Shown here in pieces: positions 1-55,619 of a stretch of 55,619 bases of DNA. The notes beneath the pieces are model-generated. The model saw only the letters and a list, made by a program, of their open reading frames with translations, did no database searches and was not told the DNA's origin. Source of the stretch: Clostridia bacterium (GTDB lineage Bacteria; Bacillota; Clostridia; Oscillospirales; CAG-272); NCBI GenBank assembly GCA_017398585.1, contig JAFQFS010000094.1, forward strand, positions 1-55,619, given 5' to 3'. Each line of letters starts with the position of its first letter. Positions within the stretch are counted from its first letter, which is position 1. Made by a program: the position numbers and the translations under genes.

Positions 1-932
1 GGGTTGGACTTTTCGTTAGTACCGGGAGCAACGCCGAAGAAGCCGTTTTCGGGGTTGACTGCCCAGAGACGACCGTCCTGACCGACGCGGAGCCATGCGA
101 TATCGTCGCCTACGCACCATACCTTGTAGCCCTGCTTCTTGTAAACTTCCGGCGGAATGAGCATAGCGAGGTTGGTCTTGCCGCATGCGGACGGGAATGC
201 AGCGGAGATGTACTTGACGTCGCCGTTCGGGAATTCGATACCGAGGATGAGCATGTGTTCAGCCATCCAGCCTTCCTTACGGCCGAGGTAGGAAGCGATA
301 CGGAGAGCGAAGCACTTCTTGCCGAGGAGAACGTTTCCGCCGTAGCCGGAGTTAACGGACCAGATGGTGTTGTCTTCCGGGAAGTGGCAGATGTAACGGT
401 TTTCTTCGTCGAGTTCAGCCTTTGCGTGGAGACCCTTGATGTAGTCGTCGCTGTCGCCGAGAGCTTCGAGAACGTTGGTGCCTACGCGGGTCATGATGAG
501 CATGTTGAGTACAACGTAGATGGAGTCGGTAAGTTCGATACCGTACTTCGCGAAGTCGGAACCAACGATACCCATGGAGTAGGGGATAACGTACATGGTT
601 CTGCCCTTCATAGCGCCCTTGTAGAGCTTGCCGAGCTTTTCGTAGCATTCCTTGGGGTCCATCCAGTTGTTGATGGTGCCTGCGTCTTCCTTCTTAGAAG
701 TGCAGATGAAGGTTCTGCCTTCAACGCGCGCTACGTCGTTGACAGCAGTGTGGTGAAGATAGCATCCGGGGAGCTTTTCTTCGTTGAGCTTTATCATTTC
801 GCCGGTGGAGCAAGCTTCCGCACGGAGTGCTTCCGCCTGTTCTTCGGAACCGTCGATCCATACGATCTTATCAGGGCAAGTCAGGGCTGCCATTTCCTCT
901 ACCCAGGAGAGGACATGCTTGTTAGTAACCAT
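1..932 (-). CDS. pckG: Phosphoenolpyruvate carboxykinase (GTP), 5' part, runs off the window
   Basis: This is the first 310 residues of GTP-dependent PEP carboxykinase, which interconverts oxaloacetate and PEP with GTP/GDP in the cytoplasm. The N-terminal domain carries the family stretch GCYLHHTAVNDVAR (56-69). The PEPCK-specific kinase-1 loop FPSACGKTNLAML is at residues 246-258. The ATG at 932 follows AAGGAG at 7-nt spacing. The gene is incomplete because it continues past position 1; the family is about 600 residues long, so roughly half is visible. It is transcribed divergently from lexA and has its own sigma-A promoter. In fermentative Clostridia the enzyme may run toward either PEP or oxaloacetate; the sequence does not decide this. 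Confidence 0.96.
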   Translation of the reverse strand, partial: MVTNKHVLSWVEEMAALTCPDKIVWIDGSEEQAEALRAEACSTGEMIKLNEEKLPGCYLHHTAVNDVARVEGRTFICTSKKEDAGTINNWMDPKECYEKLGKLYKGAMKGRTMYVIPYSMGIVGSDFAKYGIELTDSIYVVLNMLIMTRVGTNVLEALGDSDDYIKGLHAKAELDEENRYICHFPEDNTIWSVNSGYGGNVLLGKKCFALRIASYLGRKEGWMAEHMLILGIEFPNGDVKYISAAFPSACGKTNLAMLIPPEVYKKQGYKVWCVGDDIAWLRVGQDGRLWAVNPENGFFGVAPGTNEKSN

Positions 933-1004
933 TTAATAAACTCCTTGATAATTTAAAAGATCGGAAAATATTTGAAATAGAATTCCAAAATCCCGCTATG
1001 ATAC

Positions 1005-1033
1005 ATTATACACTATGAATCCGATTTTTTCAA
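1005..1033 (-). promoter_or_regulatory. Sigma-A promoter of pckG
   Basis: On the minus strand a TTGAAA -35 box (1033-1028) and a perfect TATAAT -10 box (1010-1005) are separated by exactly 17 bp. The start codon lies about 70 bp downstream. The 933-1248 intergenic region holds this promoter, the divergent lexA promoter and the SOS box; no other gene is apparent there. Confidence 0.75.
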
Positions 1034-1134
1034 TCACTAAAGCAAGATTTTTTCGATTTTTACATTTTCTTCACAAACCCACCGGATTTGTATGTCAGAT
1101 TTTCCGGCGTCGGAAAAAAACAGAGAAAAAATCA

Positions 1135-1148
1135 CGAACAAGTGTTTA
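1135..1148 (+). promoter_or_regulatory. LexA (Cheo/SOS) operator
   Basis: The 14-mer CGAACAAGTGTTTA matches the Gram-positive SOS consensus CGAACRNRYGTTYC at 13 of 14 positions. It overlaps the -35 box of the lexA promoter (1145-1150), which is the position expected for autorepression by LexA. Confidence 0.8.
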
Positions 1149-1173
1149 CATGCCGGGAAACTTATGATATAAT
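1145..1173 (+). promoter_or_regulatory. Sigma-A promoter of lexA
   Basis: TTTACA (1145-1150), a 17-bp spacer and TATAAT (1168-1173) form a near-consensus promoter. The -35 element shares bases with the LexA operator. Confidence 0.8.
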
Positions 1174-1248
1174 GAAACCGCAAAACACTTGCGGAACGAT
1201 TCTGTACAATTTATCCAATATTTTATTACTGCATATGAGGTGACCGGA

Positions 1249-1872
1249 ATGACGAAACTCAGCCCGAAGGAACAGCTTGTTTTTGACTATATCAAAGAGA
1301 ATATCAAGACCAGAGGCTATTCGCCGTCCATACGCGATATCTGTGCGGCGCTGAACATCAAGAGCACCTCAACGGTTCACACCTGCCTCGAACGCCTGGA
1401 GGAGAAGGGATACATTCAGAAGGAAGACGGAAAAAGCCGTACCGTACGTATCGAAGGTCTGAACACCGCGGACGCGGCAGAGAATCCCGATAGTCTGAGC
1501 ATTCCGATCATCGGACGTGTGACGGCGGGAACGCCGATTCTTGCTGTGGAAAACTATGAAGGTTACATCCATTATCCCGCAGGACTCCGTTCGCTTCCGG
1601 AAAATGAAATGTTCGCTCTCCGTGTTTCCGGAAACAGCATGATCGAAGCGGGGATCCTCGATGGTGACATTGTGATCGTGGAAAAAACGCCGATCGCGGA
1701 AAACGGCGACATTGTTGTTGCGCTGATTGACGACGAAGCGACGGTCAAGACGTTCTATAAGGAAGACGGTCACTTCCGTCTCCAGCCGGAAAACCGTGCG
1801 ATGCTTCCGATCATTGTCAACAGCCTGATGATCCTCGGCAAAGTCATCACCAGCATCCGGTACTACCGCTGA
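1249..1872 (+). CDS. lexA: LexA repressor, SOS regulator
   Basis: LexA represses DNA-damage genes and inactivates itself by RecA-stimulated autocleavage. The N-terminal winged helix (about 1-68) contains SPSIRDICAALNI and a wing ending KSRTVRIEG. The Ala-Gly cleavage site is A93-G94 (VTAGTP). The catalytic dyad is Ser130 (SGNSM) and Lys167 (EATVKTF), so autocleavage should be intact. The start at 1249 is chosen because GAGGTGA precedes it at good spacing and the product has the usual length of 207 residues; an upstream in-frame ATG at 1189 would add 20 non-homologous residues and lies too close to the promoter. Regulation is probably autogenous through the operator at 1135-1148. Confidence 0.97.
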   Translation: MTKLSPKEQLVFDYIKENIKTRGYSPSIRDICAALNIKSTSTVHTCLERLEEKGYIQKEDGKSRTVRIEGLNTADAAENPDSLSIPIIGRVTAGTPILAVENYEGYIHYPAGLRSLPENEMFALRVSGNSMIEAGILDGDIVIVEKTPIAENGDIVVALIDDEATVKTFYKEDGHFRLQPENRAMLPIIVNSLMILGKVITSIRYYR

Positions 1873-1923
1873 AAACCATAAAATGTGAAACCAATAAAAC
1901 TCTACATACAAAGGAGAAAAAAC

Positions 1924-2331
1924 ATGGCAAACGAAATCATCAAGGGAATGGGATTCCATCACATCGCGCTGAAGGCAGTGGATTTTGAAGCTTCTCTCAA
2001 GTTCTACGAAGCACTCGGCATGAAGTTCTATACCCAGTGGGGGGAAGGCGACGGCAGAATCGCAATGCTCGACCTCGGTGACGGCGGCATCCTTGAACTG
2101 TTCGCAGGCGGCGCAGAAGGTGCAAACACCAATTACATCCACTTTGCAATGAAGGTAGACGACGTTGACGCCGCTTATGCGACCGCAATCGCTGCGGGTG
2201 CAAAGCCGAAGTCCGAACCGAAGGTTGTTCCGCTGAACTCCGCTCCCGTAAAGCTTACCCTCAACTGCGGCTTCGTATACGGCCCGTCCGGTGAAGAACT
2301 CGAATTCTTCCGCATCGTTGAAGCGAAGTAA
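1924..2331 (+). CDS. VOC superfamily (glyoxalase/dioxygenase-fold) protein
   Basis: This 135-residue protein has the paired beta-alpha-beta-beta-beta modules of the vicinal oxygen chelate fold. Module 1 runs from GFHHIALKAVDFEASLKFYE to the ILELF strand. Module 2 starts at NYIHFAMKVDDVDAAYA and ends in GEELEFF. Likely metal ligands are His near residue 11, Glu in ILELF, His in YIHFA and Glu in ELEFF, as in glyoxalase I-like enzymes. The substrate cannot be assigned. The start follows AAAGGAG at 1924; an upstream ATG at 1885 lacks such a site. It lies 51 bp after lexA on the same strand and is followed by a palindromic repeat. Confidence 0.85.
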   Translation: MANEIIKGMGFHHIALKAVDFEASLKFYEALGMKFYTQWGEGDGRIAMLDLGDGGILELFAGGAEGANTNYIHFAMKVDDVDAAYATAIAAGAKPKSEPKVVPLNSAPVKLTLNCGFVYGPSGEELEFFRIVEAK

Positions 2332-2346
2332 AAATGTGAGATCATC

Positions 2347-2420
2347 GGGGAAAGACTTTTTTCATAAAGTTTTTCCCCAAGTTGCTTTAGCAACTTGTTA
2401 CCCCATTTTCCAAAACTTTC
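2347..2420 (+). repeat. Palindromic repeat family, single unit (hairpin then arm, with accessory hairpin)
   Basis: A GGGGAAAGACTTTTTT / AAAGTTTTTCCCC hairpin is followed by an accessory hairpin AAGTTGCTTTAGCAACTT and the outer arm CCCCATTTTCCAAAACTTTC. It lies between the VOC and ABM genes. It may act as a terminator, but no separate U-tract follows it. Confidence 0.8.
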
Positions 2421-2448
2421 AGACAAATAAATCAGGAGAATATTGAAA

Positions 2449-2742
2449 ATGCTTGCAACTGTTGTTTACGTTGACGTTCTTCCCGAATACGTTGACGCGT
2501 TCGCTGAAATTACCAAGTACAATCACGAAAATTCCCGCAAGGAGCCCGGCAACATCCGTTTTGACGTCCTCCATGCGAATAATGATCCCACCAAGTTCAT
2601 CCTTTACGAAGTTTATGCGGACAAGGAAGCCGCTGCGGCTCACAAGGAAACCGAACATTACAACAAGTGGCGTGAAACGGTCGCCCCCATGATGGCAAAT
2701 CCCCGTCAGAGCTGCCCGACCACTCCTCTCTGCTTTGACTGA
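2449..2742 (+). CDS. Antibiotic biosynthesis monooxygenase (ABM) domain protein, LsrG/YgiN-like
   Basis: This is a 97-residue single-domain ABM protein, a family of small dimeric ferredoxin-like barrels. The stretch HENSRKEPGNIRFDVLHAN and the following FILYEVYADKEAAAAHKETEHY closely resemble the LsrG and YgiN quinol-monooxygenase group. LsrG acts on phosphorylated autoinducer-2, but no other lsr gene is visible, so the substrate stays open. ATG 2449 is chosen because AGGAG (2434-2438) is 10 nt upstream; an in-frame TTG at 2443 would be only 4 nt away. The end overlaps the next gene by 8 nt. Confidence 0.85.
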   Translation: MLATVVYVDVLPEYVDAFAEITKYNHENSRKEPGNIRFDVLHANNDPTKFILYEVYADKEAAAAHKETEHYNKWRETVAPMMANPRQSCPTTPLCFD

Positions 2743-3433
2743 TTTTCACCCTCTTCCGCGTGAATTCTACTGCACCGACGCGCTGACTCTTGCGGAAAAT
2801 CTTATCGGAAAAACGCTCGTTCACATCGTGAACGGTACCGTACTTGCAGCGGTCATTACTGAAACGGAAGCATACATGGGGGTCATCGACCGTGCGTCCC
2901 ACGCGTACGGCGGACGCCGTACCGCGCGGACCGAAACGATGTATCTCGAGGGCGGGCACGCTTACGTCTACCTCATCTACGGGATTTATTCCTGCATGAA
3001 CATTACGGCGAATGAAGACGGGAATCCCGAAGCGGTTCTGATCCGCGGGGGATATCCCATCGCCGGGGAAGAAGAGATGTACCGTACGTATCTCGCCCGG
3101 GGACGCCGCAGAAAAGCAGTGCCGAAGGCGTTTGATGAGCTGTCTCGGAAGGAGATCTTTTCCTTCACCAACGGGCCCGGCAAACTGTGTACGGCGATGT
3201 CCATCGACCGGTCACTGGATAAGCTTGATATGGTTTTTGAAGATTCGGTCAATGCGGATTTTTTGTCACACAATTTCTTTGTGCAGGATGATGGATTTTG
3301 TGCGGCTGAGATCGTCCGTTCGCCGCGGATCGGCATTGATTATGCCGGAGAAGCGGCGGAATATCCGTGGCGCTTCACCGTGAAAGAGGAAAAAGGACTT
3401 CCCGTGTTTATAAGAAACGGGAACATACAGTAA
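2735..3433 (+). CDS. 3-methyladenine DNA glycosylase (AAG/MPG family)
   Basis: This enzyme excises alkylated purines from DNA to start base-excision repair. Residues 7-30 (LPREFY...LIGKTLVH) match the family N-terminus. The catalytic motif is ITETEAYMG, with Glu45 equivalent to human E125 and Tyr47 to Y127. Further family stretches are RASHAYGGRRTART, YVYLIYGIYSCMNI and NGPGKLCTAM. The only start that keeps the conserved N-terminus is TTG 2735, which overlaps the ABM stop by 8 nt and has no clear Shine-Dalgarno site, so translation is probably coupled. Its position near lexA gives a loose DNA-repair context. Confidence 0.93.
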   Translation: MTDFHPLPREFYCTDALTLAENLIGKTLVHIVNGTVLAAVITETEAYMGVIDRASHAYGGRRTARTETMYLEGGHAYVYLIYGIYSCMNITANEDGNPEAVLIRGGYPIAGEEEMYRTYLARGRRRKAVPKAFDELSRKEIFSFTNGPGKLCTAMSIDRSLDKLDMVFEDSVNADFLSHNFFVQDDGFCAAEIVRSPRIGIDYAGEAAEYPWRFTVKEEKGLPVFIRNGNIQ

Positions 3434-3452
3434 ATGGAATATCAGATTGTAC

Positions 3453-3492
3453 AAAAACTCTGCGATACGGACGGTATTGCGGAGTTTTTTTC
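3453..3492 (+). terminator. Rho-independent terminator after the glycosylase gene
   Basis: AAAACTCTGCGATAC pairs with GGTATTGCGGAGTTTT (one mismatch) and is followed by a T-run. It ends the lexA-to-glycosylase segment and separates it from the glycogen genes. Confidence 0.85.
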
Positions 3493-3650
3493 TTACGCTG
3501 GAGGGAATTTTGCACAATTTCGGGGGGCGGACGGGACTTTTGAGGACAGTTCCTGAACTTTTTTCGACGATTAATTAGTGATAATTGTGTAATATAACAA
3601 AATCTTATCTATTATTTATAAAAATTATTTATGAATATATCAAAAAGCCC

Positions 3651-3679
3651 TTGCAAAATCTTTCCATTTGGGGTATAAT
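3651..3679 (+). promoter_or_regulatory. Sigma-A promoter of the glycogen operon
   Basis: TTGCAA (3651-3656), a 17-bp spacer and TATAAT (3674-3679) lie 27 bp upstream of the glgB start. The AT-rich region 3540-3650 upstream could add UP-element activity. Confidence 0.75.
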
Positions 3680-3706
3680 GAATAACGGAAAGGATGGATT
3701 GATAAA

Positions 3707-5731
3707 ATGAAAGAACTCGAAAACCTGAACGTCCGTGAGGTCACGGAGGAGTCTGTCCGCCCGATTGGCGCGGGACTGCCCGAAACTGACGAGCTCCCGG
3801 CGTATCTTTTCCATCAGGGAACCAACTACAAATCGTACGACTATATGGGCGCTCACTGCGAAAAGACCGCCGACGGCTATGTGTATACCTTCCGTGTCTG
3901 GGCGCCGAACGCAACCTTTATTACACTCAATGCCGATTTCACCGACTGGCAGAACGGTCTTCCGTTCCGTCGGATCACGAAGAACGGCATCTGGGAAGTG
4001 GTCGTTGAGTCCGATGTTTCCCTTGACGGACAGTTCTACAAGTTCGCCGTCACCGGAAAGGACGGCGTGACCTGGCTCAAGTCCGACCCGTATGCGTTCT
4101 CTTCGGAAACTCTTCTGAAGACCGCATCCATTCTCTGCGACGATACTTCCCATACCTGGAACGACGCGGAATGGATGAAAAAGCGCAGCGCGACTGTCTG
4201 TCCGAAGCAGCGCGGCTTCAAGCCGAAGGTCAACCACTTCTACAGCGCACCGCTGAATATTTACGAAGTTCATCTCGGTTCATGGCGTACCCTTGACGGG
4301 AAATCCACGGAGGACGGGGAACATTATCTGAACTACCGTGACATCGCGGACAAGCTCGCGCCGTACGTCTCCGACATGGGTTATACCCACGTCGAACTGC
4401 TGCCCGTTATGGAGCATCCGTACGACGGATCATGGGGCTATCAGGTCTGCGGCTACTATGCACCGACCTCCCGCTACGGCACGCCCGAGGATTTCAAATA
4501 TTTTGTCGAAAAGATGCACGAATACAGCATCGGCGTTATTCTCGACTGGGTACCGGCACATTTCCCGAAGGACCGTCATGGTCTTTACGAATTCGACGGT
4601 CAGCCGCTGTACGAATATCAGGGCAGAGACCGCATGGAAAACGAAGGCTGGGGTACAAGATACTTCGACGTAGGACGTCCGGAAATTCAGTCGTTCCTCG
4701 TTTCGAATGCACTGTTCTGGCTGCGTGAATACCATGCCGACGGTCTCCGCATCGACGCTGTCGCCGCGATGCTCTACCTCGACTATGAAAAGAGACCGGG
4801 CGAATGGGTACCGAACTACAAGGGAACCAACCACAACCTCGAAGCCATCGCATTCTTCCAGAAGCTCAATACCGCCGTTTTTGCGGAATTCCCGGATGCT
4901 CTGATGATCGCCGAGGAATCCACGGACTGGCCGATGATCACAAAGCCCGTCTGGGAAGGCGGCATCGGCTTCAACTTCAAGTGGAATATGGGCTTCGCGA
5001 ACGACCTGTTCGATTATGTTCAGACCGACCCGGTTGCAAGAAAACACGTTCACAACAAGCTGACATTCCCGCTGATGTACGCCTTCACGGAAAACTATAT
5101 CCTGCCGGTATCGCATGACGAAGTCGTGCACGGCAAGAAGTCGCTCGTCGACAAGATGTTCGGTGAATACGACGACAAGTTTGCCGGAATGCGCACGTTC
5201 CTCATGTATATGATGACCCTGCCGGGCAAGAAGCTGACTTTCATGGGCACCGAGTTCGCGCAGTTCCGCGAATGGGACTACGAAAACGAACTGGAATGGT
5301 TCATGACGCAGTACCCGCGCCACACCGAAATGCAGCGCTTCGTCCGTGAACTGAACAGGTTCTACCTCGCGACTCCGGAGCTCTGGGAAATCGACGATAC
5401 CTGGGACGGCTTCGAATGGATCGAGCCGAACATGGCGGATCTGAACGTGATCTCCTACCGCCGCAAGGACAAGAAGGGACACGAAATTGTTATTGTTCTG
5501 AATTTTGCTCCGGTTGTACGTGAAAACTTCAAGGTACGCGTGCCGAAGATGGGACGTTACGAAGAGATTATGACGACGGACAAGTACGAATTCGGCGGAA
5601 AGAACCGTGTGAACGAAGAAGCGGTCCGTACCCGCGCCGTAATCCGTGATGACGGTAAGCGCGAAAACGAGATTGAGATCACTCTTCCCGCACTCGGAGG
5701 TGTGATCCTCCGTAAACAGACCAACAGCTGA
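3707..5731 (+). CDS. glgB: 1,4-alpha-glucan branching enzyme
   Basis: GlgB moves alpha-1,4 oligoglucans to alpha-1,6 branch points in glycogen. The N-terminal CBM48 domain spans about residues 55-140 (TFRVWAPNA...). The GH13 barrel includes [10 protein letters not shown] (region I), DGLRIDAVA with nucleophile Asp350, MIAEEST with general acid Glu403, and SHDEVVHG with transition-state Asp471. An all-beta C-terminal domain follows. At 674 residues it is a typical bacterial GlgB. The ATG at 3707 follows GGAAAGGAT. It is the first gene of a six-gene glycogen cluster and is 61 bp from glgC. There is no signal peptide, so it is cytoplasmic. Confidence 0.98.
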
Positions 5732-5792
5732 GGAATCCGAACCAGCGCACAATTTTATTTTATATAAAAAATCACAGACTATGGAGGCAACT

Positions 5793-6995
5793 ATGTTAAA
5801 GAAACAGGAATGTGTTGCGATGCTTCTTGCCGGCGGGCAGGGCAGCAGACTTTATACACTGACCGAGAAAACAGCAAAGCCGGCTGTACGCTTCGGCGGT
5901 AAGTACCGGATCATCGACTTCCCGCTGTCGAACTGTGTCAATTCCGGAATCTACACCGTCGGCGTTCTCACCCAGTATCAGCCGCTCGCTCTGAACGAGT
6001 ACATCGGCAACGGCGAACCGTGGGACCTTGACCGTGTCAACAGCGGTGTGCGCGTTCTTCCTCCGTATCAGGCGAAGTCCGGTGCGGACTGGTACAAGGG
6101 TACCGCAAACGCGATTTACCAGAACCTTGAGTTCATTAACCGCTACGATCCCGACTATGTTCTGATTCTCTCCGGTGACCACATCTACAAGATGGACTAC
6201 GAAAAGATGCTCGAAGCGCACAAGGAAAAAGGCGCGGAATGCACCATCGCGGTTCTTGAAGTTTCTCTCGAAGAAGCAAGTCGCTTCGGTATCATGAACA
6301 CCGACGACGACCTCCGCATCACGGAATTCGAAGAAAAGCCGAAGCAGCCGAAGAGCACCAAGGCATCCATGGGTATCTATATTTTCAACAAGGATCTCCT
6401 GGAACAGTACCTGATCGAAGACGAAGCAGACCCGGAATCTTCCAAGGACTTCGGTAAGAATATCATCCCGAAGATGCTCGCCGACGGCCGCAAGATGTAC
6501 GCATATGCGTTCTCCGGCTACTGGAAGGACGTCGGAACAATCCAGTCTCTCTGGGAAGCGAACATGGATCTCATCGGCGACAAACCGGAATTTGACCTCC
6601 GCGACCGCAGCTGGAGAATCTTTTCCAGAAACTACTCCGATCCGCCGCAGTACATCGGCGAATACGCGAAGATTTCCAATTCCCTCATCACCGAAGGGTG
6701 CGAAGTTGAAGGTATTGTTGAAAACTCTGTCCTCGCGAGCGGCGTTAAGGTAGCGCGCGGTGCGATCATCAAGGATTCCATCATCATGCGCAACGTCACC
6801 ATCGCGGAAGGCGCAACCATCAACTACTCCATCATCGACAGCGACACCAAGATCGGTGCAGGCTCCATCATCGGTCATACCAAGAGCAGCAACAGCGGCA
6901 TCGCTCTCATCGGCTCCGAACTGGACATCAAGCCCGGCTCGAAAATCGCGGGCGGCGAAATGGTCGACAGCGAATGGCTCGCTAAGAACAAGTAA
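5793..6995 (+). CDS. glgC: Glucose-1-phosphate adenylyltransferase, catalytic subunit
   Basis: GlgC makes ADP-glucose from ATP and glucose-1-phosphate, the committed step of glycogen synthesis. The N-terminal nucleotidyltransferase signature [10 protein letters not shown] is at residues 11-20, followed by [29 protein letters not shown] (catalytic Asp) and FEEKPKQP. The C-terminal third is a left-handed beta-helix of hexapeptide repeats (NSLI...NSVL...DSII...). ATG 5793 is preferred over ATG 5781 because GGAGG (5783-5787) overlaps the upstream codon and sits 5 nt before 5793. The product has 400 residues, normal for the family. GlgD follows directly, so a GlgC-GlgD hetero-oligomer is likely. 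Confidence 0.98.
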
Positions 6996-7046
6996 TCCGG
7001 AACATACGCCACAGATACGACAGAAGACAGAAAGGAATCGAATACA

Positions 7047-8180
7047 ATGTCAGCGTCAGGAATCATTTTCTCGAATATTCATGATAATAATATACCGGAG
7101 TTGACCAGACTGCGCACCGTTGCGTCTGTCCCGTTTGCGTGCCGTTACCGCTTCATCGACTTCACGCTTTCCAACATGGTAAACTCCAATATCTATAACA
7201 TCAGCGTGATCACCCACTACAACTATCAGTCTCTCATGGACCACATCGGTTCCGGTAAGGACTGGGATCTCGCACGTCGTTCCGGCGGTATCAAGATCCT
7301 CCCGCCGTACATCAACGCTTACGCGAACAACAGCAATCTTGTTTATCAGACCAGACTGCAGGCGCTCAAGAGTGTGAATAACTCCATCAGCCGCATCACG
7401 GACGACTACGTTGTTCTCTCCGACTGCGACGTGATCTGCAACGTTGATTTCAACGATATCATTGCATACCATCAGAAGACCGACGCAGATATGACCATCG
7501 CGGTCAAGAGCGTTGAACTCACTCCCGAAACCGCAAAGATCAATACCATCTTCACCTCCGATGAAGAAGGCCGTGTAACCGACGTTCTCTCATACCCGTC
7601 CAACTTCAGAGGCGTAGCGGACATCAGCCTGAACATCGTGGTCATGAAGACCTCCTACCTGCAGCAGATCGTCCTCGACGCGATCGCACACGACCATGTC
7701 AGCCTCACCCGCGACGTCATCGCGCGCAACATGAAGCACATGAATTACCGTGTCTACAAGTACGAAGGTTACTTCGCATGCATCTCTTCCTTCGCGGATT
7801 ACTACTCTCACAGCATGGATCTTCTCCACAACGTGGAAGCGCGTGACTCCCTGTTCAATGTAAAGAATCGTCCGGTATACACGAAGGTTAGAAATTCCAC
7901 ACCGTCCTACTACAGCCCCACCTCCATCGTAAAGAACTCCATGATCGCGGACGGCTGCTACATCGAAGGTACGGTCGAAAACTCCATTATCTTCCGCGGT
8001 GCCAAGATCGGCCGCAACGCTACCGTCAAGAACAGCATCATCATGCAGGACTCCATCATCGGAGAGGGCGCATTCTTGAACTGCGTCATCACCGACAAGA
8101 ACGCAGTCATCCGTGACGGACGCATGCTCAGCGGTGCCGACACCCAGCCCTACTACATTTCCAAGGGCAAGTTGATTTGA
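7047..8180 (+). CDS. glgD: GlgD, regulatory paralogue of ADP-glucose pyrophosphorylase
   Basis: GlgD is the non-catalytic partner of GlgC in Bacillota and raises its activity. The 377-residue protein keeps the fold (CRYRFIDFTLSNMVNSNIYN, SDCDVICNVDF, hexapeptide repeats KNSMI...ENSII...KNSII). It lacks the AGGxGxRL nucleotide loop, having GIIFSNIHDNNIPELTRLR there instead. That loss is the usual mark of GlgD. It starts 51 bp after glgC with AGAAAGGAAT upstream. A composite repeat is inserted immediately downstream, between glgD and glgA. Confidence 0.96.
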   Translation: MSASGIIFSNIHDNNIPELTRLRTVASVPFACRYRFIDFTLSNMVNSNIYNISVITHYNYQSLMDHIGSGKDWDLARRSGGIKILPPYINAYANNSNLVYQTRLQALKSVNNSISRITDDYVVLSDCDVICNVDFNDIIAYHQKTDADMTIAVKSVELTPETAKINTIFTSDEEGRVTDVLSYPSNFRGVADISLNIVVMKTSYLQQIVLDAIAHDHVSLTRDVIARNMKHMNYRVYKYEGYFACISSFADYYSHSMDLLHNVEARDSLFNVKNRPVYTKVRNSTPSYYSPTSIVKNSMIADGCYIEGTVENSIIFRGAKIGRNATVKNSIIMQDSIIGEGAFLNCVITDKNAVIRDGRMLSGADTQPYYISKGKLI

Positions 8181-8186
8181 CTTTTC

Positions 8187-8423
8187 GCGGGAAACCTTTT
8201 TTGAGGAAAAAGGTTTCCCCGCGACTTTCTAAGTCGCATCCCTTCCAAAAACCTTTTTGGACTATGATACGGACAAAGTTGGGTGCAGATTGTGAGTAAT
8301 ATGATTTTGTCATGCGGACAAAATTTCTGATTACAAATAATTTGCACAAACTCTGTTACCATAATAGATTGAAGTTTTTTGAAAGGGGTCCGGGGAAAAC
8401 TTTTTGTAAAAAGTTTTCCCCGG
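8187..8423. repeat. Palindromic repeat family, complete composite element inside the glg operon
   Basis: The left unit is a GCGGGAAACCTTTTTT / AAAAAGGTTTCCCCGC hairpin with accessory hairpin GCGACTTTCTAAGTCGC and arm CCCTTCCAAAAACCTTTTT. The right unit is arm GAAGTTTTTTGAAAGGGG followed by GGGGAAAACTTTTT / AAAAAGTTTTCCCC. Between them lie GGGTGCAGATT (8281 on) and TTTGCACAAACTCTGTTACC, a degenerate inverted pair shared with the copies at 50729 and 51546. The element ends 13 bp before the glgA ribosome-binding site. Confidence 0.85.
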
Positions 8424-8449
8424 AAACCCCCATTAAAAGGAGATTAACT

Positions 8450-9889
8450 ATGAAAATTTTATACGCTGCTGCGGAAGCGCTGCCGTATGCTTCGACCGGC
8501 GGTCTGGCGGACGTTATGGGTGCTCTGCCGAAGTCGGTGAAGAAGGTACTGGACAAGGATTCCGATGTCCGCGTTGTTATGCCGATGTATCCGGTTGTTC
8601 GCGCGAAGTATGCCGAACAGATTGAACTGGTCACTGAGATCAACGTGCGTCTGGCATGGAGAAATCAGTACTGCGGCATCTGGAAGACCGTGAACGAAGG
8701 CGTTATCTATTACTTTATCGACAACCAGTATTATTTTGAACGCGACCGTCTGTACGGCTGCTTCGACGACGGCGAACGTTTCGCATTCTTCTCCAAGTGC
8801 GTGCTGGAACTGATGGCTGCGGTCAACTTCTATCCGGATATCCTCCATTCCAACGACTGGCAGGGAGCGCTGGCTGTGATCTACCTCAAGAGAAAATATT
8901 CTCATCTGGAAGAATATCAGAACATCTCCGCGCTGTTCACCATCCACAACATCGACTATCAGGGCGTGTTTGATTTCGGCATCCTCGGTGAAGTGTTCGA
9001 ACTCCCCGAATGGGACCGCAGCGTTGTCGAATACAACGGTAACGTCAATCTGCTCAAGGGCGCGATCGTCTGCGCGGATATGGTCAACACCGTCAGCCAG
9101 CAGTATTCCCGTGAAATCCTCACCGAATACTACGCGAGCGGTCTGCACCACATTCTCCGTTCCGCCGATGCGGAAGGCAAGCTGATCGGCATCGTCAACG
9201 GCATCGACGTGGATTACTACAATCCCGAAACCGACCCGGATATCGCCGAAACCTTCACGATCGATTCCATGGCGGGCAAAGCGGTCTGCAAGGCAGAACT
9301 TCAGGAACTCTGCGGCTTCGAAGCAGATCCCGAAACTCCCATCATCGCGATGGTTTCCCGTCTCGCGTCCCACAAGGGCTTCGACCTCGTCAAGCACATC
9401 ATCGAAGAATTCATCGTCAACAATAAGGTTCAGTTCGTCCTCCTCGGCACCGGCGAAACCGAACTCGAGAACTTCTTCGCAGGTCTCGCGCTCCGTTATC
9501 CCGAACAGGTCTGCGTCAAGCTCGAATACAACAAGGCGCTCTCCAAGAAGTTCTACGCAGGCGCGGATCTCTTCCTGATGCCTTCGAAGAGCGAACCCTG
9601 CGGTCTGTCCCAGATGATCGCGTCCCGTTACGGCACCGTTCCCGTTGTCCGTGAATGCGGCGGTCTCCATGACACCATCAAGGCATATAATGCAGAAGAA
9701 GGCACCGGTAACGGATTCACCTTCGCCAACTACAACGCACACGATATGATGTACGTTCTTGAGTCTGCGCTTTCACTATATGAAAACCATACCGAATGGG
9801 CGGAACTTGTCAAAAATGTCATGAAAGTGGACTTTTCCTGGACAGTTTCGGCTAAAAAGTATATTGATATTTACAACTCTTTGATGTAA
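8450..9889 (+). CDS. glgA: Glycogen synthase (ADP-glucose)
   Basis: GlgA (GT5, GT-B fold, 479 residues) extends alpha-1,4-glucan from ADP-glucose. The N-terminal Rossmann domain begins MKILYAAAEALPYASTGGLA. The C-terminal domain has MVSRLASHKGFDLV and the conserved SEPCGLSQMIASRYGTVP with Glu382. The start at 8450 follows AAAAGGAGA; a longer reading from 8312 would translate through the upstream repeat and is rejected. Position 15, the Lys of the KxGGL motif that contacts ADP-glucose in E. coli GlgA, is Ser here (STGGLAD). The rest of the enzyme looks intact, so it is probably active with altered substrate contacts. Confidence 0.96.
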   Translation: MKILYAAAEALPYASTGGLADVMGALPKSVKKVLDKDSDVRVVMPMYPVVRAKYAEQIELVTEINVRLAWRNQYCGIWKTVNEGVIYYFIDNQYYFERDRLYGCFDDGERFAFFSKCVLELMAAVNFYPDILHSNDWQGALAVIYLKRKYSHLEEYQNISALFTIHNIDYQGVFDFGILGEVFELPEWDRSVVEYNGNVNLLKGAIVCADMVNTVSQQYSREILTEYYASGLHHILRSADAEGKLIGIVNGIDVDYYNPETDPDIAETFTIDSMAGKAVCKAELQELCGFEADPETPIIAMVSRLASHKGFDLVKHIIEEFIVNNKVQFVLLGTGETELENFFAGLALRYPEQVCVKLEYNKALSKKFYAGADLFLMPSKSEPCGLSQMIASRYGTVPVVRECGGLHDTIKAYNAEEGTGNGFTFANYNAHDMMYVLESALSLYENHTEWAELVKNVMKVDFSWTVSAKKYIDIYNSLM

Positions 9890-9929
9890 AATATAAGACG
9901 GATAATTTTTTCGTCGACCGGGGTTCTCT

Positions 9930-9958
9930 GAGGGGCACTTTTCGGAAAAGTGCCCCTC
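9930..9958. repeat. Perfect GC-rich hairpin between glgA and glgP
   Basis: GAGGGGCACTTTT and its exact complement AAAAGTGCCCCTC surround a CGG loop. The architecture (GGGG, then CTTTT, then the mirror) resembles the window-wide repeat core, but the outer arm is missing, so membership is uncertain. There is no T-tract after it on either strand. It could be an mRNA processing or stability element within the glycogen operon. Confidence 0.6.
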
Positions 9959-10109
9959 GAAAATTCCGCGAAAGATTGTTTCCGGCAGAAGGATATAGTC
10001 ATACAAATGGTCAGAATCCTTTTTTCCGACTGTTTGCATGTCTATATTTTTATCGGCCGGAATAATCTTTTAAAAAATTGTCTCAAATTCGAATGTAAGG
10101 ATCAACGAT

Positions 10110-12539
10110 ATGAACATGAATGAAAAACTGACGGAAGCTATGGTTCGTGAAAGCATCGAACAGAAGCTGATCCGCTACTTTGGCGTAATGCCGGATGAAG
10201 CGACCGAAGAACAGATCTACAAGGCAACGGTCATGAGCGTAAAGGACATTCTGACCGAAAAGAGATCGATCTTCCGTGAAAAGGTAAAGAAGCAGCATCC
10301 TAAGAAGGTTTACTACCTCTGCATGGAATTCCTCATGGGGCGTCAGCTTCGCAACAACCTTATGAACCTTGACGTGGCGGATCTCTATAAGACTGTCCTC
10401 GCGGAAATGGGCTTCGATCTGAACAAGATCTATGAATTTGAACCCGACCCGGGGCTCGGCAACGGCGGTCTCGGCCGTCTCGCGGCATGCTTCCTCGACT
10501 CTCTGACTTCCCTTGATTACGCGGCGACCGGTTTCTCCATCTGCTACGAATACGGTCTCTTCAAGCAGAAGATCATCGACGGCAACCAGGTCGAACTTCC
10601 TGACGCATGGATGGGACGCGGTGACACATGGCTCGTTCCGCGTACCGACAAGGCGTTCACTGTCCGTCTCGGCGGTACCGTCGAAGAAAAGTGGGAAAAC
10701 GGCAAGTGCACGATCCTGTACGATAACTACGAAGATGTCAATGCGGTTCCGTACGATATGATGGTATCCGGCTCCGACTCCCAGGCGGTCAACGTTCTCC
10801 GTCTCTGGAAGGCAGTCGATACCTCCCGTTTCAACATGAGCCTCTTCTCGCAGGGACAGTACGTTCAGGCGATCCAGGAATCTTCCAACGCACAGGTGAT
10901 CTCCAAGGTTCTCTATCCCTCCGACGACCATGATGAAGGTAAACTTCTCCGTCTGACTCAGCAGTACTTCCTTGTTTCCGCATCCCTCCAGAGCATCATC
11001 TCCGACCACCTTGCAGGCTACGGCACGCTCTACAACTTTGCGGACAAGGTTGCAATCCACATCAACGACACGCATCCCGCACTCGTTGTACCGGAACTCA
11101 TGCGTATTCTCATGGATACCTACTCCTACTCCTGGGAATCCGCATGGTCCGTGGTCACCAAGGTCGTTTCCTACACCAACCACACTGTTCTCCCCGAAGC
11201 GCTTGAAAAGTGGAACGTTTACCTCTTCAAGCTCAAGCTGCCCAGAATCTACATGATCGTGGAAGAAATCAACCGCCGTCTCTGCGCGGATCTCTGGAAC
11301 ATGTATCCGGGCGACTGGGACCGTATTTCCCGCATGGCAATCATCGGCTACTCTCAGGTGCGTATGGCGAACCTCAGCGTTGCTGCTTCCCATACCGTCA
11401 ACGGCGTTTCCGCGCTGCACTCTGACATTCTGAAGCGTACTGTATTCCATGATTACTACAAGGCAATGCCGTACAAGTTCACGAATGTCACCAACGGTAT
11501 TGCAATGCGCCGCTGGCTCTGCTACTCCAACCCCGGTCTTGCATCCCTTCTCGATGAAACCATCGGCACCGGCTACCGCAAGAATACGGAAGAACTCGCA
11601 AACTTCCGTCAGTTTGTGGACGACAAGAGCATCCATGAACGTCTCCGCACCATCAAGACCGACCGCAAGCTCGACTTCGCGAAGTATTACTTCAACAAGA
11701 CCGGCGAAGCGATTGACGTCAACTCCGTCTTCGACGTACAGGTCAAGCGTATGCACGAATACAAGCGTCAGCTCCTGAACGTTCTGAAGATCATCACCCT
11801 TTACAACGAAATCAAGGCGAATCCGAACGGCGAGTACACTCCTTCCACGTTCATCTTCGGCGGCAAGGCGGCTCCCGGCTACTATATGGCGAAGGATATC
11901 ATCAAGCTCATCTGGAGCCTCGGTGAAGAAATTTCCAAGGATCCCAAGGTGCGTGACATCCTCCGCGTCATCTACCTCGAAGACTACAACGTCAGCACCG
12001 CAGAAGTCCTCATGCCCGCATCCGACATCAGCGAACAGATTTCCCTCGCCGGCAAGGAAGCGAGCGGCACCGGCTGCATGAAGTTCATGGTCAACGGTGC
12101 GCTCACTCTCGGTACCCTTGACGGTGCGAATGTCGAAATGCGCGACGCGGTCGGCGACGACAACATCTTCATTTTCGGTCTGACTTCCAACGAAGTGGAC
12201 GATATGTGGAAGCGCGGCTATTCCTCACTCGAATACTACAACAACAGCGAAAAGCTGCAGGGCGTCATCAACCGTCTCCGCGGCAGCTTCGCCGGCAACC
12301 ACTTCGGCAGCATGGCGGACTACTTCCTCTACGGCTACGGCATCGCAGACCCGTATATGTGTCTCGCGGACTATGACTCCTATCTCAACGTTTACAACCG
12401 CGTTATCAGGACCTATGCGGATGAAGAAGCATGGACGAGAAAGTCTCTGCTCAACATTGCAGGCGCAGGATTCTTCTCCTCTGACCGCAGCATCCGTGAA
12501 TACGCGGACAACATCTGGCATACTTCTCCTGTAAAATGA
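10110..12539 (+). CDS. glgP: Glycogen/alpha-glucan phosphorylase
   Basis: This GT35 enzyme phosphorolyses alpha-1,4-glucans to glucose-1-phosphate using pyridoxal phosphate. The N-terminal half has YYLCMEFLMGRQL and EPDPGLGNGGLGRLAACFLDS. The PLP site is EASGTGCMKFMVNGALTLGT with Lys658; the common Ser-Asn before Met is Gly-Cys here. HVRYMHEYKRQ-type residues are seen as VKRMHEYKRQLLN. Length is 809 residues, typical. The ATG at 10110 follows GTAAGGAT. The stop overlaps the start of the next gene (ATGA), so the two are translationally coupled. No clear promoter was found in the 220-bp gap after glgA. Confidence 0.97.
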   Translation: MNMNEKLTEAMVRESIEQKLIRYFGVMPDEATEEQIYKATVMSVKDILTEKRSIFREKVKKQHPKKVYYLCMEFLMGRQLRNNLMNLDVADLYKTVLAEMGFDLNKIYEFEPDPGLGNGGLGRLAACFLDSLTSLDYAATGFSICYEYGLFKQKIIDGNQVELPDAWMGRGDTWLVPRTDKAFTVRLGGTVEEKWENGKCTILYDNYEDVNAVPYDMMVSGSDSQAVNVLRLWKAVDTSRFNMSLFSQGQYVQAIQESSNAQVISKVLYPSDDHDEGKLLRLTQQYFLVSASLQSIISDHLAGYGTLYNFADKVAIHINDTHPALVVPELMRILMDTYSYSWESAWSVVTKVVSYTNHTVLPEALEKWNVYLFKLKLPRIYMIVEEINRRLCADLWNMYPGDWDRISRMAIIGYSQVRMANLSVAASHTVNGVSALHSDILKRTVFHDYYKAMPYKFTNVTNGIAMRRWLCYSNPGLASLLDETIGTGYRKNTEELANFRQFVDDKSIHERLRTIKTDRKLDFAKYYFNKTGEAIDVNSVFDVQVKRMHEYKRQLLNVLKIITLYNEIKANPNGEYTPSTFIFGGKAAPGYYMAKDIIKLIWSLGEEISKDPKVRDILRVIYLEDYNVSTAEVLMPASDISEQISLAGKEASGTGCMKFMVNGALTLGTLDGANVEMRDAVGDDNIFIFGLTSNEVDDMWKRGYSSLEYYNNSEKLQGVINRLRGSFAGNHFGSMADYFLYGYGIADPYMCLADYDSYLNVYNRVIRTYADEEAWTRKSLLNIAGAGFFSSDRSIREYADNIWHTSPVK

Positions 12540-14503
12540 GACCGCCTTTTGAAGAATTTAAAACAAATTTGAAGACCACCGGGGATGCGTCGCTGTTCGG
12601 CGCATTTCCGGCGGACGCTTATCTGCGCTTCACGCTGAAAGTGCAGAACGACCGCATCCCGGATGCGGAAGAACCTGTATGTGTCTGCATCTATATTCAT
12701 GCGGACGAGTGGAACCGCAGTTACAACGGCAAGACCGTTCCGATCCCCATGACGGAATCCGATAAAACAGAAGATGGCGTGCGGACGTTCACGGCGGATG
12801 TGCACTGTGAAGACATCCTTGCGGAATACGAACTGACCGACAACGGTCTGTTCTACTATTATTATTCCGTGAAGTCCGGGGACGAGGAACTCTGTCTTGG
12901 CGGGGAAAATCCCATTGCGCTGGAAGAGATCGCCGATCATATCGGGGAACGTCAGCTTCTGCTGCACGCACCGGATTATGAGACTTCGAAGGCGTTCCGG
13001 AGAGGTGTCGTGTATCAGATTTTCGTTGACCGGTTTGCAAAGTCGGAGAAGCACGATCTTCCGGTGAAGGAAGCCGCAGAGTTCGATCCCGACTGGGAAA
13101 ACGGCATCCCGCAGTACGGGGAATACCCGGGTGCGGAAGTCGCGAACAACGTCTTTTTCGGCGGAAGCCTGTACGGAATTGCCGAAAAAATCGACTACAT
13201 TGCCTCTCTCGGCGTGACGACGATCTACCTCTCGCCGGTTTTTGACGCGTACTCCAACCACAAGTACGATACCGGCGATTACCTCACCGTGGACGAAATG
13301 TTCGGCGGGGACGAAGCGCTGGAGGAGCTCTGCCGTACCGCGGCGGAACATGATATCCAGATTATCCTCGACGGCGTGTTCAACCACACAGGCGCGGACA
13401 GCATCTACTTCAACCGGTTCGACAATTACGATTCTGTCGGCGCGTATCAGTCGGAGGAATCGCTGTATTCCGACTGGTATATGTTCCGCGACTTCCCGGA
13501 CGAGTACGAGTGCTGGTGGGGCGTGAAAGTCCTTCCTCGCGTGGACAGCTCTAATCCGGATTATCAGGATTTTATCGGCAATCTTGTCGTTCCGAAATGG
13601 ATGCACACCGGAATTTCCGGCTGGCGTCTTGACGTTGCGGATGAGCTGTCGGATGAATTTTTATACAGTTTCCGGGAATCTGTACGGGAAAACAATCCCG
13701 ACGGCGTGGTCATCGGTGAGGTCTGGGAAGACGCATCCGATAAGGTAAGCTACGGCAGACGCCGCTGCTACCTCCGCGGAAAACAGCTTGACTCAGTCAT
13801 GAACTATCCGCTCCGCGACGCGATCCTGTCCTATGTGAAGGATGGCGACGCGTGGAAGATGCGCCGGTTCACGGAAGGCACGTACCGCCGGTATCCGAAG
13901 GGATCGTCCGATACGCTTCTGAATTTCCTCGGCACGCATGACACCGAACGCATTCTCACACTGTTCGGCGGCGAGCCCTGCGGTGACAAGACCAATGAGG
14001 AACTGTCAACCATATGCATGACGCCAGCGGAACGGAAGGAAGGCGCGGCACGTCTGATGTTCGCGTATTCGATTCTTGCAGGACTGCCGGGTGTACCGTG
14101 TGTCTTCTACGGCGACGAAGCCGGAATGGAAGGTTACCGTGATCCGTTCTGCCGCCGTCCGTTCCCCTGGCACAATATTGACGAAACCATTCTTGCACAT
14201 TACCGGAAGATCGGGAACATCCGGAAGGACTGCACGGTTTTCCGCGACGGTCTCTTCCGCATTGTTGTGCTGACTTCGGATGTGTTTGCCTATGTGCGGT
14301 GTCCGGATAACGGGGACGGCGATACGATCCTGATCCTTGCCAACCGGACGGAAAAGCGGGAGTTTTCTTTGCCCGAAGGCGCGAAATCTCTTGAAACCGG
14401 ACGGATCTGCGCGGGAGTGTACGAGCTTGATGCGTATACGGCGGAATATTTCGCGATCCCGGAGGGAACGGAAATCACCGGCGAATCTCTCGGAATCAAA
14501 TAA
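12536..14503 (+). CDS. Cytoplasmic GH13 alpha-glucan hydrolase (neopullulanase/cyclomaltodextrinase-like)
   Basis: The protein (655 residues) has an N-terminal beta-sandwich domain (about 1-150) like those of neopullulanases and a GH13 barrel from VVYQIFVDRFAKS (about 163). Catalytic residues are Asp366 (GWRLDVADE), Glu395 (VVIGEVWED) and Asp469 (LGTHDTERI). Region I is ILDGVFNHTG. There is no signal peptide, so it acts on internal maltodextrin or glycogen, probably trimming chains alongside GlgP, to which it is coupled by an ATGA overlap. The exact specificity (cyclodextrin, pullulan, maltodextrin) cannot be read from the sequence. Confidence 0.92.
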   Translation: MRPPFEEFKTNLKTTGDASLFGAFPADAYLRFTLKVQNDRIPDAEEPVCVCIYIHADEWNRSYNGKTVPIPMTESDKTEDGVRTFTADVHCEDILAEYELTDNGLFYYYYSVKSGDEELCLGGENPIALEEIADHIGERQLLLHAPDYETSKAFRRGVVYQIFVDRFAKSEKHDLPVKEAAEFDPDWENGIPQYGEYPGAEVANNVFFGGSLYGIAEKIDYIASLGVTTIYLSPVFDAYSNHKYDTGDYLTVDEMFGGDEALEELCRTAAEHDIQIILDGVFNHTGADSIYFNRFDNYDSVGAYQSEESLYSDWYMFRDFPDEYECWWGVKVLPRVDSSNPDYQDFIGNLVVPKWMHTGISGWRLDVADELSDEFLYSFRESVRENNPDGVVIGEVWEDASDKVSYGRRRCYLRGKQLDSVMNYPLRDAILSYVKDGDAWKMRRFTEGTYRRYPKGSSDTLLNFLGTHDTERILTLFGGEPCGDKTNEELSTICMTPAERKEGAARLMFAYSILAGLPGVPCVFYGDEAGMEGYRDPFCRRPFPWHNIDETILAHYRKIGNIRKDCTVFRDGLFRIVVLTSDVFAYVRCPDNGDGDTILILANRTEKREFSLPEGAKSLETGRICAGVYELDAYTAEYFAIPEGTEITGESLGIK

Positions 14504-14505
14504 AG

Positions 14506-14534
14506 AAAAAACCGACGTTTTCGTCGGTTTTTTG
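14506..14534. terminator. Bidirectional terminator between the glycogen operon and glycerate kinase
   Basis: AAAAAACCGACG, a short loop and CGTCGGTTTTTT form a symmetric hairpin with A- and T-runs on both sides. It sits between two convergent genes and can serve both. Confidence 0.9.
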
Positions 14535-14539
14535 TAATT

Positions 14540-15685
14540 TCAGAATTTCAGAAGAGCCGCAAGCATTCCTGCGACGTTGTACGCCGCGTTTTCGAGAAGC
14601 GGTTCTGTGTTTGCCATGGATTCCTCGAGAGAAGAAGGCGCATTGATGATCGAGAACACCGCGTCGAATCCGCCGCTGTACAGATCGGGATCCGGTACGA
14701 ATGTTCCGCACAGACAAACCGTCGGCACTTCTCCTGCATAGTTTGCTACGGTGAAGGGGAGTTTTCCTCGTGCCGTCTGACGGTCGGTTTTTCCTTCGCC
14801 GGTGATGACAAGAGCGGCGTTCGCTGCCGCTTCGCGGAATCCGACAAAATCGAGGACGTATTCCGCACCGGGATGAAGTTCGCCGCCTGCGAGGGACAGT
14901 CCGTAGCCGAGACCGCCTGCGGCACCGGCACCTTGCCGTTCCGAGACAGCGTCTCCGTATGCATGGTCGCCGACTGCGGCAAAGGAAGTCATGGCACGTT
15001 CGAGTTCATCTATGGTCGATTCGTCTGCGCCTTTCTGATGGGAGAACATCCGGGACGCACCGAATTCACCCGTCAGAGGAACCGCAACGTCGTAGAGAAG
15101 TGTCAGTTTTATGCCGGTGAGCAGTTTATGGACACCGGTAAAATCGCAGGATACAACATCCGCGAGAACCGCCGCACCGGAGGTACCGTCCAGTTCTTTA
15201 CCGTTTTTGTCGAAAAATTTTGCACCCATGCGGAACAGTGCACCGGTGCCGCCGTCGTTCGTACCGCTTCCGCCGAGACCGACAATGATCTCGCCGCATC
15301 CTTCGTTGACCAGATGTACGATCAGTTCGCCGACGCCCGCCGTCGTCGCGGAACGGATGTCCAGTCCGTGGTTCCGGGAATGATGCAGACCTGCGGCTGC
15401 CGCCATATCGAACATGGCGGTCTTCACACCGTTTTTTTCAAGAAGAACGTAGATTGCGTCGGTCTCTGCGCGATGCGTATCGCTCACACGGATGGAATGT
15501 ACTTCGCCTGCTTCAAAAAACGCCGCGCTGGTGCCCTCGCCGCCGTCACCGAGAGAAAAAACGGTGACATCACAGTCCGGAAGACGGCGCTGGATTCCGC
15601 GCCGTACAGCGCATCCGGCTTCATAGGAAGAAACCGCACCCTTGAATGAGTCGAGTGCGGCGATAATTTTAGTTTTCTGTTTCAT
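14540..15685 (-). CDS. glxK: Glycerate kinase (GlxK/GarK family)
   Basis: This kinase phosphorylates D-glycerate to 2- or 3-phosphoglycerate with ATP. The 381 residues start IIAALDSFKGAVSSYEAG, the family N-terminus. They contain SLGDGGEGTS, the glycine-rich VGLGGSGTNDGGTGAL and ITGEGKTDRQTARGK. The start has no Shine-Dalgarno sequence but overlaps the upstream gene by 17 nt, which suggests coupling. It is the last gene of a minus-strand run beginning with the pseudouridine synthase or dacF. Confidence 0.95.
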   Translation of the reverse strand: MKQKTKIIAALDSFKGAVSSYEAGCAVRRGIQRRLPDCDVTVFSLGDGGEGTSAAFFEAGEVHSIRVSDTHRAETDAIYVLLEKNGVKTAMFDMAAAAGLHHSRNHGLDIRSATTAGVGELIVHLVNEGCGEIIVGLGGSGTNDGGTGALFRMGAKFFDKNGKELDGTSGAAVLADVVSCDFTGVHKLLTGIKLTLLYDVAVPLTGEFGASRMFSHQKGADESTIDELERAMTSFAAVGDHAYGDAVSERQGAGAAGGLGYGLSLAGGELHPGAEYVLDFVGFREAAANAALVITGEGKTDRQTARGKLPFTVANYAGEVPTVCLCGTFVPDPDLYSGGFDAVFSIINAPSSLEESMANTEPLLENAAYNVAGMLAALLKF

Positions 15686-16100
15686 TGTAATGACAGGGAG
15701 ATCGATAAAATTTCTTCAGATCGATAATATAGCCGGTTTTTTTGCGGAAGCCGAGAGACTTCACAAATTCGGCATCGGACGTAAGATCGTTTGCGTTATC
15801 AGAGATTTCGAGCGCGATGGTCGGGATTTCGGCACGGTAGCAGAAATTCATGACGGTGCGCACCATGATGAACACCGCTTCGTCTCCCTTTTTGTCGGGT
15901 GCTGCTGCGATGGACTTGATAACTGCGCCGTCGGGTGAATACTCGAACTGGCACAGACCGATGATGGAGAGGATTTTCGTTGCTTCTTCGTCCATTTCAA
16001 CGGTGAAGAAGGAGTAGGTGTTTTCGTAGTAGGTTACGCCAAGAGAAGCCGCAAGCTCCTGCTGGACTTCTTTGGAACGGAGGGGCTGAACTTTGAACAT
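15669..16100 (-). CDS. Small GNAT-like protein
   Basis: This 143-residue protein has a GNAT-like order. A mixed beta region (YSFFTVEMD) and a hairpin CQFEYSPDGAVIKSIAAAPDKKGDEA come first. A helix (VFIMVRTVMNFCYR) and a strand (IPTIALEI) follow, and the protein ends in the typical FVKSLGFRKKTGYIIDL. The acetyl-CoA loop (Q/R-x-x-G-x-G/A) is poorly conserved (PDKKGDEA), so activity is uncertain. The start follows GAGGTC. It lies 22 bp after the pseudouridine synthase and overlaps glycerate kinase. Confidence 0.65.
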   Translation of the reverse strand: MFKVQPLRSKEVQQELAASLGVTYYENTYSFFTVEMDEEATKILSIIGLCQFEYSPDGAVIKSIAAAPDKKGDEAVFIMVRTVMNFCYRAEIPTIALEISDNANDLTSDAEFVKSLGFRKKTGYIIDLKKFYRSPCHYNETEN

Positions 16101-16122
16101 GATGACCTCGGCAGATATTGTG

Positions 16123-16863
16123 TTATACGGATTTCAGATAAGCGACTTCTTCGTCGGTCAGATGACGCCATTTTCCGGACGGCAGGGCATCGAGGCGGAT
16201 ATCACCGATGGCAACACGCGTCAGTTTTGCGAGCTTGTAGCCGTGATGTGCGCAGATTTTGCGGATCTCGCGGTTCCGTCCTTCGTGCAGAACGAATTCC
16301 ACAACGGTCGCGTCCGTCTGACCGGCTTTTCGGTACCCGAGACGGCGCACTTCAAACGGACGGAGCATGTAGCCGTCGAGTTCGAAGGGGACGCCGAGTT
16401 CACGGATGTCATGGTCGTCAAGGCGTGCGGTGAGGATGCCGACATAAGTTTTGGAGATATGATGCGACGGATGTGTGATCTTGTTGGTCAGTTCGCCGTC
16501 GTCGGTGCAGAGAAGCAGACCGTCCGAGAACTGGTCGAGACGTCCGACTGGATACAGGCGTGTTCCGGCGTCCGAAATGAGATCGGCGACGGTGCGGCGG
16601 CCTTTTTCATCGGACAGGGTCGTTACGTAACCGGCCGGTTTGTTGAGAAGAATGTACGTACAGCGGCGTTCTCCGCCGTCTGTTTTGGATTCGATTTTTC
16701 GACCGTTCCACACGACTTCGTCGGTTTCCGGGTCGACTTTATCACCGAGTGACGCCGGAATGCCGTTGACCGACACGTGTCCGGCGGAAATTTCGTTTTC
16801 CGCAGCGCGGCGGGACAGCACTCCGCATTCACTCAGATACTTTTGAAGTCTGATTTTATCCAT
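16123..16863 (-). CDS. rluB: Ribosomal pseudouridine synthase, RsuA/RluB family
   Basis: This enzyme converts specific uridines in rRNA to pseudouridine. An S4 RNA-binding domain (1-50, MDKIRLQKYLSECGVLSRRA) is followed by the synthase domain. That domain has NKPAGYVTT, catalytic Asp110 in VGRLDQFSDGLL, and HEGRNREIRKI. Length (246) is normal. A nearby scpA-scpB-dac-rluB order is also found in Bacillus, which supports RluB, but RsuA cannot be excluded. No Shine-Dalgarno site precedes the ATG; a repeat unit begins 23 bp upstream. Confidence 0.9.
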   Translation of the reverse strand: MDKIRLQKYLSECGVLSRRAAENEISAGHVSVNGIPASLGDKVDPETDEVVWNGRKIESKTDGGERRCTYILLNKPAGYVTTLSDEKGRRTVADLISDAGTRLYPVGRLDQFSDGLLLCTDDGELTNKITHPSHHISKTYVGILTARLDDHDIRELGVPFELDGYMLRPFEVRRLGYRKAGQTDATVVEFVLHEGRNREIRKICAHHGYKLAKLTRVAIGDIRLDALPSGKWRHLTDEEVAYLKSV

Positions 16864-16885
16864 GGTGTTATCAAATAGAGTTTTC

Positions 16886-16935
16886 GGGGGAACTTTTTAT
16901 GGAAAAGTTCCCCCGAACCCCTTCAAAACCTTTTT
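16886..16935 (-). repeat. Palindromic repeat family, single unit (hairpin then arm)
   Basis: GGGGGAACTTTTT / AAAAGTTCCCCC is followed by the arm ACCCCTTCAAAACCTTTTT. It lies between dacF (3' side) and the pseudouridine synthase (5' side). Confidence 0.85.
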
Positions 16936-16945
16936 ATAATGGGAT

Positions 16946-18070
16946 TCAGTGGAATTTATCGAGGAGTTTCTGACCGAGAGAGCGATCGTCTTCCGGTTCC
17001 GCGACGGATGTCTGAGCGTACAGCGGAATTTCTCCGATCACATTTCCGCCTGCGGTGAATGTGACACGTCCGAGGACGTCGCCAACCGTAACCGGAGGCA
17101 TGAAAAGATGCGGTGCTTCTGCAACATACGTGACTTCCGTTCCGTTTTTCAGGCAAACGGACAGGGAGTCCGTGTTGGTGACGGTTATGACACCGTTTTC
17201 CGCTGTCGGACAGGGGATTTCGAAGGTGAACTGACCTTCTTCTGCCAGGCGTTCGAGGTGATAGCGGGAAAATCCCGTTTCATGCAGGAACAGATGATCG
17301 TTCCAGTCGTCGGGCGCGTTCAGTGTCACAGCGATCACACGGACACCGTTGCGCTCTGCTGCTGATACAAGGCAGCGTCCGCTGCGTTTGGTAAAACCGG
17401 TTTTTACGCCGATGGCATCCTCTGACATCCGCAGCAGTTTATTGTGGTTCAGCAGAACGCGTATCCCTTCGTCCCCGCGAAGAGGGATCTGGTGCTTGTA
17501 CGTGGAAACGATCTTCCGGAACTGTTCGTTCTTCAGGGCATATGCGGTCAGTTTCGCGAGATCGTACGCAGTCGTATAGTGAGCATCGTCGTCGAGGCCG
17601 TGCGGATTGGTGAAGTGCGATTCGGTCAGACCGATGTTTTCCGCCATCCGGTTCATGCGTTCCGCGAAGGGTTCGATGCCGCCGGCAATTTCATAGGCTA
17701 TCGCAGCTGCAGCGTCGTTGGCACTTTCGAGCATCAGGGCGTAGAGCAGATGTTCGAGTGTCAGTTCTTCCCCTGAGGTCAGATAAATGCTCGATCCCTC
17801 AACACCGCAGGCGCCTTCCGCAACCTTTACAGTCTTCGAAAGATCTCCTTCCTCCAGCGCAACGAGAGCGGTCATAATCTTTGTGGTACTTGCCATCGGA
17901 AGTTTCTGATGGGCATTTTTTTCGAAAACGATCTCCCCGCTGTCCGCTTCGATCAGAATTGCAGCCTGCGCGGACACATTGTCCGCAGACGCACATTCAG
18001 CCGCAGCAAAAAGACTGCACAAAGGAAGGCAGAACAGGATTGCTGCGGCGAAGATACAGATTTTTTTCAT
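16946..18070 (-). CDS. dacF: D-alanyl-D-alanine carboxypeptidase (PBP5/DacF family)
   Basis: This membrane-associated enzyme trims the terminal D-Ala of peptidoglycan stem peptides. A signal peptide covers about residues 1-24 (MKKICIFAAAILFCLPLCSL). The penicillin-binding motifs are Ser61-T-T-Lys64, Ser116-A-Asn118 and Lys223-T-Gly225. A C-terminal beta domain ends in an amphipathic segment (LGQKLLDKFH). Length is 374 residues. Its place downstream of scpA-scpB-ytfI-ytfJ matches the sporulation-linked DacB/DacF group; which of the two it corresponds to is inferred. The start follows GGAG. Confidence 0.93.
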   Translation of the reverse strand: MKKICIFAAAILFCLPLCSLFAAAECASADNVSAQAAILIEADSGEIVFEKNAHQKLPMASTTKIMTALVALEEGDLSKTVKVAEGACGVEGSSIYLTSGEELTLEHLLYALMLESANDAAAAIAYEIAGGIEPFAERMNRMAENIGLTESHFTNPHGLDDDAHYTTAYDLAKLTAYALKNEQFRKIVSTYKHQIPLRGDEGIRVLLNHNKLLRMSEDAIGVKTGFTKRSGRCLVSAAERNGVRVIAVTLNAPDDWNDHLFLHETGFSRYHLERLAEEGQFTFEIPCPTAENGVITVTNTDSLSVCLKNGTEVTYVAEAPHLFMPPVTVGDVLGRVTFTAGGNVIGEIPLYAQTSVAEPEDDRSLGQKLLDKFH

Positions 18071-18186
18071 AACAGCTCCATTTGATTTACTACGTATCGT
18101 GGAATACGGATTACATGGGTAGTATAAACAGAAGGGAACTGTTTTATCAGACCAAATTGCGGTCAGAAAACAAATTTGTGGATAGC

Positions 18187-18642
18187 TTAAATGTTGTTTT
18201 CCTCGTTTTTCTTACCGAGAACACCCTTGATGCGGTCAATGAGATCGGGGGAACGTTCCAGGAAACCGACAACCTGAGATACGGCGTCCGTGGGAGCCGC
18301 AGGTGCAGCGGGAGCGGCCGGTGCACTGATATTGAGGATGTTTACATTGCCGTCCGCGGTAACCACCAGGAAGGCCACCGGAGTAACGGTGATGCCGGTT
18401 CCGCCACCGCCGCCGAAGTTGTTGTAGACGGGCTTGCCGTTCGACATGGGGGCATCCTTCTTGAGATAATCGACGCCGCCGGACGCGTAGCCGACCGAGA
18501 TCTTGGAGATCGGGATAATGCAGGTACCGCTTGCGGTTTCGATGGGATCGCCGATGATGGTGTTGGCGTCGAGCATGGAGCGGATCGACTCAAGGGAAGT
18601 CTTGGTGATGTCACCGAGTTTGTTGGTATTGTTCTCAGCCAT
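18187..18642 (-). CDS. ytfJ: Sporulation protein YtfJ (GerW family)
   Basis: The N-terminal GerW domain has SLESIRSMLDANTIIGDPI, ISVGYASGGVDY and FGGGGGTGITVTPVAFLVV. An Ala/Pro linker and a short charged C-terminus follow (151 residues). In Bacillus subtilis this family is made in the forespore and is linked to spore germination. It follows the DUF2953 gene as in the ytfI-ytfJ pair. The start follows GGAGGA. Confidence 0.92.
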   Translation of the reverse strand: MAENNTNKLGDITKTSLESIRSMLDANTIIGDPIETASGTCIIPISKISVGYASGGVDYLKKDAPMSNGKPVYNNFGGGGGTGITVTPVAFLVVTADGNVNILNISAPAAPAAPAAPTDAVSQVVGFLERSPDLIDRIKGVLGKKNEENNI

Positions 18643-18708
18643 AATATCCTCCGAGATAGGTGATATGAGTATATGTGAAAATAATTTTGTCCGCTTGGAT
18701 CAGGGAAA

Positions 18709-19434
18709 TCATTTTTTGATTTTCGATTTGATATACCACACAAGTGTGTGGAAACCGACCCGCACAATGGAGAAGAGCCGCAGTTTGATGCGGATGTCCA
18801 TCCGATACACGGTTTTTGCGGCGAGAAAATCGGCGCGTACCGCGACGGTGTCGGGCTTGATGGGCTTCATCGAGGTTCCTTTATCCAGAATCTCCAGCAG
18901 GTAGCTGGTGAGCTGAGCGATGATGCCGTATTTTTTCGCACAGTCCGCAGCATCTTTTCCGGCGACGGTAATGTCGAGCATCCGGATTTCCGTGTGGATG
19001 TACGAGGTAAAGCGCGGGAATTCTTCGAGTACGAATTCGATGATTCCGAGGATCGCTTCCAGAGTGAACTTCTTGACGGGTTCGCCGTTTTCTTCCGCCG
19101 CCGCTTCTTCTTTGGCGGTTTTTTCGGCTTCCTTGGCAAGGGCTTTGGCCTGTTTCTTTTTTTCGGCTTTTTCGGCCTTTTTCAAGGCACGAGCACGTTC
19201 TTTTTGCAATCGTTTCTGATGCTTTTCGTACGTGAAGTCCTCTGGATCAACGGGTTTTTTCGGCTTTGCGGGTGCAAGTGTCAGAACGACCGGGCCGAGT
19301 CCCGCACGCAGACCGAAGGTGTCGGTCATGCGGATATAGATCTTCAGCCGCATGGAAAGGATCACGCCGAGAAGAACAACAATACCGAGCAGAATATAGA
19401 GAAAAATGCGCAGGATGAGTAAGAGCAGCTGCAA
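18709..19434 (-). CDS. ytfI: DUF2953 membrane protein, YtfI-like
   Basis: An N-terminal transmembrane helix (about 3-27, LLLLILRIFLYILLGIVVLL) is followed by a short beta region. A very Lys/Glu/Ala-rich segment (about 75-115) probably forms a helix or coiled coil. The C-terminal DUF2953 region ends RIKLRLFSIVRVGFHTLVWY. The start is TTG 19434 with AAGGAGG eight bases upstream. Its function is unknown; the constant pairing with ytfJ points to sporulation. Confidence 0.85.
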   Translation of the reverse strand: MQLLLLILRIFLYILLGIVVLLGVILSMRLKIYIRMTDTFGLRAGLGPVVLTLAPAKPKKPVDPEDFTYEKHQKRLQKERARALKKAEKAEKKKQAKALAKEAEKTAKEEAAAEENGEPVKKFTLEAILGIIEFVLEEFPRFTSYIHTEIRMLDITVAGKDAADCAKKYGIIAQLTSYLLEILDKGTSMKPIKPDTVAVRADFLAAKTVYRMDIRIKLRLFSIVRVGFHTLVWYIKSKIKK

Positions 19435-19471
19435 GAGCGTGACCTCCTTTCGCGGTGGATGAATGACAGGG

Positions 19472-20074
19472 TCATGATGGTTCGGATGTGACTGCAGGGT
19501 TCGGAGAGACTTCTACAGTCTCGCCGGTGTCGCTTTTCACGAGCACCGACGGCAGTTCTTCGAGAGAGGAAATACCGAATACGCGAAGAAAATCTTCCGT
19601 GGTACGGTAGAGCGTGGGGCGTCCAGGGGTATCAAGGCGTCCGCACGGTTCGATCATTTTTTTGTCCACAAGGGTATTCACGGCGTAGTTGGAATCCACA
19701 CCGCGGACGGTATCGACAAACGCCCGGGTCGCGGGCTGGTTGTATGCGATGACCGCCAGCACTTCGAGAAGCGACTGCGAGAGATTGCCGCCGCGCCGGA
19801 TACCGAGAGCAAGTTTGATTTCCTCGCCGTACTGTTCTTTGGTGCAGAGCTGACAGGAATCCGGATAGCGGACGAGCAGGATCCCGCGCGGGAAAGCCGC
19901 ATTATTATAAATGGAAGCGAACTTTTCCACAAGATCCCGGCAGTATTCTTCGGAAATACCGAGTGCCGCACCGAGTTTGTCGTAGGTCAGCGGATGTCCG
20001 GCGGCGAACAGGCAGGCTTCAATGACGGCGAACTGTTCCTCCACCTGGAACTGAGGGATGTTTTGCTGGTTCAT
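19472..20074 (-). CDS. scpB: Segregation and condensation protein B
   Basis: ScpB is a winged-helix kite subunit of the SMC-ScpAB complex that compacts and segregates chromosomes. Family stretches are IEACLFAAGHPLTYDKL, LEVLAVIAYNQPATRAFVDTVRGVDS and GRPTLYRTTEDFLRVFGI. The start at 20074 (200 residues) lies 7 bp after the scpA stop with GGGAG overlapping the scpA end. An in-frame upstream ATG inside scpA would add 24 unlike residues and is rejected. Confidence 0.95.
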   Translation of the reverse strand: MNQQNIPQFQVEEQFAVIEACLFAAGHPLTYDKLGAALGISEEYCRDLVEKFASIYNNAAFPRGILLVRYPDSCQLCTKEQYGEEIKLALGIRRGGNLSQSLLEVLAVIAYNQPATRAFVDTVRGVDSNYAVNTLVDKKMIEPCGRLDTPGRPTLYRTTEDFLRVFGISSLEELPSVLVKSDTGETVEVSPNPAVTSEPS

Positions 20075-20081
20075 GAATGTT

Positions 20082-20870
20082 TTACTCCCATTCCAGTGAG
20101 GATGCACGGATATCGTCCTCACTTGCGATGAGTGTGATTCTGACATGGGACATCATGTCGGTGATTCCGTCTTCGGGATCGTCACGATCGTCCGCATCCT
20201 CCAGACAGATGATATGGGATTTCAATAGTTCAAGGATCCCGATGAATTTTGCGATAAGGGTTGAACGGGATTCGCCGGGAGTGAAGTAACCGTCAAGAAA
20301 GAGGGCATCCGGCTGTCTGAGCTGGTCGATCAGTCCTCCGATGACGACCTGCAGCGGGATCTGCGGAGCGTTGACGATACGTTCGAACGTTTCATGGGCG
20401 GAATTACTGCCGTTCACACGTGCTTCCGTGAGGACGTGCATCAGAGCAGCACGGAGAAGTTCCACTTGATGCGGTGCAACGTAGGTCCGGTCGGTCGAGA
20501 TGTCGTCCTGCTCCTTGACCATGCGGGAACCGAATTCCGCGAATCGGTCGGAAAGTTCCGCCGCCGCGAGTTTCGCTTTCTGATATTCAAGGAGCGCGTT
20601 GACGAGGGGCGTACGCGGGTCTTCCGTATTTTCAGGAGCACGCGGAAGGAGCATCCGGCTTTTAATGAGCATCAGTTCGCTCGCCATCGTGAGAAATTCG
20701 CACGCCAGTTCAATGTTCTGGCGGGACGCCTCATTGATGTAGGCCAAGTATTGTTCGCAGAGGAGATTGATCGGGATGTCCTCGATCTTCATCCTGTGCC
20801 GGTTGACAAGGGTCAGGAGCAGTTCCAGGGGACCCTCGAACTGCTCGAATTTGTAATTGATCGTTTCCAT
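20082..20870 (-). CDS. scpA: Segregation and condensation protein A
   Basis: ScpA is the kleisin that bridges SMC heads. The N-terminal motif FEGPLELLLTLVNRHRMKIEDIP and the helix FLTMASELMLIKSRMLLP bind the SMC neck. The C-terminal winged helix (FIGILELLKSHII...) binds the cap. Length is 262 residues. It starts 12 bp after the M50 gene without a clear Shine-Dalgarno site and is probably coupled. Confidence 0.95.
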   Translation of the reverse strand: METINYKFEQFEGPLELLLTLVNRHRMKIEDIPINLLCEQYLAYINEASRQNIELACEFLTMASELMLIKSRMLLPRAPENTEDPRTPLVNALLEYQKAKLAAAELSDRFAEFGSRMVKEQDDISTDRTYVAPHQVELLRAALMHVLTEARVNGSNSAHETFERIVNAPQIPLQVVIGGLIDQLRQPDALFLDGYFTPGESRSTLIAKFIGILELLKSHIICLEDADDRDDPEDGITDMMSHVRITLIASEDDIRASSLEWE

Positions 20871-20882
20871 GGAGAGATGGTA

Positions 20883-21554
20883 TCAGAGGAAGGGGAGCAG
20901 CTCGACAAGAAACCGCATTCCGTTCGACAGTGTGCTGACGAGGAAAGAAAGCGGACGGTCCAGGAAGCCGAGCCAGAGCAGGAGCATCAGTCCGAGCTGG
21001 ATGTACCGTTCATACTGCATGATCCCGAAGTAATACTTTGCCGGAAGGAAGGTCAGAAAGATCCGGGAACCGTCGAGCGGCGGAACGGGAATCAGGTTGA
21101 ACATTCCGAGCGAGAGATTAAGGATATGGAAGTACGAGAACAGCGTCAGGGCGGCGTACTGCAGATTGTAGGCAAACTGCGATGTCGCCGGGTGACGCAC
21201 AAAGATCGCAAACAGGATCTCCTGCACAAGCAGCCCGAGAAACGCCATGATGAAGTTGGAGATGGGACCGGCCGCCGCACTGAGCGCGGTATCGCGCCGC
21301 GGCTTTTTGAAATACCGCGTGTTGATCGGCACCGGGCGCGCCCAACCGAAGTGGAAGAGGATCATACAGATCGTTCCGAAGAGGTCGAGGTGCTTCATCG
21401 GGTTGAGTGTCAGACGTCCCATGTTGCGTGCGGTCGGGTCGCCGAGACGGTATGCCATGTAGCCATGGGAGACTTCATGGATCGTCAGGGCAAACAGGAC
21501 GCAGGGAACCACAAAAAGCAGTTCGATTAATTTGTCAGTGAGAGAGCCAAGCAA
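20883..21554 (-). CDS. Site-2 protease (M50) family membrane metallopeptidase
   Basis: This polytopic protein (223 residues) carries the zinc site HEVSHGYMA in the first membrane helix and the third ligand in NLIPVPPLDGSRI. GRLTLNPMKHLD and the conserved N at SAAAGPISNFIMAFL match the compact family often placed next to scpA in Clostridia. It is predicted to cut membrane proteins within the bilayer; the target is unknown. The start is TTG 21554 with AGGAG seven bases upstream. Confidence 0.9.
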   Translation of the reverse strand: MLGSLTDKLIELLFVVPCVLFALTIHEVSHGYMAYRLGDPTARNMGRLTLNPMKHLDLFGTICMILFHFGWARPVPINTRYFKKPRRDTALSAAAGPISNFIMAFLGLLVQEILFAIFVRHPATSQFAYNLQYAALTLFSYFHILNLSLGMFNLIPVPPLDGSRIFLTFLPAKYYFGIMQYERYIQLGLMLLLWLGFLDRPLSFLVSTLSNGMRFLVELLPFL

Positions 21555-21590
21555 GATGTTTCTCCTGTAATTATTCGCTGTACGGGTTTC

Positions 21591-22889
21591 TTACAGGTCG
21601 AGAGCCACGAGGTCTTCGTAGGTTTCGCGGCGTACGGCGAGCTTCGCCTTGCCGCCGGCGATTTCAACGATCGGCGGACGGGGGAGACGGTTGTAATTCG
21701 ACGCCATCGAATGGTTGTACGCTCCGGTGACGAGAACGGCGATGAGGTCACCGCGTTCCGGCTTCGCGAGTCGGATACCTTCCGCGAGAAGGTCGCCGCT
21801 TTCGCAGCAGCGTCCGGCTACGGTACATTCGAAGTCCGCGGGAGAGTTCGCCTTGACTGCGTTCAGAATGGTGTACGCCGACTGGTAAAGCGCATAGCGC
21901 GGATTGTCGGGCATACCGCCGTCAACGGAAACGTAATTGCGGAAACCGGTCACGGTTTTGACGGAGCCGCAGGTGTACAGAGTTGAGCCTGCCGCCGCGA
22001 CGATGGAACGACCGGGTTCCATGAGAAGCGTGGGCTTTTCGATCTTGTATTCCGCGCACATCTTGTCGATCTCGGCGCCGAGCGCGCGGACGTTTTCGGT
22101 ATAGTCGATCTGCGGATCGTTTTCGGTGTAGCGAACGCCGAAACCGCCGCCGATATTGAGGATTTCCGCCGTGTATCCGTATTCGCCGCGGATTTTCGCG
22201 ATGAACGCGAGCATGATGTCCGCCGCTTCGGTGAACGGTTCGATATCGAAAATCTGGGAACCGACATGGCAGTGGAAGCCGTCAAGCTTGATGTTTTCGC
22301 AGGCAAGTGCGGCCTTCACGAAATCAAATGCCTGGCCGGTAAGGATCGCCATGCCAAACTTGGAGTCCACGTTGCCGGTGATGATCTTCTGATGGGTGTG
22401 AGGGTCGATGCCGGGGGTGATGCGGAGCAGGACATTCTGCTGAACGCCCTTTTCGCCCGCGATGCGTTCGAGTGCATTCAGTTCGTCCATGCCGTCAACG
22501 ACGATGTGACCGACGCCGAGGTCGATCGCATAGGCGAGGTCGGCGTCCGTCTTGTTGTTGCCGTGGAAGAACACCTTATTCATCGGGAATCCGGCAGCAT
22601 TTACGGTATGCAGTTCTCCGGGAGAAACGCAGTCCGCCATGAGACCTTCTTCCGCGATGATTTTGTAAATACCGCGGTAGCAGAGTGCTTTGCCCGCGTA
22701 AACGGGACAGGATTTTTCGCCGAAATATTCCGCGAACGCTTTCTTGTAGGTGCGGCACATGGTGCGTACCGCGTCGGTATCGAGAAAGTATGCGGGCGTA
22801 CCGAATTCCGCAGCCAGATCAGCCGCGTCGATCCCACCGATGGTGAGATGACCGGCTTTGTTTACGTCATAAGTGCTGTGTAAAATCAT
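21591..22889 (-). CDS. lysA: Diaminopimelate decarboxylase
   Basis: LysA decarboxylates meso-diaminopimelate to lysine using PLP. Lys67 in VYAGKALC binds the cofactor. Other signatures are GFHCHVGSQI, LNIGGGFGVRY, LMEPGRSIV, the active-site Cys stretch AGRCCESGDLL and GAYNHSMASNYN. It has 432 residues and forms a Group III barrel plus beta domain. It starts after TTTGGAG, 24 bp from engB, and is followed 36 bp later by the M50 gene. Confidence 0.97.
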   Translation of the reverse strand: MILHSTYDVNKAGHLTIGGIDAADLAAEFGTPAYFLDTDAVRTMCRTYKKAFAEYFGEKSCPVYAGKALCYRGIYKIIAEEGLMADCVSPGELHTVNAAGFPMNKVFFHGNNKTDADLAYAIDLGVGHIVVDGMDELNALERIAGEKGVQQNVLLRITPGIDPHTHQKIITGNVDSKFGMAILTGQAFDFVKAALACENIKLDGFHCHVGSQIFDIEPFTEAADIMLAFIAKIRGEYGYTAEILNIGGGFGVRYTENDPQIDYTENVRALGAEIDKMCAEYKIEKPTLLMEPGRSIVAAAGSTLYTCGSVKTVTGFRNYVSVDGGMPDNPRYALYQSAYTILNAVKANSPADFECTVAGRCCESGDLLAEGIRLAKPERGDLIAVLVTGAYNHSMASNYNRLPRPPIVEIAGGKAKLAVRRETYEDLVALDL

Positions 22890-22913
22890 AAAAACTCCAA
22901 AGGGAAGATGAAA

Positions 22914-23513
22914 TCAAAGATTGCAGTGAGAGTAGATCTGTTTCCAGAGATCCTCACGTCCGGCATTTGTTTTTGAGGAGTAGAGGATCAGCGGAAGGTC
23001 GGCGGTCAACTCGTCGTCTGCGATGATTTCAAGGAACTTATTCCGCTCAGTTGTGTTGAGCTTGTCCGTCTTGGTTGCCACAAGGATGTGCGGGAGACCT
23101 GCTTCGCGCATATAGTAAAGCATGTTGTAGTCGTCCTCAGTCGGGCCGGTGCGGCTGTCGACGAGCTGGCAGATGAGCTTCACGGAGTCAATATTTTTGT
23201 TGTTCGTGAAGTAGCCGTCGGTGAGGGCGGACCATTTCTGCTTGTCCTCGAACGTACGCTTCGCGTAGCCGTAGCCGGGAAGGTCGACGAGGTACATCTT
23301 GCGGTCGATGTCGTAGAAGTTGAGGGTGATGGTCTTCCCGGGCTCACCGCTTACGCGGGCGAGACTTTTGCGCCCGAGCAGGGAGTTGATGAGCGAGCTT
23401 TTCCCGACGTTGGAACGCCCGGAAAACGCCGTCTGGGGAAGGCGATCAGCGGGGAACTGCTTGGGCAGACCCGCCGACACTTTCAGAGATACGTTATTTA
23501 AATTCGGCTTCAT
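22914..23513 (-). CDS. engB: Ribosome biogenesis GTP-binding protein EngB/YsxC
   Basis: EngB is a GTPase needed for 50S subunit assembly. G1 is GRSNVGKSS (32-40), G3 is DLPGYGYAKR, G4 is ATKTDK and G5 lies in ILYSSKT. Length is 199 residues. It follows lon on the same strand, a very common order (lon-engB). No Shine-Dalgarno site is visible; a repeat unit lies just upstream, between lon and engB. Confidence 0.96.
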   Translation of the reverse strand: MKPNLNNVSLKVSAGLPKQFPADRLPQTAFSGRSNVGKSSLINSLLGRKSLARVSGEPGKTITLNFYDIDRKMYLVDLPGYGYAKRTFEDKQKWSALTDGYFTNNKNIDSVKLICQLVDSRTGPTEDDYNMLYYMREAGLPHILVATKTDKLNTTERNKFLEIIADDELTADLPLILYSSKTNAGREDLWKQIYSHCNL

Positions 23514-23530
23514 GGTGATATAAGTTTTTC

Positions 23531-23586
23531 GGGGAAAACCTTTTTAAGGAAAAGGTTTTCCCCGAACCCCTTTCCAAAACCTTTTC
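23531..23586 (-). repeat. Palindromic repeat family, single unit (hairpin then arm)
   Basis: GGGGAAAACCTTTTT / AAAAGGTTTTCCCC is followed by GAACCCCTTTCCAAAACC. It occupies most of the lon-engB gap. Confidence 0.85.
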
Positions 23587-23615
23587 AAAAAAGGAAATAT
23601 TTGTATTCTTGAAAA

Positions 23616-26042
23616 TTATACGGTTCCGTACATGCGGTCGTTCGGCTGATTCGGGATTACGTCCGCGATGATTTCTTCACGGACTGCCGGAACTTCACGG
23701 ATATCGTCTGCGGTTTCTTCGCGGACGAGGGCTTCCTTCAGCACGTCGTCGAGGGTGTCGCAGGGAACAAAGGTCACTTCGGACACAACGATCTTGTCGA
23801 GCTCGTCCATGTCGCGCATATTGTCGCGCGGGATAAGGATGCGGCGGATGCCCATTGTGTAGGCTGCCGTGGACTTTTCGCGCAGACCGCCGATTGCGAG
23901 AACGCGTCCGGTCAGGGTGATTTCACCGGTCATTGCAATGTCGCGGCGGACCGGGATTCCGGAGAGTGCACTGACAAGGGAGGTGGTCATGGTGACACCT
24001 GCGCTCGGACCGTCCTTCGGGACCGCGCCTTCGGGAACGTGGATGTGGATGTCCTTGGTCTTGTAGAAATCGGGTACAATGCCGAATTCCCTGCAGTGGG
24101 CGCGTATGTAGGTTACGGCGATGTGTGCGGATTCCTTCATGACATCGCCGAGGGTGCCGGTCAGTTCGATCTTGCCGGTGCCGTCCACGATGAGGACTTC
24201 CACCTTCAGCATATCGCCGCCGACTTCGGTGTAGGCGAGACCGTTGGTCACGCCGACGAGGTTCCGGTTGGCGATGGCGTCGTCGATGAACTTGCGTTTG
24301 CCGAGGTATTTTGCAATGTCTGCTGCGTCCACGGAAACACTCTTGAGTTCTTCTTCGACCATCACACGCGCACCCTTGCGGCAGAGGGAACCGATTTCAC
24401 GTTCGAGATTGCGGACGCCGGATTCACGGGTGTAGCCGGAGATGATTTCTTCCAGTGCCGCGTCGGTGATCTTCATGGTGCGGCGGGAAAGACCGTGGCG
24501 CTTGAGCTGCTTCGGAAGCAGGTGATTCTTCGCGATTGCGAGCTTTTCCTTAGGAGTATAGGTGTTCAGCTCGATGACTTCCATACGGTCGATCAGCGGA
24601 CGCGGAACGGTTTCGAGGGTATTTGCGGTCGCGATAAACATGCAGTCGGAGAGGTCAACGGGCAGTTCGATGAAGTGGTCGCGGAAATTCTTGTTCTGTT
24701 CGCCGTCGAGAACTTCGAGGAGGGCGGATGCCGGGTCGCCGTGAACATCTGCGCACATCTTGTCGACTTCGTCGAGAAGCATGACGGGGTTCATGGAACC
24801 GCACTGGGTCAGCGCGTTGATGATACGGCCGGGCATGGATGCAACGTAGGTCTTGCGGTGACCGCGGATGTCGGATTCGTCACGGATACCGCCGAGCGAT
24901 ACGCGGACGTACTTGCGCTTCATCGCACGTGCGATGGATGCCGCAAGGGAGGTCTTGCCGACTCCGGGCGGGCCGACGAAGCAGAGGATCTGGTTTTTCA
25001 GATCCGGATTGAGCTGCTTGACCGCGAGAAATTCAATGATGCGGTCCTTGATCTTTTCAAGACCGTCGTGGTCGGCGTCGAGGATTTTCTTCGCCGCGTC
25101 GATGTCGTTGCGGTCTTTGGTTCTCTTGTTCCACGGAATTTCAAGGCAGGTGTCAAGGTAGTTGCGGATGACTGCCGCTTCGGGGGAACCGGTCGGGGTC
25201 TTGCCGAGCTTGAGAACTTCCTTCTCGAGCTTTTCCTGCACTTCCTTCGGCAGCTTTGCCGCCGCGATTTTCTTGGTGTATTCATCGGTGTCCTCGTCGA
25301 TGCCGAGTTCCGATTCGATGGCATGGAGCTGTTCGCGGAGATAATAGTCGCGCTGGTTATCGTCCATTGCTTTCTTGACTTTACGGTGGATCTCCAGTTC
25401 GGTCTTGAGCAGTTTCATCTCGTTTTCCATGATGATGAGCGCTTTTTCCGCACGGAGCATCGGGTCGTACATCTTCAGCACTTCCACCTTGTCCTGATAA
25501 CGGACAAACACGCCGGACGCGATGAAGTCCGCGAGAAGACCGGGGTTTTTGATGGACGCCGCCGCGGCGATGAATTCGTCGGAAACGGCGGGGAGGTAGT
25601 GAAGCATTTCATCGAGGGTGTTCATCGTCTCGGAGAGAAGTGCTTCCGTGCGGAGATCCGGGACGGAGTAATCCGCGGTCATAGTCTTGGACATGATGTC
25701 CGCGACGAGGTAATCCCGGTCGGTGTACAGAGTGGTGACTGTACCGCGGCACATGCCTTCCGCAACGACGCGGATGTTGCCGTCGGGCTTCTTGAGAGTT
25801 TGCTTGATCTTTGCGACGCATCCGACGTCATAGAGATCGGCTTCACCGGGCTTTTCTACGTTCAGTTCCTTCTGGGTGAGGAGGAAGACGTACAGATCAG
25901 CGGACTCGGCGGCTTTGCATGCGGCCTTGGAGATCTCGCGTTCAAGTTCAAAATTTATGGGGATGGAGGGAAAAGCGACGAGACCGCGAAGAGGGATCAC
26001 GGGCAGGGTCAGCTTTTCGACCTTTTCGATGTATCTGGGCAT
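23616..26042 (-). CDS. lon: ATP-dependent protease Lon (LonA)
   Basis: Lon unfolds and degrades damaged and regulatory proteins in the cytoplasm. The N-terminal substrate domain begins LTLPVIPLRGLVAFPSIPIN. The AAA+ domain has Walker A GPPGVGKT with Lys363 and Walker B VMLLDEVDKM. The protease domain has the Ser680-Lys723 dyad (PKDGPSAGVTM, LREKSTAA), spaced 43 residues apart as in E. coli. The start at 26042 follows AAAGGA and gives 807 residues; an ATG 21 bp upstream is less well placed. Confidence 0.97.
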   Translation of the reverse strand: MPRYIEKVEKLTLPVIPLRGLVAFPSIPINFELEREISKAACKAAESADLYVFLLTQKELNVEKPGEADLYDVGCVAKIKQTLKKPDGNIRVVAEGMCRGTVTTLYTDRDYLVADIMSKTMTADYSVPDLRTEALLSETMNTLDEMLHYLPAVSDEFIAAAASIKNPGLLADFIASGVFVRYQDKVEVLKMYDPMLRAEKALIIMENEMKLLKTELEIHRKVKKAMDDNQRDYYLREQLHAIESELGIDEDTDEYTKKIAAAKLPKEVQEKLEKEVLKLGKTPTGSPEAAVIRNYLDTCLEIPWNKRTKDRNDIDAAKKILDADHDGLEKIKDRIIEFLAVKQLNPDLKNQILCFVGPPGVGKTSLAASIARAMKRKYVRVSLGGIRDESDIRGHRKTYVASMPGRIINALTQCGSMNPVMLLDEVDKMCADVHGDPASALLEVLDGEQNKNFRDHFIELPVDLSDCMFIATANTLETVPRPLIDRMEVIELNTYTPKEKLAIAKNHLLPKQLKRHGLSRRTMKITDAALEEIISGYTRESGVRNLEREIGSLCRKGARVMVEEELKSVSVDAADIAKYLGKRKFIDDAIANRNLVGVTNGLAYTEVGGDMLKVEVLIVDGTGKIELTGTLGDVMKESAHIAVTYIRAHCREFGIVPDFYKTKDIHIHVPEGAVPKDGPSAGVTMTTSLVSALSGIPVRRDIAMTGEITLTGRVLAIGGLREKSTAAYTMGIRRILIPRDNMRDMDELDKIVVSEVTFVPCDTLDDVLKEALVREETADDIREVPAVREEIIADVIPNQPNDRMYGTV

Positions 26043-26124
26043 AACGAATCCTTTCGGGGGCAACTCATGCTGAGGTGATTAAATATTACAATACAATTCA
26101 TTTAGAGAAATATATTCAGATTAC

Positions 26125-26153
26125 ATTATAACATATCCGGAGAATAATTTCCA
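26125..26153 (-). promoter_or_regulatory. Probable promoter of lon
   Basis: On the minus strand TGGAAA (26153-26148), a 17-bp spacer and TATAAT (26130-26125) precede lon by about 80 bp. The -35 box is weak. No CtsR or CIRCE operator was recognised. Confidence 0.5.
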
Positions 26154-26193
26154 CACGAGAATATTAATATTTGTAACTTTTTTTATAATTAAA

Positions 26194-26223
26194 TTGACGG
26201 AAGACGTCACGGCTTGCTATAAT
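26194..26223 (+). promoter_or_regulatory. Promoter of the ECF sigma-factor fusion gene
   Basis: TTGACG (26194-26199), an 18-bp spacer and TATAAT (26218-26223) lie about 120 bp upstream of the gene. The spacer holds the palindrome GACGTC. The 26043-26346 gap contains this promoter, the lon promoter and an AT-rich stretch; a 5' leader of about 115 nt is implied. Confidence 0.6.
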
Positions 26224-26346
26224 GAAAAAAATTGAAAAAATTAACGTCAGACCTAACAAACTTCCTCCGGATCCGACTTATTATACGAAGCCGGCTCAAG
26301 AAGAAATTCAGCAGAAACAAAAAATCCCGCCAAACGAGGAATCAGC

Positions 26347-27924
26347 ATGGAACAAGAACTTAACGAACTCCTTACCTCTCAGCTCGACCGTCTGTACCGT
26401 TTTGCGTACAACCGTCTGCACGACGAATCTGCGGCGGAGGATCTCACGCAGGACATTATTGAAGCAGCGATCCGTTCGTATCACCGGATCGACGATCCCG
26501 ACCGCCGCATTCCGTGGCTGTGGGGAATCGCACGGAACGTGTACCTGCGTGCGGTGTCCGCAAGGTCGCGCCGCGAAACGGCGTCGGAGACGGAAAACGT
26601 CATCACAATCATTGATTCCATGGGTGTCAGCTACGAGACACCTGAAACGAACCTGATCCGCCGCGAGGACTGTGCGAATCTTCGCCGCGCGGTGTCGTAC
26701 CTGTCAAAAATGTACCGCGATGTCTGCGTGATGTACTGGCTGGAAGAGAAGGACTACAACACCATTGCAGTGGAACTCGGGATCCCATTGTCCTCGGTGA
26801 AATGGCGGCTGAATCAGTCGAAAGTCAGACTGAAGGAGGAAATTATGAAAATGGACTATATGGAAAACGGATACCGCAGAGCGGTAAAACTGTGTTTTAA
26901 CATGGGCGGATACGTCGAATGGAGCGGAGAGCTCGGCAATTACGACGGCGCGGACCGTGCAACAGGCAATCTTCTCGCGCAGAACATCTGCATTTCCGCG
27001 TACGAAACGCCGAAAAACGTCACAGAGATCGCGGCGGACATCGGCTGTGCTGCGGACTATATTGAGGATTCCCTTGCGGAACTGGTGAAGTGTCAGTGCG
27101 TGAAGCAGACGAAGGACAGATATCGGACGATGTTCCCGATCTGGAGCCAGGAGGTGTACGATGACGTGTTCAAAAAGGGCTTTGAATTCTGTCTGTCCCG
27201 TGCGGACACGATCATCGACACGCTGTTTTCACTTGCGGATGAGATCAAAGCAGTGGGATTCACCGGCGCGGACAAACCGTTCGAAAAGCTGCTCCTGACG
27301 ATGCTGGTCATTCTGGGCCGCGAGACGGAAAACGACTTCTTCGATACGGCAAATCTGCCGTTCGAGAGCCACATCGAATCGGAAAAACGGTGGTATATTC
27401 TCGGATTCACCGGGCAGACAAGATATGAAAATTACTGTTTCGGCGTCAACAGCAGCGGCGGTCTGAACGGCGATCTTGTGGAATACTACATTGCTTCGGA
27501 GTTTACCAAAGATGCGCGTGCGTATAATCAGGATATGTTCCGCGCTTTTGACGGATTCTACCGTGCCGGAAAACAGCCGGACGATTATCTCTGTGCGAAA
27601 CTTGTGGAAAACGGCAAACTCCGCAAAACCGGCGATACCTACGAAATCATCGTCCCTGTCATCAGCCACGAACGCGGCGAATACGCAAAGCTCGTCGAAG
27701 TTCTCGCACCCGTCCGTGAACTCATCGCAGGACTTCAGAACGAACTGTACGCACGTTCCTGTGCACTCATGAAAAAATACATCCCGGATCACATTGCATC
27801 CCAGCGGACATTCTTCAACACCTACTGCGCCCACGGCGCGTGGGAAAATGCCGTTTTCAACCGCCTTGTCGAACGCGGCGTGAAAATCACGCAGGACATG
27901 GCAACCTGTTTCATCGTAAAGTAA
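26347..27924 (+). CDS. ECF-type sigma factor with a long C-terminal extension
   Basis: Residues 1-165 form an ECF sigma factor. Region 2 is LDRLYRFAYNRLHDESAAED...DPDRRIPWLWGIARNVY. Region 4 is LSKMYRDVCVMYWLEEKDYNTIAVELGIPLSSVKWRLNQSKVRLKEE. The remaining 360 residues (167-525) are not a recognised ECF appendage. They include a probable winged helix (about 215-262, YETPKNVTEIAADIGCAADY...) and an all-alpha/beta region without membrane helices. The start follows GAGGAA. An internal AAGGAGG (26833-26839) precedes an in-frame ATG at 26845, codon 167, exactly at the domain junction. The extension may be a fused, soluble sensor or anti-sigma module; that is inference. Confidence 0.8.
   Translation: MEQELNELLTSQLDRLYRFAYNRLHDESAAEDLTQDIIEAAIRSYHRIDDPDRRIPWLWGIARNVYLRAVSARSRRETASETENVITIIDSMGVSYETPETNLIRREDCANLRRAVSYLSKMYRDVCVMYWLEEKDYNTIAVELGIPLSSVKWRLNQSKVRLKEEIMKMDYMENGYRRAVKLCFNMGGYVEWSGELGNYDGADRATGNLLAQNICISAYETPKNVTEIAADIGCAADYIEDSLAELVKCQCVKQTKDRYRTMFPIWSQEVYDDVFKKGFEFCLSRADTIIDTLFSLADEIKAVGFTGADKPFEKLLLTMLVILGRETENDFFDTANLPFESHIESEKRWYILGFTGQTRYENYCFGVNSSGGLNGDLVEYYIASEFTKDARAYNQDMFRAFDGFYRAGKQPDDYLCAKLVENGKLRKTGDTYEIIVPVISHERGEYAKLVEVLAPVRELIAGLQNELYARSCALMKKYIPDHIASQRTFFNTYCAHGAWENAVFNRLVERGVKITQDMATCFIVK
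26833..26847 (+). promoter_or_regulatory. Internal ribosome-binding site and ATG at the sigma/extension junction
   Basis: AAGGAGG (26833-26839) is followed 5 nt later by ATG (26845-26847) in the reading frame of the fusion gene. It could start a separate product of about 360 residues holding only the C-terminal domain. The Shine-Dalgarno bases also encode Lys-Glu-Glu, so chance cannot be excluded. Confidence 0.5.
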
Positions 27925-27949
27925 AAATTATATTTTATCCCAGCCAAAA

Positions 27950-28022
27950 AAGTTTTTTGGAAGGGGACGAGACTTCCTGCGGAAGTCTTAGGGGGAACCT
28001 TTTTCCTTAAAAAAGGTTCCCC
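27950..28022 (+). repeat. Palindromic repeat family, single unit (arm then hairpin, with accessory hairpin)
   Basis: The arm AGTTTTTTGGAAGGGG is followed by an accessory hairpin GACTTCCTGCGGAAGTC and the core GGGGGAACCTTTTT / AAAAAGGTTCCCC. It lies downstream of the sigma-factor gene. Confidence 0.8.
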
Positions 28023-28135
28023 ACATTTTTTTACCTATATAAATTATCAAAAAATATTGATTTTGGGAACAGAATCAGTTAAAATAGGCATAGTAAGATG
28101 CCCTATTATCGACTTTACAAAATCAGAGGCTGTGT

Positions 28136-29092
28136 ATGAAAACGAGAATCCGGCGTATCCTGAAATTTGCGGCGGCGGTTCTGATCGCTCAGACGTTCGC
28201 CCTTCTGTTCCTGACCCCTGCGGGAATCGATTTTATGTTCCCACCCGTGGCGCGTGTGAATGCCGAAAAATTCTCGCCCGACAGCAATACCTATGCCGTC
28301 TACTACGACATTCGTGTGGAAGTTTCGCAGGCGGATCTTATCGTGGTCGGTATAGACCACGGTATTGCGGAAAGCTATGACCTGCTCGGGCATTTCACCC
28401 GTTTTGTCAAGCAGTACAACAATCTTTCCGCCGTCATGACGGATATGACCATCTCCCAGCAGAACGTTGCCCAGAATGTCTTCCTTCAGAACGAAGAAAA
28501 TCAGTTCATGAAGCGTATCACCATTCTGCAGGAACGCACCGGTATGTCCGTTGATTACTGCAACTACATCACGGAGCTGTTCCTCGTGAACCGGACGATG
28601 ACCGCCATCCGCAAGATGAACATTTATTCCTACGCCGCGCCGACTGCGGAAGAGTTCATTATGAACGCGGAAGAACTTAACGCCATGACCCAGGCCGAAC
28701 GCGTGATGAACTGCTATCACGCGACGGAGCGCTCCGCGCTCTGCGTTGTAGACTGCGAAGACCTCATGTACGGCAGCGAATTCCGTACCGGACTGGATAC
28801 CATTGCCGCAGAGGAAGGGCTGAACGTCATGTACCTGCAGGTGCAGTATGCCGGAAACTGCGCGGAAGGAGAAGGACATCCTGCCTACCGTTTTCCGGAT
28901 TACAACAGTGAGCCCACCATCTTTTTTGTGGATAACACAAAGGCGGACCGTTACTACCGGTATTACGCTGCCATTACCGATACGAACCGCAGCAAAATCG
29001 AGGATCCGCTGGATACCCGCTTTACCGATTATTACTTTGTTATCACGAACGGTACCCCCGCTGAATATGTAACCGATGAACAGGAACCATAA
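28136..29092 (+). CDS. Unknown exported or membrane-anchored protein
   Basis: This 318-residue protein was not recognised. An N-terminal hydrophobic helix after MKTRIRRILK (about 11-33) looks like a signal peptide or anchor, so the rest should be outside the membrane. The segment ADLIVVGIDHGIAESYDLL recalls the G-x-x-H-G strand-turn of erythromycin esterase/ChaN-like folds, but the match is weak. Cysteines are sparse. The start follows GAGG. It lies 12 bp before the GNAT gene, so the two (and the methyltransferase) probably form an operon. Confidence 0.65.
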   Translation: MKTRIRRILKFAAAVLIAQTFALLFLTPAGIDFMFPPVARVNAEKFSPDSNTYAVYYDIRVEVSQADLIVVGIDHGIAESYDLLGHFTRFVKQYNNLSAVMTDMTISQQNVAQNVFLQNEENQFMKRITILQERTGMSVDYCNYITELFLVNRTMTAIRKMNIYSYAAPTAEEFIMNAEELNAMTQAERVMNCYHATERSALCVVDCEDLMYGSEFRTGLDTIAAEEGLNVMYLQVQYAGNCAEGEGHPAYRFPDYNSEPTIFFVDNTKADRYYRYYAAITDTNRSKIEDPLDTRFTDYYFVITNGTPAEYVTDEQEP

Positions 29093-29104
29093 GGAGACTG
29101 AAGC

Positions 29105-29830
29105 ATGATCCGTCTGGAAGAAAAAGAACTTGAGGAACAGGTGATCGCCACCAACCACCACATCGCCGTTCCGTTTGAAATGAACCATATCGCCGGAGAG
29201 GGACTCGATCTCCTCGTTTACTCGTTCTGCGAAGCCGCCGCACGCGAATTCGAAGAAAAATTTGCGGATGATCCGACCTCGGAAGCGGCGCAGGCGTTTC
29301 TTTACGAAAAAATCACGCCCTTCATGCAGGAGCTGGAATACGACTGCGACGACGCGCTCGGCGTGATTTATTACGAATTCCACGCGGTACCGGGGGATGA
29401 GATCCTCGTGTCCGATCTTACGGACTGCGAACTCGTCGATGACCTGACCGGCGAAGTGTTTGAGAATCTCCCGCTCGACGAATTCGAATTCCTCGAAACC
29501 GATCCGTGCGATAAAATGGCGATCCTCCGCCGTGACGGAAAGGTTGTCTGCTATGCCGGACTGAACGACGTCTGCGAGGACGACGGGCTGTACGAGATTA
29601 CCGTCGAATGTGAGGAAGACTACCGCGGAAACGGCTACGCGAAAGCGTGCGTTGCGCTTCTTACCCGCCACATTCTCGACCACGGCGAGAGTGTGAAGTA
29701 CGTGTGTACGAGCGACAATGCCGCATCCATACGGACGGCGAAGGCAGTCGGTTTCCGGGATTACAAAACCTGTATGCCGTTCGTCTGCTACAAAATCACG
29801 GACGAGGACGAAGAAGATGCCGAAGACTGA
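29105..29830 (+). CDS. GNAT family N-acetyltransferase with an acidic N-terminal domain
   Basis: The C-terminal 100 residues form a GNAT domain: KVVCYAGLNDVCED (strand pair), LYEITVECEEDYRGNGYAKACVALL (strand 4 and the acetyl-CoA loop R-G-N-G-Y-A) and NAASIRTAKAVGFRDYKT. The N-terminal 130 residues are acidic and not recognised. The substrate is unknown. The start follows AAGGAG. The end overlaps the methyltransferase by 14 nt. Confidence 0.85.
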   Translation: MIRLEEKELEEQVIATNHHIAVPFEMNHIAGEGLDLLVYSFCEAAAREFEEKFADDPTSEAAQAFLYEKITPFMQELEYDCDDALGVIYYEFHAVPGDEILVSDLTDCELVDDLTGEVFENLPLDEFEFLETDPCDKMAILRRDGKVVCYAGLNDVCEDDGLYEITVECEEDYRGNGYAKACVALLTRHILDHGESVKYVCTSDNAASIRTAKAVGFRDYKTCMPFVCYKITDEDEEDAED

Positions 29831-30425
29831 CGTCAGCATCCACTACGATCTTCTGCTCGCAGAGGGACAGGATCCGGTACGTGATCCCGCGCCTCTTCGT
29901 GCCTACATGGACAAATGGGACGGGAAGCCCTTCCTTGATGCCCTTCAGCTGTCGCCGGAAAAAACGGTGCTGGAGATCGGTGTCGGAACGGGACGTCTCG
30001 CGGTACGTACCGCGCCGTTCTGCAAAGAATTTGTCGGGATCGACCTTTCCTCCGATACGGTCTACCGTGCGGCGCAGAATCTGCTGGGCTTTCCGAAGTT
30101 GAAGGCGAACGTGATCTGCGGCGATTTCCTGGAGTACGATTTTGCACAGAAGTTTGACGTTATCTATTCTTCGCTGACGTTCATGCATATCGAAAACAAA
30201 CAGTCCGCAATCGGTAAGGTTGCCTCTCTGCTGAAGAAAAACGGACGGTTCGTCCTGTCAATCGACAAAAATCCGTCCGAGTATATTGATTTCGGAACAC
30301 GAAAACTAAAAATCTATCCCGATACGCCGGGACATATCCGGTCTTGTATCGAACACGCAGGACTCACATTTACGGAACAATTTGAAACAGAATTTGCGTA
30401 CATAATCGCCGCACAGTCTCCGTAA
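29817..30425 (+). CDS. Class I SAM-dependent methyltransferase
   Basis: This 202-residue protein has the SAM-binding motif VLEIGVGTGRLAVRTAP (motif I), FVGIDLSSDTV (motif II acidic residue), VICGDFLEYDF and VIYSSLTFMHI (motif IV region). The target is unknown. The start at 29817 overlaps the GNAT gene in another frame; a longer reading from 29718 would add residues without homology. Confidence 0.88.
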   Translation: MPKTDVSIHYDLLLAEGQDPVRDPAPLRAYMDKWDGKPFLDALQLSPEKTVLEIGVGTGRLAVRTAPFCKEFVGIDLSSDTVYRAAQNLLGFPKLKANVICGDFLEYDFAQKFDVIYSSLTFMHIENKQSAIGKVASLLKKNGRFVLSIDKNPSEYIDFGTRKLKIYPDTPGHIRSCIEHAGLTFTEQFETEFAYIIAAQSP

Positions 30426-30435
30426 ATATATCTGT

Positions 30436-30490
30436 TCAAAGCTTTTTGAAAGGGGTCCGGGGAAAACTTTTTCCCGAAAAAGTTTTCCCC
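30436..30490 (+). repeat. Palindromic repeat family, single unit (arm then hairpin)
   Basis: The arm CAAAGCTTTTTGAAAGGGG is followed by CCGGGGAAAACTTTTT / AAAAAGTTTTCCCCGG. It fills the gap between the methyltransferase and the NFACT gene, ending 20 bp before the NFACT start. Confidence 0.85.
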
Positions 30491-30510
30491 GGGAAACAAC
30501 ATTTTATAAT

Positions 30511-32274
30511 ATGGCCTACGATGCTGGTATGCTCCGGTTTGTCATCCATGAGATGAATGAGAAGCTGACAAACGGGAAAGTAGATAAAATTTATCAGCCG
30601 TCGCGCGACGAAGCGGTCTTCGTCATCCGGTGCGGCGGCGAAGAACACCGACTTCACATCAACGCCGGCGGCGGTGCGCGGATGAACCTCACCTCCATCA
30701 AGCCGGAAAATCCGGCGACGCCGCCGATGTTCTGCATGATGCTCCGCAAGCACTTCCAGGGTGCCAGATTCGCGGGCGTCACACAGCTTGGCTTTGAACG
30801 TGCCGCGCGGATCACGTTCGACACCCACGACGACCTCGGCTTCGCGACGCAGAAGCATGTTATCTGCGAACTGATGGGACGGTTTTCGAACATCATTATC
30901 ACCAACGCCGACGACAAGATCATCGGCGTGCTCAAGTCTATCGATTTCACGACGAGTGAAAAGCGTCAGGTCCTCTCCGGTATGACATACGAACTCCCGC
31001 CGAAGCAGGACAAATACGATCCCCTCGATGACGGGGTGGACGAACGTTTCTTCAAGAAGCTCGCGGCGGCCGCAGAACCGGACAAGTCCGCGGAAAAGTT
31101 CATCATGGCGAATTTCGCCGGCATTTCTCCGCTGATCGCACGTGAAATCGTTTTCCGTGCCGCCGGACGTGTCGATGCGACCATGCACGACGCGGCGCGT
31201 GACCTCTGGCGCATGTTTGATTCCACGATCACGAACATCCGAAACTGCGAGGGCACGCCCTGTATTATCCGCGACGAACACGGCATCCCCGCCGAATACG
31301 CGTTCATGGAGATCCGTCAGTACGGACGTACTATGACGACGGAAAACATGGAGACTTTCGGCGAACTGATCGATGAATATTTCGGAGAACGCAGCCGGAA
31401 CGAACGCCTTCACCGCCGTGCCGCCGACATTTTCAAGCTGCTCTCCAACGCGGAAACGCGTATCACAAAGAAAATCGGTCTCCAGAAGGACGAACTTGCC
31501 GCCTGTGAGGACGGCGAAAAATTCCGTCTCTGGGGAGACCTCATTACCGCAAATATCTACCGTCTCAAGCGCGGTTTGACCGAATGTCAGGTGCAGAATT
31601 ACATGAGCGAGGACTACGAAACCATCACGATCCCGCTCGACAAACGCCTGTCTCCGTCTGCGAACGCGCAGGTTTACTATAAGAAATACAACAAATCCAA
31701 GGCTGCGAAGGTTCACCTTGCCGAACAGATCGAAGCTGCCGAAGAGGAACTGGTTTACGTTTACTCCGTTCTCGACGCGCTGTCCCGTGCGGAAGGAGAA
31801 AAGGAACTGTCGGAGATCCGTGCGGAGCTGTATCACAGCGGGTATGCCTCCAAGATGAAGAACTACACGGAAAAGAAGCAGACCGCGCCGTCGATCGCAA
31901 AATACGAAACGAGCGAGGGCTACACCGTCCTCTGCGGCCGCAATAACATTGCGAACGACTACCTCACGACCAAGCTCGCCGACCGTTCGGACTGGTGGTT
32001 CCACGTTAAGAACCAGCCCGGCTCGCACGTTGTTCTTGTGGAAAAGGACGGCGAAGACGAACCGACCGAACGTGCCTTCACGGAGGCGGCGGAAATCGCC
32101 GCGTACAACTCCAAAGCGCGCGGCGGCGTTATGATCCCTGTGGACTACATGAAGGTTTCGAAGGTCAAGAAGCCGGCAGGTGCGAAGCCCGGTCTGGTCG
32201 TTTACACGACCAACTGGACCGCATACGTGACGCCGGACGAGGAGCGGATTGAAAAAATGAAGAGGAAAAACTGA
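30511..32274 (+). CDS. rqcH: NFACT family protein, RqcH (Rqc2 homologue)
   Basis: RqcH binds stalled 50S-peptidyl-tRNA complexes and adds alanine tails that target the nascent chain for degradation. The N-terminal NFACT-N domain has IHEMNEKLTNGKVDKIYQPS, PPMFCMMLRKHF and ELMGRFSNIIIT. A helix-hairpin-helix and coiled-coil middle follow. The C-terminal NFACT-R domain has YTVLCGRNNIANDYLTTK and DWWFHVKNQPGSHVVL. Length is 587 residues. The start is fixed by homology, yet no Shine-Dalgarno sequence precedes it and the sequence before ATG is a TATAAT. The neighbouring repeat may have displaced the original leader. Confidence 0.93.
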   Translation: MAYDAGMLRFVIHEMNEKLTNGKVDKIYQPSRDEAVFVIRCGGEEHRLHINAGGGARMNLTSIKPENPATPPMFCMMLRKHFQGARFAGVTQLGFERAARITFDTHDDLGFATQKHVICELMGRFSNIIITNADDKIIGVLKSIDFTTSEKRQVLSGMTYELPPKQDKYDPLDDGVDERFFKKLAAAAEPDKSAEKFIMANFAGISPLIAREIVFRAAGRVDATMHDAARDLWRMFDSTITNIRNCEGTPCIIRDEHGIPAEYAFMEIRQYGRTMTTENMETFGELIDEYFGERSRNERLHRRAADIFKLLSNAETRITKKIGLQKDELAACEDGEKFRLWGDLITANIYRLKRGLTECQVQNYMSEDYETITIPLDKRLSPSANAQVYYKKYNKSKAAKVHLAEQIEAAEEELVYVYSVLDALSRAEGEKELSEIRAELYHSGYASKMKNYTEKKQTAPSIAKYETSEGYTVLCGRNNIANDYLTTKLADRSDWWFHVKNQPGSHVVLVEKDGEDEPTERAFTEAAEIAAYNSKARGGVMIPVDYMKVSKVKKPAGAKPGLVVYTTNWTAYVTPDEERIEKMKRKN

Positions 32275-32295
32275 CCGATACAGGAGGTTTCGGAT

Positions 32296-33060
32296 ATGAC
32301 AAAGTTCAATTACAAACACCCCGTCACCATCGCAGGTCATCGCGGCGACCCGAAAGCGGTTCCGGAAAACACGCTCGCGTCGTTCAAATCGTCCATTGAG
32401 AAGGGCGCGGATATGGTGGAACTCGACGTTCATATGACAATGGACGGCGAGATCATTGTCATGCACGACGCGACCGTCGACCGCACGACGAACGGCACCG
32501 GCCGCATCAGCGACATGACGCTGGCGGAACTGAAGGCGCTGTCCGCGGGAACGTATGAGGGAAAGTCCCTGGAGGTACCGACCTTCCGCGAATTCTGCGA
32601 ACTGGTGAAGCCGTACGATGTGCTCATCAACGTGGAATTCAAGGATTATTTTGACACGCACGGGGAAGAATTTTCGCATGAAAGCATGGTCAGAACCGTG
32701 GACATCATCGAAGAATTCGATCTGTCCGACCGTGTTGTGATGAACAGCTTTGATGCACACGTTCTGAAGAAACTCGCAGAAATGAACGGCGGAAAGTACC
32801 GTACGCACGGCTTCTACCCGTACAGCATCATGCGCAACGTGGAATCCGACCCCACGGAATATCTGTACTGCGCGTGCATGTTCGATTACAGCGCGGAAAA
32901 CGCACAGTTCCTGAAGGATCACGGCATCGAGGTATGGCTCGGTGCGGGCGTTGTCACGAAGGAACAGTTTGAAACCGGGATCGGCCTCGGCGCGGTCCTC
33001 TTTACCACGAATGACACTGCCGAAGCGCTGCGCATCTGCGGCGAACTCGGTGTCAGATAA
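32296..33060 (+). CDS. ugpQ: Glycerophosphodiester phosphodiesterase
   Basis: This enzyme hydrolyses glycerophosphodiesters to glycerol-3-phosphate and an alcohol. The TIM-barrel signatures are AGHRGDPKAVPENTLASF (catalytic His and Arg), MVELDVHMTMDGEIIVMHD (metal ligands Glu, Asp and His) and VLINVEFKD. The C-terminal strand GIEVWLGAGVVTKEQ replaces the usual vWTVN sequence. It has 254 residues and no signal peptide, so it is cytoplasmic. The start follows AGGAGG, 21 bp after rqcH. Confidence 0.93.
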   Translation: MTKFNYKHPVTIAGHRGDPKAVPENTLASFKSSIEKGADMVELDVHMTMDGEIIVMHDATVDRTTNGTGRISDMTLAELKALSAGTYEGKSLEVPTFREFCELVKPYDVLINVEFKDYFDTHGEEFSHESMVRTVDIIEEFDLSDRVVMNSFDAHVLKKLAEMNGGKYRTHGFYPYSIMRNVESDPTEYLYCACMFDYSAENAQFLKDHGIEVWLGAGVVTKEQFETGIGLGAVLFTTNDTAEALRICGELGVR

Positions 33061-33072
33061 AAGTAAATCATT

Positions 33073-33254
33073 GGGGAAAACTTTTTTGAAAAAAAGTTTT
33101 CCCCAAGCCCCTTTCAAAAAACTTTATACTGGATAGGACAATTTAGTTTGTGCAGACTTTTTGTGGGTTTTGCATAATATTTCGTTTATCTTTTTGTTTG
33201 AAAGTTTTTGAGGTGGGGTTTGGGGAGGAACTTTTTTCAAAAAGTTCCTCCCCA
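33073..33254. repeat. Palindromic repeat family, composite element
   Basis: The left unit is GGGGAAAACTTTTTT / AAAAAGTTTTCCCC with arm AGCCCCTTTCAAAAAACTTT. The right unit is GAAAGTTTTTGAGGTGGGG with GGGGAGGAACTTTTTT / AAAAAGTTCCTCCCC. The centre is about 70 bp and diverged. It lies between two same-strand genes. Confidence 0.85.
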
Positions 33255-33342
33255 ATAAAAAAACTCCAAAACAGTCTCAAGGAGACGGGAAGGGAATAGC
33301 TCCGGAAACTGCAGAAATTCGGTCCGGAGCGAGCTTACAATT

Positions 33343-34065
33343 ATGAACAAGAAAGTATTTGCCTTTGACCTTGACGGAACGCTGACCGAACACCGCACGT
33401 GGATCACGGATGAAAACCTCGCGGTTCTTCAGGAACTGAAGGATCTCGGCGTGCGCATCGTCATCACGGGTGCGGGACAGGCGACAAGAATTTTCCGTCA
33501 GCTGCGGGAATTCCCGGTCGACATCATCGGGAACTACGGGATGCAGTATTCGGTTTACAGCGAAGCGACCGGCGAACTGAAGGTCGTACGCGACATCGTA
33601 CTGCCGTGTGAAAAGGAATCCGTGGCAGAACGTGCGGCGGCGCTCCGCGAGAAATACGGTTTCACGGAATTCACCGGCGAACACGTCGAATTCCATCCGT
33701 CGGGATGCGTGACCATTCCGCTGCTTGGCACAAAGGCAGATATTTCCGATAAGCTGGCATTCGACCCTGACCGCGCCAAGAGACGCGCGATCTACGACGA
33801 AGTCGTAGCGATGTTCCCGGAATACACGGTCTTTGTCGGCGGTTCTTCTTCCTTCGACATGGCACCGGCACCTTACAACAAGTATTACGCTCTTGACCTC
33901 CTCTGCCGGGAAGAAGGCTACACCCACGAAGACATCGTCTACATCGGCGATGACTACGGCACCGGCGGCAATGACGAATCCGTCTACAAATCCGACATCG
34001 ACTTCCTCACCATCGACCGCTACACCGATCTCCCGGAGATCATACATAATTATCTGAATAAGTAA
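33343..34065 (+). CDS. HAD-IIB hydrolase resembling eukaryotic-type phosphomannomutase
   Basis: HAD motif I is FAFDLDGTLTE (nucleophile Asp and acid Asp). Motif II lies in IVITGAGQAT. The C-terminal half carries FVGGSSSFDMAPAPYNKYYAL and YIGDDYGTGGNDESVY. These correspond to the GGxxSFDVFPxGWDKxYCL and FGDxTxxGGND stretches of eukaryotic PMM. Residue GNYGMQYSVY replaces the PMM ENG loop. It could be a sugar-phosphate phosphatase or mutase (240 residues); the activity is not decidable here. No strong Shine-Dalgarno site is seen at the start. Confidence 0.8.
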   Translation: MNKKVFAFDLDGTLTEHRTWITDENLAVLQELKDLGVRIVITGAGQATRIFRQLREFPVDIIGNYGMQYSVYSEATGELKVVRDIVLPCEKESVAERAAALREKYGFTEFTGEHVEFHPSGCVTIPLLGTKADISDKLAFDPDRAKRRAIYDEVVAMFPEYTVFVGGSSSFDMAPAPYNKYYALDLLCREEGYTHEDIVYIGDDYGTGGNDESVYKSDIDFLTIDRYTDLPEIIHNYLNK

Positions 34066-34072
34066 AAGAATC

Positions 34073-34312
34073 GGGGAAAACTTTTTTGAAAAAAAGTTTT
34101 CCCCGAACCCCTTTCAAAAAACTTTATACTATGAAAGAAGACGAAGTAAGTGCAGAGCGTTTGAAAACGTGATTTTATAAGCTGAACAAAATCAAGGTAT
34201 TCCAAATCTGCACCAAACCTTATCAACACAATAGTCTGAAAGTTTTTGAAGAGGGGTTCGGACGAGATTTGCTTCGCAAACTCGGAAACTTTTTTCAAAA
34301 AGTTTCTCCCCG
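34073..34312. repeat. Palindromic repeat family, composite element between convergent genes
   Basis: The left unit is GGGGAAAACTTTTTT / AAAAAGTTTTCCCC with arm GAACCCCTTTCAAAAAACTTT. The right unit is GAAAGTTTTTGAAGAGGGG with accessory hairpin ACGAGATTTGCTTCGCAAACTC and core GGAAACTTTTTT / AAAAAGTTTCTCCCC. The centre holds AGTGCAGAG and CAAATCTGCACC. Its right end (34295-34312) encodes the last residues and stop codon of the minus-strand nudix gene. Confidence 0.85.
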
Positions 34313-34702
34313 ATAATTTTCTCTGATTTTTTCTAAGATTTCGACGTCGGCGGGGCAGAATTCGTACTGAGGGATTTCGTCGACGGTGATGAATTTGATG
34401 TCGTTGTGTTCGAGTTTCTGCGGGGTGCCGGCGGTTATGACGGCGTTGAAGAGGGTGAGATGGACGGTGATGTCCGGATATTCGTGGGTGACATCCATGA
34501 ATATGTCCAGTGGTTTGACGGTGACGGCGAGTTCTTCCATACATTCGCGGATGAGGGCGGCTTCCTTTGTTTCGCCGGGCTCGACTTTGCCGCCGACGAA
34601 TTCCCAGAGGAGCGCGCGTTTTTTGTTTGCCGGACGCTGGCAGATCATAAAGCGGTCATTCTGCCAGATCAGCGCAGCTACGACTTCGGTGACGGTTCTC
34701 AT
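34295..34702 (-). CDS. Nudix hydrolase, MutT-like
   Basis: This 135-residue protein has an intact nudix box, GGKVEPGETKEAALIRECMEEL, with an N-terminal VVAALIWQNDRFMICQRP. It resembles 8-oxo-dGTP pyrophosphatases of the MutT/CTP-pyrophosphohydrolase group. The start overlaps the stop of the phosphoesterase gene (ATGA), so translation is coupled. The final residues (RGETF) and the stop codon lie within the palindromic repeat, so the C-terminus may have been altered by the insertion. Confidence 0.92.
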   Translation of the reverse strand: MRTVTEVVAALIWQNDRFMICQRPANKKRALLWEFVGGKVEPGETKEAALIRECMEELAVTVKPLDIFMDVTHEYPDITVHLTLFNAVITAGTPQKLEHNDIKFITVDEIPQYEFCPADVEILEKIRENYRGETF

Positions 34703-35682
34703 TCGGTAATGATCCCGCTGACATCAACGTATTCATGCCATACGTCCGTAACGCCGTCTTTGGTCACGCGGAGGTACGTGCCGCCGTTGAGGGTGGGTGT
34801 CCAGTAGCAGCCGGCGCCTGTCTTCAGGCTGTAGACGAACTTCACGCCCTTATAGTTGATTACGTAGTTGTTCACGTGGTCATGACCGCAGAGGAGGTGC
34901 TTCGTTGAACCGAGTTCGAGCATGACGTCAAATGCGCCTTCGTCCGCCGGATAGCTGCAGATGCCTTCGTACTTCACGCCGAAGGAGTCCTTGTAACCGT
35001 CGTTCCAGCAGTCACCGGTGAGGCTGTCCGCCACGGTGAGCTTGGAGGAATCGATGCCTTCCTTGAAGGCCGCTGTCCATGCATCGCGGTATGCGTAGAT
35101 CGGAATGTGCATGATCATCGTGGAGTCATGGCAGCCGCGTGCTTCGAGTTCCGCGATCTGTTCGCGGTACCAGACAAGCTGTTCGGGGATGAGCTTCGCC
35201 CATTCGTTCGACTCGGTGCCGTCCTCCTTTGTGTAGGGCATGCGGTCATGGGAGTCCATCATGATGATGCCTTCGACGGTCTTTCCGTCTTCCTCAACGG
35301 CGATGACATAGTTGCCGTTGCCGAGTGCGGGATTGCCCTTTTCGTAGACGCAGTATTCGTGTGTAAGGAACATATCCGCGACGGCGTCGACTTCTTCGGG
35401 GCCGTTCTGGTTGTCGTGGTTGCCCCAGACGGGTGCCCACGGAATTCCGAAGCTGTCAAGGAAATCTGCGAGCATGGTGTATGCCTTCGTGCAGCCCGCC
35501 CACGCGAGGTCACCGCTGACGGTGATAAGGTCGGGGCGTTCACGTTCGATGAGAGTACGGATGGTGGTGGTGAGGATCTTGTAATTCTTGTGATTTTCGT
35601 CCCATTCGTCGTTGCCGAGCTGCGGGTCGGTCAGATTGAGAACGAGAAAATCGCGGTCGGGTGATTTTTTCAGTGTGATCAT
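34699..35682 (-). CDS. Calcineurin-like metallophosphoesterase
   Basis: The 327-residue protein has the five metallophosphoesterase blocks in order: NLTDPQLG, ITVSGDLAW, VWGNHDNQ, MIMHIPIYA and LLCGHDHVNNY. It resembles the DNase-2/purple acid phosphatase-like bacterial group of 300-350 residues. It has no signal peptide. ATG 35682 follows GGAGG; an upstream ATG at 35709 is rejected. It forms a two-gene unit with the nudix hydrolase. Confidence 0.9.
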   Translation of the reverse strand: MITLKKSPDRDFLVLNLTDPQLGNDEWDENHKNYKILTTTIRTLIERERPDLITVSGDLAWAGCTKAYTMLADFLDSFGIPWAPVWGNHDNQNGPEEVDAVADMFLTHEYCVYEKGNPALGNGNYVIAVEEDGKTVEGIIMMDSHDRMPYTKEDGTESNEWAKLIPEQLVWYREQIAELEARGCHDSTMIMHIPIYAYRDAWTAAFKEGIDSSKLTVADSLTGDCWNDGYKDSFGVKYEGICSYPADEGAFDVMLELGSTKHLLCGHDHVNNYVINYKGVKFVYSLKTGAGCYWTPTLNGGTYLRVTKDGVTDVWHEYVDVSGIITE

Positions 35683-35763
35683 AGGGATACCTCCGTTCGG
35701 AAATGTCAATTTCTTTTATAGCATATCCTGCGGAGAAAGTCAAGAAAATTGCAGGAAATCCAC

Positions 35764-35792
35764 TTGAAAAATTCACAGATTTATCGTATAAT
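35764..35792 (+). promoter_or_regulatory. Sigma-A promoter of the 73-residue helical protein gene
   Basis: TTGAAA (35764-35769), a 17-bp spacer and TATAAT (35787-35792) precede the start by 34 bp. Confidence 0.75.
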
Positions 35793-35826
35793 ATATCCGA
35801 AAAAATTCCGAAACAGGAGAAAAAAC

Positions 35827-36048
35827 ATGGATAACATCAAGGAAAAGATTGAAGAAATCGTAGAAAAGATCAAGAGCAGCAAGGATCTCGCGGAACTGTT
35901 CAAGGAAGACCCGATCAAGGCGATCGAAAAGGTTCTCGACGTTGACCTTCCGGACGAAATTCTCGAAAAGGTGGTTGACGGCGTAAAGGCGAAGATGGCA
36001 GTTGACGATGTCAAGGACGTCCTTGGCGCACTCAAGAAGCTGTTTTAA
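35827..36048 (+). CDS. Small highly charged helical protein (73 aa)
   Basis: MDNIKEKIEEIVEKIKSSKD begins a protein that should be almost wholly alpha-helical. The segment LAELFKEDPIKAIEKVLDV followed by DLPDEILEKVVDGVKAKM has the layout of Nif11/nitrile-hydratase-type leader peptides. There is no core peptide with Gly-Gly cleavage or Cys/Ser/Thr cluster, and no maturation gene nearby. It is a single-gene unit with a strong promoter, AGGAGA ribosome-binding site and repeat-derived terminator region. Its function is unknown. Confidence 0.8.
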   Translation: MDNIKEKIEEIVEKIKSSKDLAELFKEDPIKAIEKVLDVDLPDEILEKVVDGVKAKMAVDDVKDVLGALKKLF

Positions 36049-36064
36049 TTGAAGAAAAGTCTTC

Positions 36065-36140
36065 GGGGAAAACCTTTTTAAGGAAAAGGTTTTCCCCAAG
36101 CTACTAAAGTAGCTTGTTACCCCATTTCCAAAACCTTTTC
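36065..36140. repeat. Palindromic repeat family, single unit (hairpin then arm, with accessory hairpin)
   Basis: GGGGAAAACCTTTTT / AAAAGGTTTTCCCC is followed by accessory hairpin AAGCTACTAAAGTAGCTT and arm CCCCATTTCCAAAACCTTTTC. It sits between two convergent genes and has the same accessory type as the copy at 2347. Confidence 0.85.
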
Positions 36141-36169
36141 AGGCTGGAAAGGGGTTTTTTTATGCGGTT

Positions 36170-36634
36170 TCAGCGCCAGCCGGATTCGCGTTTGCGCTGA
36201 AGGTCAAGTTCATGCTGTTCGGCGGCGCGGCGGTTTTGGAGGATCGGGCGGAATCTCTGTTTGCAGAAAATGCCGGTACCGATGAGTGCGGCAAAGAACA
36301 GAGTAAGAGAAACGATGGTTTTTTCGACCGTTCCGAACCAGAACAGCGGGAGAATCTGCGGGACTGCCCACCAGAGAAGGACGTTTCCGAACAGTTCATG
36401 ATGAGCGCGGAATTCCTCATCCGTGAGTTCGGGAATATCGTCGTTGCGTGAGGAGCGTTCAGCGTTCAGAAAGAGTGTTTTCATGTCCCAAGCGATAAGA
36501 ACGATTCCCGCGGCACAGAAAAGAGGAGCGATACTGACTGCGCTGATACGGAGGTTGGTCACATTTCCTGTGACGGCGAGGATCACGAAGGAAAAGATAG
36601 TGATGCTGACCGGAAGAACGGCATATTTTCTCAT
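36170..36634 (-). CDS. Small integral membrane protein, unknown function
   Basis: The 154-residue protein has about four membrane helices: residues 5-22, 29-47, 80-97 and 103-120 (approximate). A charged loop (ERSSRNDDIPELTDEEF) and a basic C-terminus (RRAAEQHELDLQRKRESGWR) flank them. No family was recognised. ATG 36634 follows AAAGGAGG. It is divergent from the XRE regulator gene, which may control it. Confidence 0.75.
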   Translation of the reverse strand: MRKYAVLPVSITIFSFVILAVTGNVTNLRISAVSIAPLFCAAGIVLIAWDMKTLFLNAERSSRNDDIPELTDEEFRAHHELFGNVLLWWAVPQILPLFWFGTVEKTIVSLTLFFAALIGTGIFCKQRFRPILQNRRAAEQHELDLQRKRESGWR

Positions 36635-36666
36635 GGGCGGATACCTCCTTTGTTTTTTATAATAAT

Positions 36667-36695
36667 AGTATATCATAAGTCATATTGTTTTACAA
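36667..36695 (-). promoter_or_regulatory. Promoter of the small membrane protein gene
   Basis: On the minus strand TTGTAA (36695-36690), 17 bp and TATACT (36672-36667) precede the start by about 32 bp. Confidence 0.65.
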
Positions 36696-36742
36696 TCCCT
36701 GAAAAACAACGTTCCGTTGGAATTCACCTTCGTTTATGTCGG

Positions 36743-36771
36743 TTTACCTTGCAGGTACGAAGTGCTATAAT
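36743..36771 (+). promoter_or_regulatory. Promoter and candidate operator of the XRE regulator gene
   Basis: TTTACC (36743-36748), 17 bp and TATAAT (36766-36771) form the promoter. The inverted repeat TACCT-TGC-AGGTA (36745-36757) overlaps the -35 box and spacer and is a plausible autoregulatory site. Confidence 0.6.
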
Positions 36772-36811
36772 ACAGACAACGGTACCGGAATCACAACAAA
36801 GGAGAACGAAT

Positions 36812-37951
36812 ATGAACGAAACGATCGGACAGGTTATCCGGAGATTACGGAAAGAACGGAACTTCACCCAGGAGGAACTTGCGGAACAGCTCGGCGTGAC
36901 GGCACAGGCAGTATCGAAATGGGAGAGTGAGATCGGGATGCCGGACATTTCGCAGGTCGTGCCGCTTGCAACGGTGTTCGGTGTACCGACGGACGTACTG
37001 TTCGGACGCTATGGCGTGAACGACAGCGAGGATGTCGGGCGGATCTGTGAGGAGATCGAGCAGATGAACAACCGGACGTTTGCTTCCGATGAGGAAGCAC
37101 TTGCAGTTGAAATGCAGATGATCGGGCGTTACCGGGAGGCACTGAAGACTTACCCGAACAACACCCGTCTGCTGCTGGATCTTTGTGCGCAGTCTTATCT
37201 TACCGTACAGGAATATTCTGAGATCATGGAGGCGAAACAACAGGAGGAACTGCTGAACGAGAGTATCCGGAACGGGAATCTTGTGATCAAATACAGTTCT
37301 GAGACGGCGGAAGTCATCAACGCCCGACGATGGATCGCGGCAGTGTACGCAAAAATGAACCGCTGGAACGAAGCATACGAAACAGTCGGACAGCTTCCGC
37401 TGTTGTTTGAAGACATACGTGGGATACGTCTGGCGGAACTGAAATGGGAAGCCGGAGAAACAAAAGAAGAACGGGAACTGCGCTGCGACAATCTTCACGA
37501 ACTTCTGAAAACGCTGCATCATCAGGTCGTCATGCTCGGCCACAATTACGCGAAAGAGGGGCAGTATGAGGACGCGTACCGCTGTTACAGCTTCCTGCGC
37601 GGACTGATCGTATTGCTTTACGGCGAAGAGGAATATGTTCCGCCGTTCCATGTTTCCTCAATCTTTCTTTACATCGATCCGGCGTTCTGTCTGGTGAAAC
37701 TGGGACGGTATGAGGAGGCGGTCGATCTTTTGGAACAGGGCGTTCTATTTGAGGAGAAACAGGCGAAACATTATAACGTCCGTGAAAAACTTGAAACCCC
37801 GCTTCTGCGGGAAAACACCTTCCATTATGTCGGAAACGAATATGGTCCGAGCCGTGTGAAGGCAAGAATCCGCCGGTACCGGAAAGACTTTGCACCGCTC
37901 GAAGAAAATCCGCGTTACCGCGCAATCCTCGAAAAACTCGGCGAACGGTAA
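36812..37951 (+). CDS. XRE-family transcriptional regulator with a TPR-like C-terminal region
   Basis: Residues 1-70 form a Cro/C1-type helix-turn-helix (IGQVIRRLRKERNFTQEELAEQLGVTAQAVSKWESE...). The remaining 310 residues are helical and repeat-like, for example YEDAYRCYSFLRGLIVLLYG and CLVKLGRYEEAVDLLEQGVLFE, as in tetratricopeptide-containing regulators. Such proteins often sense a peptide or small ligand, but none is evident here. ATG 36812 follows AAAGGAGA (379 residues). It is divergent from the small membrane protein gene. Confidence 0.88.
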   Translation: MNETIGQVIRRLRKERNFTQEELAEQLGVTAQAVSKWESEIGMPDISQVVPLATVFGVPTDVLFGRYGVNDSEDVGRICEEIEQMNNRTFASDEEALAVEMQMIGRYREALKTYPNNTRLLLDLCAQSYLTVQEYSEIMEAKQQEELLNESIRNGNLVIKYSSETAEVINARRWIAAVYAKMNRWNEAYETVGQLPLLFEDIRGIRLAELKWEAGETKEERELRCDNLHELLKTLHHQVVMLGHNYAKEGQYEDAYRCYSFLRGLIVLLYGEEEYVPPFHVSSIFLYIDPAFCLVKLGRYEEAVDLLEQGVLFEEKQAKHYNVREKLETPLLRENTFHYVGNEYGPSRVKARIRRYRKDFAPLEENPRYRAILEKLGER

Positions 37952-37983
37952 GACGGAAAATTTGCACAACCCCCTTTTTTCTT

Positions 37984-38040
37984 CTGAAAGTTTTTGAAAA
38001 AAGGTGAGGGGAAAAACTTTTTCAAAAAGTTTTTCCCCTC
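37984..38040. repeat. Palindromic repeat family, single unit (arm then hairpin)
   Basis: The arm GAAAGTTTTTGAAAAAAGGTG is followed by AGGGGAAAAACTTTTT / AAAAAGTTTTTCCCCT. It lies between the convergent XRE and SGNH genes. Confidence 0.85.
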
Positions 38041-38045
38041 AAAAA

Positions 38046-39071
38046 TTATTTCACAATCTTGCTGAGTACACGCCATACCTGTTCCGCCATGCGGAGGAAG
38101 CCGAGGTCGTTCGGGTGGCAGTTGTCGATGGTGCAGGAATCGCGTCCGACGGTGCCGAAGAAGGATTCACCGTCGATGAAGTAGACATTCGCGTCACCTG
38201 CAGCACGTGCGTTTATGTAGGTCTGATAAATCACGTCGCGGCGCTTTGTGTTTCCGACGGGATCGCCGTCGAAGTCCGGTTTCGACATCATGACGACCGG
38301 CAGATCCGGACACTGTTCGCGGATGCGGCGGAAGAACGGTTCGTGCGTTGCTGCGAGGTGTTCTGCGTTCGGCGCGTTGTGGTCGTAGTCGTAGACAAAA
38401 ATCGAGAAATCGCGTTTTGCGATGATGTCTGCCATCGGCAGTTCGCCCTTCGCCATGCCGGAGAAGCCGAAGTTGACGTAATCGCAGTCGAGCCAGCGGG
38501 AGACCATTGCGGTGTACGCATTGCCCGGACGGGACGCACAGCCGCCTTCGGTGATGGATGAGCCGTAGTAGCAGATACGGTCACGGCAGGAGTACGGCGT
38601 CGGCGCGAGGATTTCCGCGTCGTCCGGGAAGCCGATTGTCACGTCCGCGAGTCGTTCGTTGCGCGGGAGATTGAGGGTGACGTCACGGAATTCCTTCGCT
38701 TCACCGCTGAAGCGGAGCGGGATGACCTTTTCGGTGATTTTGTTTTCTTCGCGGTAATTGCCGGGTGCGACGTAACCGCGGTATTTTGCATGGATGCCCG
38801 AACCGGTGTAAACATCCAGACCGGAGGAGCCGGGCAGCGGCATACAGATGTCCACGCTGAGTGTGTGGAGCGAGAGACGGATACTCACGGAATCGGCGTC
38901 GGTGCGGAACCGGATGCGTCCGCCGCACGCACTTTTGCTCCGTCCGCGGACGGCATCACTGACAAGGGCGGATTCTTCGTCCGGCAGACGCCAGAAGATC
39001 TGCTGTCCGGGATCGATCACTTCCACGCCGTAGATTTCGATCGGCGCATCGGTACAACGGTAGTATTTCAT
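38046..39071 (-). CDS. Two-domain SGNH/GDSL hydrolase
   Basis: An N-terminal beta-sandwich (about 1-160) precedes the SGNH hydrolase domain. Block I is ICYYGSSITEGG with the nucleophile Ser. Block II Gly is in NFGFSGMAKGE. Block III is YDYDHNAPN. Block V is IDNCHPNDLGF with the catalytic Asp/His pair. The layout is like bacterial carbohydrate acetyl-esterases with a jelly-roll plus SGNH domain. There is no signal peptide, so the substrate is probably intracellular or imported. The start follows AAAGGAG (341 residues). Confidence 0.88.
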   Translation of the reverse strand: MKYYRCTDAPIEIYGVEVIDPGQQIFWRLPDEESALVSDAVRGRSKSACGGRIRFRTDADSVSIRLSLHTLSVDICMPLPGSSGLDVYTGSGIHAKYRGYVAPGNYREENKITEKVIPLRFSGEAKEFRDVTLNLPRNERLADVTIGFPDDAEILAPTPYSCRDRICYYGSSITEGGCASRPGNAYTAMVSRWLDCDYVNFGFSGMAKGELPMADIIAKRDFSIFVYDYDHNAPNAEHLAATHEPFFRRIREQCPDLPVVMMSKPDFDGDPVGNTKRRDVIYQTYINARAAGDANVYFIDGESFFGTVGRDSCTIDNCHPNDLGFLRMAEQVWRVLSKIVK

Positions 39072-39157
39072 GTGGATTCTCCTTTGCGGGATGAATTGGA
39101 TGATTCTATTATAACATATCAGGACGATGATGTGTGGATAATCGCGGAAATTTTATG

Positions 39158-39186
39158 TTGACATATGTGGTGATATGGCGTATAAT
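39158..39186 (+). promoter_or_regulatory. Consensus sigma-A promoter of the DUF2500-like gene
   Basis: TTGACA (39158-39163), 17 bp and TATAAT (39181-39186) match the consensus at all twelve positions and lie 25 bp upstream of the start. Confidence 0.8.
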
Positions 39187-39211
39187 GGAATCATGAAAGG
39201 GGGAAGAAACC

Positions 39212-39556
39212 ATGCCGATGCCGCAGATTTCTATTTATTTTTGGGTTCTGGGAGCATTGGGTGTCGCGGTTATCCTTTATGGCTTGCGGTCGATCGTACG
39301 TATAAACGCGGAAAACGATACCAAACCGATTCTGACCGTACCCGTGCGACTGATTAAGAAGAAACGCATATACATCTATGACCGTCGTGACCGGTTTCTG
39401 CTGTTTTTCCTCACGGAAAACGAAGAACTTCTCGAATTTGACATGAGGTCAAGTTTTGAATGGGACTTCTACAATGAAGGAGACCTCGGAACTCTCACCT
39501 ATCAGGGATTCCGCTTCATCAAATTCGAACGTACCCACGTCAACCCACCGACATAA
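39212..39556 (+). CDS. DUF2500-like membrane-anchored protein
   Basis: This 114-residue protein has one N-terminal transmembrane helix (about 6-27, ISIYFWVLGALGVAVILYGL). A beta-rich domain ending EWDFYNEGDLGTLTYQGFRFIKFER follows; the GDxGTLxxQGxRFxxFER pattern is typical of DUF2500. Its function is unknown. It forms a monocistronic unit with a perfect promoter and its own terminator. Confidence 0.82.
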   Translation: MPMPQISIYFWVLGALGVAVILYGLRSIVRINAENDTKPILTVPVRLIKKKRIYIYDRRDRFLLFFLTENEELLEFDMRSSFEWDFYNEGDLGTLTYQGFRFIKFERTHVNPPT

Positions 39557-39558
39557 CG

Positions 39559-39596
39559 CAAACAGAGCCTGATTTTCATCAGACTCTGTTTTTATT
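39559..39596 (+). terminator. Rho-independent terminator of the DUF2500-like gene
   Basis: ACAGAGCCTGAT and ATCAGACTCTGT pair with one internal mismatch around a TTTC loop and are followed by TTTTTATTT. Confidence 0.88.
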
Positions 39597-39600
39597 TATC

Positions 39601-39658
39601 TGAAAAGGTTTTGAAAAGGGGGGCGGGGAAAACCTTTTCCTAAAAAAGGTTTTCCCCG
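39601..39658. repeat. Palindromic repeat family, single unit (arm then hairpin)
   Basis: The arm GAAAAGGTTTTGAAAAGGGG is followed by CGGGGAAAACCTTTT / AAAAGGTTTTCCCCG. It sits between convergent genes, beside a separate genuine terminator. Confidence 0.85.
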
Positions 39659-39672
39659 AAAAACGTCATTCC

Positions 39673-40920
39673 TTATTCAATTACAAAATGTACGGGCAGA
39701 CCGTCCACATACTTGGGGGCAACTTCGCCCTGGATGAGCGGACGGATGTACGCGAGGCACTTTTCGTTGACGTTGTTGCCGGCCTCGTTGATGTAGTCGC
39801 GCGGAACGCTGCGTACGGCGTTGGCGATCTTCGAAATTTCGGAAACTTCGTAGGTGATCGCGTAATCGCCCTCGCTGCGGACCATGGAAACCATCGAGCC
39901 GGTCAGACCGGAAACTGCGGCTTCAATGCCGTTGCGGCCGGTCGCGACAGATTCGTCGAGGTCAGTCTGGGATGCGAGGTGAGCCGCGCATCTCTGGGGC
40001 AGGTTCAGTTCAATGGAGCGAACCTTGCAGCCGAACTTTTCCTTGACCGCCAGTTCAAGTGCCTTGCCGGTGCCGGAGAGGTACTTGTGACCGAACGCGT
40101 CGGCAACACCGGTCTGCGTGCCTTCGCCGACGTAGCGGCCGTCCGCAAAGCGAACGCCTTCGGAAACGGCGATGACGATGTTCGGGTGACGGGTGAACGC
40201 AACTTCGATGTCTGCATAGAACTTGTCCATATCGAACGGAACTTCCGGGAGGTAGACATAGTCGGGACCGAGCTTCGGGAGACCTGCCGCAGCGGTGAGC
40301 CAGCCTGCGTCACGACCCATGATTTCAACGATGGTGACTGCCTTGGTGGTGTAAACCGCGCAGTCGCGGACGATTTCCTGCATGGTGGTTGCGATGAACT
40401 TCGCTGCAGAACCGTACCCTGGGGTGTGGTCGGTGCCGGTGAGGTCGTTGTCGATGGTCTTCGGGATACCGATTGCGCGCATTTTGTAGTCGGAAGTCTT
40501 CAGATATTCGCTCAGCTTTGCAACGGTGTCCATGGAATCATTGCCACCGATGTAGAAGAAGTAACGGATGTCGTACTTCTTGAAGATGGAGATCAGATTT
40601 TCATAGAATGCCGGATCGTCTGCGGGCTTCGGAAGCTTGTTGCGGCAGGAGCCGAGAGCCGCCGCGGGAGTGTTGATGAGGAGCTGCTTCTTTTCTTCGT
40701 CGATGGTTCCGTCCGGAGCCGCGAAAATTTCGCCCAGGTTGCAGAGACGTTCCTTCAGCAGACCTTCGATCCCGTTTTTCATTCCGTAAAGTCCGGTCAC
40801 TGCGCCGGAACCGTTCTTTTCACGGAAATATCCGTCGATTACGCCGGCAAGCGTAGCGTTAATGGCAGCAGTAGGACCACCGGACTGTCCAACAACCGCC
40901 GCACCGCGTAAAAATTCCAT
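39673..40920 (-). CDS. pfp: Pyrophosphate-type 6-phosphofructokinase
   Basis: The enzyme phosphorylates fructose-6-phosphate reversibly using PPi. Residues 125-129 are GGNDS, with Asp128 where ATP enzymes have Gly. Lys154 is present in PKTIDND; both are the known PPi determinants. MGRDAGWLTAAAGL and the N-terminal GQSGGPTAAINA are family motifs. Length is 415 residues. PPi specificity is inferred from these two positions. The gene is monocistronic with its own promoter, SD CAGGAG. Confidence 0.93.
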   Translation of the reverse strand: MEFLRGAAVVGQSGGPTAAINATLAGVIDGYFREKNGSGAVTGLYGMKNGIEGLLKERLCNLGEIFAAPDGTIDEEKKQLLINTPAAALGSCRNKLPKPADDPAFYENLISIFKKYDIRYFFYIGGNDSMDTVAKLSEYLKTSDYKMRAIGIPKTIDNDLTGTDHTPGYGSAAKFIATTMQEIVRDCAVYTTKAVTIVEIMGRDAGWLTAAAGLPKLGPDYVYLPEVPFDMDKFYADIEVAFTRHPNIVIAVSEGVRFADGRYVGEGTQTGVADAFGHKYLSGTGKALELAVKEKFGCKVRSIELNLPQRCAAHLASQTDLDESVATGRNGIEAAVSGLTGSMVSMVRSEGDYAITYEVSEISKIANAVRSVPRDYINEAGNNVNEKCLAYIRPLIQGEVAPKYVDGLPVHFVIE

Positions 40921-40956
40921 TTTTGTATACTCCTGTTTGAATTTAATCCTGATTTA

Positions 40957-40985
40957 ATAATATCACATTTGGTTTTGGATGTCAA
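40957..40985 (-). promoter_or_regulatory. Sigma-A promoter of pfp
   Basis: On the minus strand TTGACA (40985-40980), 17 bp and TATTAT (40962-40957) precede pfp by about 36 bp. Confidence 0.75.
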
Positions 40986-41131
40986 TATGAGCATGAGAAA
41001 TGGCGGGGAATTCTGACCGGGGAGGAAAAGAAAACTTTTTTTCGCGACCGCTTTCGACCGTTTTTTCAGTGGAACTGTATTATAATAATACCATAAACTA
41101 ACAGAAATTATAAATTAGAGGGATATCTGCA

Positions 41132-41482
41132 ATGCTTGAATACGAAAATGCACTGAAATGTATCACGTCAGGGAAATGCCTGACGGTATATCTGGAAGGG
41201 GACATCGATCACCATAACGCGCGGACGGTACGGAGCCGGATCGATACCAAAATCTACATCCAGCGTCCTGAGGAGCTGATTCTCGACCTGTCGCGGGTAA
41301 ATTTCATGGACAGCTCGGGGCTCGGGCTGATTCTCGGACGGTATACCAAAGCTGTGGAACTGGGAATCCTCTTCAAAGTAGCGAATCCCAGTCCGCAGAT
41401 ACGGAAAATCCTTGACCTTGCGGGGACGGAACGGCTCATCAAAATCGAAAATATACCGCTGCGCGAACAGCGGATGTACTGA
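41132..41482 (+). CDS. spoIIAA: Anti-sigma F factor antagonist SpoIIAA
   Basis: This 116-residue STAS protein binds SpoIIAB and frees sigma F in the forespore. The conserved GDIDHHNA is at 23-30. The phosphorylation motif FMDSSGLGLILGRY holds Ser61, which corresponds to B. subtilis Ser58. It is the first gene of the spoIIA operon, with GAGGGAT before the start. I could not find a convincing sigma-H promoter; a TATAAT about 50 bp upstream lacks a good -35. Confidence 0.95.
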   Translation: MLEYENALKCITSGKCLTVYLEGDIDHHNARTVRSRIDTKIYIQRPEELILDLSRVNFMDSSGLGLILGRYTKAVELGILFKVANPSPQIRKILDLAGTERLIKIENIPLREQRMY

Positions 41483-41492
41483 GGTGTCTGCC

Positions 41493-41945
41493 ATGAAATC
41501 AACTGTTGTCAACGAAGTACGCCTGGCGTTTCCGTCCGTTTCTGCCAACGAAGCCTTTGCGCGTTCCGCCGCTGCGTCGTTCTGTGCTCAGCTCAATCCT
41601 ACATTCGACGAGCTGTCCGACATAAAATGCGCGGTATCCGAAGCTGTCACCAACGCCATCGTCCACGGTTACCGTGATGCGCTCGGTGAAGTCCAGCTCA
41701 GTATGAAGATCACCGACGACCGGGTCTTCCGGGCGGAGATTAAGGACAAGGGATGCGGCATTTCCGATGTGGAAGAGGCAATGCGTCCACTGTTCACGAC
41801 CGATCCCGAGAACGAACGCAGTGGAATGGGATTCACCATCATCGAAAATTTCATGGATTCTCTGCGTGTCGTGTCTGCTCCCGGAAAGGGAACCCGCGTT
41901 ATTATTACAAAAAAACTGTCGATGCTCCCGCGCGTCAAAGGATGA
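41493..41945 (+). CDS. spoIIAB: Anti-sigma F factor SpoIIAB
   Basis: This GHKL-type kinase (150 residues) holds sigma F inactive and phosphorylates SpoIIAA. The N box is IKCAVSEAVTNAIVHGY, G1 is DKGCGI and G2 is RSGMGFTIIENFMD. The ATG at 41493 is 10 bp after spoIIAA with GAGGTG upstream; a longer reading would run through spoIIAA in another frame. Confidence 0.95.
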   Translation: MKSTVVNEVRLAFPSVSANEAFARSAAASFCAQLNPTFDELSDIKCAVSEAVTNAIVHGYRDALGEVQLSMKITDDRVFRAEIKDKGCGISDVEEAMRPLFTTDPENERSGMGFTIIENFMDSLRVVSAPGKGTRVIITKKLSMLPRVKG

Positions 41946-42002
41946 CGGATACATACCGGGGACAGGCTCTCCGGTGGTCAACGATCCGATGGGAGGCAGT
42001 TT

Positions 42003-42725
42003 ATGATACAGAACACATACGATGAAAATCTTATTTACCTTGAACGTTACGCCGGAGGTGACACCTCGGCGGAAACCGAACTGGTGCAGAGGAACAGCGG
42101 TCTGGTCAACGGTATCGCGCACCGTTTTAAGGGACGCGGCGTGGAGTTTGAAGACCTCGTGCAGATCGGGACGATCGGTATGATCAAAGCCATCCGTAGC
42201 TTCGACCTGTCACGCGGGAACGCGTTTTCTACCTACGCTGTCCCACTCATCATCGGCGAAATCCGCCGCTTCCTTCGCGACGACGGCATCGTCAAGGTCA
42301 GCCGGATCCAGAAACGCACCGGTGCCGCTCTCATGCATGCGCGGGAACAGTATATCGCCGAACACGGCGTCGAACCGCGCCTCGGGGAACTCGCAAAGAT
42401 CGTCGGCGTGTCCCCGGAAGAAGCCGCCTCCGCGCTGGACTCCGCTTCACCGGTGCGTTCGCTTTCCGAATCCATCGGTGACGACGACTTCTCTCTCGAA
42501 GACGTCATTCCGTCCTCGGACGACGAACTCGGTAAGATGCTCGAGAAGGTTGCACTGCGCGAAACGATCGGTACCCTTCCGCCGCTGTGGAAAAAAATCA
42601 TTCTTCTGCGCTATTTCCGTGACTACTCCCAGCAGCAGACCGCTGACGCCCTCGGACTCACACAGGTCAAAATCTCCCGCGAGGAAAAGAAAATCTTCAC
42701 GAAATTGCGCGAAAACCTTGCATAA
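42003..42725 (+). CDS. sigF: RNA polymerase sigma factor F
   Basis: Sigma F drives the first forespore-specific programme. Region 2 is NSGLVNGIAHRFKGRGVEFEDLVQIGTIGMIKAIRSFD. Region 3 starts near VKVSRIQKRTGA and region 4 is TLPPLWKKIILLRYFRDYSQQQTADALGLTQVKISREEK. The 240-residue product lies third in the spoIIA operon, 57 bp after spoIIAB, with GGGAGGC as ribosome-binding site. Sigma G is similar in sequence, but the operon order identifies sigma F. Confidence 0.95.
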   Translation: MIQNTYDENLIYLERYAGGDTSAETELVQRNSGLVNGIAHRFKGRGVEFEDLVQIGTIGMIKAIRSFDLSRGNAFSTYAVPLIIGEIRRFLRDDGIVKVSRIQKRTGAALMHAREQYIAEHGVEPRLGELAKIVGVSPEEAASALDSASPVRSLSESIGDDDFSLEDVIPSSDDELGKMLEKVALRETIGTLPPLWKKIILLRYFRDYSQQQTADALGLTQVKISREEKKIFTKLRENLA

Positions 42726-42726
42726 A

Positions 42727-42765
42727 GAAAAAGTGCGGACAAAAAATCCGCACTTTCTTTGTTTC
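42727..42765 (+). terminator. Rho-independent terminator of the spoIIA operon
   Basis: AAGTGCGGA and TCCGCACTT pair around a CAAAAAA loop and are followed by TCTTTGTTTC. Confidence 0.88.
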
Positions 42766-42774
42766 TGTTATAGA

Positions 42775-42849
42775 TGAAAAGTTTTTGAAGAGAGGTTCGG
42801 ACGAGTCTGCTGCGCAGCCTCAGGAACTTTTTCAAAAAGTTCCTCTCCG
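42775..42849. repeat. Palindromic repeat family, single unit (arm then hairpin, with accessory hairpin)
   Basis: The arm GAAAAGTTTTTGAAGAGAGG is followed by the accessory hairpin GTCTGCTGCGCAGCC within an ACGAG...CTC frame and the core AGGAACTTTTT / AAAAAGTTCCTCTCC. It lies between convergent sigF and phosphoglucomutase. Confidence 0.82.
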
Positions 42850-42862
42850 ATTCTTTATGAGT

Positions 42863-44611
42863 TTATTTCTTCAGCGAATTCTGAGGGATGCCGAGCATGT
42901 CTTCGAGGGAGTTGGTACATGCCTTGACGTTTGCGGCCGCGTCGGTTTCGTCCTTGCCGTTTGCGAGAATGTAGAACTTAATCTTCGGTTCGGTACCGGA
43001 CGGACGTGCGACGACAACGTTGCCGTTTTCTGCCTTGTAGTACATGACATTGGACTTCGGCAGATTGGTGCCGGTGATTTCGCCGGTGAGCATGTTCTTG
43101 GAAGTTTCCGCCTGATAGTCACGGATGTTGATGACACGGCTGCCTGCGATTTCCGAGGGTTCGACCGAGCGGAGCTTGTTCATCAGACCTGCGATCTGTT
43201 CCTTGCCGTCGAGACCTTCCATGTAGATTTCTGCAGAATTTTCAAGATAGTAGCCGTACTTTTCGTAGAGGGAGTCGAGCGCGTCGATGAGAGTCATGCC
43301 CTTGAGGGAATAGAACGCTGCCATTTCGCAGATGAGCATGGACGCGACGACACCGTCCTTGTCGCGGGAGTAGGAACCCTTCATGTAACCATAGCTTTCT
43401 TCGTAGCCGAGGAGGTAGGTGCCTTCGCCCTTCGCTTCGTGTTCGCCGATGACTTCTGCGATAAACTTGAAGCCGGTGAGAACGTTGTACAGTTCAACGC
43501 CGTGCTTTTCACAGATTCTGGTCGCCATTTCGCTCGTTACGATGGTCTTGATCGCGTAGGCATCTTCGGGCATCTTACCCTGTTCTTCAAGCGCGGTGAA
43601 GATGTAGTCGAGAAGGAGGGAGCCCATCTGGTTGCCGGTGATGCAGCGGAATTCGCCGGACTTGTCGCGTGCCATAACGCCGACACGGTCACAGTCGGGG
43701 TCGGTCGCGACGATCAGGTCGGAGGATGCATACTGCATGGCGACCTTGATGCCTTCCGCAAATGCTGCCGGATATTCCGGGTTGGGCTTTGCGAGACCGG
43801 GGAAGTTTCCGTCGGGAGTCATCTGGCAGTCAACGGGATGGAGATTCTTCACACCGATGCGGCGGAGAACTTCGGGGACGATGCGGTAGCCCGCGCCGCA
43901 GAGAGGCGTGTAAACAACGTGCAGTTCGTCAGACGCACGGCCGATTACATCCGGATAAACCTGCTCGCCGATGACGTTGTTCATGAAAATTTCGTCGAAT
44001 TCCTTGCCGACCATCGTGATGAGGGATTCGTCCGCCTTGTCACGTCCGGGAACACCTGTGAAAATGTCGGTGGAGTAGATGAAGTTCGAGACATGGTCCG
44101 CCATGTCCTTGGTGGGCTGTGCGCCGTCTTCCCAGTAGAGCTTGTAGCCGTTGTAGGCGGACGGGTTGTGGGACGCGGTGATGTTGATACCTGCGATGCA
44201 GCCGAAGTGGCGTACACCGGCAGAGAGCATGGGAGTCGGGCGGAGTTCATCAAACAGATACACTTTGATGCCGTGTGCGGTCAGGACTTCCGCACAGCGT
44301 CTCGCGTAGAGAGCAGAGTTGTTGCGGCTGTCACAGCCGATGATCACGCCGCGTTCCTTTTCGTTGCCGCCGAGCGATTCGATGGCACGTGCCACACCTT
44401 CGGTCGCCTGAGCAACGGTGTATACGTTCATCATTGCGCAGCCCGCGCTCATTTTGGAGCGAAGACCGCCGGTACCGAATTCCATGTAGGAACCAAACCG
44501 GAATTCGATTTCGTCTTCGTCGTCCTCGATTGCACGGAGTTCCGCTTTGGTATCTTCGTCTACCACGTCGGATTCCAGCCATTCGAGGTATCTCTTCTTG
44601 TAATCTTCCAT
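42863..44611 (-). CDS. pgcA: Phosphoglucomutase/phosphomannomutase (alpha-D-phosphohexomutase)
   Basis: This enzyme interconverts glucose-1-phosphate and glucose-6-phosphate. The phosphoserine loop is ITASHNPSAYNGYK with Ser147. The metal loop is DPDCDRVGV, the sugar-binding loop lies near GYEESYGYMKG, and the phosphate-binding loop is RPSGTEPKIKFY. Length is 582 residues, as in Bacillus PgcA. It is third in an htpG operon, 38 bp after the prephenate-dehydratase-like gene. It would connect the glycogen genes at the left of the window with glycolysis. Confidence 0.95.
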   Translation of the reverse strand: MEDYKKRYLEWLESDVVDEDTKAELRAIEDDEDEIEFRFGSYMEFGTGGLRSKMSAGCAMMNVYTVAQATEGVARAIESLGGNEKERGVIIGCDSRNNSALYARRCAEVLTAHGIKVYLFDELRPTPMLSAGVRHFGCIAGINITASHNPSAYNGYKLYWEDGAQPTKDMADHVSNFIYSTDIFTGVPGRDKADESLITMVGKEFDEIFMNNVIGEQVYPDVIGRASDELHVVYTPLCGAGYRIVPEVLRRIGVKNLHPVDCQMTPDGNFPGLAKPNPEYPAAFAEGIKVAMQYASSDLIVATDPDCDRVGVMARDKSGEFRCITGNQMGSLLLDYIFTALEEQGKMPEDAYAIKTIVTSEMATRICEKHGVELYNVLTGFKFIAEVIGEHEAKGEGTYLLGYEESYGYMKGSYSRDKDGVVASMLICEMAAFYSLKGMTLIDALDSLYEKYGYYLENSAEIYMEGLDGKEQIAGLMNKLRSVEPSEIAGSRVINIRDYQAETSKNMLTGEITGTNLPKSNVMYYKAENGNVVVARPSGTEPKIKFYILANGKDETDAAANVKACTNSLEDMLGIPQNSLKK

Positions 44612-44649
44612 AATAGTTATATCCTTTCGTTATTATATTTCAGAAAACG

Positions 44650-45543
44650 TCAGGTCAGTATATCGTAGATTCCCGAGACGTCGTACCGGATGTGCGACGC
44701 CTCAAGGAAAATGTACAGGGATTCCAGATCGGCAGAGGTGATGTCGAGCTGAAGGGTAAGAGCGGGATGTTCGCCGTAATAGTCGTTGGTCGCGAAAGCA
44801 TTCGGAGCGGAGGTAATGTTCAGAATTTTCGCACCGAACACTTCGCAGGAGGAGAGAAACGCGCCGGTCTTCATACTGTCCGTGATGACGACGGAGAGAT
44901 CCATATAACGCCACGCGCCGCACAGATCCGGGATGGATCCCGGCAGGGTACCGAGCCCTTTTTTCAGAAGAGCGAACCGCATGACGGTGTCGTCGTTCAT
45001 CTCCACGTCCGCTTCCAGTGCGATCTTCAGGTCGTACTTTGACTGCAGCTTGTGAAAGGAAAGCAGGGGACCGTCTGCGGAACTTGAGACCGGCAGGATG
45101 CCGTAGCTGCAGCGTCCGTAGTAGACTTCCTCGCAGACTTCGCGGAAGCCGGGGTAATAGTTTGCTGCTACCCGTTCGAACACACGCTCAAAGATCCGGT
45201 AGGCACGGTCGGAAAACGTATTCTGCATGTACGCGATCCGCGCGGTGTCCACGGGGTTTTCGTCGTCGTCCGCGTAGGTGTCGATGAAGCCGAAGCTTCC
45301 GGCGTCCGTGAATTCCCCACAGAACTGCGCAAAGTCCGGTGATACCAGCCCAACCGGAGTATTGCCAAACTGAGTACGGTATATTCGCGCGATTTCGTCC
45401 GGCGTCAGCGTGCCGTACTTCTGCTTCGCGAAGACCGCTGCTTCGTGGTACACACCCGTGCGGATCACCGAGAGACTCGCCGCCGCACTTTCCAGAAGAG
45501 TCAGATTTCTCCGGAAGATTTCCTCGTCGCCGCCGCGTGCCAT
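44650..45543 (-). CDS. Divergent prephenate-dehydratase-like protein with ACT-like C-terminus
   Basis: This 297-residue protein resembles PheA in layout. A periplasmic-binding-like region has VCEEVYYGRCSYGILPVSSS (compare the E-x-G-x-A-x-Y-G-V-V-P-I-E-N-S motif). The NDDTVMRFALL stretch stands where PheA has the N-x-T-R-F motif. An ACT-like domain (DLSVVITDSMKTGAFLS...) ends the protein. The N-terminal G-x-x-G-[TS]-[YF]-S motif is not seen. It may be a pseudoenzyme or an unrelated enzyme on that fold. Its ATG overlaps the htpG stop by one base (TAATG), so it is coupled to the chaperone gene. Confidence 0.6.
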   Translation of the reverse strand: MARGGDEEIFRRNLTLLESAAASLSVIRTGVYHEAAVFAKQKYGTLTPDEIARIYRTQFGNTPVGLVSPDFAQFCGEFTDAGSFGFIDTYADDDENPVDTARIAYMQNTFSDRAYRIFERVFERVAANYYPGFREVCEEVYYGRCSYGILPVSSSADGPLLSFHKLQSKYDLKIALEADVEMNDDTVMRFALLKKGLGTLPGSIPDLCGAWRYMDLSVVITDSMKTGAFLSSCEVFGAKILNITSAPNAFATNDYYGEHPALTLQLDITSADLESLYIFLEASHIRYDVSGIYDILT

Positions 45544-47408
45544 TACAGTTTACCTAAAATATCGTAGCTGTCGTTCAGGAATGCCACCAGTTCTTCCGCA
45601 GTGAGCGGTCTCTGAGACAGGGAGGAGAGCATGTAGATCTGCCGTGCGATGGTTTCTGCAAGTTCGTTGTTTCCGCTGTCCACGAGACCGGTCATCTTGT
45701 CAACCAGCGGGGACGCTGTGTTGAGGATGAGCGTCTGTTCGAGCGGCATGCCAGCGCCCATGTTGTAGAGCTTCATCATGTCGTTCATGCGGCGCGCTTC
45801 TTCGGAGATATTGAGGAGTGCCGGCGTGGACGCGTCCTTGAGACGGTCGAATTCCACCTTGGTGGAATCGCCGGCGATCTTTTTGAACAGATCGGCAACG
45901 GCGGTGTTTTCCGTCTTGTCACCGTCCGCCTTGAGAACGTCCGCAACTTCCGCGTCGATGCGGCAGAACTTCACGCTTTCGCGGTTCTGTTCGATCGTGT
46001 GGATGAACTGCGTGTCGATCACGCGGTCAAGCAGGATCACGTCGATGCCTTCCGCTGTGAACATGGAGATGTACTTCGACTGTGCGGTTGCGTCGTTCGC
46101 GTAGTAAATCTTGTTTTCGTGCTTTTCCTTAGCGGATTCCAGGTATTCGTCGAGGGTAACAAAACCGCCGCCGCACTTCTCGAACAGGATATTCGCGTTC
46201 ACACGGTCGTAGAACTTCCGGTCGCGCATACAGCCGTATTCGACGAAGGTCTTCAGGTCGCGCCAGATGGATTCGAAGTTTTCACGATCGTTCGTGAACA
46301 TCTGGTTCAGCTTGTCCGCCACCTTCTTGGTGATGTGTGCAGAAATCTTGGAGACATATCCGCTGTTCTGGAGATAGCTTCTCGAAACGTTCAGCGGGAG
46401 TTCGGGGCAGTCGAGGACGCCCTTGAGCATCAGCAGATATTCCGGAATGACTTCCTTGATGTTGTCCGCAACGAATACCTGATTGTAGAACAGTTTGACC
46501 TGTCCTTCCAGGCTTTCGTATTCGTTGGAGATGCGAGGGAAGTAGAGGATACCCTTGAAGTTCAGCGGGTAATCTGCCTTGAGATGGATGTGGAACAGGG
46601 GTTCCTTCCAGTCGGAGAAGACCTTGCGGTAGAAGTCCTTGTATTCCTCGTCGGTGCATTCGGACGGGTTCTTCTGCCACAGAGGCTCGGTATCGTTGAC
46701 AGGCTGGGGTTCCTTCGGTTCGTTTTCTTCGGATTCCGCCGGTTCTTCCGCGTTTTCGTCTTCGAAGAAGATCGGTACGGGCATGAAAGCGCAGTACTTG
46801 CCGAGAACTTCCTTCAGCTTGTATTCAGAGAGGAATTCCTTTCCTTCGTCGTTGATGTGCATGACGACTGCGGTGCCGAATCCGTCGAGGAGGTCGTCTT
46901 CGTCATCGTAATCGTTTTCGATTTCGTAGTTGCCGTCCTCACCGCAGGTCCACTTTACACAGGGAGCGCCGGTGTAGGACTTCGTGATCACGTCAACGGT
47001 GTCGCTGACCATGAAGGAGGAATAGAAACCGAGACCGAAGTGACCGATGATGCCGTTCTGACCGGCCTCGGTGCTTTCCCCTTCGTACTTCTGGATAAAG
47101 TCGAGCGCACCGGAAAGGGCGATCTGGCAGATATATTTCTTGACTTCTTCTTCCGTCATGCCGATGCCGTTGTCGATGACGGTCAGCGTGGATGCATCCT
47201 TGTCGAGGACGACTTTGATCTTCGCATCAAGTTTGATGTCCTTTGCTTCGCCGAGAGAGATGAGACGGCGGAGCTTGGTGATCGCGTCGCACGCGTTGGA
47301 TGTGATTTCACGCAGGAAGATCTCCTTTTCGGAATAGAGCCATTTTTTGATGATGGGGAAAATGTGTTCGAGTTCGATGGAGATTCCACCGTGCTGGGTA
47401 TTTGCCAT
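45543..47408 (-). CDS. htpG: Chaperone protein HtpG (Hsp90)
   Basis: HtpG is the ATP-driven bacterial Hsp90. The GHKL ATPase domain has REITSNACDAITKLR, DNGIGMTEEEV and IGHFGLGFYSSFMV. The middle domain includes LFYNQVFVADNIKEVIPEY and LNVSRSYLQ. A Glu/Pro-rich insert (DENAEEPAESEENEPKEPQP, near residue 225) is longer than in E. coli HtpG. The ATG at 47408 follows GGAGG and gives 621 residues; a reading from 47495 would include the promoter and is rejected. Confidence 0.96.
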   Translation of the reverse strand: MANTQHGGISIELEHIFPIIKKWLYSEKEIFLREITSNACDAITKLRRLISLGEAKDIKLDAKIKVVLDKDASTLTVIDNGIGMTEEEVKKYICQIALSGALDFIQKYEGESTEAGQNGIIGHFGLGFYSSFMVSDTVDVITKSYTGAPCVKWTCGEDGNYEIENDYDDEDDLLDGFGTAVVMHINDEGKEFLSEYKLKEVLGKYCAFMPVPIFFEDENAEEPAESEENEPKEPQPVNDTEPLWQKNPSECTDEEYKDFYRKVFSDWKEPLFHIHLKADYPLNFKGILYFPRISNEYESLEGQVKLFYNQVFVADNIKEVIPEYLLMLKGVLDCPELPLNVSRSYLQNSGYVSKISAHITKKVADKLNQMFTNDRENFESIWRDLKTFVEYGCMRDRKFYDRVNANILFEKCGGGFVTLDEYLESAKEKHENKIYYANDATAQSKYISMFTAEGIDVILLDRVIDTQFIHTIEQNRESVKFCRIDAEVADVLKADGDKTENTAVADLFKKIAGDSTKVEFDRLKDASTPALLNISEEARRMNDMMKLYNMGAGMPLEQTLILNTASPLVDKMTGLVDSGNNELAETIARQIYMLSSLSQRPLTAEELVAFLNDSYDILGKL

Positions 47409-47466
47409 GAGAATTTGCCTCCGTTGGTTAACGGTATATTGCCGTAGTGAATTTTTCGTACCTATA

Positions 47467-47495
47467 ATTATATAACACAACCGTAGGTTTGTCAA
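47467..47495 (-). promoter_or_regulatory. Consensus sigma-A promoter of htpG
   Basis: On the minus strand TTGACA (47495-47490), 17 bp and TATAAT (47472-47467) match the consensus fully. No CIRCE inverted repeat is visible. Confidence 0.8.
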
Positions 47496-47532
47496 GAATT
47501 TCCCCGTTACGGAAATGTAAGAAAGTCATGAC

Positions 47533-47590
47533 AAAATAACAGAAAGACCGGGGAACTCCGCACGTTTCCGCACGGGAAGTCTCCCCGATC
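47533..47590 (-). terminator. Probable terminator of the phosphoribosyltransferase gene
   Basis: On the minus strand GATCGGGGA pairs with TCCCCGGTC around an inner GTGCGGAAACGTGCGG structure and is followed by TTTCTGTTATTTTG. The T-tract is interrupted, so the call is moderate. Confidence 0.5.
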
Positions 47591-47597
47591 CGAAAAA

Positions 47598-48167
47598 TCA
47601 GTGGATGGTACCTTCGATGACCGTTCCGTCCGGATGGAACAGAGGCAGTTTTTCGAGGTAAATGAGGTCGTCGCGTACCTGCGCATCGCCTTCGGCAAGG
47701 ATCGCCATCTTTCCGACGATGTTCCCGCCTGCGGCATTGACGAGCTGTTCGACCGCCGCAAGGGATTCCCCGGTAGAGATCACGTCATCCACGATGAGGA
47801 TCTTCGCGCCGTTCATGAGTTCCGCATCCGCCTTGTCGAGGTACAGGCTTTGTTCGCCCGCCGTCGTGATGGACTGAACCTTCACTTCAAATACGCCGCT
47901 CATGTACGCTTTCGCCTTCTTGCGCGCAACAAAATACTTCTGGTTTCCCGCAAGTCTCGCCATTTCATGAGCGAGCGGAATGCCCTTTGCTTCGGCTGTG
48001 ATAATGTAATCATATTCCGGCGCGATCTTCAGCAGAGCGTCCGCTGCCGCGGTCGTCAGTTCCGGATCTCCGAAAATAACGAACGCACCGATCGCAAGAT
48101 TCGCATTCAGCGGGCAGATCGGCAGCGCACGATCCACACCCGCAATGGTCATAGGATAAGTCAGCAT
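47598..48167 (-). CDS. Purine phosphoribosyltransferase (Apt/Xpt-like)
   Basis: This 189-residue type I phosphoribosyltransferase salvages a purine base with PRPP. The PRPP-binding loop is KILIVDDVISTGESL. The flexible-loop region is YFVARKKAKAYMSGVF, and TAEAKGIPLAHEMARL matches adenine and xanthine enzymes. It differs from canonical Apt in length and in the base-binding region, so adenine specificity is not certain. The start follows AGAAAGGAT. Confidence 0.85.
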   Translation of the reverse strand: MLTYPMTIAGVDRALPICPLNANLAIGAFVIFGDPELTTAAADALLKIAPEYDYIITAEAKGIPLAHEMARLAGNQKYFVARKKAKAYMSGVFEVKVQSITTAGEQSLYLDKADAELMNGAKILIVDDVISTGESLAAVEQLVNAAGGNIVGKMAILAEGDAQVRDDLIYLEKLPLFHPDGTVIEGTIH

Positions 48168-48187
48168 AATCGAATATCCTTTCTAAA

Positions 48188-48270
48188 AATTTGCACAAAC
48201 TTTGTTGTCACAATAGATTGAAGTTTTTTGGAAGGGGTTCGGGGAAACCTTTTTGCAAAAAGGTTTCCCC
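48188..48270 (-). repeat. Palindromic repeat family, right half with part of the centre
   Basis: AATTTGCACAAACTTTGTTG and CACAATAGATTGAAG correspond to the centre and arm of the complete copy at 8187. The core GGGGAAACCTTTTT / AAAAAGGTTTCCCC follows. The left half is missing, so this is a truncated copy. It lies between pheT and the phosphoribosyltransferase gene. Confidence 0.82.
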
Positions 48271-48277
48271 GAGAAAA

Positions 48278-50692
48278 TTATCTTAACTTAACTCCGAGTT
48301 CCTTTTCGAGGGCGCCGAGGATGGCAGCAACCGCTTCGTCGGCTTCGGTGTCGGTCAGGGTCTTGTCTTCGCCGCGGAGCATAACGGCATAGGACATGCT
48401 CTTCTTGCCTTCGCCGATCTGGGGACCGCGGTAGATGTCGAACAGTTCAACGCTTGCAACGAGCTTGTTGGCAGCCCCTATGACCGCTGCAACGGAGCCT
48501 GCTTCCACTTCTTCGTCACAGACGAAGGAGAAGTCACGTTCGATCGCCGGATGCTTCGGGATGGAGACATAGCGGATTTCGGTGCGGCGTGCGTCGTAGA
48601 TCGCGTCGAGAGCGAGTTCAGCGAGGTAAACCTTGCAGCCGATGCCGTAGTTTTCCGCAGTTTCCGGATGTGCCTCACCGAATACGCCGAGGCTGACATC
48701 GCCAACGAAGATTTCCGCGCAGCGGCCCGGATGGAAGGCCGGTTCGGTCTTGCAGGACTTGAAGGCTGCATTTGCGATGCCTGCGATTGCGAGTACGGCT
48801 TCCACATAACCCTTCATACGGTAGAAGCCGACCTTGTCATCGGTGGAGGTGAAGCCGATGGTCAGACGTGCGGGTTCGTCCGGAAGTTCGTTTTCCGTGG
48901 TGGGAAGGTATACCTTTGCGTTTTCGAACAGGAGCATGTCACGGTTCTTCACGCTGTAGTTGTCTGCGAGAACCTTCAGCATGGACGGAAGAGCGGTCGT
49001 ACGCATAACGGAGGTGTCTTCACCGAGCGGGTTGGAGATCACAACGCACTTGCGGCGGCTGTCGTCAGCGGCAAGGCGGATCTTGTCATAGTAGGACGGG
49101 GAAACAAAGGAGAACGTTTCGATTTCATTGAAGCCCATACCCACAAGCATGTCGTGGAGACGTACGTCGAAGCTCTGACGTTCGGTTCTTGCACCGACGG
49201 TCGGGCTTGCGGAGTTGGAAAGAGTGGACTGGATTTCGTTGTAGCCGAACATACGGATGATTTCTTCGGCGAGGTCATTCATGCAGCGGACATCATCGCG
49301 GAAGAAGGGAACCGTAACGGTCTTGAGGTCGTCGGAAACTTCGAAGTCGAGCTTGCGGAGGGTTTCCGCCATGTATTCCTGGGTAAGCTTTACGCCGAGG
49401 AAGTTGTTGATTACGTCAGCGTCGAGTGCGAGGGTTGCCTTTTCCTTCTTGGTCGGGTAAACGTCGATGGTACCGCCGACAACTTCACCTGCACCGAGAA
49501 GTTCAACGAGTTCGCACGCACGGTCGAGAGCGGGCATGGTGTTTTCGCAGTCAAGACCCTTTTCGAAACGTGCGGAGGATTCGGTTCTCATACCGAGCTT
49601 CTTTGCGGTCACACGGACATTACCCGGATGGAAGGTCGCGGATTCGAAGACAACGGTCGCGGTTTCGTCGGTGATTTCGCTGTTTTCGCCGCCCATAACG
49701 CCTGCCAGAGCAACCGCCTTCTTGCTGTCGGCGATCACGAGCATGGTGGAGTCGAGGTCGTGCGGGATGCTGTCAAGGGAGATGAACTTTTCGCCGTCTT
49801 CCGCCTTGCGGACGTTGATGGCAGCGCCGTCGAGGCAGCGGTAGTCGAATGCGTGCATAGGCTGACCGTATTCGAGCATGACGTAGTTGGTGATGTCAAC
49901 GATGTTGTTGATCGGACGTACGCCGGACGCGCGGAGCTTCATTCTCAGCCACAGCGGGGAGGGAGCGATCTTGACGTTCTTGACCACGCGGGAGGAGTAG
50001 CGGTAGCAGTGTTCAGTGTCGGTGATGGTAACGTTGAGATAGTTGGAGATGTCGTCGCCGTCAGCGGACGCGTATTCGTGCTTCGGGGTTGCGATGTTCA
50101 GTTCCTTGCCGAAGGTAACGGCGGATTCGCGCGCGAGACCGAGAACGGAGAGACAGTCGGGACGGTTGGAGGTGATTTCGAATTCCACGATGGTGTCGCG
50201 GAGACCGAGCGCTTCGACCATGTCTGCGCCGAGCGGGATGTCGTCGAGACCGACGTGATTGAGGATCAGGATGCCGTCTTCGATGGCGCCGGGCATATCG
50301 TTGAGGGAGAGGCCGAGTTCAGCGATGGAGCAGAACATACCTTCAGAAACTTCACCGCGGAGCTTGCCCTTTTTGATCTTCACGTCACCGGGAAGGTGTG
50401 CACCGTCGCGGGCAACGGGAACAACCGCACCTTCGAATACGTTGGTCGCAGCGGTGATGACCTGGATGGGAGCATCGATGCCGACGTCGACCTTGCAGAT
50501 GACGAGACGTTCTGCGTTCGGGTGACGGGAGATCTCGAGGATTTTGCCGCAGACAACGCCGGAAATGTCGGTACCGATTTCTTCGTAACCTTCAACCTTG
50601 CTGCCGGACATGGTCATCCGGTCGCAGTAATCTTTTATCGTAATATCGCTGACATCAGTGTAGTCAGCGAGCCATTTCATGGAAAGCTGCAT
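48278..50692 (-). CDS. pheT: Phenylalanyl-tRNA synthetase beta subunit
   Basis: PheT pairs with PheS to charge tRNA-Phe. The N-terminal tRNA-binding EMAP domain has VVCGKILEISRHPNAERLVICKVDVG. The B3/B4 editing domain, B5 domain (LTQEYMAETLRKLDFEV) and C-terminal anticodon-binding FDX-ACB domain (IPKHPAIERDFSFVCDEEV) are all present. The length is 804 residues. It is separated from pheS by a uridine-kinase gene and two composite repeats, instead of being adjacent. The start follows AGAAAGG. Confidence 0.97.
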   Translation of the reverse strand: MQLSMKWLADYTDVSDITIKDYCDRMTMSGSKVEGYEEIGTDISGVVCGKILEISRHPNAERLVICKVDVGIDAPIQVITAATNVFEGAVVPVARDGAHLPGDVKIKKGKLRGEVSEGMFCSIAELGLSLNDMPGAIEDGILILNHVGLDDIPLGADMVEALGLRDTIVEFEITSNRPDCLSVLGLARESAVTFGKELNIATPKHEYASADGDDISNYLNVTITDTEHCYRYSSRVVKNVKIAPSPLWLRMKLRASGVRPINNIVDITNYVMLEYGQPMHAFDYRCLDGAAINVRKAEDGEKFISLDSIPHDLDSTMLVIADSKKAVALAGVMGGENSEITDETATVVFESATFHPGNVRVTAKKLGMRTESSARFEKGLDCENTMPALDRACELVELLGAGEVVGGTIDVYPTKKEKATLALDADVINNFLGVKLTQEYMAETLRKLDFEVSDDLKTVTVPFFRDDVRCMNDLAEEIIRMFGYNEIQSTLSNSASPTVGARTERQSFDVRLHDMLVGMGFNEIETFSFVSPSYYDKIRLAADDSRRKCVVISNPLGEDTSVMRTTALPSMLKVLADNYSVKNRDMLLFENAKVYLPTTENELPDEPARLTIGFTSTDDKVGFYRMKGYVEAVLAIAGIANAAFKSCKTEPAFHPGRCAEIFVGDVSLGVFGEAHPETAENYGIGCKVYLAELALDAIYDARRTEIRYVSIPKHPAIERDFSFVCDEEVEAGSVAAVIGAANKLVASVELFDIYRGPQIGEGKKSMSYAVMLRGEDKTLTDTEADEAVAAILGALEKELGVKLR

Positions 50693-50728
50693 GGTATATA
50701 TACCTTTCTTATTTTAATTGGGTTTCTT

Positions 50729-50952
50729 GGGGAAGGAACTTTTTGAAAAAAGTTCCTTCCCCAAACCCCATCTTCAAAAACTTTCAAACGAAACGGACAG
50801 TTAAAGATGGGTGCAGATCCGGAAAACAAAACCGTCAGCGCAGCCAACAGAATTTTTTGTAACCAGCGCTATGCACATACTATGTCCAAACAATAGTCTG
50901 AAGTTTTTTGAAAGGGGCTTGGGGAAAACTTTTTTTCAAAAAAGTTTTCCCC
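50729..50952. repeat. Palindromic repeat family, complete composite element
   Basis: The left unit is GGGGAAGGAACTTTTT / AAAAAGTTCCTTCCCC with arm AACCCCATCTTCAAAAACTTTC. The right unit is GTCTGAAGTTTTTTGAAAGGGG with GGGGAAAACTTTTTT / AAAAAAGTTTTCCCC. The centre holds GGGTGCAGATCCGG (50810 on) and diverged sequence. It lies between pheT and the uridine kinase. Confidence 0.87.
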
Positions 50953-50967
50953 AATTATTCAATTCAC

Positions 50968-51504
50968 TTATAGCATCGAATCGATGTACGTCGTCAGGAT
51001 GTTCACGGTCTTTTCCTTGAAAATACCGTTGACGACCATGTCGGCGTGCCATCTGGTGGGTTCAATGAGTTCGTTGTGACGGAAGCGGACCGTGTCGATG
51101 TAGCGGTCGGTGACTTCCTCGAACGTCTGGCCGCGGGAGGTGAACCGCTTGATTCTGCGGACGAGGCGTTCGTCGCTGTCGAGGTCGACAAAAATTTTCA
51201 GATCGAGTTTTTCGCGGATTTCGGGGAGATACAGCGCGAACAGTCCTTCAATGATGACGAGCTGTACGTCGGAAGCGATCGCTTCGCCGAAATCATGGTA
51301 GAGATTGTCCAGATAGAGAGCGTCGGGATGATTGTGTTCCACGTATTCGATGCCGGTAATGGGAGCGATCGTGGTGATGGAGGGGCGGCGGAAGTAAGCG
51401 TCCATATGGAGGACCTTGCACTTGCTTCCGTAATAGGCTTCCAGTTTTTCAGTCAGCGTGCTCTTGCCGCTGCAAGTGCCGCCGGCAATACCAATAACAA
51501 ACAT
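50968..51504 (-). CDS. udk: Uridine kinase-like P-loop phosphotransferase
   Basis: The protein (178 residues) has the P-loop GIAGGTCSGKST (5-16), the substrate loop VLHMDAYFRRP, NHPDALYLDNLYHD and the LVIIEGLFALY strand of the uridine kinase/phosphoribulokinase family. FVDLDSDERLVRRIKRF contains the LID arginines. It is shorter than canonical Udk (about 210), so the nucleoside substrate is inferred. The start follows AGAGGTG. It lies between pheS and pheT. Confidence 0.87.
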   Translation of the reverse strand: MFVIGIAGGTCSGKSTLTEKLEAYYGSKCKVLHMDAYFRRPSITTIAPITGIEYVEHNHPDALYLDNLYHDFGEAIASDVQLVIIEGLFALYLPEIREKLDLKIFVDLDSDERLVRRIKRFTSRGQTFEEVTDRYIDTVRFRHNELIEPTRWHADMVVNGIFKEKTVNILTTYIDSML

Positions 51505-51545
51505 AACTGCACCTCTCTGATATAATTAATTAATTTTTATTTCTT

Positions 51546-51790
51546 GGGGAAGGAACTTTTTGAAAAAAGTTCCTTCCCCAAACCCCATCTTCAAAAACTT
51601 TCGGACGAAACGGGCAGACGGGGGCAGGTGCAGATTTGGAACACCGGAACGGCGGTGCAGCTTATCAAAATTTTATAACTGTAAATCTGCACTTACTTCG
51701 TCAACACAACTGTCTGAAGTTTTTTGAAAGGGTGTTCGGACGAGTCTGCTGCGCAGCCTCAGAAAACTTTTTTTCAAAAAAGTTTTCCCC
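51546..51790. repeat. Palindromic repeat family, complete composite element with accessory hairpin
   Basis: The left half is nearly identical to that at 50729 (same GGGGAAGGAACTTTTT core and arm). The centre contains GGTGCAGATTTGG and TAAATCTGCAC, an inverted pair. The right half has arm GTCTGAAGTTTTTTGAAAGGG, accessory hairpin GTCTGCTGCGCAGCC as in the copy at 42775, and core AAAACTTTTTTT / AAAAAAGTTTTCCCC. It lies between the uridine kinase and pheS. Confidence 0.87.
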
Positions 51791-51809
51791 GAGAAACTTC
51801 ATTTGTTTC

Positions 51810-52823
51810 TCAGAACTGATTAAGGAATCTTACGTCGTTTTCGTAGAGGAGACGCATGTCGTCGATGCGGTACTTGAGCATCGCGATACGTTCTACGCCC
51901 ATACCGAACGCGAAACCGCTGTAAATTTCGGGATCAATGCCGCACATACGGAGAACGTTCGGGTGAACCATACCTGCGCCGAGGATTTCGATCCAGCCTT
52001 CGCCCTTACAGAGACGGCAGCCCTTGCCGCCGCAGACGAAGCAGGAAACGTCAACTTCCGCGGAAGGTTCGGTGAACGGGAAGTGGTGCGGACGGAAACG
52101 GATCTTGGTTTCTTCGCCGAACATGGTCTTTGCGAACATTTCAAGGGTACCCTTGAGGTCGCCCATGGTGATGCCCTTGTCAACAACAAGACCTTCTACC
52201 TGATGGAACAGGGGAGAGTGGGTTGCATCAACGGCGTCGGAGCGGTAAACACGGCCGGGGGAAATGATCTTGATCGGCGGCTTCTGGACTTCCATGGTAC
52301 GTGCCTGAACCGGGGAAGTCTGAGAACGGAGGAGAATATTTTCGGTGATATAGAAGGTGTCCTGCGTGTCACGTGCGGGGTGATCCTTCGGAATGTTGAG
52401 CGCCTGGAAATTGTAGTAGTCGAGTTCAACTTCGGGACCTTCCACGATGGAATAACCCATGCCGAGGAAAATTTCTTCGAGCTGACGCTGTACGAGGGAG
52501 AGGGGATGGAAGTGACCCTGTGCGATCTTGTCGCCGGGGATGGTAACGTCGAGCTTTTCGGCTTCGAGCTTTTCTTCGATTTCACGTGCGCGGCGTTCTG
52601 CGGTCATCTGTTCGATCTTCGCTTCGATTTCCGCGCGGATATCGTTTGCAAGCTGACCGATGACCGGACGTTCTTCGGCGGACAGCTTGCCCATGCCGCG
52701 GAGAACGGCGGTCAGCTCGCCTTTTTTGCCGAGGTACTTGATTCTAAGATCCTCGATGTTTGCCGAAGGAGCGGAAAGGGCTTCCAGCGCTTCGGCCTTG
52801 ATTTTTTCAAGGGTTTCTCTCAT
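51810..52823 (-). CDS. pheS: Phenylalanyl-tRNA synthetase alpha subunit
   Basis: PheS carries the catalytic core for tRNA-Phe charging. The N-terminal coiled coil ([15 protein letters not shown]-like, about 1-85) precedes motif 2 ([15 protein letters not shown]) and motif 3 ([18 protein letters not shown]). The Cys cluster [17 protein letters not shown] fits other Gram-positive PheS proteins. The start at 52823 (337 residues) is fixed by homology; a longer reading to 53000 covers the T-box and is rejected. Expression is controlled by the upstream T-box leader. Confidence 0.96.
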
Positions 52824-52869
52824 GTTGTGTATGAATCCTTTCTGAATTTTCTGTGGGAAGGCGGTGCGG

Positions 52870-53205
52870 GGCAATAAAAAAGTCCCCTTGTCCTGCTGAA
52901 ACTGGACAAAAGGGACGACAGAACTGCCGCGGTACCACCCGGATTCCGTGCCGAAACACGGCTCTTGAAGAATACACCGTCTCCGCGAAGGGGACAGCAT
53001 AGACTTGTTCGGAGAGTAACGGTTCCGAACCGTACCGGACTACTCCTGGTTCACCCGGTCCGCTGCGGAACGGGACCGTTCCGCGATGAAGTGAAAGTAA
53101 GACGGCGGCGCAGCGGAAACTTCCAGCCTTCCGGTTTCCGCTCTCTGCATGCGGCTCTGATGTGATACACTCTTCATCATAGCGTTTCGATATTCTTCTA
53201 CACTA
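52870..53205 (-). promoter_or_regulatory. T-box riboswitch (tRNA-Phe) leader of pheS
   Basis: Read on the minus strand, the leader has a Stem I base GATGAAG...CTTCATC. The specifier codon UUC (53095-53093, Phe) stands directly before the 3' strand of that helix. The conserved T-box GGTGGTACCGCGG lies near 52938-52926. The terminator stem GTCCCTTTTGTCC / GGACAAGGGGAC followed by TTTTTT is at 52916-52875. Uncharged tRNA-Phe should stabilise the antiterminator and allow pheS transcription. Confidence 0.93.
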
Positions 53206-53206
53206 C

Positions 53207-53235
53207 ATTATACCACGTAATTCCGTACATTGCAA
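53207..53235 (-). promoter_or_regulatory. Sigma-A promoter of the pheS T-box transcript
   Basis: On the minus strand TTGCAA (53235-53230), 17 bp and TATAAT (53212-53207) precede the T-box leader directly. Confidence 0.82.
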
Positions 53236-53350
53236 GGGCTATCGGGAAAAAAGACGGACAAAGTTCCGGTTTTCTGCAGAGTCACGTTTTCTGCAGCATC
53301 TGCATATTCTGTAAACGGCAGTACTATACAAACAAAGGAAGGAAACCAAT

Positions 53351-53581
53351 ATGCCAGACTGCATTCTTGCAATGAAAACACGGACGGCAGCGGAGAAGGC
53401 GCGCCGTACCGCAGCGTTTGAGCGGATGGAAACGGAGGTCGTATCCGTGGATCCGTCGGTGACCCGTCACGGATGTTCGGTCGGACTGAGACTGAATTGT
53501 GCGGATGTGGAGGAAGTGACCCGGCTGCTGGACAGAAAGGGGATCGTTTACGGAGATGTCATCGGGAGGGGCGGACGATGA
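53351..53581 (+). CDS. DUF3343 family small protein (putative Se/S carrier-like)
   Basis: This 76-residue protein has the DUF3343 outline: an N-terminal strand with helix (CILAMKTRTAAEKARRTAAFE) and the central CSVGLRL with the conserved Cys. DUF3343 proteins commonly accompany class V aminotransferases and selenium genes, and a sulfur or selenium carrier role has been proposed. The stop overlaps the next start (ATGA), so the two are coupled. The start follows AAGGAAGG. An 11-bp direct repeat lies upstream (53269 and 53286). Confidence 0.8.
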   Translation: MPDCILAMKTRTAAEKARRTAAFERMETEVVSVDPSVTRHGCSVGLRLNCADVEEVTRLLDRKGIVYGDVIGRGGR

Positions 53582-54708
53582 GGACAATTTACCTCGATAA
53601 CGCCGCTACGACCTATCCGAAGCCGGAAGAAGTCCTGCGTGCCGCATCCGATGCCATGCGGAAAGCCGGCGGAAATCCGGGCCGGGGGTCGCACAGACTG
53701 TCAAATGCTGCCGCGGAGCTGGTATTTGACTGCCGGACGGCTGCCGCCGAACTCTTTGGTGCGGAACCGGAACGCGTCGTGTTCACCATGAACGCCACTC
53801 ATGCGCTGAACTATGCTGTCAAGGGACTGGCAGAGGCGGGATGCCATATTCTCATCGACAATTATGCTCATAATGCCGCATATCGTCCGGTTGCCGGTCT
53901 TGCGGATGCCGGTCTTGCGGAATACGATATTTATGATGCCTCCGGTGACGAGGACGAAATCATTGAAAACATCCGGAGTAAACTGCGTCCCGACACCCGC
54001 ATCGTTCTTGCAACACATCAGTCCAATATCTGTTCGCACATTCTTCCGATCGAAACGATCGGGCATTTCTGCGCGCAGTACGGACTGCACTTTATCGTGG
54101 ATGCCTCGCAGAGTGCGGGGCATCTGCCGATCGATCTGCACCGGATGAACATCACTGCACTCTGTATGCCCGGACACAAAGGGCTGTTCGCACCGATGGG
54201 CGTCGGAATGCTCATTTCCGCGCCGGATGTCCGCTATAATACGATCCTTGAGGGTGGTGCCGGAATCCATTCTCTCGATGCCGTCATGCCGGAGGAACTG
54301 CCCGAACGGCTCGAAGCCGGGACGCTTCCGCTGCCTGCTGTCGCCGGGCTTCTCGCGGGGATCCGCTTTGTCCGCCGTACCGGTCTGCAGGAGATACACC
54401 TCCACGAATGTACGCTGACCTCCGAACTGACCGACCGTCTTTCCGTACTTGGCGGCGTGACGGTTTCCGGCGAAAGCGTCGGTTCTGTCGTCGGCTTCCG
54501 TGTGAACGGATATTCCCCGGCGGAGGTCGGTGCACATCTTGCTTCCCGCGGTATCTGCGTACGGACAGGGTACCATTGTGCACCGCTCGCCCACCGGACG
54601 GTCGGCAGTTTCGAAAACGGTTCCGTCCGCGCAGGCGTTTCGTATTTCAATAAAATGTCGGATATCCATGCGCTGACCGGCGCACTTGCGGAACTCGGAC
54701 GAAAGTAA
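53578..54708 (+). CDS. Class V aminotransferase, cysteine desulfurase-like (EF2568 clade)
   Basis: This PLP enzyme (376 residues) starts directly at IYLDNAATTYPKPEEV, the short N-terminus of the EF2568-type clade. PLP lysine lies in CMPGHKGLFAPMGVG. The C-terminal active-site loop is RTGYHCAPLAHRTVG with the conserved Cys. It probably moves sulfur or selenium from cysteine or selenocysteine. Coupling with DUF3343 supports a carrier relay, although no selD or other selenium gene is in view. The ATG at 53578 is chosen because it overlaps the DUF3343 stop and matches the family. Confidence 0.88.
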   Translation: MRTIYLDNAATTYPKPEEVLRAASDAMRKAGGNPGRGSHRLSNAAAELVFDCRTAAAELFGAEPERVVFTMNATHALNYAVKGLAEAGCHILIDNYAHNAAYRPVAGLADAGLAEYDIYDASGDEDEIIENIRSKLRPDTRIVLATHQSNICSHILPIETIGHFCAQYGLHFIVDASQSAGHLPIDLHRMNITALCMPGHKGLFAPMGVGMLISAPDVRYNTILEGGAGIHSLDAVMPEELPERLEAGTLPLPAVAGLLAGIRFVRRTGLQEIHLHECTLTSELTDRLSVLGGVTVSGESVGSVVGFRVNGYSPAEVGAHLASRGICVRTGYHCAPLAHRTVGSFENGSVRAGVSYFNKMSDIHALTGALAELGRK

Positions 54709-54748
54709 ACTTCTTCCAAAAAGCCATCCGGGAAAATCAAATTTTTTC

Positions 54749-54932
54749 GGGGAACCCTTTTTTGGGGAAAAAGGGTTCCCCGAACCCCTCCGAAAAACCT
54801 TTAAGCGGATAAAAACAGCAAACCGAGCGGGTATTTATTATGGATATGCACTGTACTCCGCATATTTATTTTGTTTGAAAGTTTTTGAAATGGGGGGACG
54901 GGGGAAAAACTTTTATCAAAAAGTTTTTCCCC
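54749..54932. repeat. Palindromic repeat family, composite element
   Basis: The left unit is GGGGAACCCTTTTTT / AAAAAGGGTTCCCC with arm GAACCCCTCCGAAAAACC. The right unit is GAAAGTTTTTGAAATGGGG with GGGGGAAAAACTTTT / AAAAAGTTTTTCCCCC. Its right edge begins the unit that is repeated at 55388. Confidence 0.85.
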
Positions 54933-54970
54933 CGCAAAAATTGATTTCCCTGAAAAGCCATCGATAGTTC

Positions 54971-54999
54971 TTGACAGAGGGACGGAAATATAGTATAAT
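54971..54999 (+). promoter_or_regulatory. Consensus sigma-A promoter of the orphan gene, copy 1
   Basis: TTGACA (54971-54976), 17 bp and TATAAT (54994-54999) match the consensus fully. A TTAGCTAGCTA palindrome follows near the transcription start and may be an operator. Confidence 0.85.
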
Positions 55000-55041
55000 A
55001 AAAATTAGCTAGCTATATTATTAAGAAAGGAATTACAAGAA

Positions 55042-55368
55042 ATGGCAGAATGGATTGTTGATAAGAAAGACGTAACCTCGACTGTTGACGGCGATTTTAT
55101 CCTGTACAAGAACCGTCCCCTCGTCCGCGAAGACAATGTAATATGCTACGGCAACGTATCCGACAAATATATACTTCAGATGATCATCATGTCCGAAACC
55201 GAATACAAAGGAAAGAAGGTTCCGGATAAGGTCTACCTCCAGCTCCTCAAAACCGACCCGAATGTTTCAAAGAAGGAACGCGTGGTGCAGGAAGCGATGA
55301 AGACCGGCCTGTACGAAGCCTTCGACCTCGGCGTCGCATGGCTCGAACGTTATCTGAGACAGAACTGA
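55042..55368 (+). CDS. Orphan small protein (108 aa), tandem copy 1
   Basis: This protein was not recognised. It is 108 residues, soluble, mixed alpha/beta, beginning MAEWIVDKKDVTSTVDGDFI and ending LGVAWLERYLRQN. It has no signal peptide, membrane helix or known motif. A central ILQMIIMSETEYKGKKVPDKVYLQLL suggests a two-strand plus helix core. The start follows AGAAAGGA. It has a perfect promoter and a second tandem copy, so high expression is likely. Confidence 0.85.
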   Translation: MAEWIVDKKDVTSTVDGDFILYKNRPLVREDNVICYGNVSDKYILQMIIMSETEYKGKKVPDKVYLQLLKTDPNVSKKERVVQEAMKTGLYEAFDLGVAWLERYLRQN

Positions 55369-55387
55369 ATAGAGATTTTTGATTCGT

Positions 55388-55420
55388 GGGAAAAAACTTT
55401 TTTCAAAAAGTTTTTCCCCC
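55388..55420 (+). repeat. Palindromic repeat family, hairpin-only copy
   Basis: GGGAAAAAACTTTTTT / AAAAAGTTTTTCCCCC lies 20 bp after the orphan gene stop. The following spacer equals that after the right unit at 54932, so this copy arose with the gene duplication. It may end transcription of copy 1. Confidence 0.8.
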
Positions 55421-55459
55421 GCAAAAATTGATTTCCCTGAAAAGCCATACGATAGTTCT

Positions 55460-55488
55460 TGACAGAGGGACGGAAATATATTATAATA
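55460..55488 (+). promoter_or_regulatory. Consensus sigma-A promoter of the orphan gene, copy 2
   Basis: TTGACA (55460-55465), 17 bp and TATAAT (55483-55488). It differs from copy 1 by one base just before the -10 box. Confidence 0.85.
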
Positions 55489-55529
55489 AAAATTAGCTAA
55501 CTATATTATTAAGAAAGGAATTACAAGAA

Positions 55530-55619
55530 ATGGCAGAATGGATTGTTGATAAGAAAGACGTAACCTCGACTGTTGACGGCGATTTTATCCTGTACAAGAA
55601 CCGTCCCCTCGTCCGCGAA
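55530..55619 (+). CDS. Orphan small protein, tandem copy 2, 5' part
   Basis: The first 30 codons are identical in DNA sequence to copy 1. The gene runs off the right edge, so it is unknown whether it is intact or whether more copies follow. Confidence 0.8.
   Translation, partial: MAEWIVDKKDVTSTVDGDFILYKNRPLVRE

Follow-up and report, generated by a model that had tools for sequence, protein, structure and literature searches.

Repeats of the REPIN kind usually go together with a short tag and a RAYT transposase. MITE and foldback elements are short, have no large open reading frame, carry long inverted terminal repeats and vary in presence or absence between relatives. REPINs are described as inverted doublets with solo remnants in the part of the source consulted (PMC3116915). 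PIT / BoxC / TM_ECO repeats combine a hairpin with a same-strand third strand over a linker of about 3 nt and occur in many copies, according to the consulted part of PMC4666352. A literature search, made up mostly of titles and abstract openings, returned no recognised description of a family built from a hairpin and an arm such as the one analysed here.

In the window (the whole stretch of 55,619 nucleotides that was analysed, from an uncultured gut bacterium), a preliminary description had reported 17 intergenic loci of one repeat unit and read them as a MITE-like mobile element. An independent hairpin scan combined with reading gave the same 17 loci, of which six are doubles, as listed before (Table 1). 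The unit is indeed a hairpin (about 33-38 bp) with one flanking arm (about 17-20 nt) on its inner side, the exception being 55388, a hairpin without an arm by the criterion used. We found 17 matches to GGGGAAAAC on the two strands of the window against 0.64 expected, and 26 matches to the arm with at most 3 mismatches against 0.22 expected. The inner inverted pair noted in the centres, GGTGCAGATTTGG and AAATCTGCAC, is confirmed and turns up again in doubles in other parts of the genome. By reading, an extra small hairpin interrupts the H2 hairpins of two doubles (34071 and 51544) and the solo hairpin at ~42800. None of the 60 longer open reading frames scanned in the window (10 against NCBIfam and 50 against Pfam) has a transposase domain, in agreement with the earlier statement; several of the 60 are probably not genes. 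An Rfam search of the window at the gathering threshold gave no matches.

Table 1. Repeat loci in the window, with their parts and their state in related genomes (strand is the direction from hairpin to arm; H1 and H2, hairpins of a double).
Locus start	Feature	Positions	Strand	Parts	Related genomes
2347	solo unit	2347..2419	+	hairpin 2347-2378, extra small hairpin 2379-2398, arm 2401-2419	RGIG7288: arm retained, hairpin a different one
8189	double, 236 bp	8189..8424	.	H1 8189-8219, small hairpin 8220-8237, arm, centre, arm' 8372-8388, H2 8389-8424	RGIG7288: copy without small hairpin and most of centre
16883	solo unit	16883..16935	+	hairpin 16883-16917, arm to ~16935	missing from RGIG7288
23528	solo unit	23528..23585	+	hairpin 23528-23566, arm 23567-23585	missing from RGIG7288
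27992	solo unit	27950..28022	-	arm 27950-27966, small hairpin ~27967-27990, hairpin 27992-28022	in both sister species, stems altered
30457	solo unit	30439..30492	-	arm 30439-30455, hairpin 30457-30492	common to both sister species
33071	double, 185 bp	33071..33255	.		missing from SIG618 and RGIG2226; bare hairpin in RGIG7288
34071	double	34071..34313	.	H1 34071-34106, H2 34258-34313 with small hairpin 34262-34283 inside	left half only in SIG618 and RGIG7288
36065	solo unit	36065..36138	+	hairpin 36065-36097, small hairpin ~36099-36118, arm 36121-36137	U-tract terminator-like hairpins at the site in both sister species
38005	solo unit	37987..38041	-	arm 37987-38003, hairpin 38005-38041	neighbouring region missing in RGIG7288
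39624	solo unit	39604..39658	-	arm 39604-39621, hairpin 39624-39658	common to RGIG7288, with small extra hairpin there
~42800	solo unit	42778..42850	-	arm 42778-42794, hairpin interrupted by small hairpin 42800-42823	missing from RGIG7288
48239	solo unit with centre remnant	48190..48272	-	arm 48221-48237, hairpin 48239-48272	RGIG7288: hairpin and arm both of other type
50727	double, 228 bp	50727..50954	.	H1 50727-50764, H2 50919-50954	empty site in RGIG7288
51544	double	51544..51791	.	H1 51544-51581, H2 51738-51791 interrupted by small hairpin	empty site in RGIG7288
54746	double, 189 bp	54746..54934	.	H1 54746-54784, H2 54899-54934	neighbouring gene inverted in RGIG7288
55388	family hairpin, no recognisable arm	55388..55419	.	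from hairpin scan

We class the family as REPIN-like with a potential intrastrand triplex. It shares with REPINs and BIMEs the palindromic units, inverted doublets, solo remnants and many intergenic copies (consulted part of PMC3116915), as well as a copy number that is uneven between relatives (consulted parts of PMC3116915 and PMC3733652). It differs from them in having no GTAG or CGTC tag and no positive link to RAYT/Y1, in an arm of about 17-20 nt that tracks the stem, and in that its ends also bound a 672-bp element. With the PIT / BoxC / TM_ECO repeats it has in common a putative same-strand third strand over a linker of about 3 nt that fits the stem by the triplex code. The sequence is different, however, and the published TM_ECO pattern, as given in the consulted part of PMC4666352, does not fit the units by reading; the order here is third strand, purine strand, pyrimidine strand (class I), whereas TM_ECO has the class II order. 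Unlike in PIT repeats, stem and arm diversify in concert, and inverted doublets have the unit at both ends. MITEs and foldback elements are alike in being short elements of fixed length with no large open reading frame, long inverted terminal repeats and variable presence, but here each terminal repeat makes a palindrome in its own right, with a sequence that varies; no target-site duplication was recognised by eye, and searches for Y1, DDE_Tnp_1 and Transposase_20 found no partner transposase. Intrinsic terminators resemble the stop-facing hairpins in position, some 13 bp past the stop codon, but lack the arm, the centre or the polymorphic presence, and a direct U-tract follows only 5 of 91 stop-facing units.

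Close pairs of units always have their arms inward: 32/32 in G000 (the genome of the window), 9/9 in G060 and 11/11 in G059 (52/52 in the samples of these three related genomes), and 2/2 in each of two further genera (G102 and G109). The lengths of the doubles cluster at ~188 and ~226 bp, with 25 of the 32 G000 doubles spanning 178-191 or 223-236 bp. The units are dispersed to non-homologous sites. A G000 sample of 635,306 bases contains 169 of them, against none in a reversed-sequence control; the family, which shows neither the tag nor the RAYT link, thus has a density of roughly one unit per 4 kb in this hit-biased part of the genome. A second element of 672 bp with family ends occupies 24 places in G059 (query included), covering at least 669 of its 672 bases; the other 23 places are 79-91% identical to the query, and in the type copy no open frame is longer than 88 codons, stop to stop. 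Furthermore, sister species have empty sites where the window has full doubles, at 50727 and 51544 (RGIG7288) and at 33071 (SIG618); two further sites at which a sister genome is without the double are C168:69355 and cC80:22849. Several unit sites are common to sister species. The arms-inward pairs, set lengths, empty sites and 672-bp copies thus indicate that the units are the ends of dispersed non-autonomous mobile DNA.

The preliminary reading as a non-autonomous mobile element is partly supported, by these empty sites and by a covariance model, which finds the unit with arm and centre genome-wide; the other marks of such an element, a target-site duplication and a transposase with matching ends, were not recovered. 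Inspection by eye recognised no duplication at the empty sites, where the flanks are too diverged, and none that was convincing around 27 distinct 672-bp copies (28 rows, L025 and L239 being one place; 3 further copies are cut by contig ends). Most flanks end in TTC, which may be part of the repeat, and they are poor in C. The MITE-like label holds as far as inverted terminal repeats and fixed lengths go, but strict MITE membership is unproven and the architecture is nearer to REPIN. The suggestion that solo units are derived halves agrees with the spread of a loose centre motif: it follows the arm in 60 of 105 solos and in 54 of 64 double units, compared with 567 of 2254 unit-free intergenic 80-mers that contain it. 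Larger arms-inward pairs (25 pairs, 540-2471 bp) were compared with each other as candidate autonomous copies and rejected; among them, matches of at least 130 bp were confined to the region of a single orthologous gene and to the SIG618 class of ~540-692 bp.

Covariation of the stem, already seen in the window copies, is real: in an alignment of 50 of the 139 eligible G000 units, both sides vary in 10 of the 16 pairs, and pairing holds in 95.5% of cells as against 85.6% in shuffles. Among 797 stem cells there are 80 two-sided changes versus 15 one-sided (G-U) and 36 unpaired, and the changes are almost all Watson-Crick. We found in addition, as a point absent from the preliminary description, that the arm co-varies with its own stem in a manner that would fit a potential intrastrand triplex. 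For 72 distinct stem/arm pairs, an antiparallel third-strand code (A to A, C to G, G to G) comes first among 64 codes for the arm against its own stem, with an edit sum of 103 compared with 168.8 in 5000 shuffles (sd 6.2, minimum 146) and 139.3 in 5000 length-matched shuffles (sd 4.8, minimum 123). The arm as a plain mirror repeat was rejected, the identity mirror scoring 188. An earlier stem-arm test with the rule worded otherwise went in the same direction. Within 45 doubles, the arm fits its own stem over the partner's by 40:1, with 4 ties. The co-change is also seen between 25 orthologous unit pairs: the stem has changed in 13, and in these the arm changed in 12 and the own fit is better in 11, tied in 2 and worse in none, while the arm changed in 3 of the 12 pairs with an unchanged stem. 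The mean edit distance to the code is 0.97 in solos (n=169) and 1.28 in double units (n=98); the fit is therefore no worse in solos, and stem-arm coupling does not depend on the element being complete, which counts against the mobile-element reading favored below. So does the length of the arm, which in most units lacks one base of the predicted third strand, and so does the way units are parsed, since it imposes C or G at the inner base of the arm.

Given where the units lie relative to genes, a role at gene 3' ends has to be weighed. Of 151 placed G000 units, 91 face a stop codon and 60 a start codon. The stop-facing hairpins show a terminator-like spacing that the preliminary description did not mention, at a median of 13 bp behind the stop codon (quartiles 10-16; 84 of 91 within 30 bp), near the median of 14 bp of 97 U-tract terminators behind stop codons (quartiles 7-22). 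Because they sit where ordinary terminators sit, a live rival is that the unit serves mainly at the 3' ends of genes, as a transcription terminator, an insulator or a protector of mRNA ends, with the arm part of the structure, and spreads by slow gain, loss and gene conversion instead of by transposition. Selection on such a role would also give the shared sister sites and the tight stop distance, and it accords with the terminator-like hairpins at the 36065 site in sister species, with the many units between convergent genes in other genera (14/30 in G102, 6/6 placed in G109, 3/3 in G034 and 6/12 in G067), with the T-run 20-90 nt behind the hairpin in 25 of 91 stop-facing units and with the persistence of the triplex fit in solos. 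We nevertheless regard it as unlikely, as a U-tract directly follows so few stop-facing hairpins (and none of the 60 start-facing ones), two-fifths of the placed units face a start codon, 12 of 95 placed G000 solos lie in divergent gaps, fixed-length doubles are present or absent between sister species, and the 672-bp element with family ends has 24 dispersed, near-full places.

It is very improbable that the units are ordinary REPINs whose RAYT (Y1 HUH) transposase was lost from an incomplete assembly. G000, which is 73.6% complete, has no match to Y1/RAYT, DDE_Tnp_1 (IS4-type) or Transposase_20 (IS110), and searches for these three found no mobilising enzyme with ends that match the units. 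The doublets and solo remnants do match the REPIN description (consulted part of PMC3116915), and RAYT-like genes exist in SIG618 and RGIG7288. However, the RGIG7288 RAYT adjoins an unrelated GTAG-tagged repeat pair, four fragments of which are absent from the G000 sample, and ten fetched Y1 loci contain no hairpin-and-arm unit. By reading of the listing and the alignment, the hairpin foot has TTC/CCCC and neither a GTAG nor a CGTC tag. Searched in the window's own genome, the genus, three close genomes with a RAYT protein and 40 family genomes (20 from among the genomes that have 20 or more unit hits, and 20 from among those that have no hit), RAYT/Y1 is present in some genomes and has no positive association with copy number, and it was rejected as the mobiliser: Y1 matches occur in 5/20 high-copy versus 9/20 zero-copy family genomes (5 and 7 when the curated cut-off is applied), and, at the search sensitivity used, in none of six high-copy genomes that are 96-98% complete. 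Alternatively, stem and arm might be correlated through mutation, by template switching in quasipalindromes, together with conversion of hairpin and arm as one block, and with no function of a folded structure. Hairpin and arm do switch together at orthologous loci, as under conversion, and the two-sided Watson-Crick changes are what palindrome correction would give. Template switching can copy reverse complements but not a mirror-like arm, and conversion spreads existing combinations, leaving the top-ranked third-strand code unexplained; this origin seems improbable to us.

We favor, with a probability of about 0.65, a family of non-autonomous mobile DNA that is moved in trans via folded hairpin-and-arm ends. 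The element comprises two inverted terminal repeats (hairpin, then inward arm) around a short, imperfectly palindromic centre, with sizes of ~188 bp, ~226 bp or, in SIG618, ~672 bp. An enzyme supplied in trans would move it, recognising a folded single strand, with the arm as antiparallel third strand, and not a fixed sequence; such recognition would explain why stems vary with pairing and stem-arm match kept. Insertion or survival would favor the place of a terminator, ~13 bp past the stop codon, and solo units may be decayed or collapsed halves. Triplex formation itself is predicted from the sequence code. More tentatively, and with some doubt, the mobile ends could be read as an intrastrand DNA triplex, a three-stranded fold that a RAYT-independent enzyme could recognise. 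If so, the stem-arm covariation would be natural evolutionary evidence for triplexes forming in cells. The stem-arm code offers a sequence-level test of whether bacterial DNA triplexes are under selection, and the family a wide natural mutant set for mapping the needs of a structure-recognising mobiliser.

The family extends well beyond the close relatives. A strict hairpin pattern, with matches in 0/34 genomes outside the genus, had suggested a genus-limited family; this was overturned by the covariance model of the unit, which has matches in 47 of 78 sampled family genomes and 44 of 69 sampled genera. In other genera, with independent stem types, the triplex code is partly seen, on 39 of 64 units and with exceptions.

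The recurrent intergenic repeats reported from the window are indeed present there, far beyond chance expectation. Each unit consists of a hairpin with the layout GGGG–A/G-rich–C–TTTTT–loop–AAAAA–G–complement–CCCC and an arm, most commonly CCCCTTTCAAAAACTTT, that as a rule lies on a single side of the hairpin. The source genome G000 (3.18 Mb, 178 contigs, 73.6% complete), of which the window is contig C87, yielded 169 units in 635,306 sampled bases, a density biased upward because the contigs were chosen for holding matches; the reversed-sequence control yielded none. Several contigs, among them the three tabulated below, start or stop within or beside a family hairpin; the assembly thus seems to break at the repeats, and copy numbers in G000 may be underestimated.

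Wherever two units lie less than 450 bp apart, their arms point inward: 32/32 pairs in G000, 11/11 in SIG618 (Oscillospiraceae bacterium), 9/9 in RGIG7288 (Clostridia bacterium, water buffalo caecum) and 2/2 in each of two genomes from further genera (G102 and G109). These doubles measure 178–191 bp (n = 9), 223–236 bp (n = 16) or other lengths (n = 7) in G000, and their centre holds GACAAAG..GTGCAGATTT and its inverse. The element at 50727 (228 nt), folded as a DNA single strand, is predicted to form one hairpin, a long imperfect stem and the second hairpin (z = −7.9 versus shuffles). Small variable hairpins occur at seven positions, and their differences between the window and RGIG7288, where the ortholog of 39604 has a small hairpin of its own, indicate that they come and go separately. 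The contig end carries a 232-bp direct repeat containing a hairpin end, promoter-like sequence and a gene start.

Positions of small hairpins and of features noted beside the family
Feature	Sequence	Position	Remark
Small variable hairpins	window	2379-2398, 8220-8237, 27967-27990, 34262-34283, 36099-36118, 42800-42823, 51738-51761	between main hairpin and arm, or within main hairpin base; 8220-8237 missing in RGIG7288
Direct repeat, 232 bp	window	54900-55131 / 55388-55619	88% identical
Hairpin within or beside contig start or end	G000 C25	29922-29952	contig of 29956
Hairpin within or beside contig start or end	G000 C89	21617-21647	contig of 21649
Hairpin within or beside contig start or end	G000 C9	31-61	
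Double with ORF in centre	SIG618 (G059) C119	2178-2590	within locus L194
Ortholog of ORF-bearing double	G000 C168	15661-15883	ordinary centre
RAYT-like ORF, 166 aa	RGIG7288 L257	1459-1959 (-)	
Inverted pair of GTAG-tagged repeats	RGIG7288 L257	1250-1480	

The relation between arm and stem is the new part of the finding. Stem pairing is kept mainly through two-sided changes (80 of 797 cells, versus 15 one-sided and 36 unpaired), and the arm varies with the stem of its own unit. Read on the strand 5' of the hairpin from outer to inner, the arm repeats the stem strand except that G stands wherever the stem has C, and it is usually one base shorter. As judged from sequence, this rule is the code of a putative antiparallel third strand, with G opposite a G-C pair and A opposite an A-T pair; the underlying class scheme is given in PMC4666352, and we extended it by placing G opposite inverted C-G pairs. 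The code ranks first of 64 (267/297 units parsed, 72 distinct stem/arm pairs, not fully independent events), although its C-to-G element is largely a two-way choice because the parse demands C or G as the inner base; the parse also demands a T-run on both sides, and T-to-T stands outside the test. The observed fit was never reached in 5000 shuffles, nor in 5000 length-matched ones. Among 45 doubles with differing stems, the arm fits its own stem better in 40, its partner's in one and both equally in four. Stems differ in 13 of 25 orthologous unit pairs (11 loci, two counted twice, again not fully independent); there the arm differs in 12, and the own fit is better in 11 and tied in two. We infer that hairpin stem and arm may form an intrastrand triplex.

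A covariance model of the unit (R1) recovered the hairpin-and-arm design in G000, its genus and beyond. It matches 18/25 genus genomes (own included), with at least 150 matches each in G000, SIG618 and RGIG7288 (the last two as G004 and G022, equated with them through identical hit counts and places), 87 in G008, 60 in G017, 49 in G023 and 0–14 in the others. In the family it matches 47/78 genomes (own included) and 44/69 genera, with per-genome counts up to at least 49. All 17 matches inspected in other genera share the design, and the 39 of 64 units parsed there have similar stem-arm pairs, with some misfits. A strict hairpin pattern was rejected as a gauge of spread, having missed other-genus copies that R1 matched.

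SIG618 and RGIG7288, both MAGs, are close relatives with ~80–90% DNA identity to the window in aligned stretches, and an 80-kb stretch of one RGIG7288 contig aligns with nearly the whole window. Empty sites, expected of a mobile element, were found: RGIG7288 lacks doubles 50727 and 51544 and solo units 16883, 23528 and ~42800, and double 33071 is absent from SIG618 and from RGIG2226, which is more distant, and RGIG7288 has a bare hairpin in its place. Only the left half of double 34071 stands in SIG618 and RGIG7288; at locus 2347 the window and RGIG7288 share the arm alone. Units 8189, 27992, 30457, 39624 and 48239 have RGIG7288 counterparts, some degraded. The comparison covered every window locus but 55388; sites 38005 and 54746 are uninformative because their neighbourhood is rearranged. 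Elsewhere in the genomes, too, a double in one species faces an empty site or bare hairpin in its sister, and at several orthologous sites that hairpin is single and often imperfect, as if doubles collapsed between two hairpin tips or inserted into a hairpin. In one SIG618 double, the centre holds a 63-aa ORF of the ribbon-helix-helix type (PF01402).

A serious rival reading is that the unit has a 3'-end role, which could coexist with mobility. By simple codon-usage gene calls made for this analysis, three of the 169 G000 units fall within genes and 15 lack a called gene on one flank. The other 151 divide into 91 facing a stop codon, at a median distance of 13 bp, and 60 facing a start codon, at a median of 29 bp. 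U-tract terminators lie at a median of 14 bp behind stop codons, and locus 36065 has U-tract, terminator-like hairpins in both sister species. A U-tract directly follows 5/91 stop-facing units, and a T-run lies 20–90 nt further on in 25/91. These positions fit units that inserted into terminator sites or survived there, and also a 3'-end role.

SIG618 also has a second, ~672-bp element with the same ends, covered over at least 669/672 bases at 24 places including the query, the other 23 being 79–91% identical. The interior, with 66% identity to its own reverse complement, forms an imperfect palindrome and has no large ORF; bounded in this way, the element shows the hairpin and arm behaving as a shared terminal repeat. 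The likeliest reading is that the family represents a widespread lineage of mobile DNA that is non-autonomous and ends in hairpins.

The search for a genomic transposase covered Y1/RAYT, DDE_Tnp_1 and Transposase_20, none of which had a match in the 73.6% complete G000. SIG618 and RGIG7288 carry some Y1/RAYT genes, none adjoining units, and among 40 family genomes Y1 matches occur in 5/20 unit-rich versus 9/20 unit-free ones. The family probably works like REPINs, inverted doublets of REP palindromes tied to RAYT, yet it lacks their GTAG or CGTC tag and showed no positive link to RAYT. At one RGIG7288 locus, a RAYT-like ORF neighbours two GTAG-tagged GGGCGATTC repeats in inverted orientation; this appears to be a standard REP/RAYT system with no relation to the hairpin-and-arm family.
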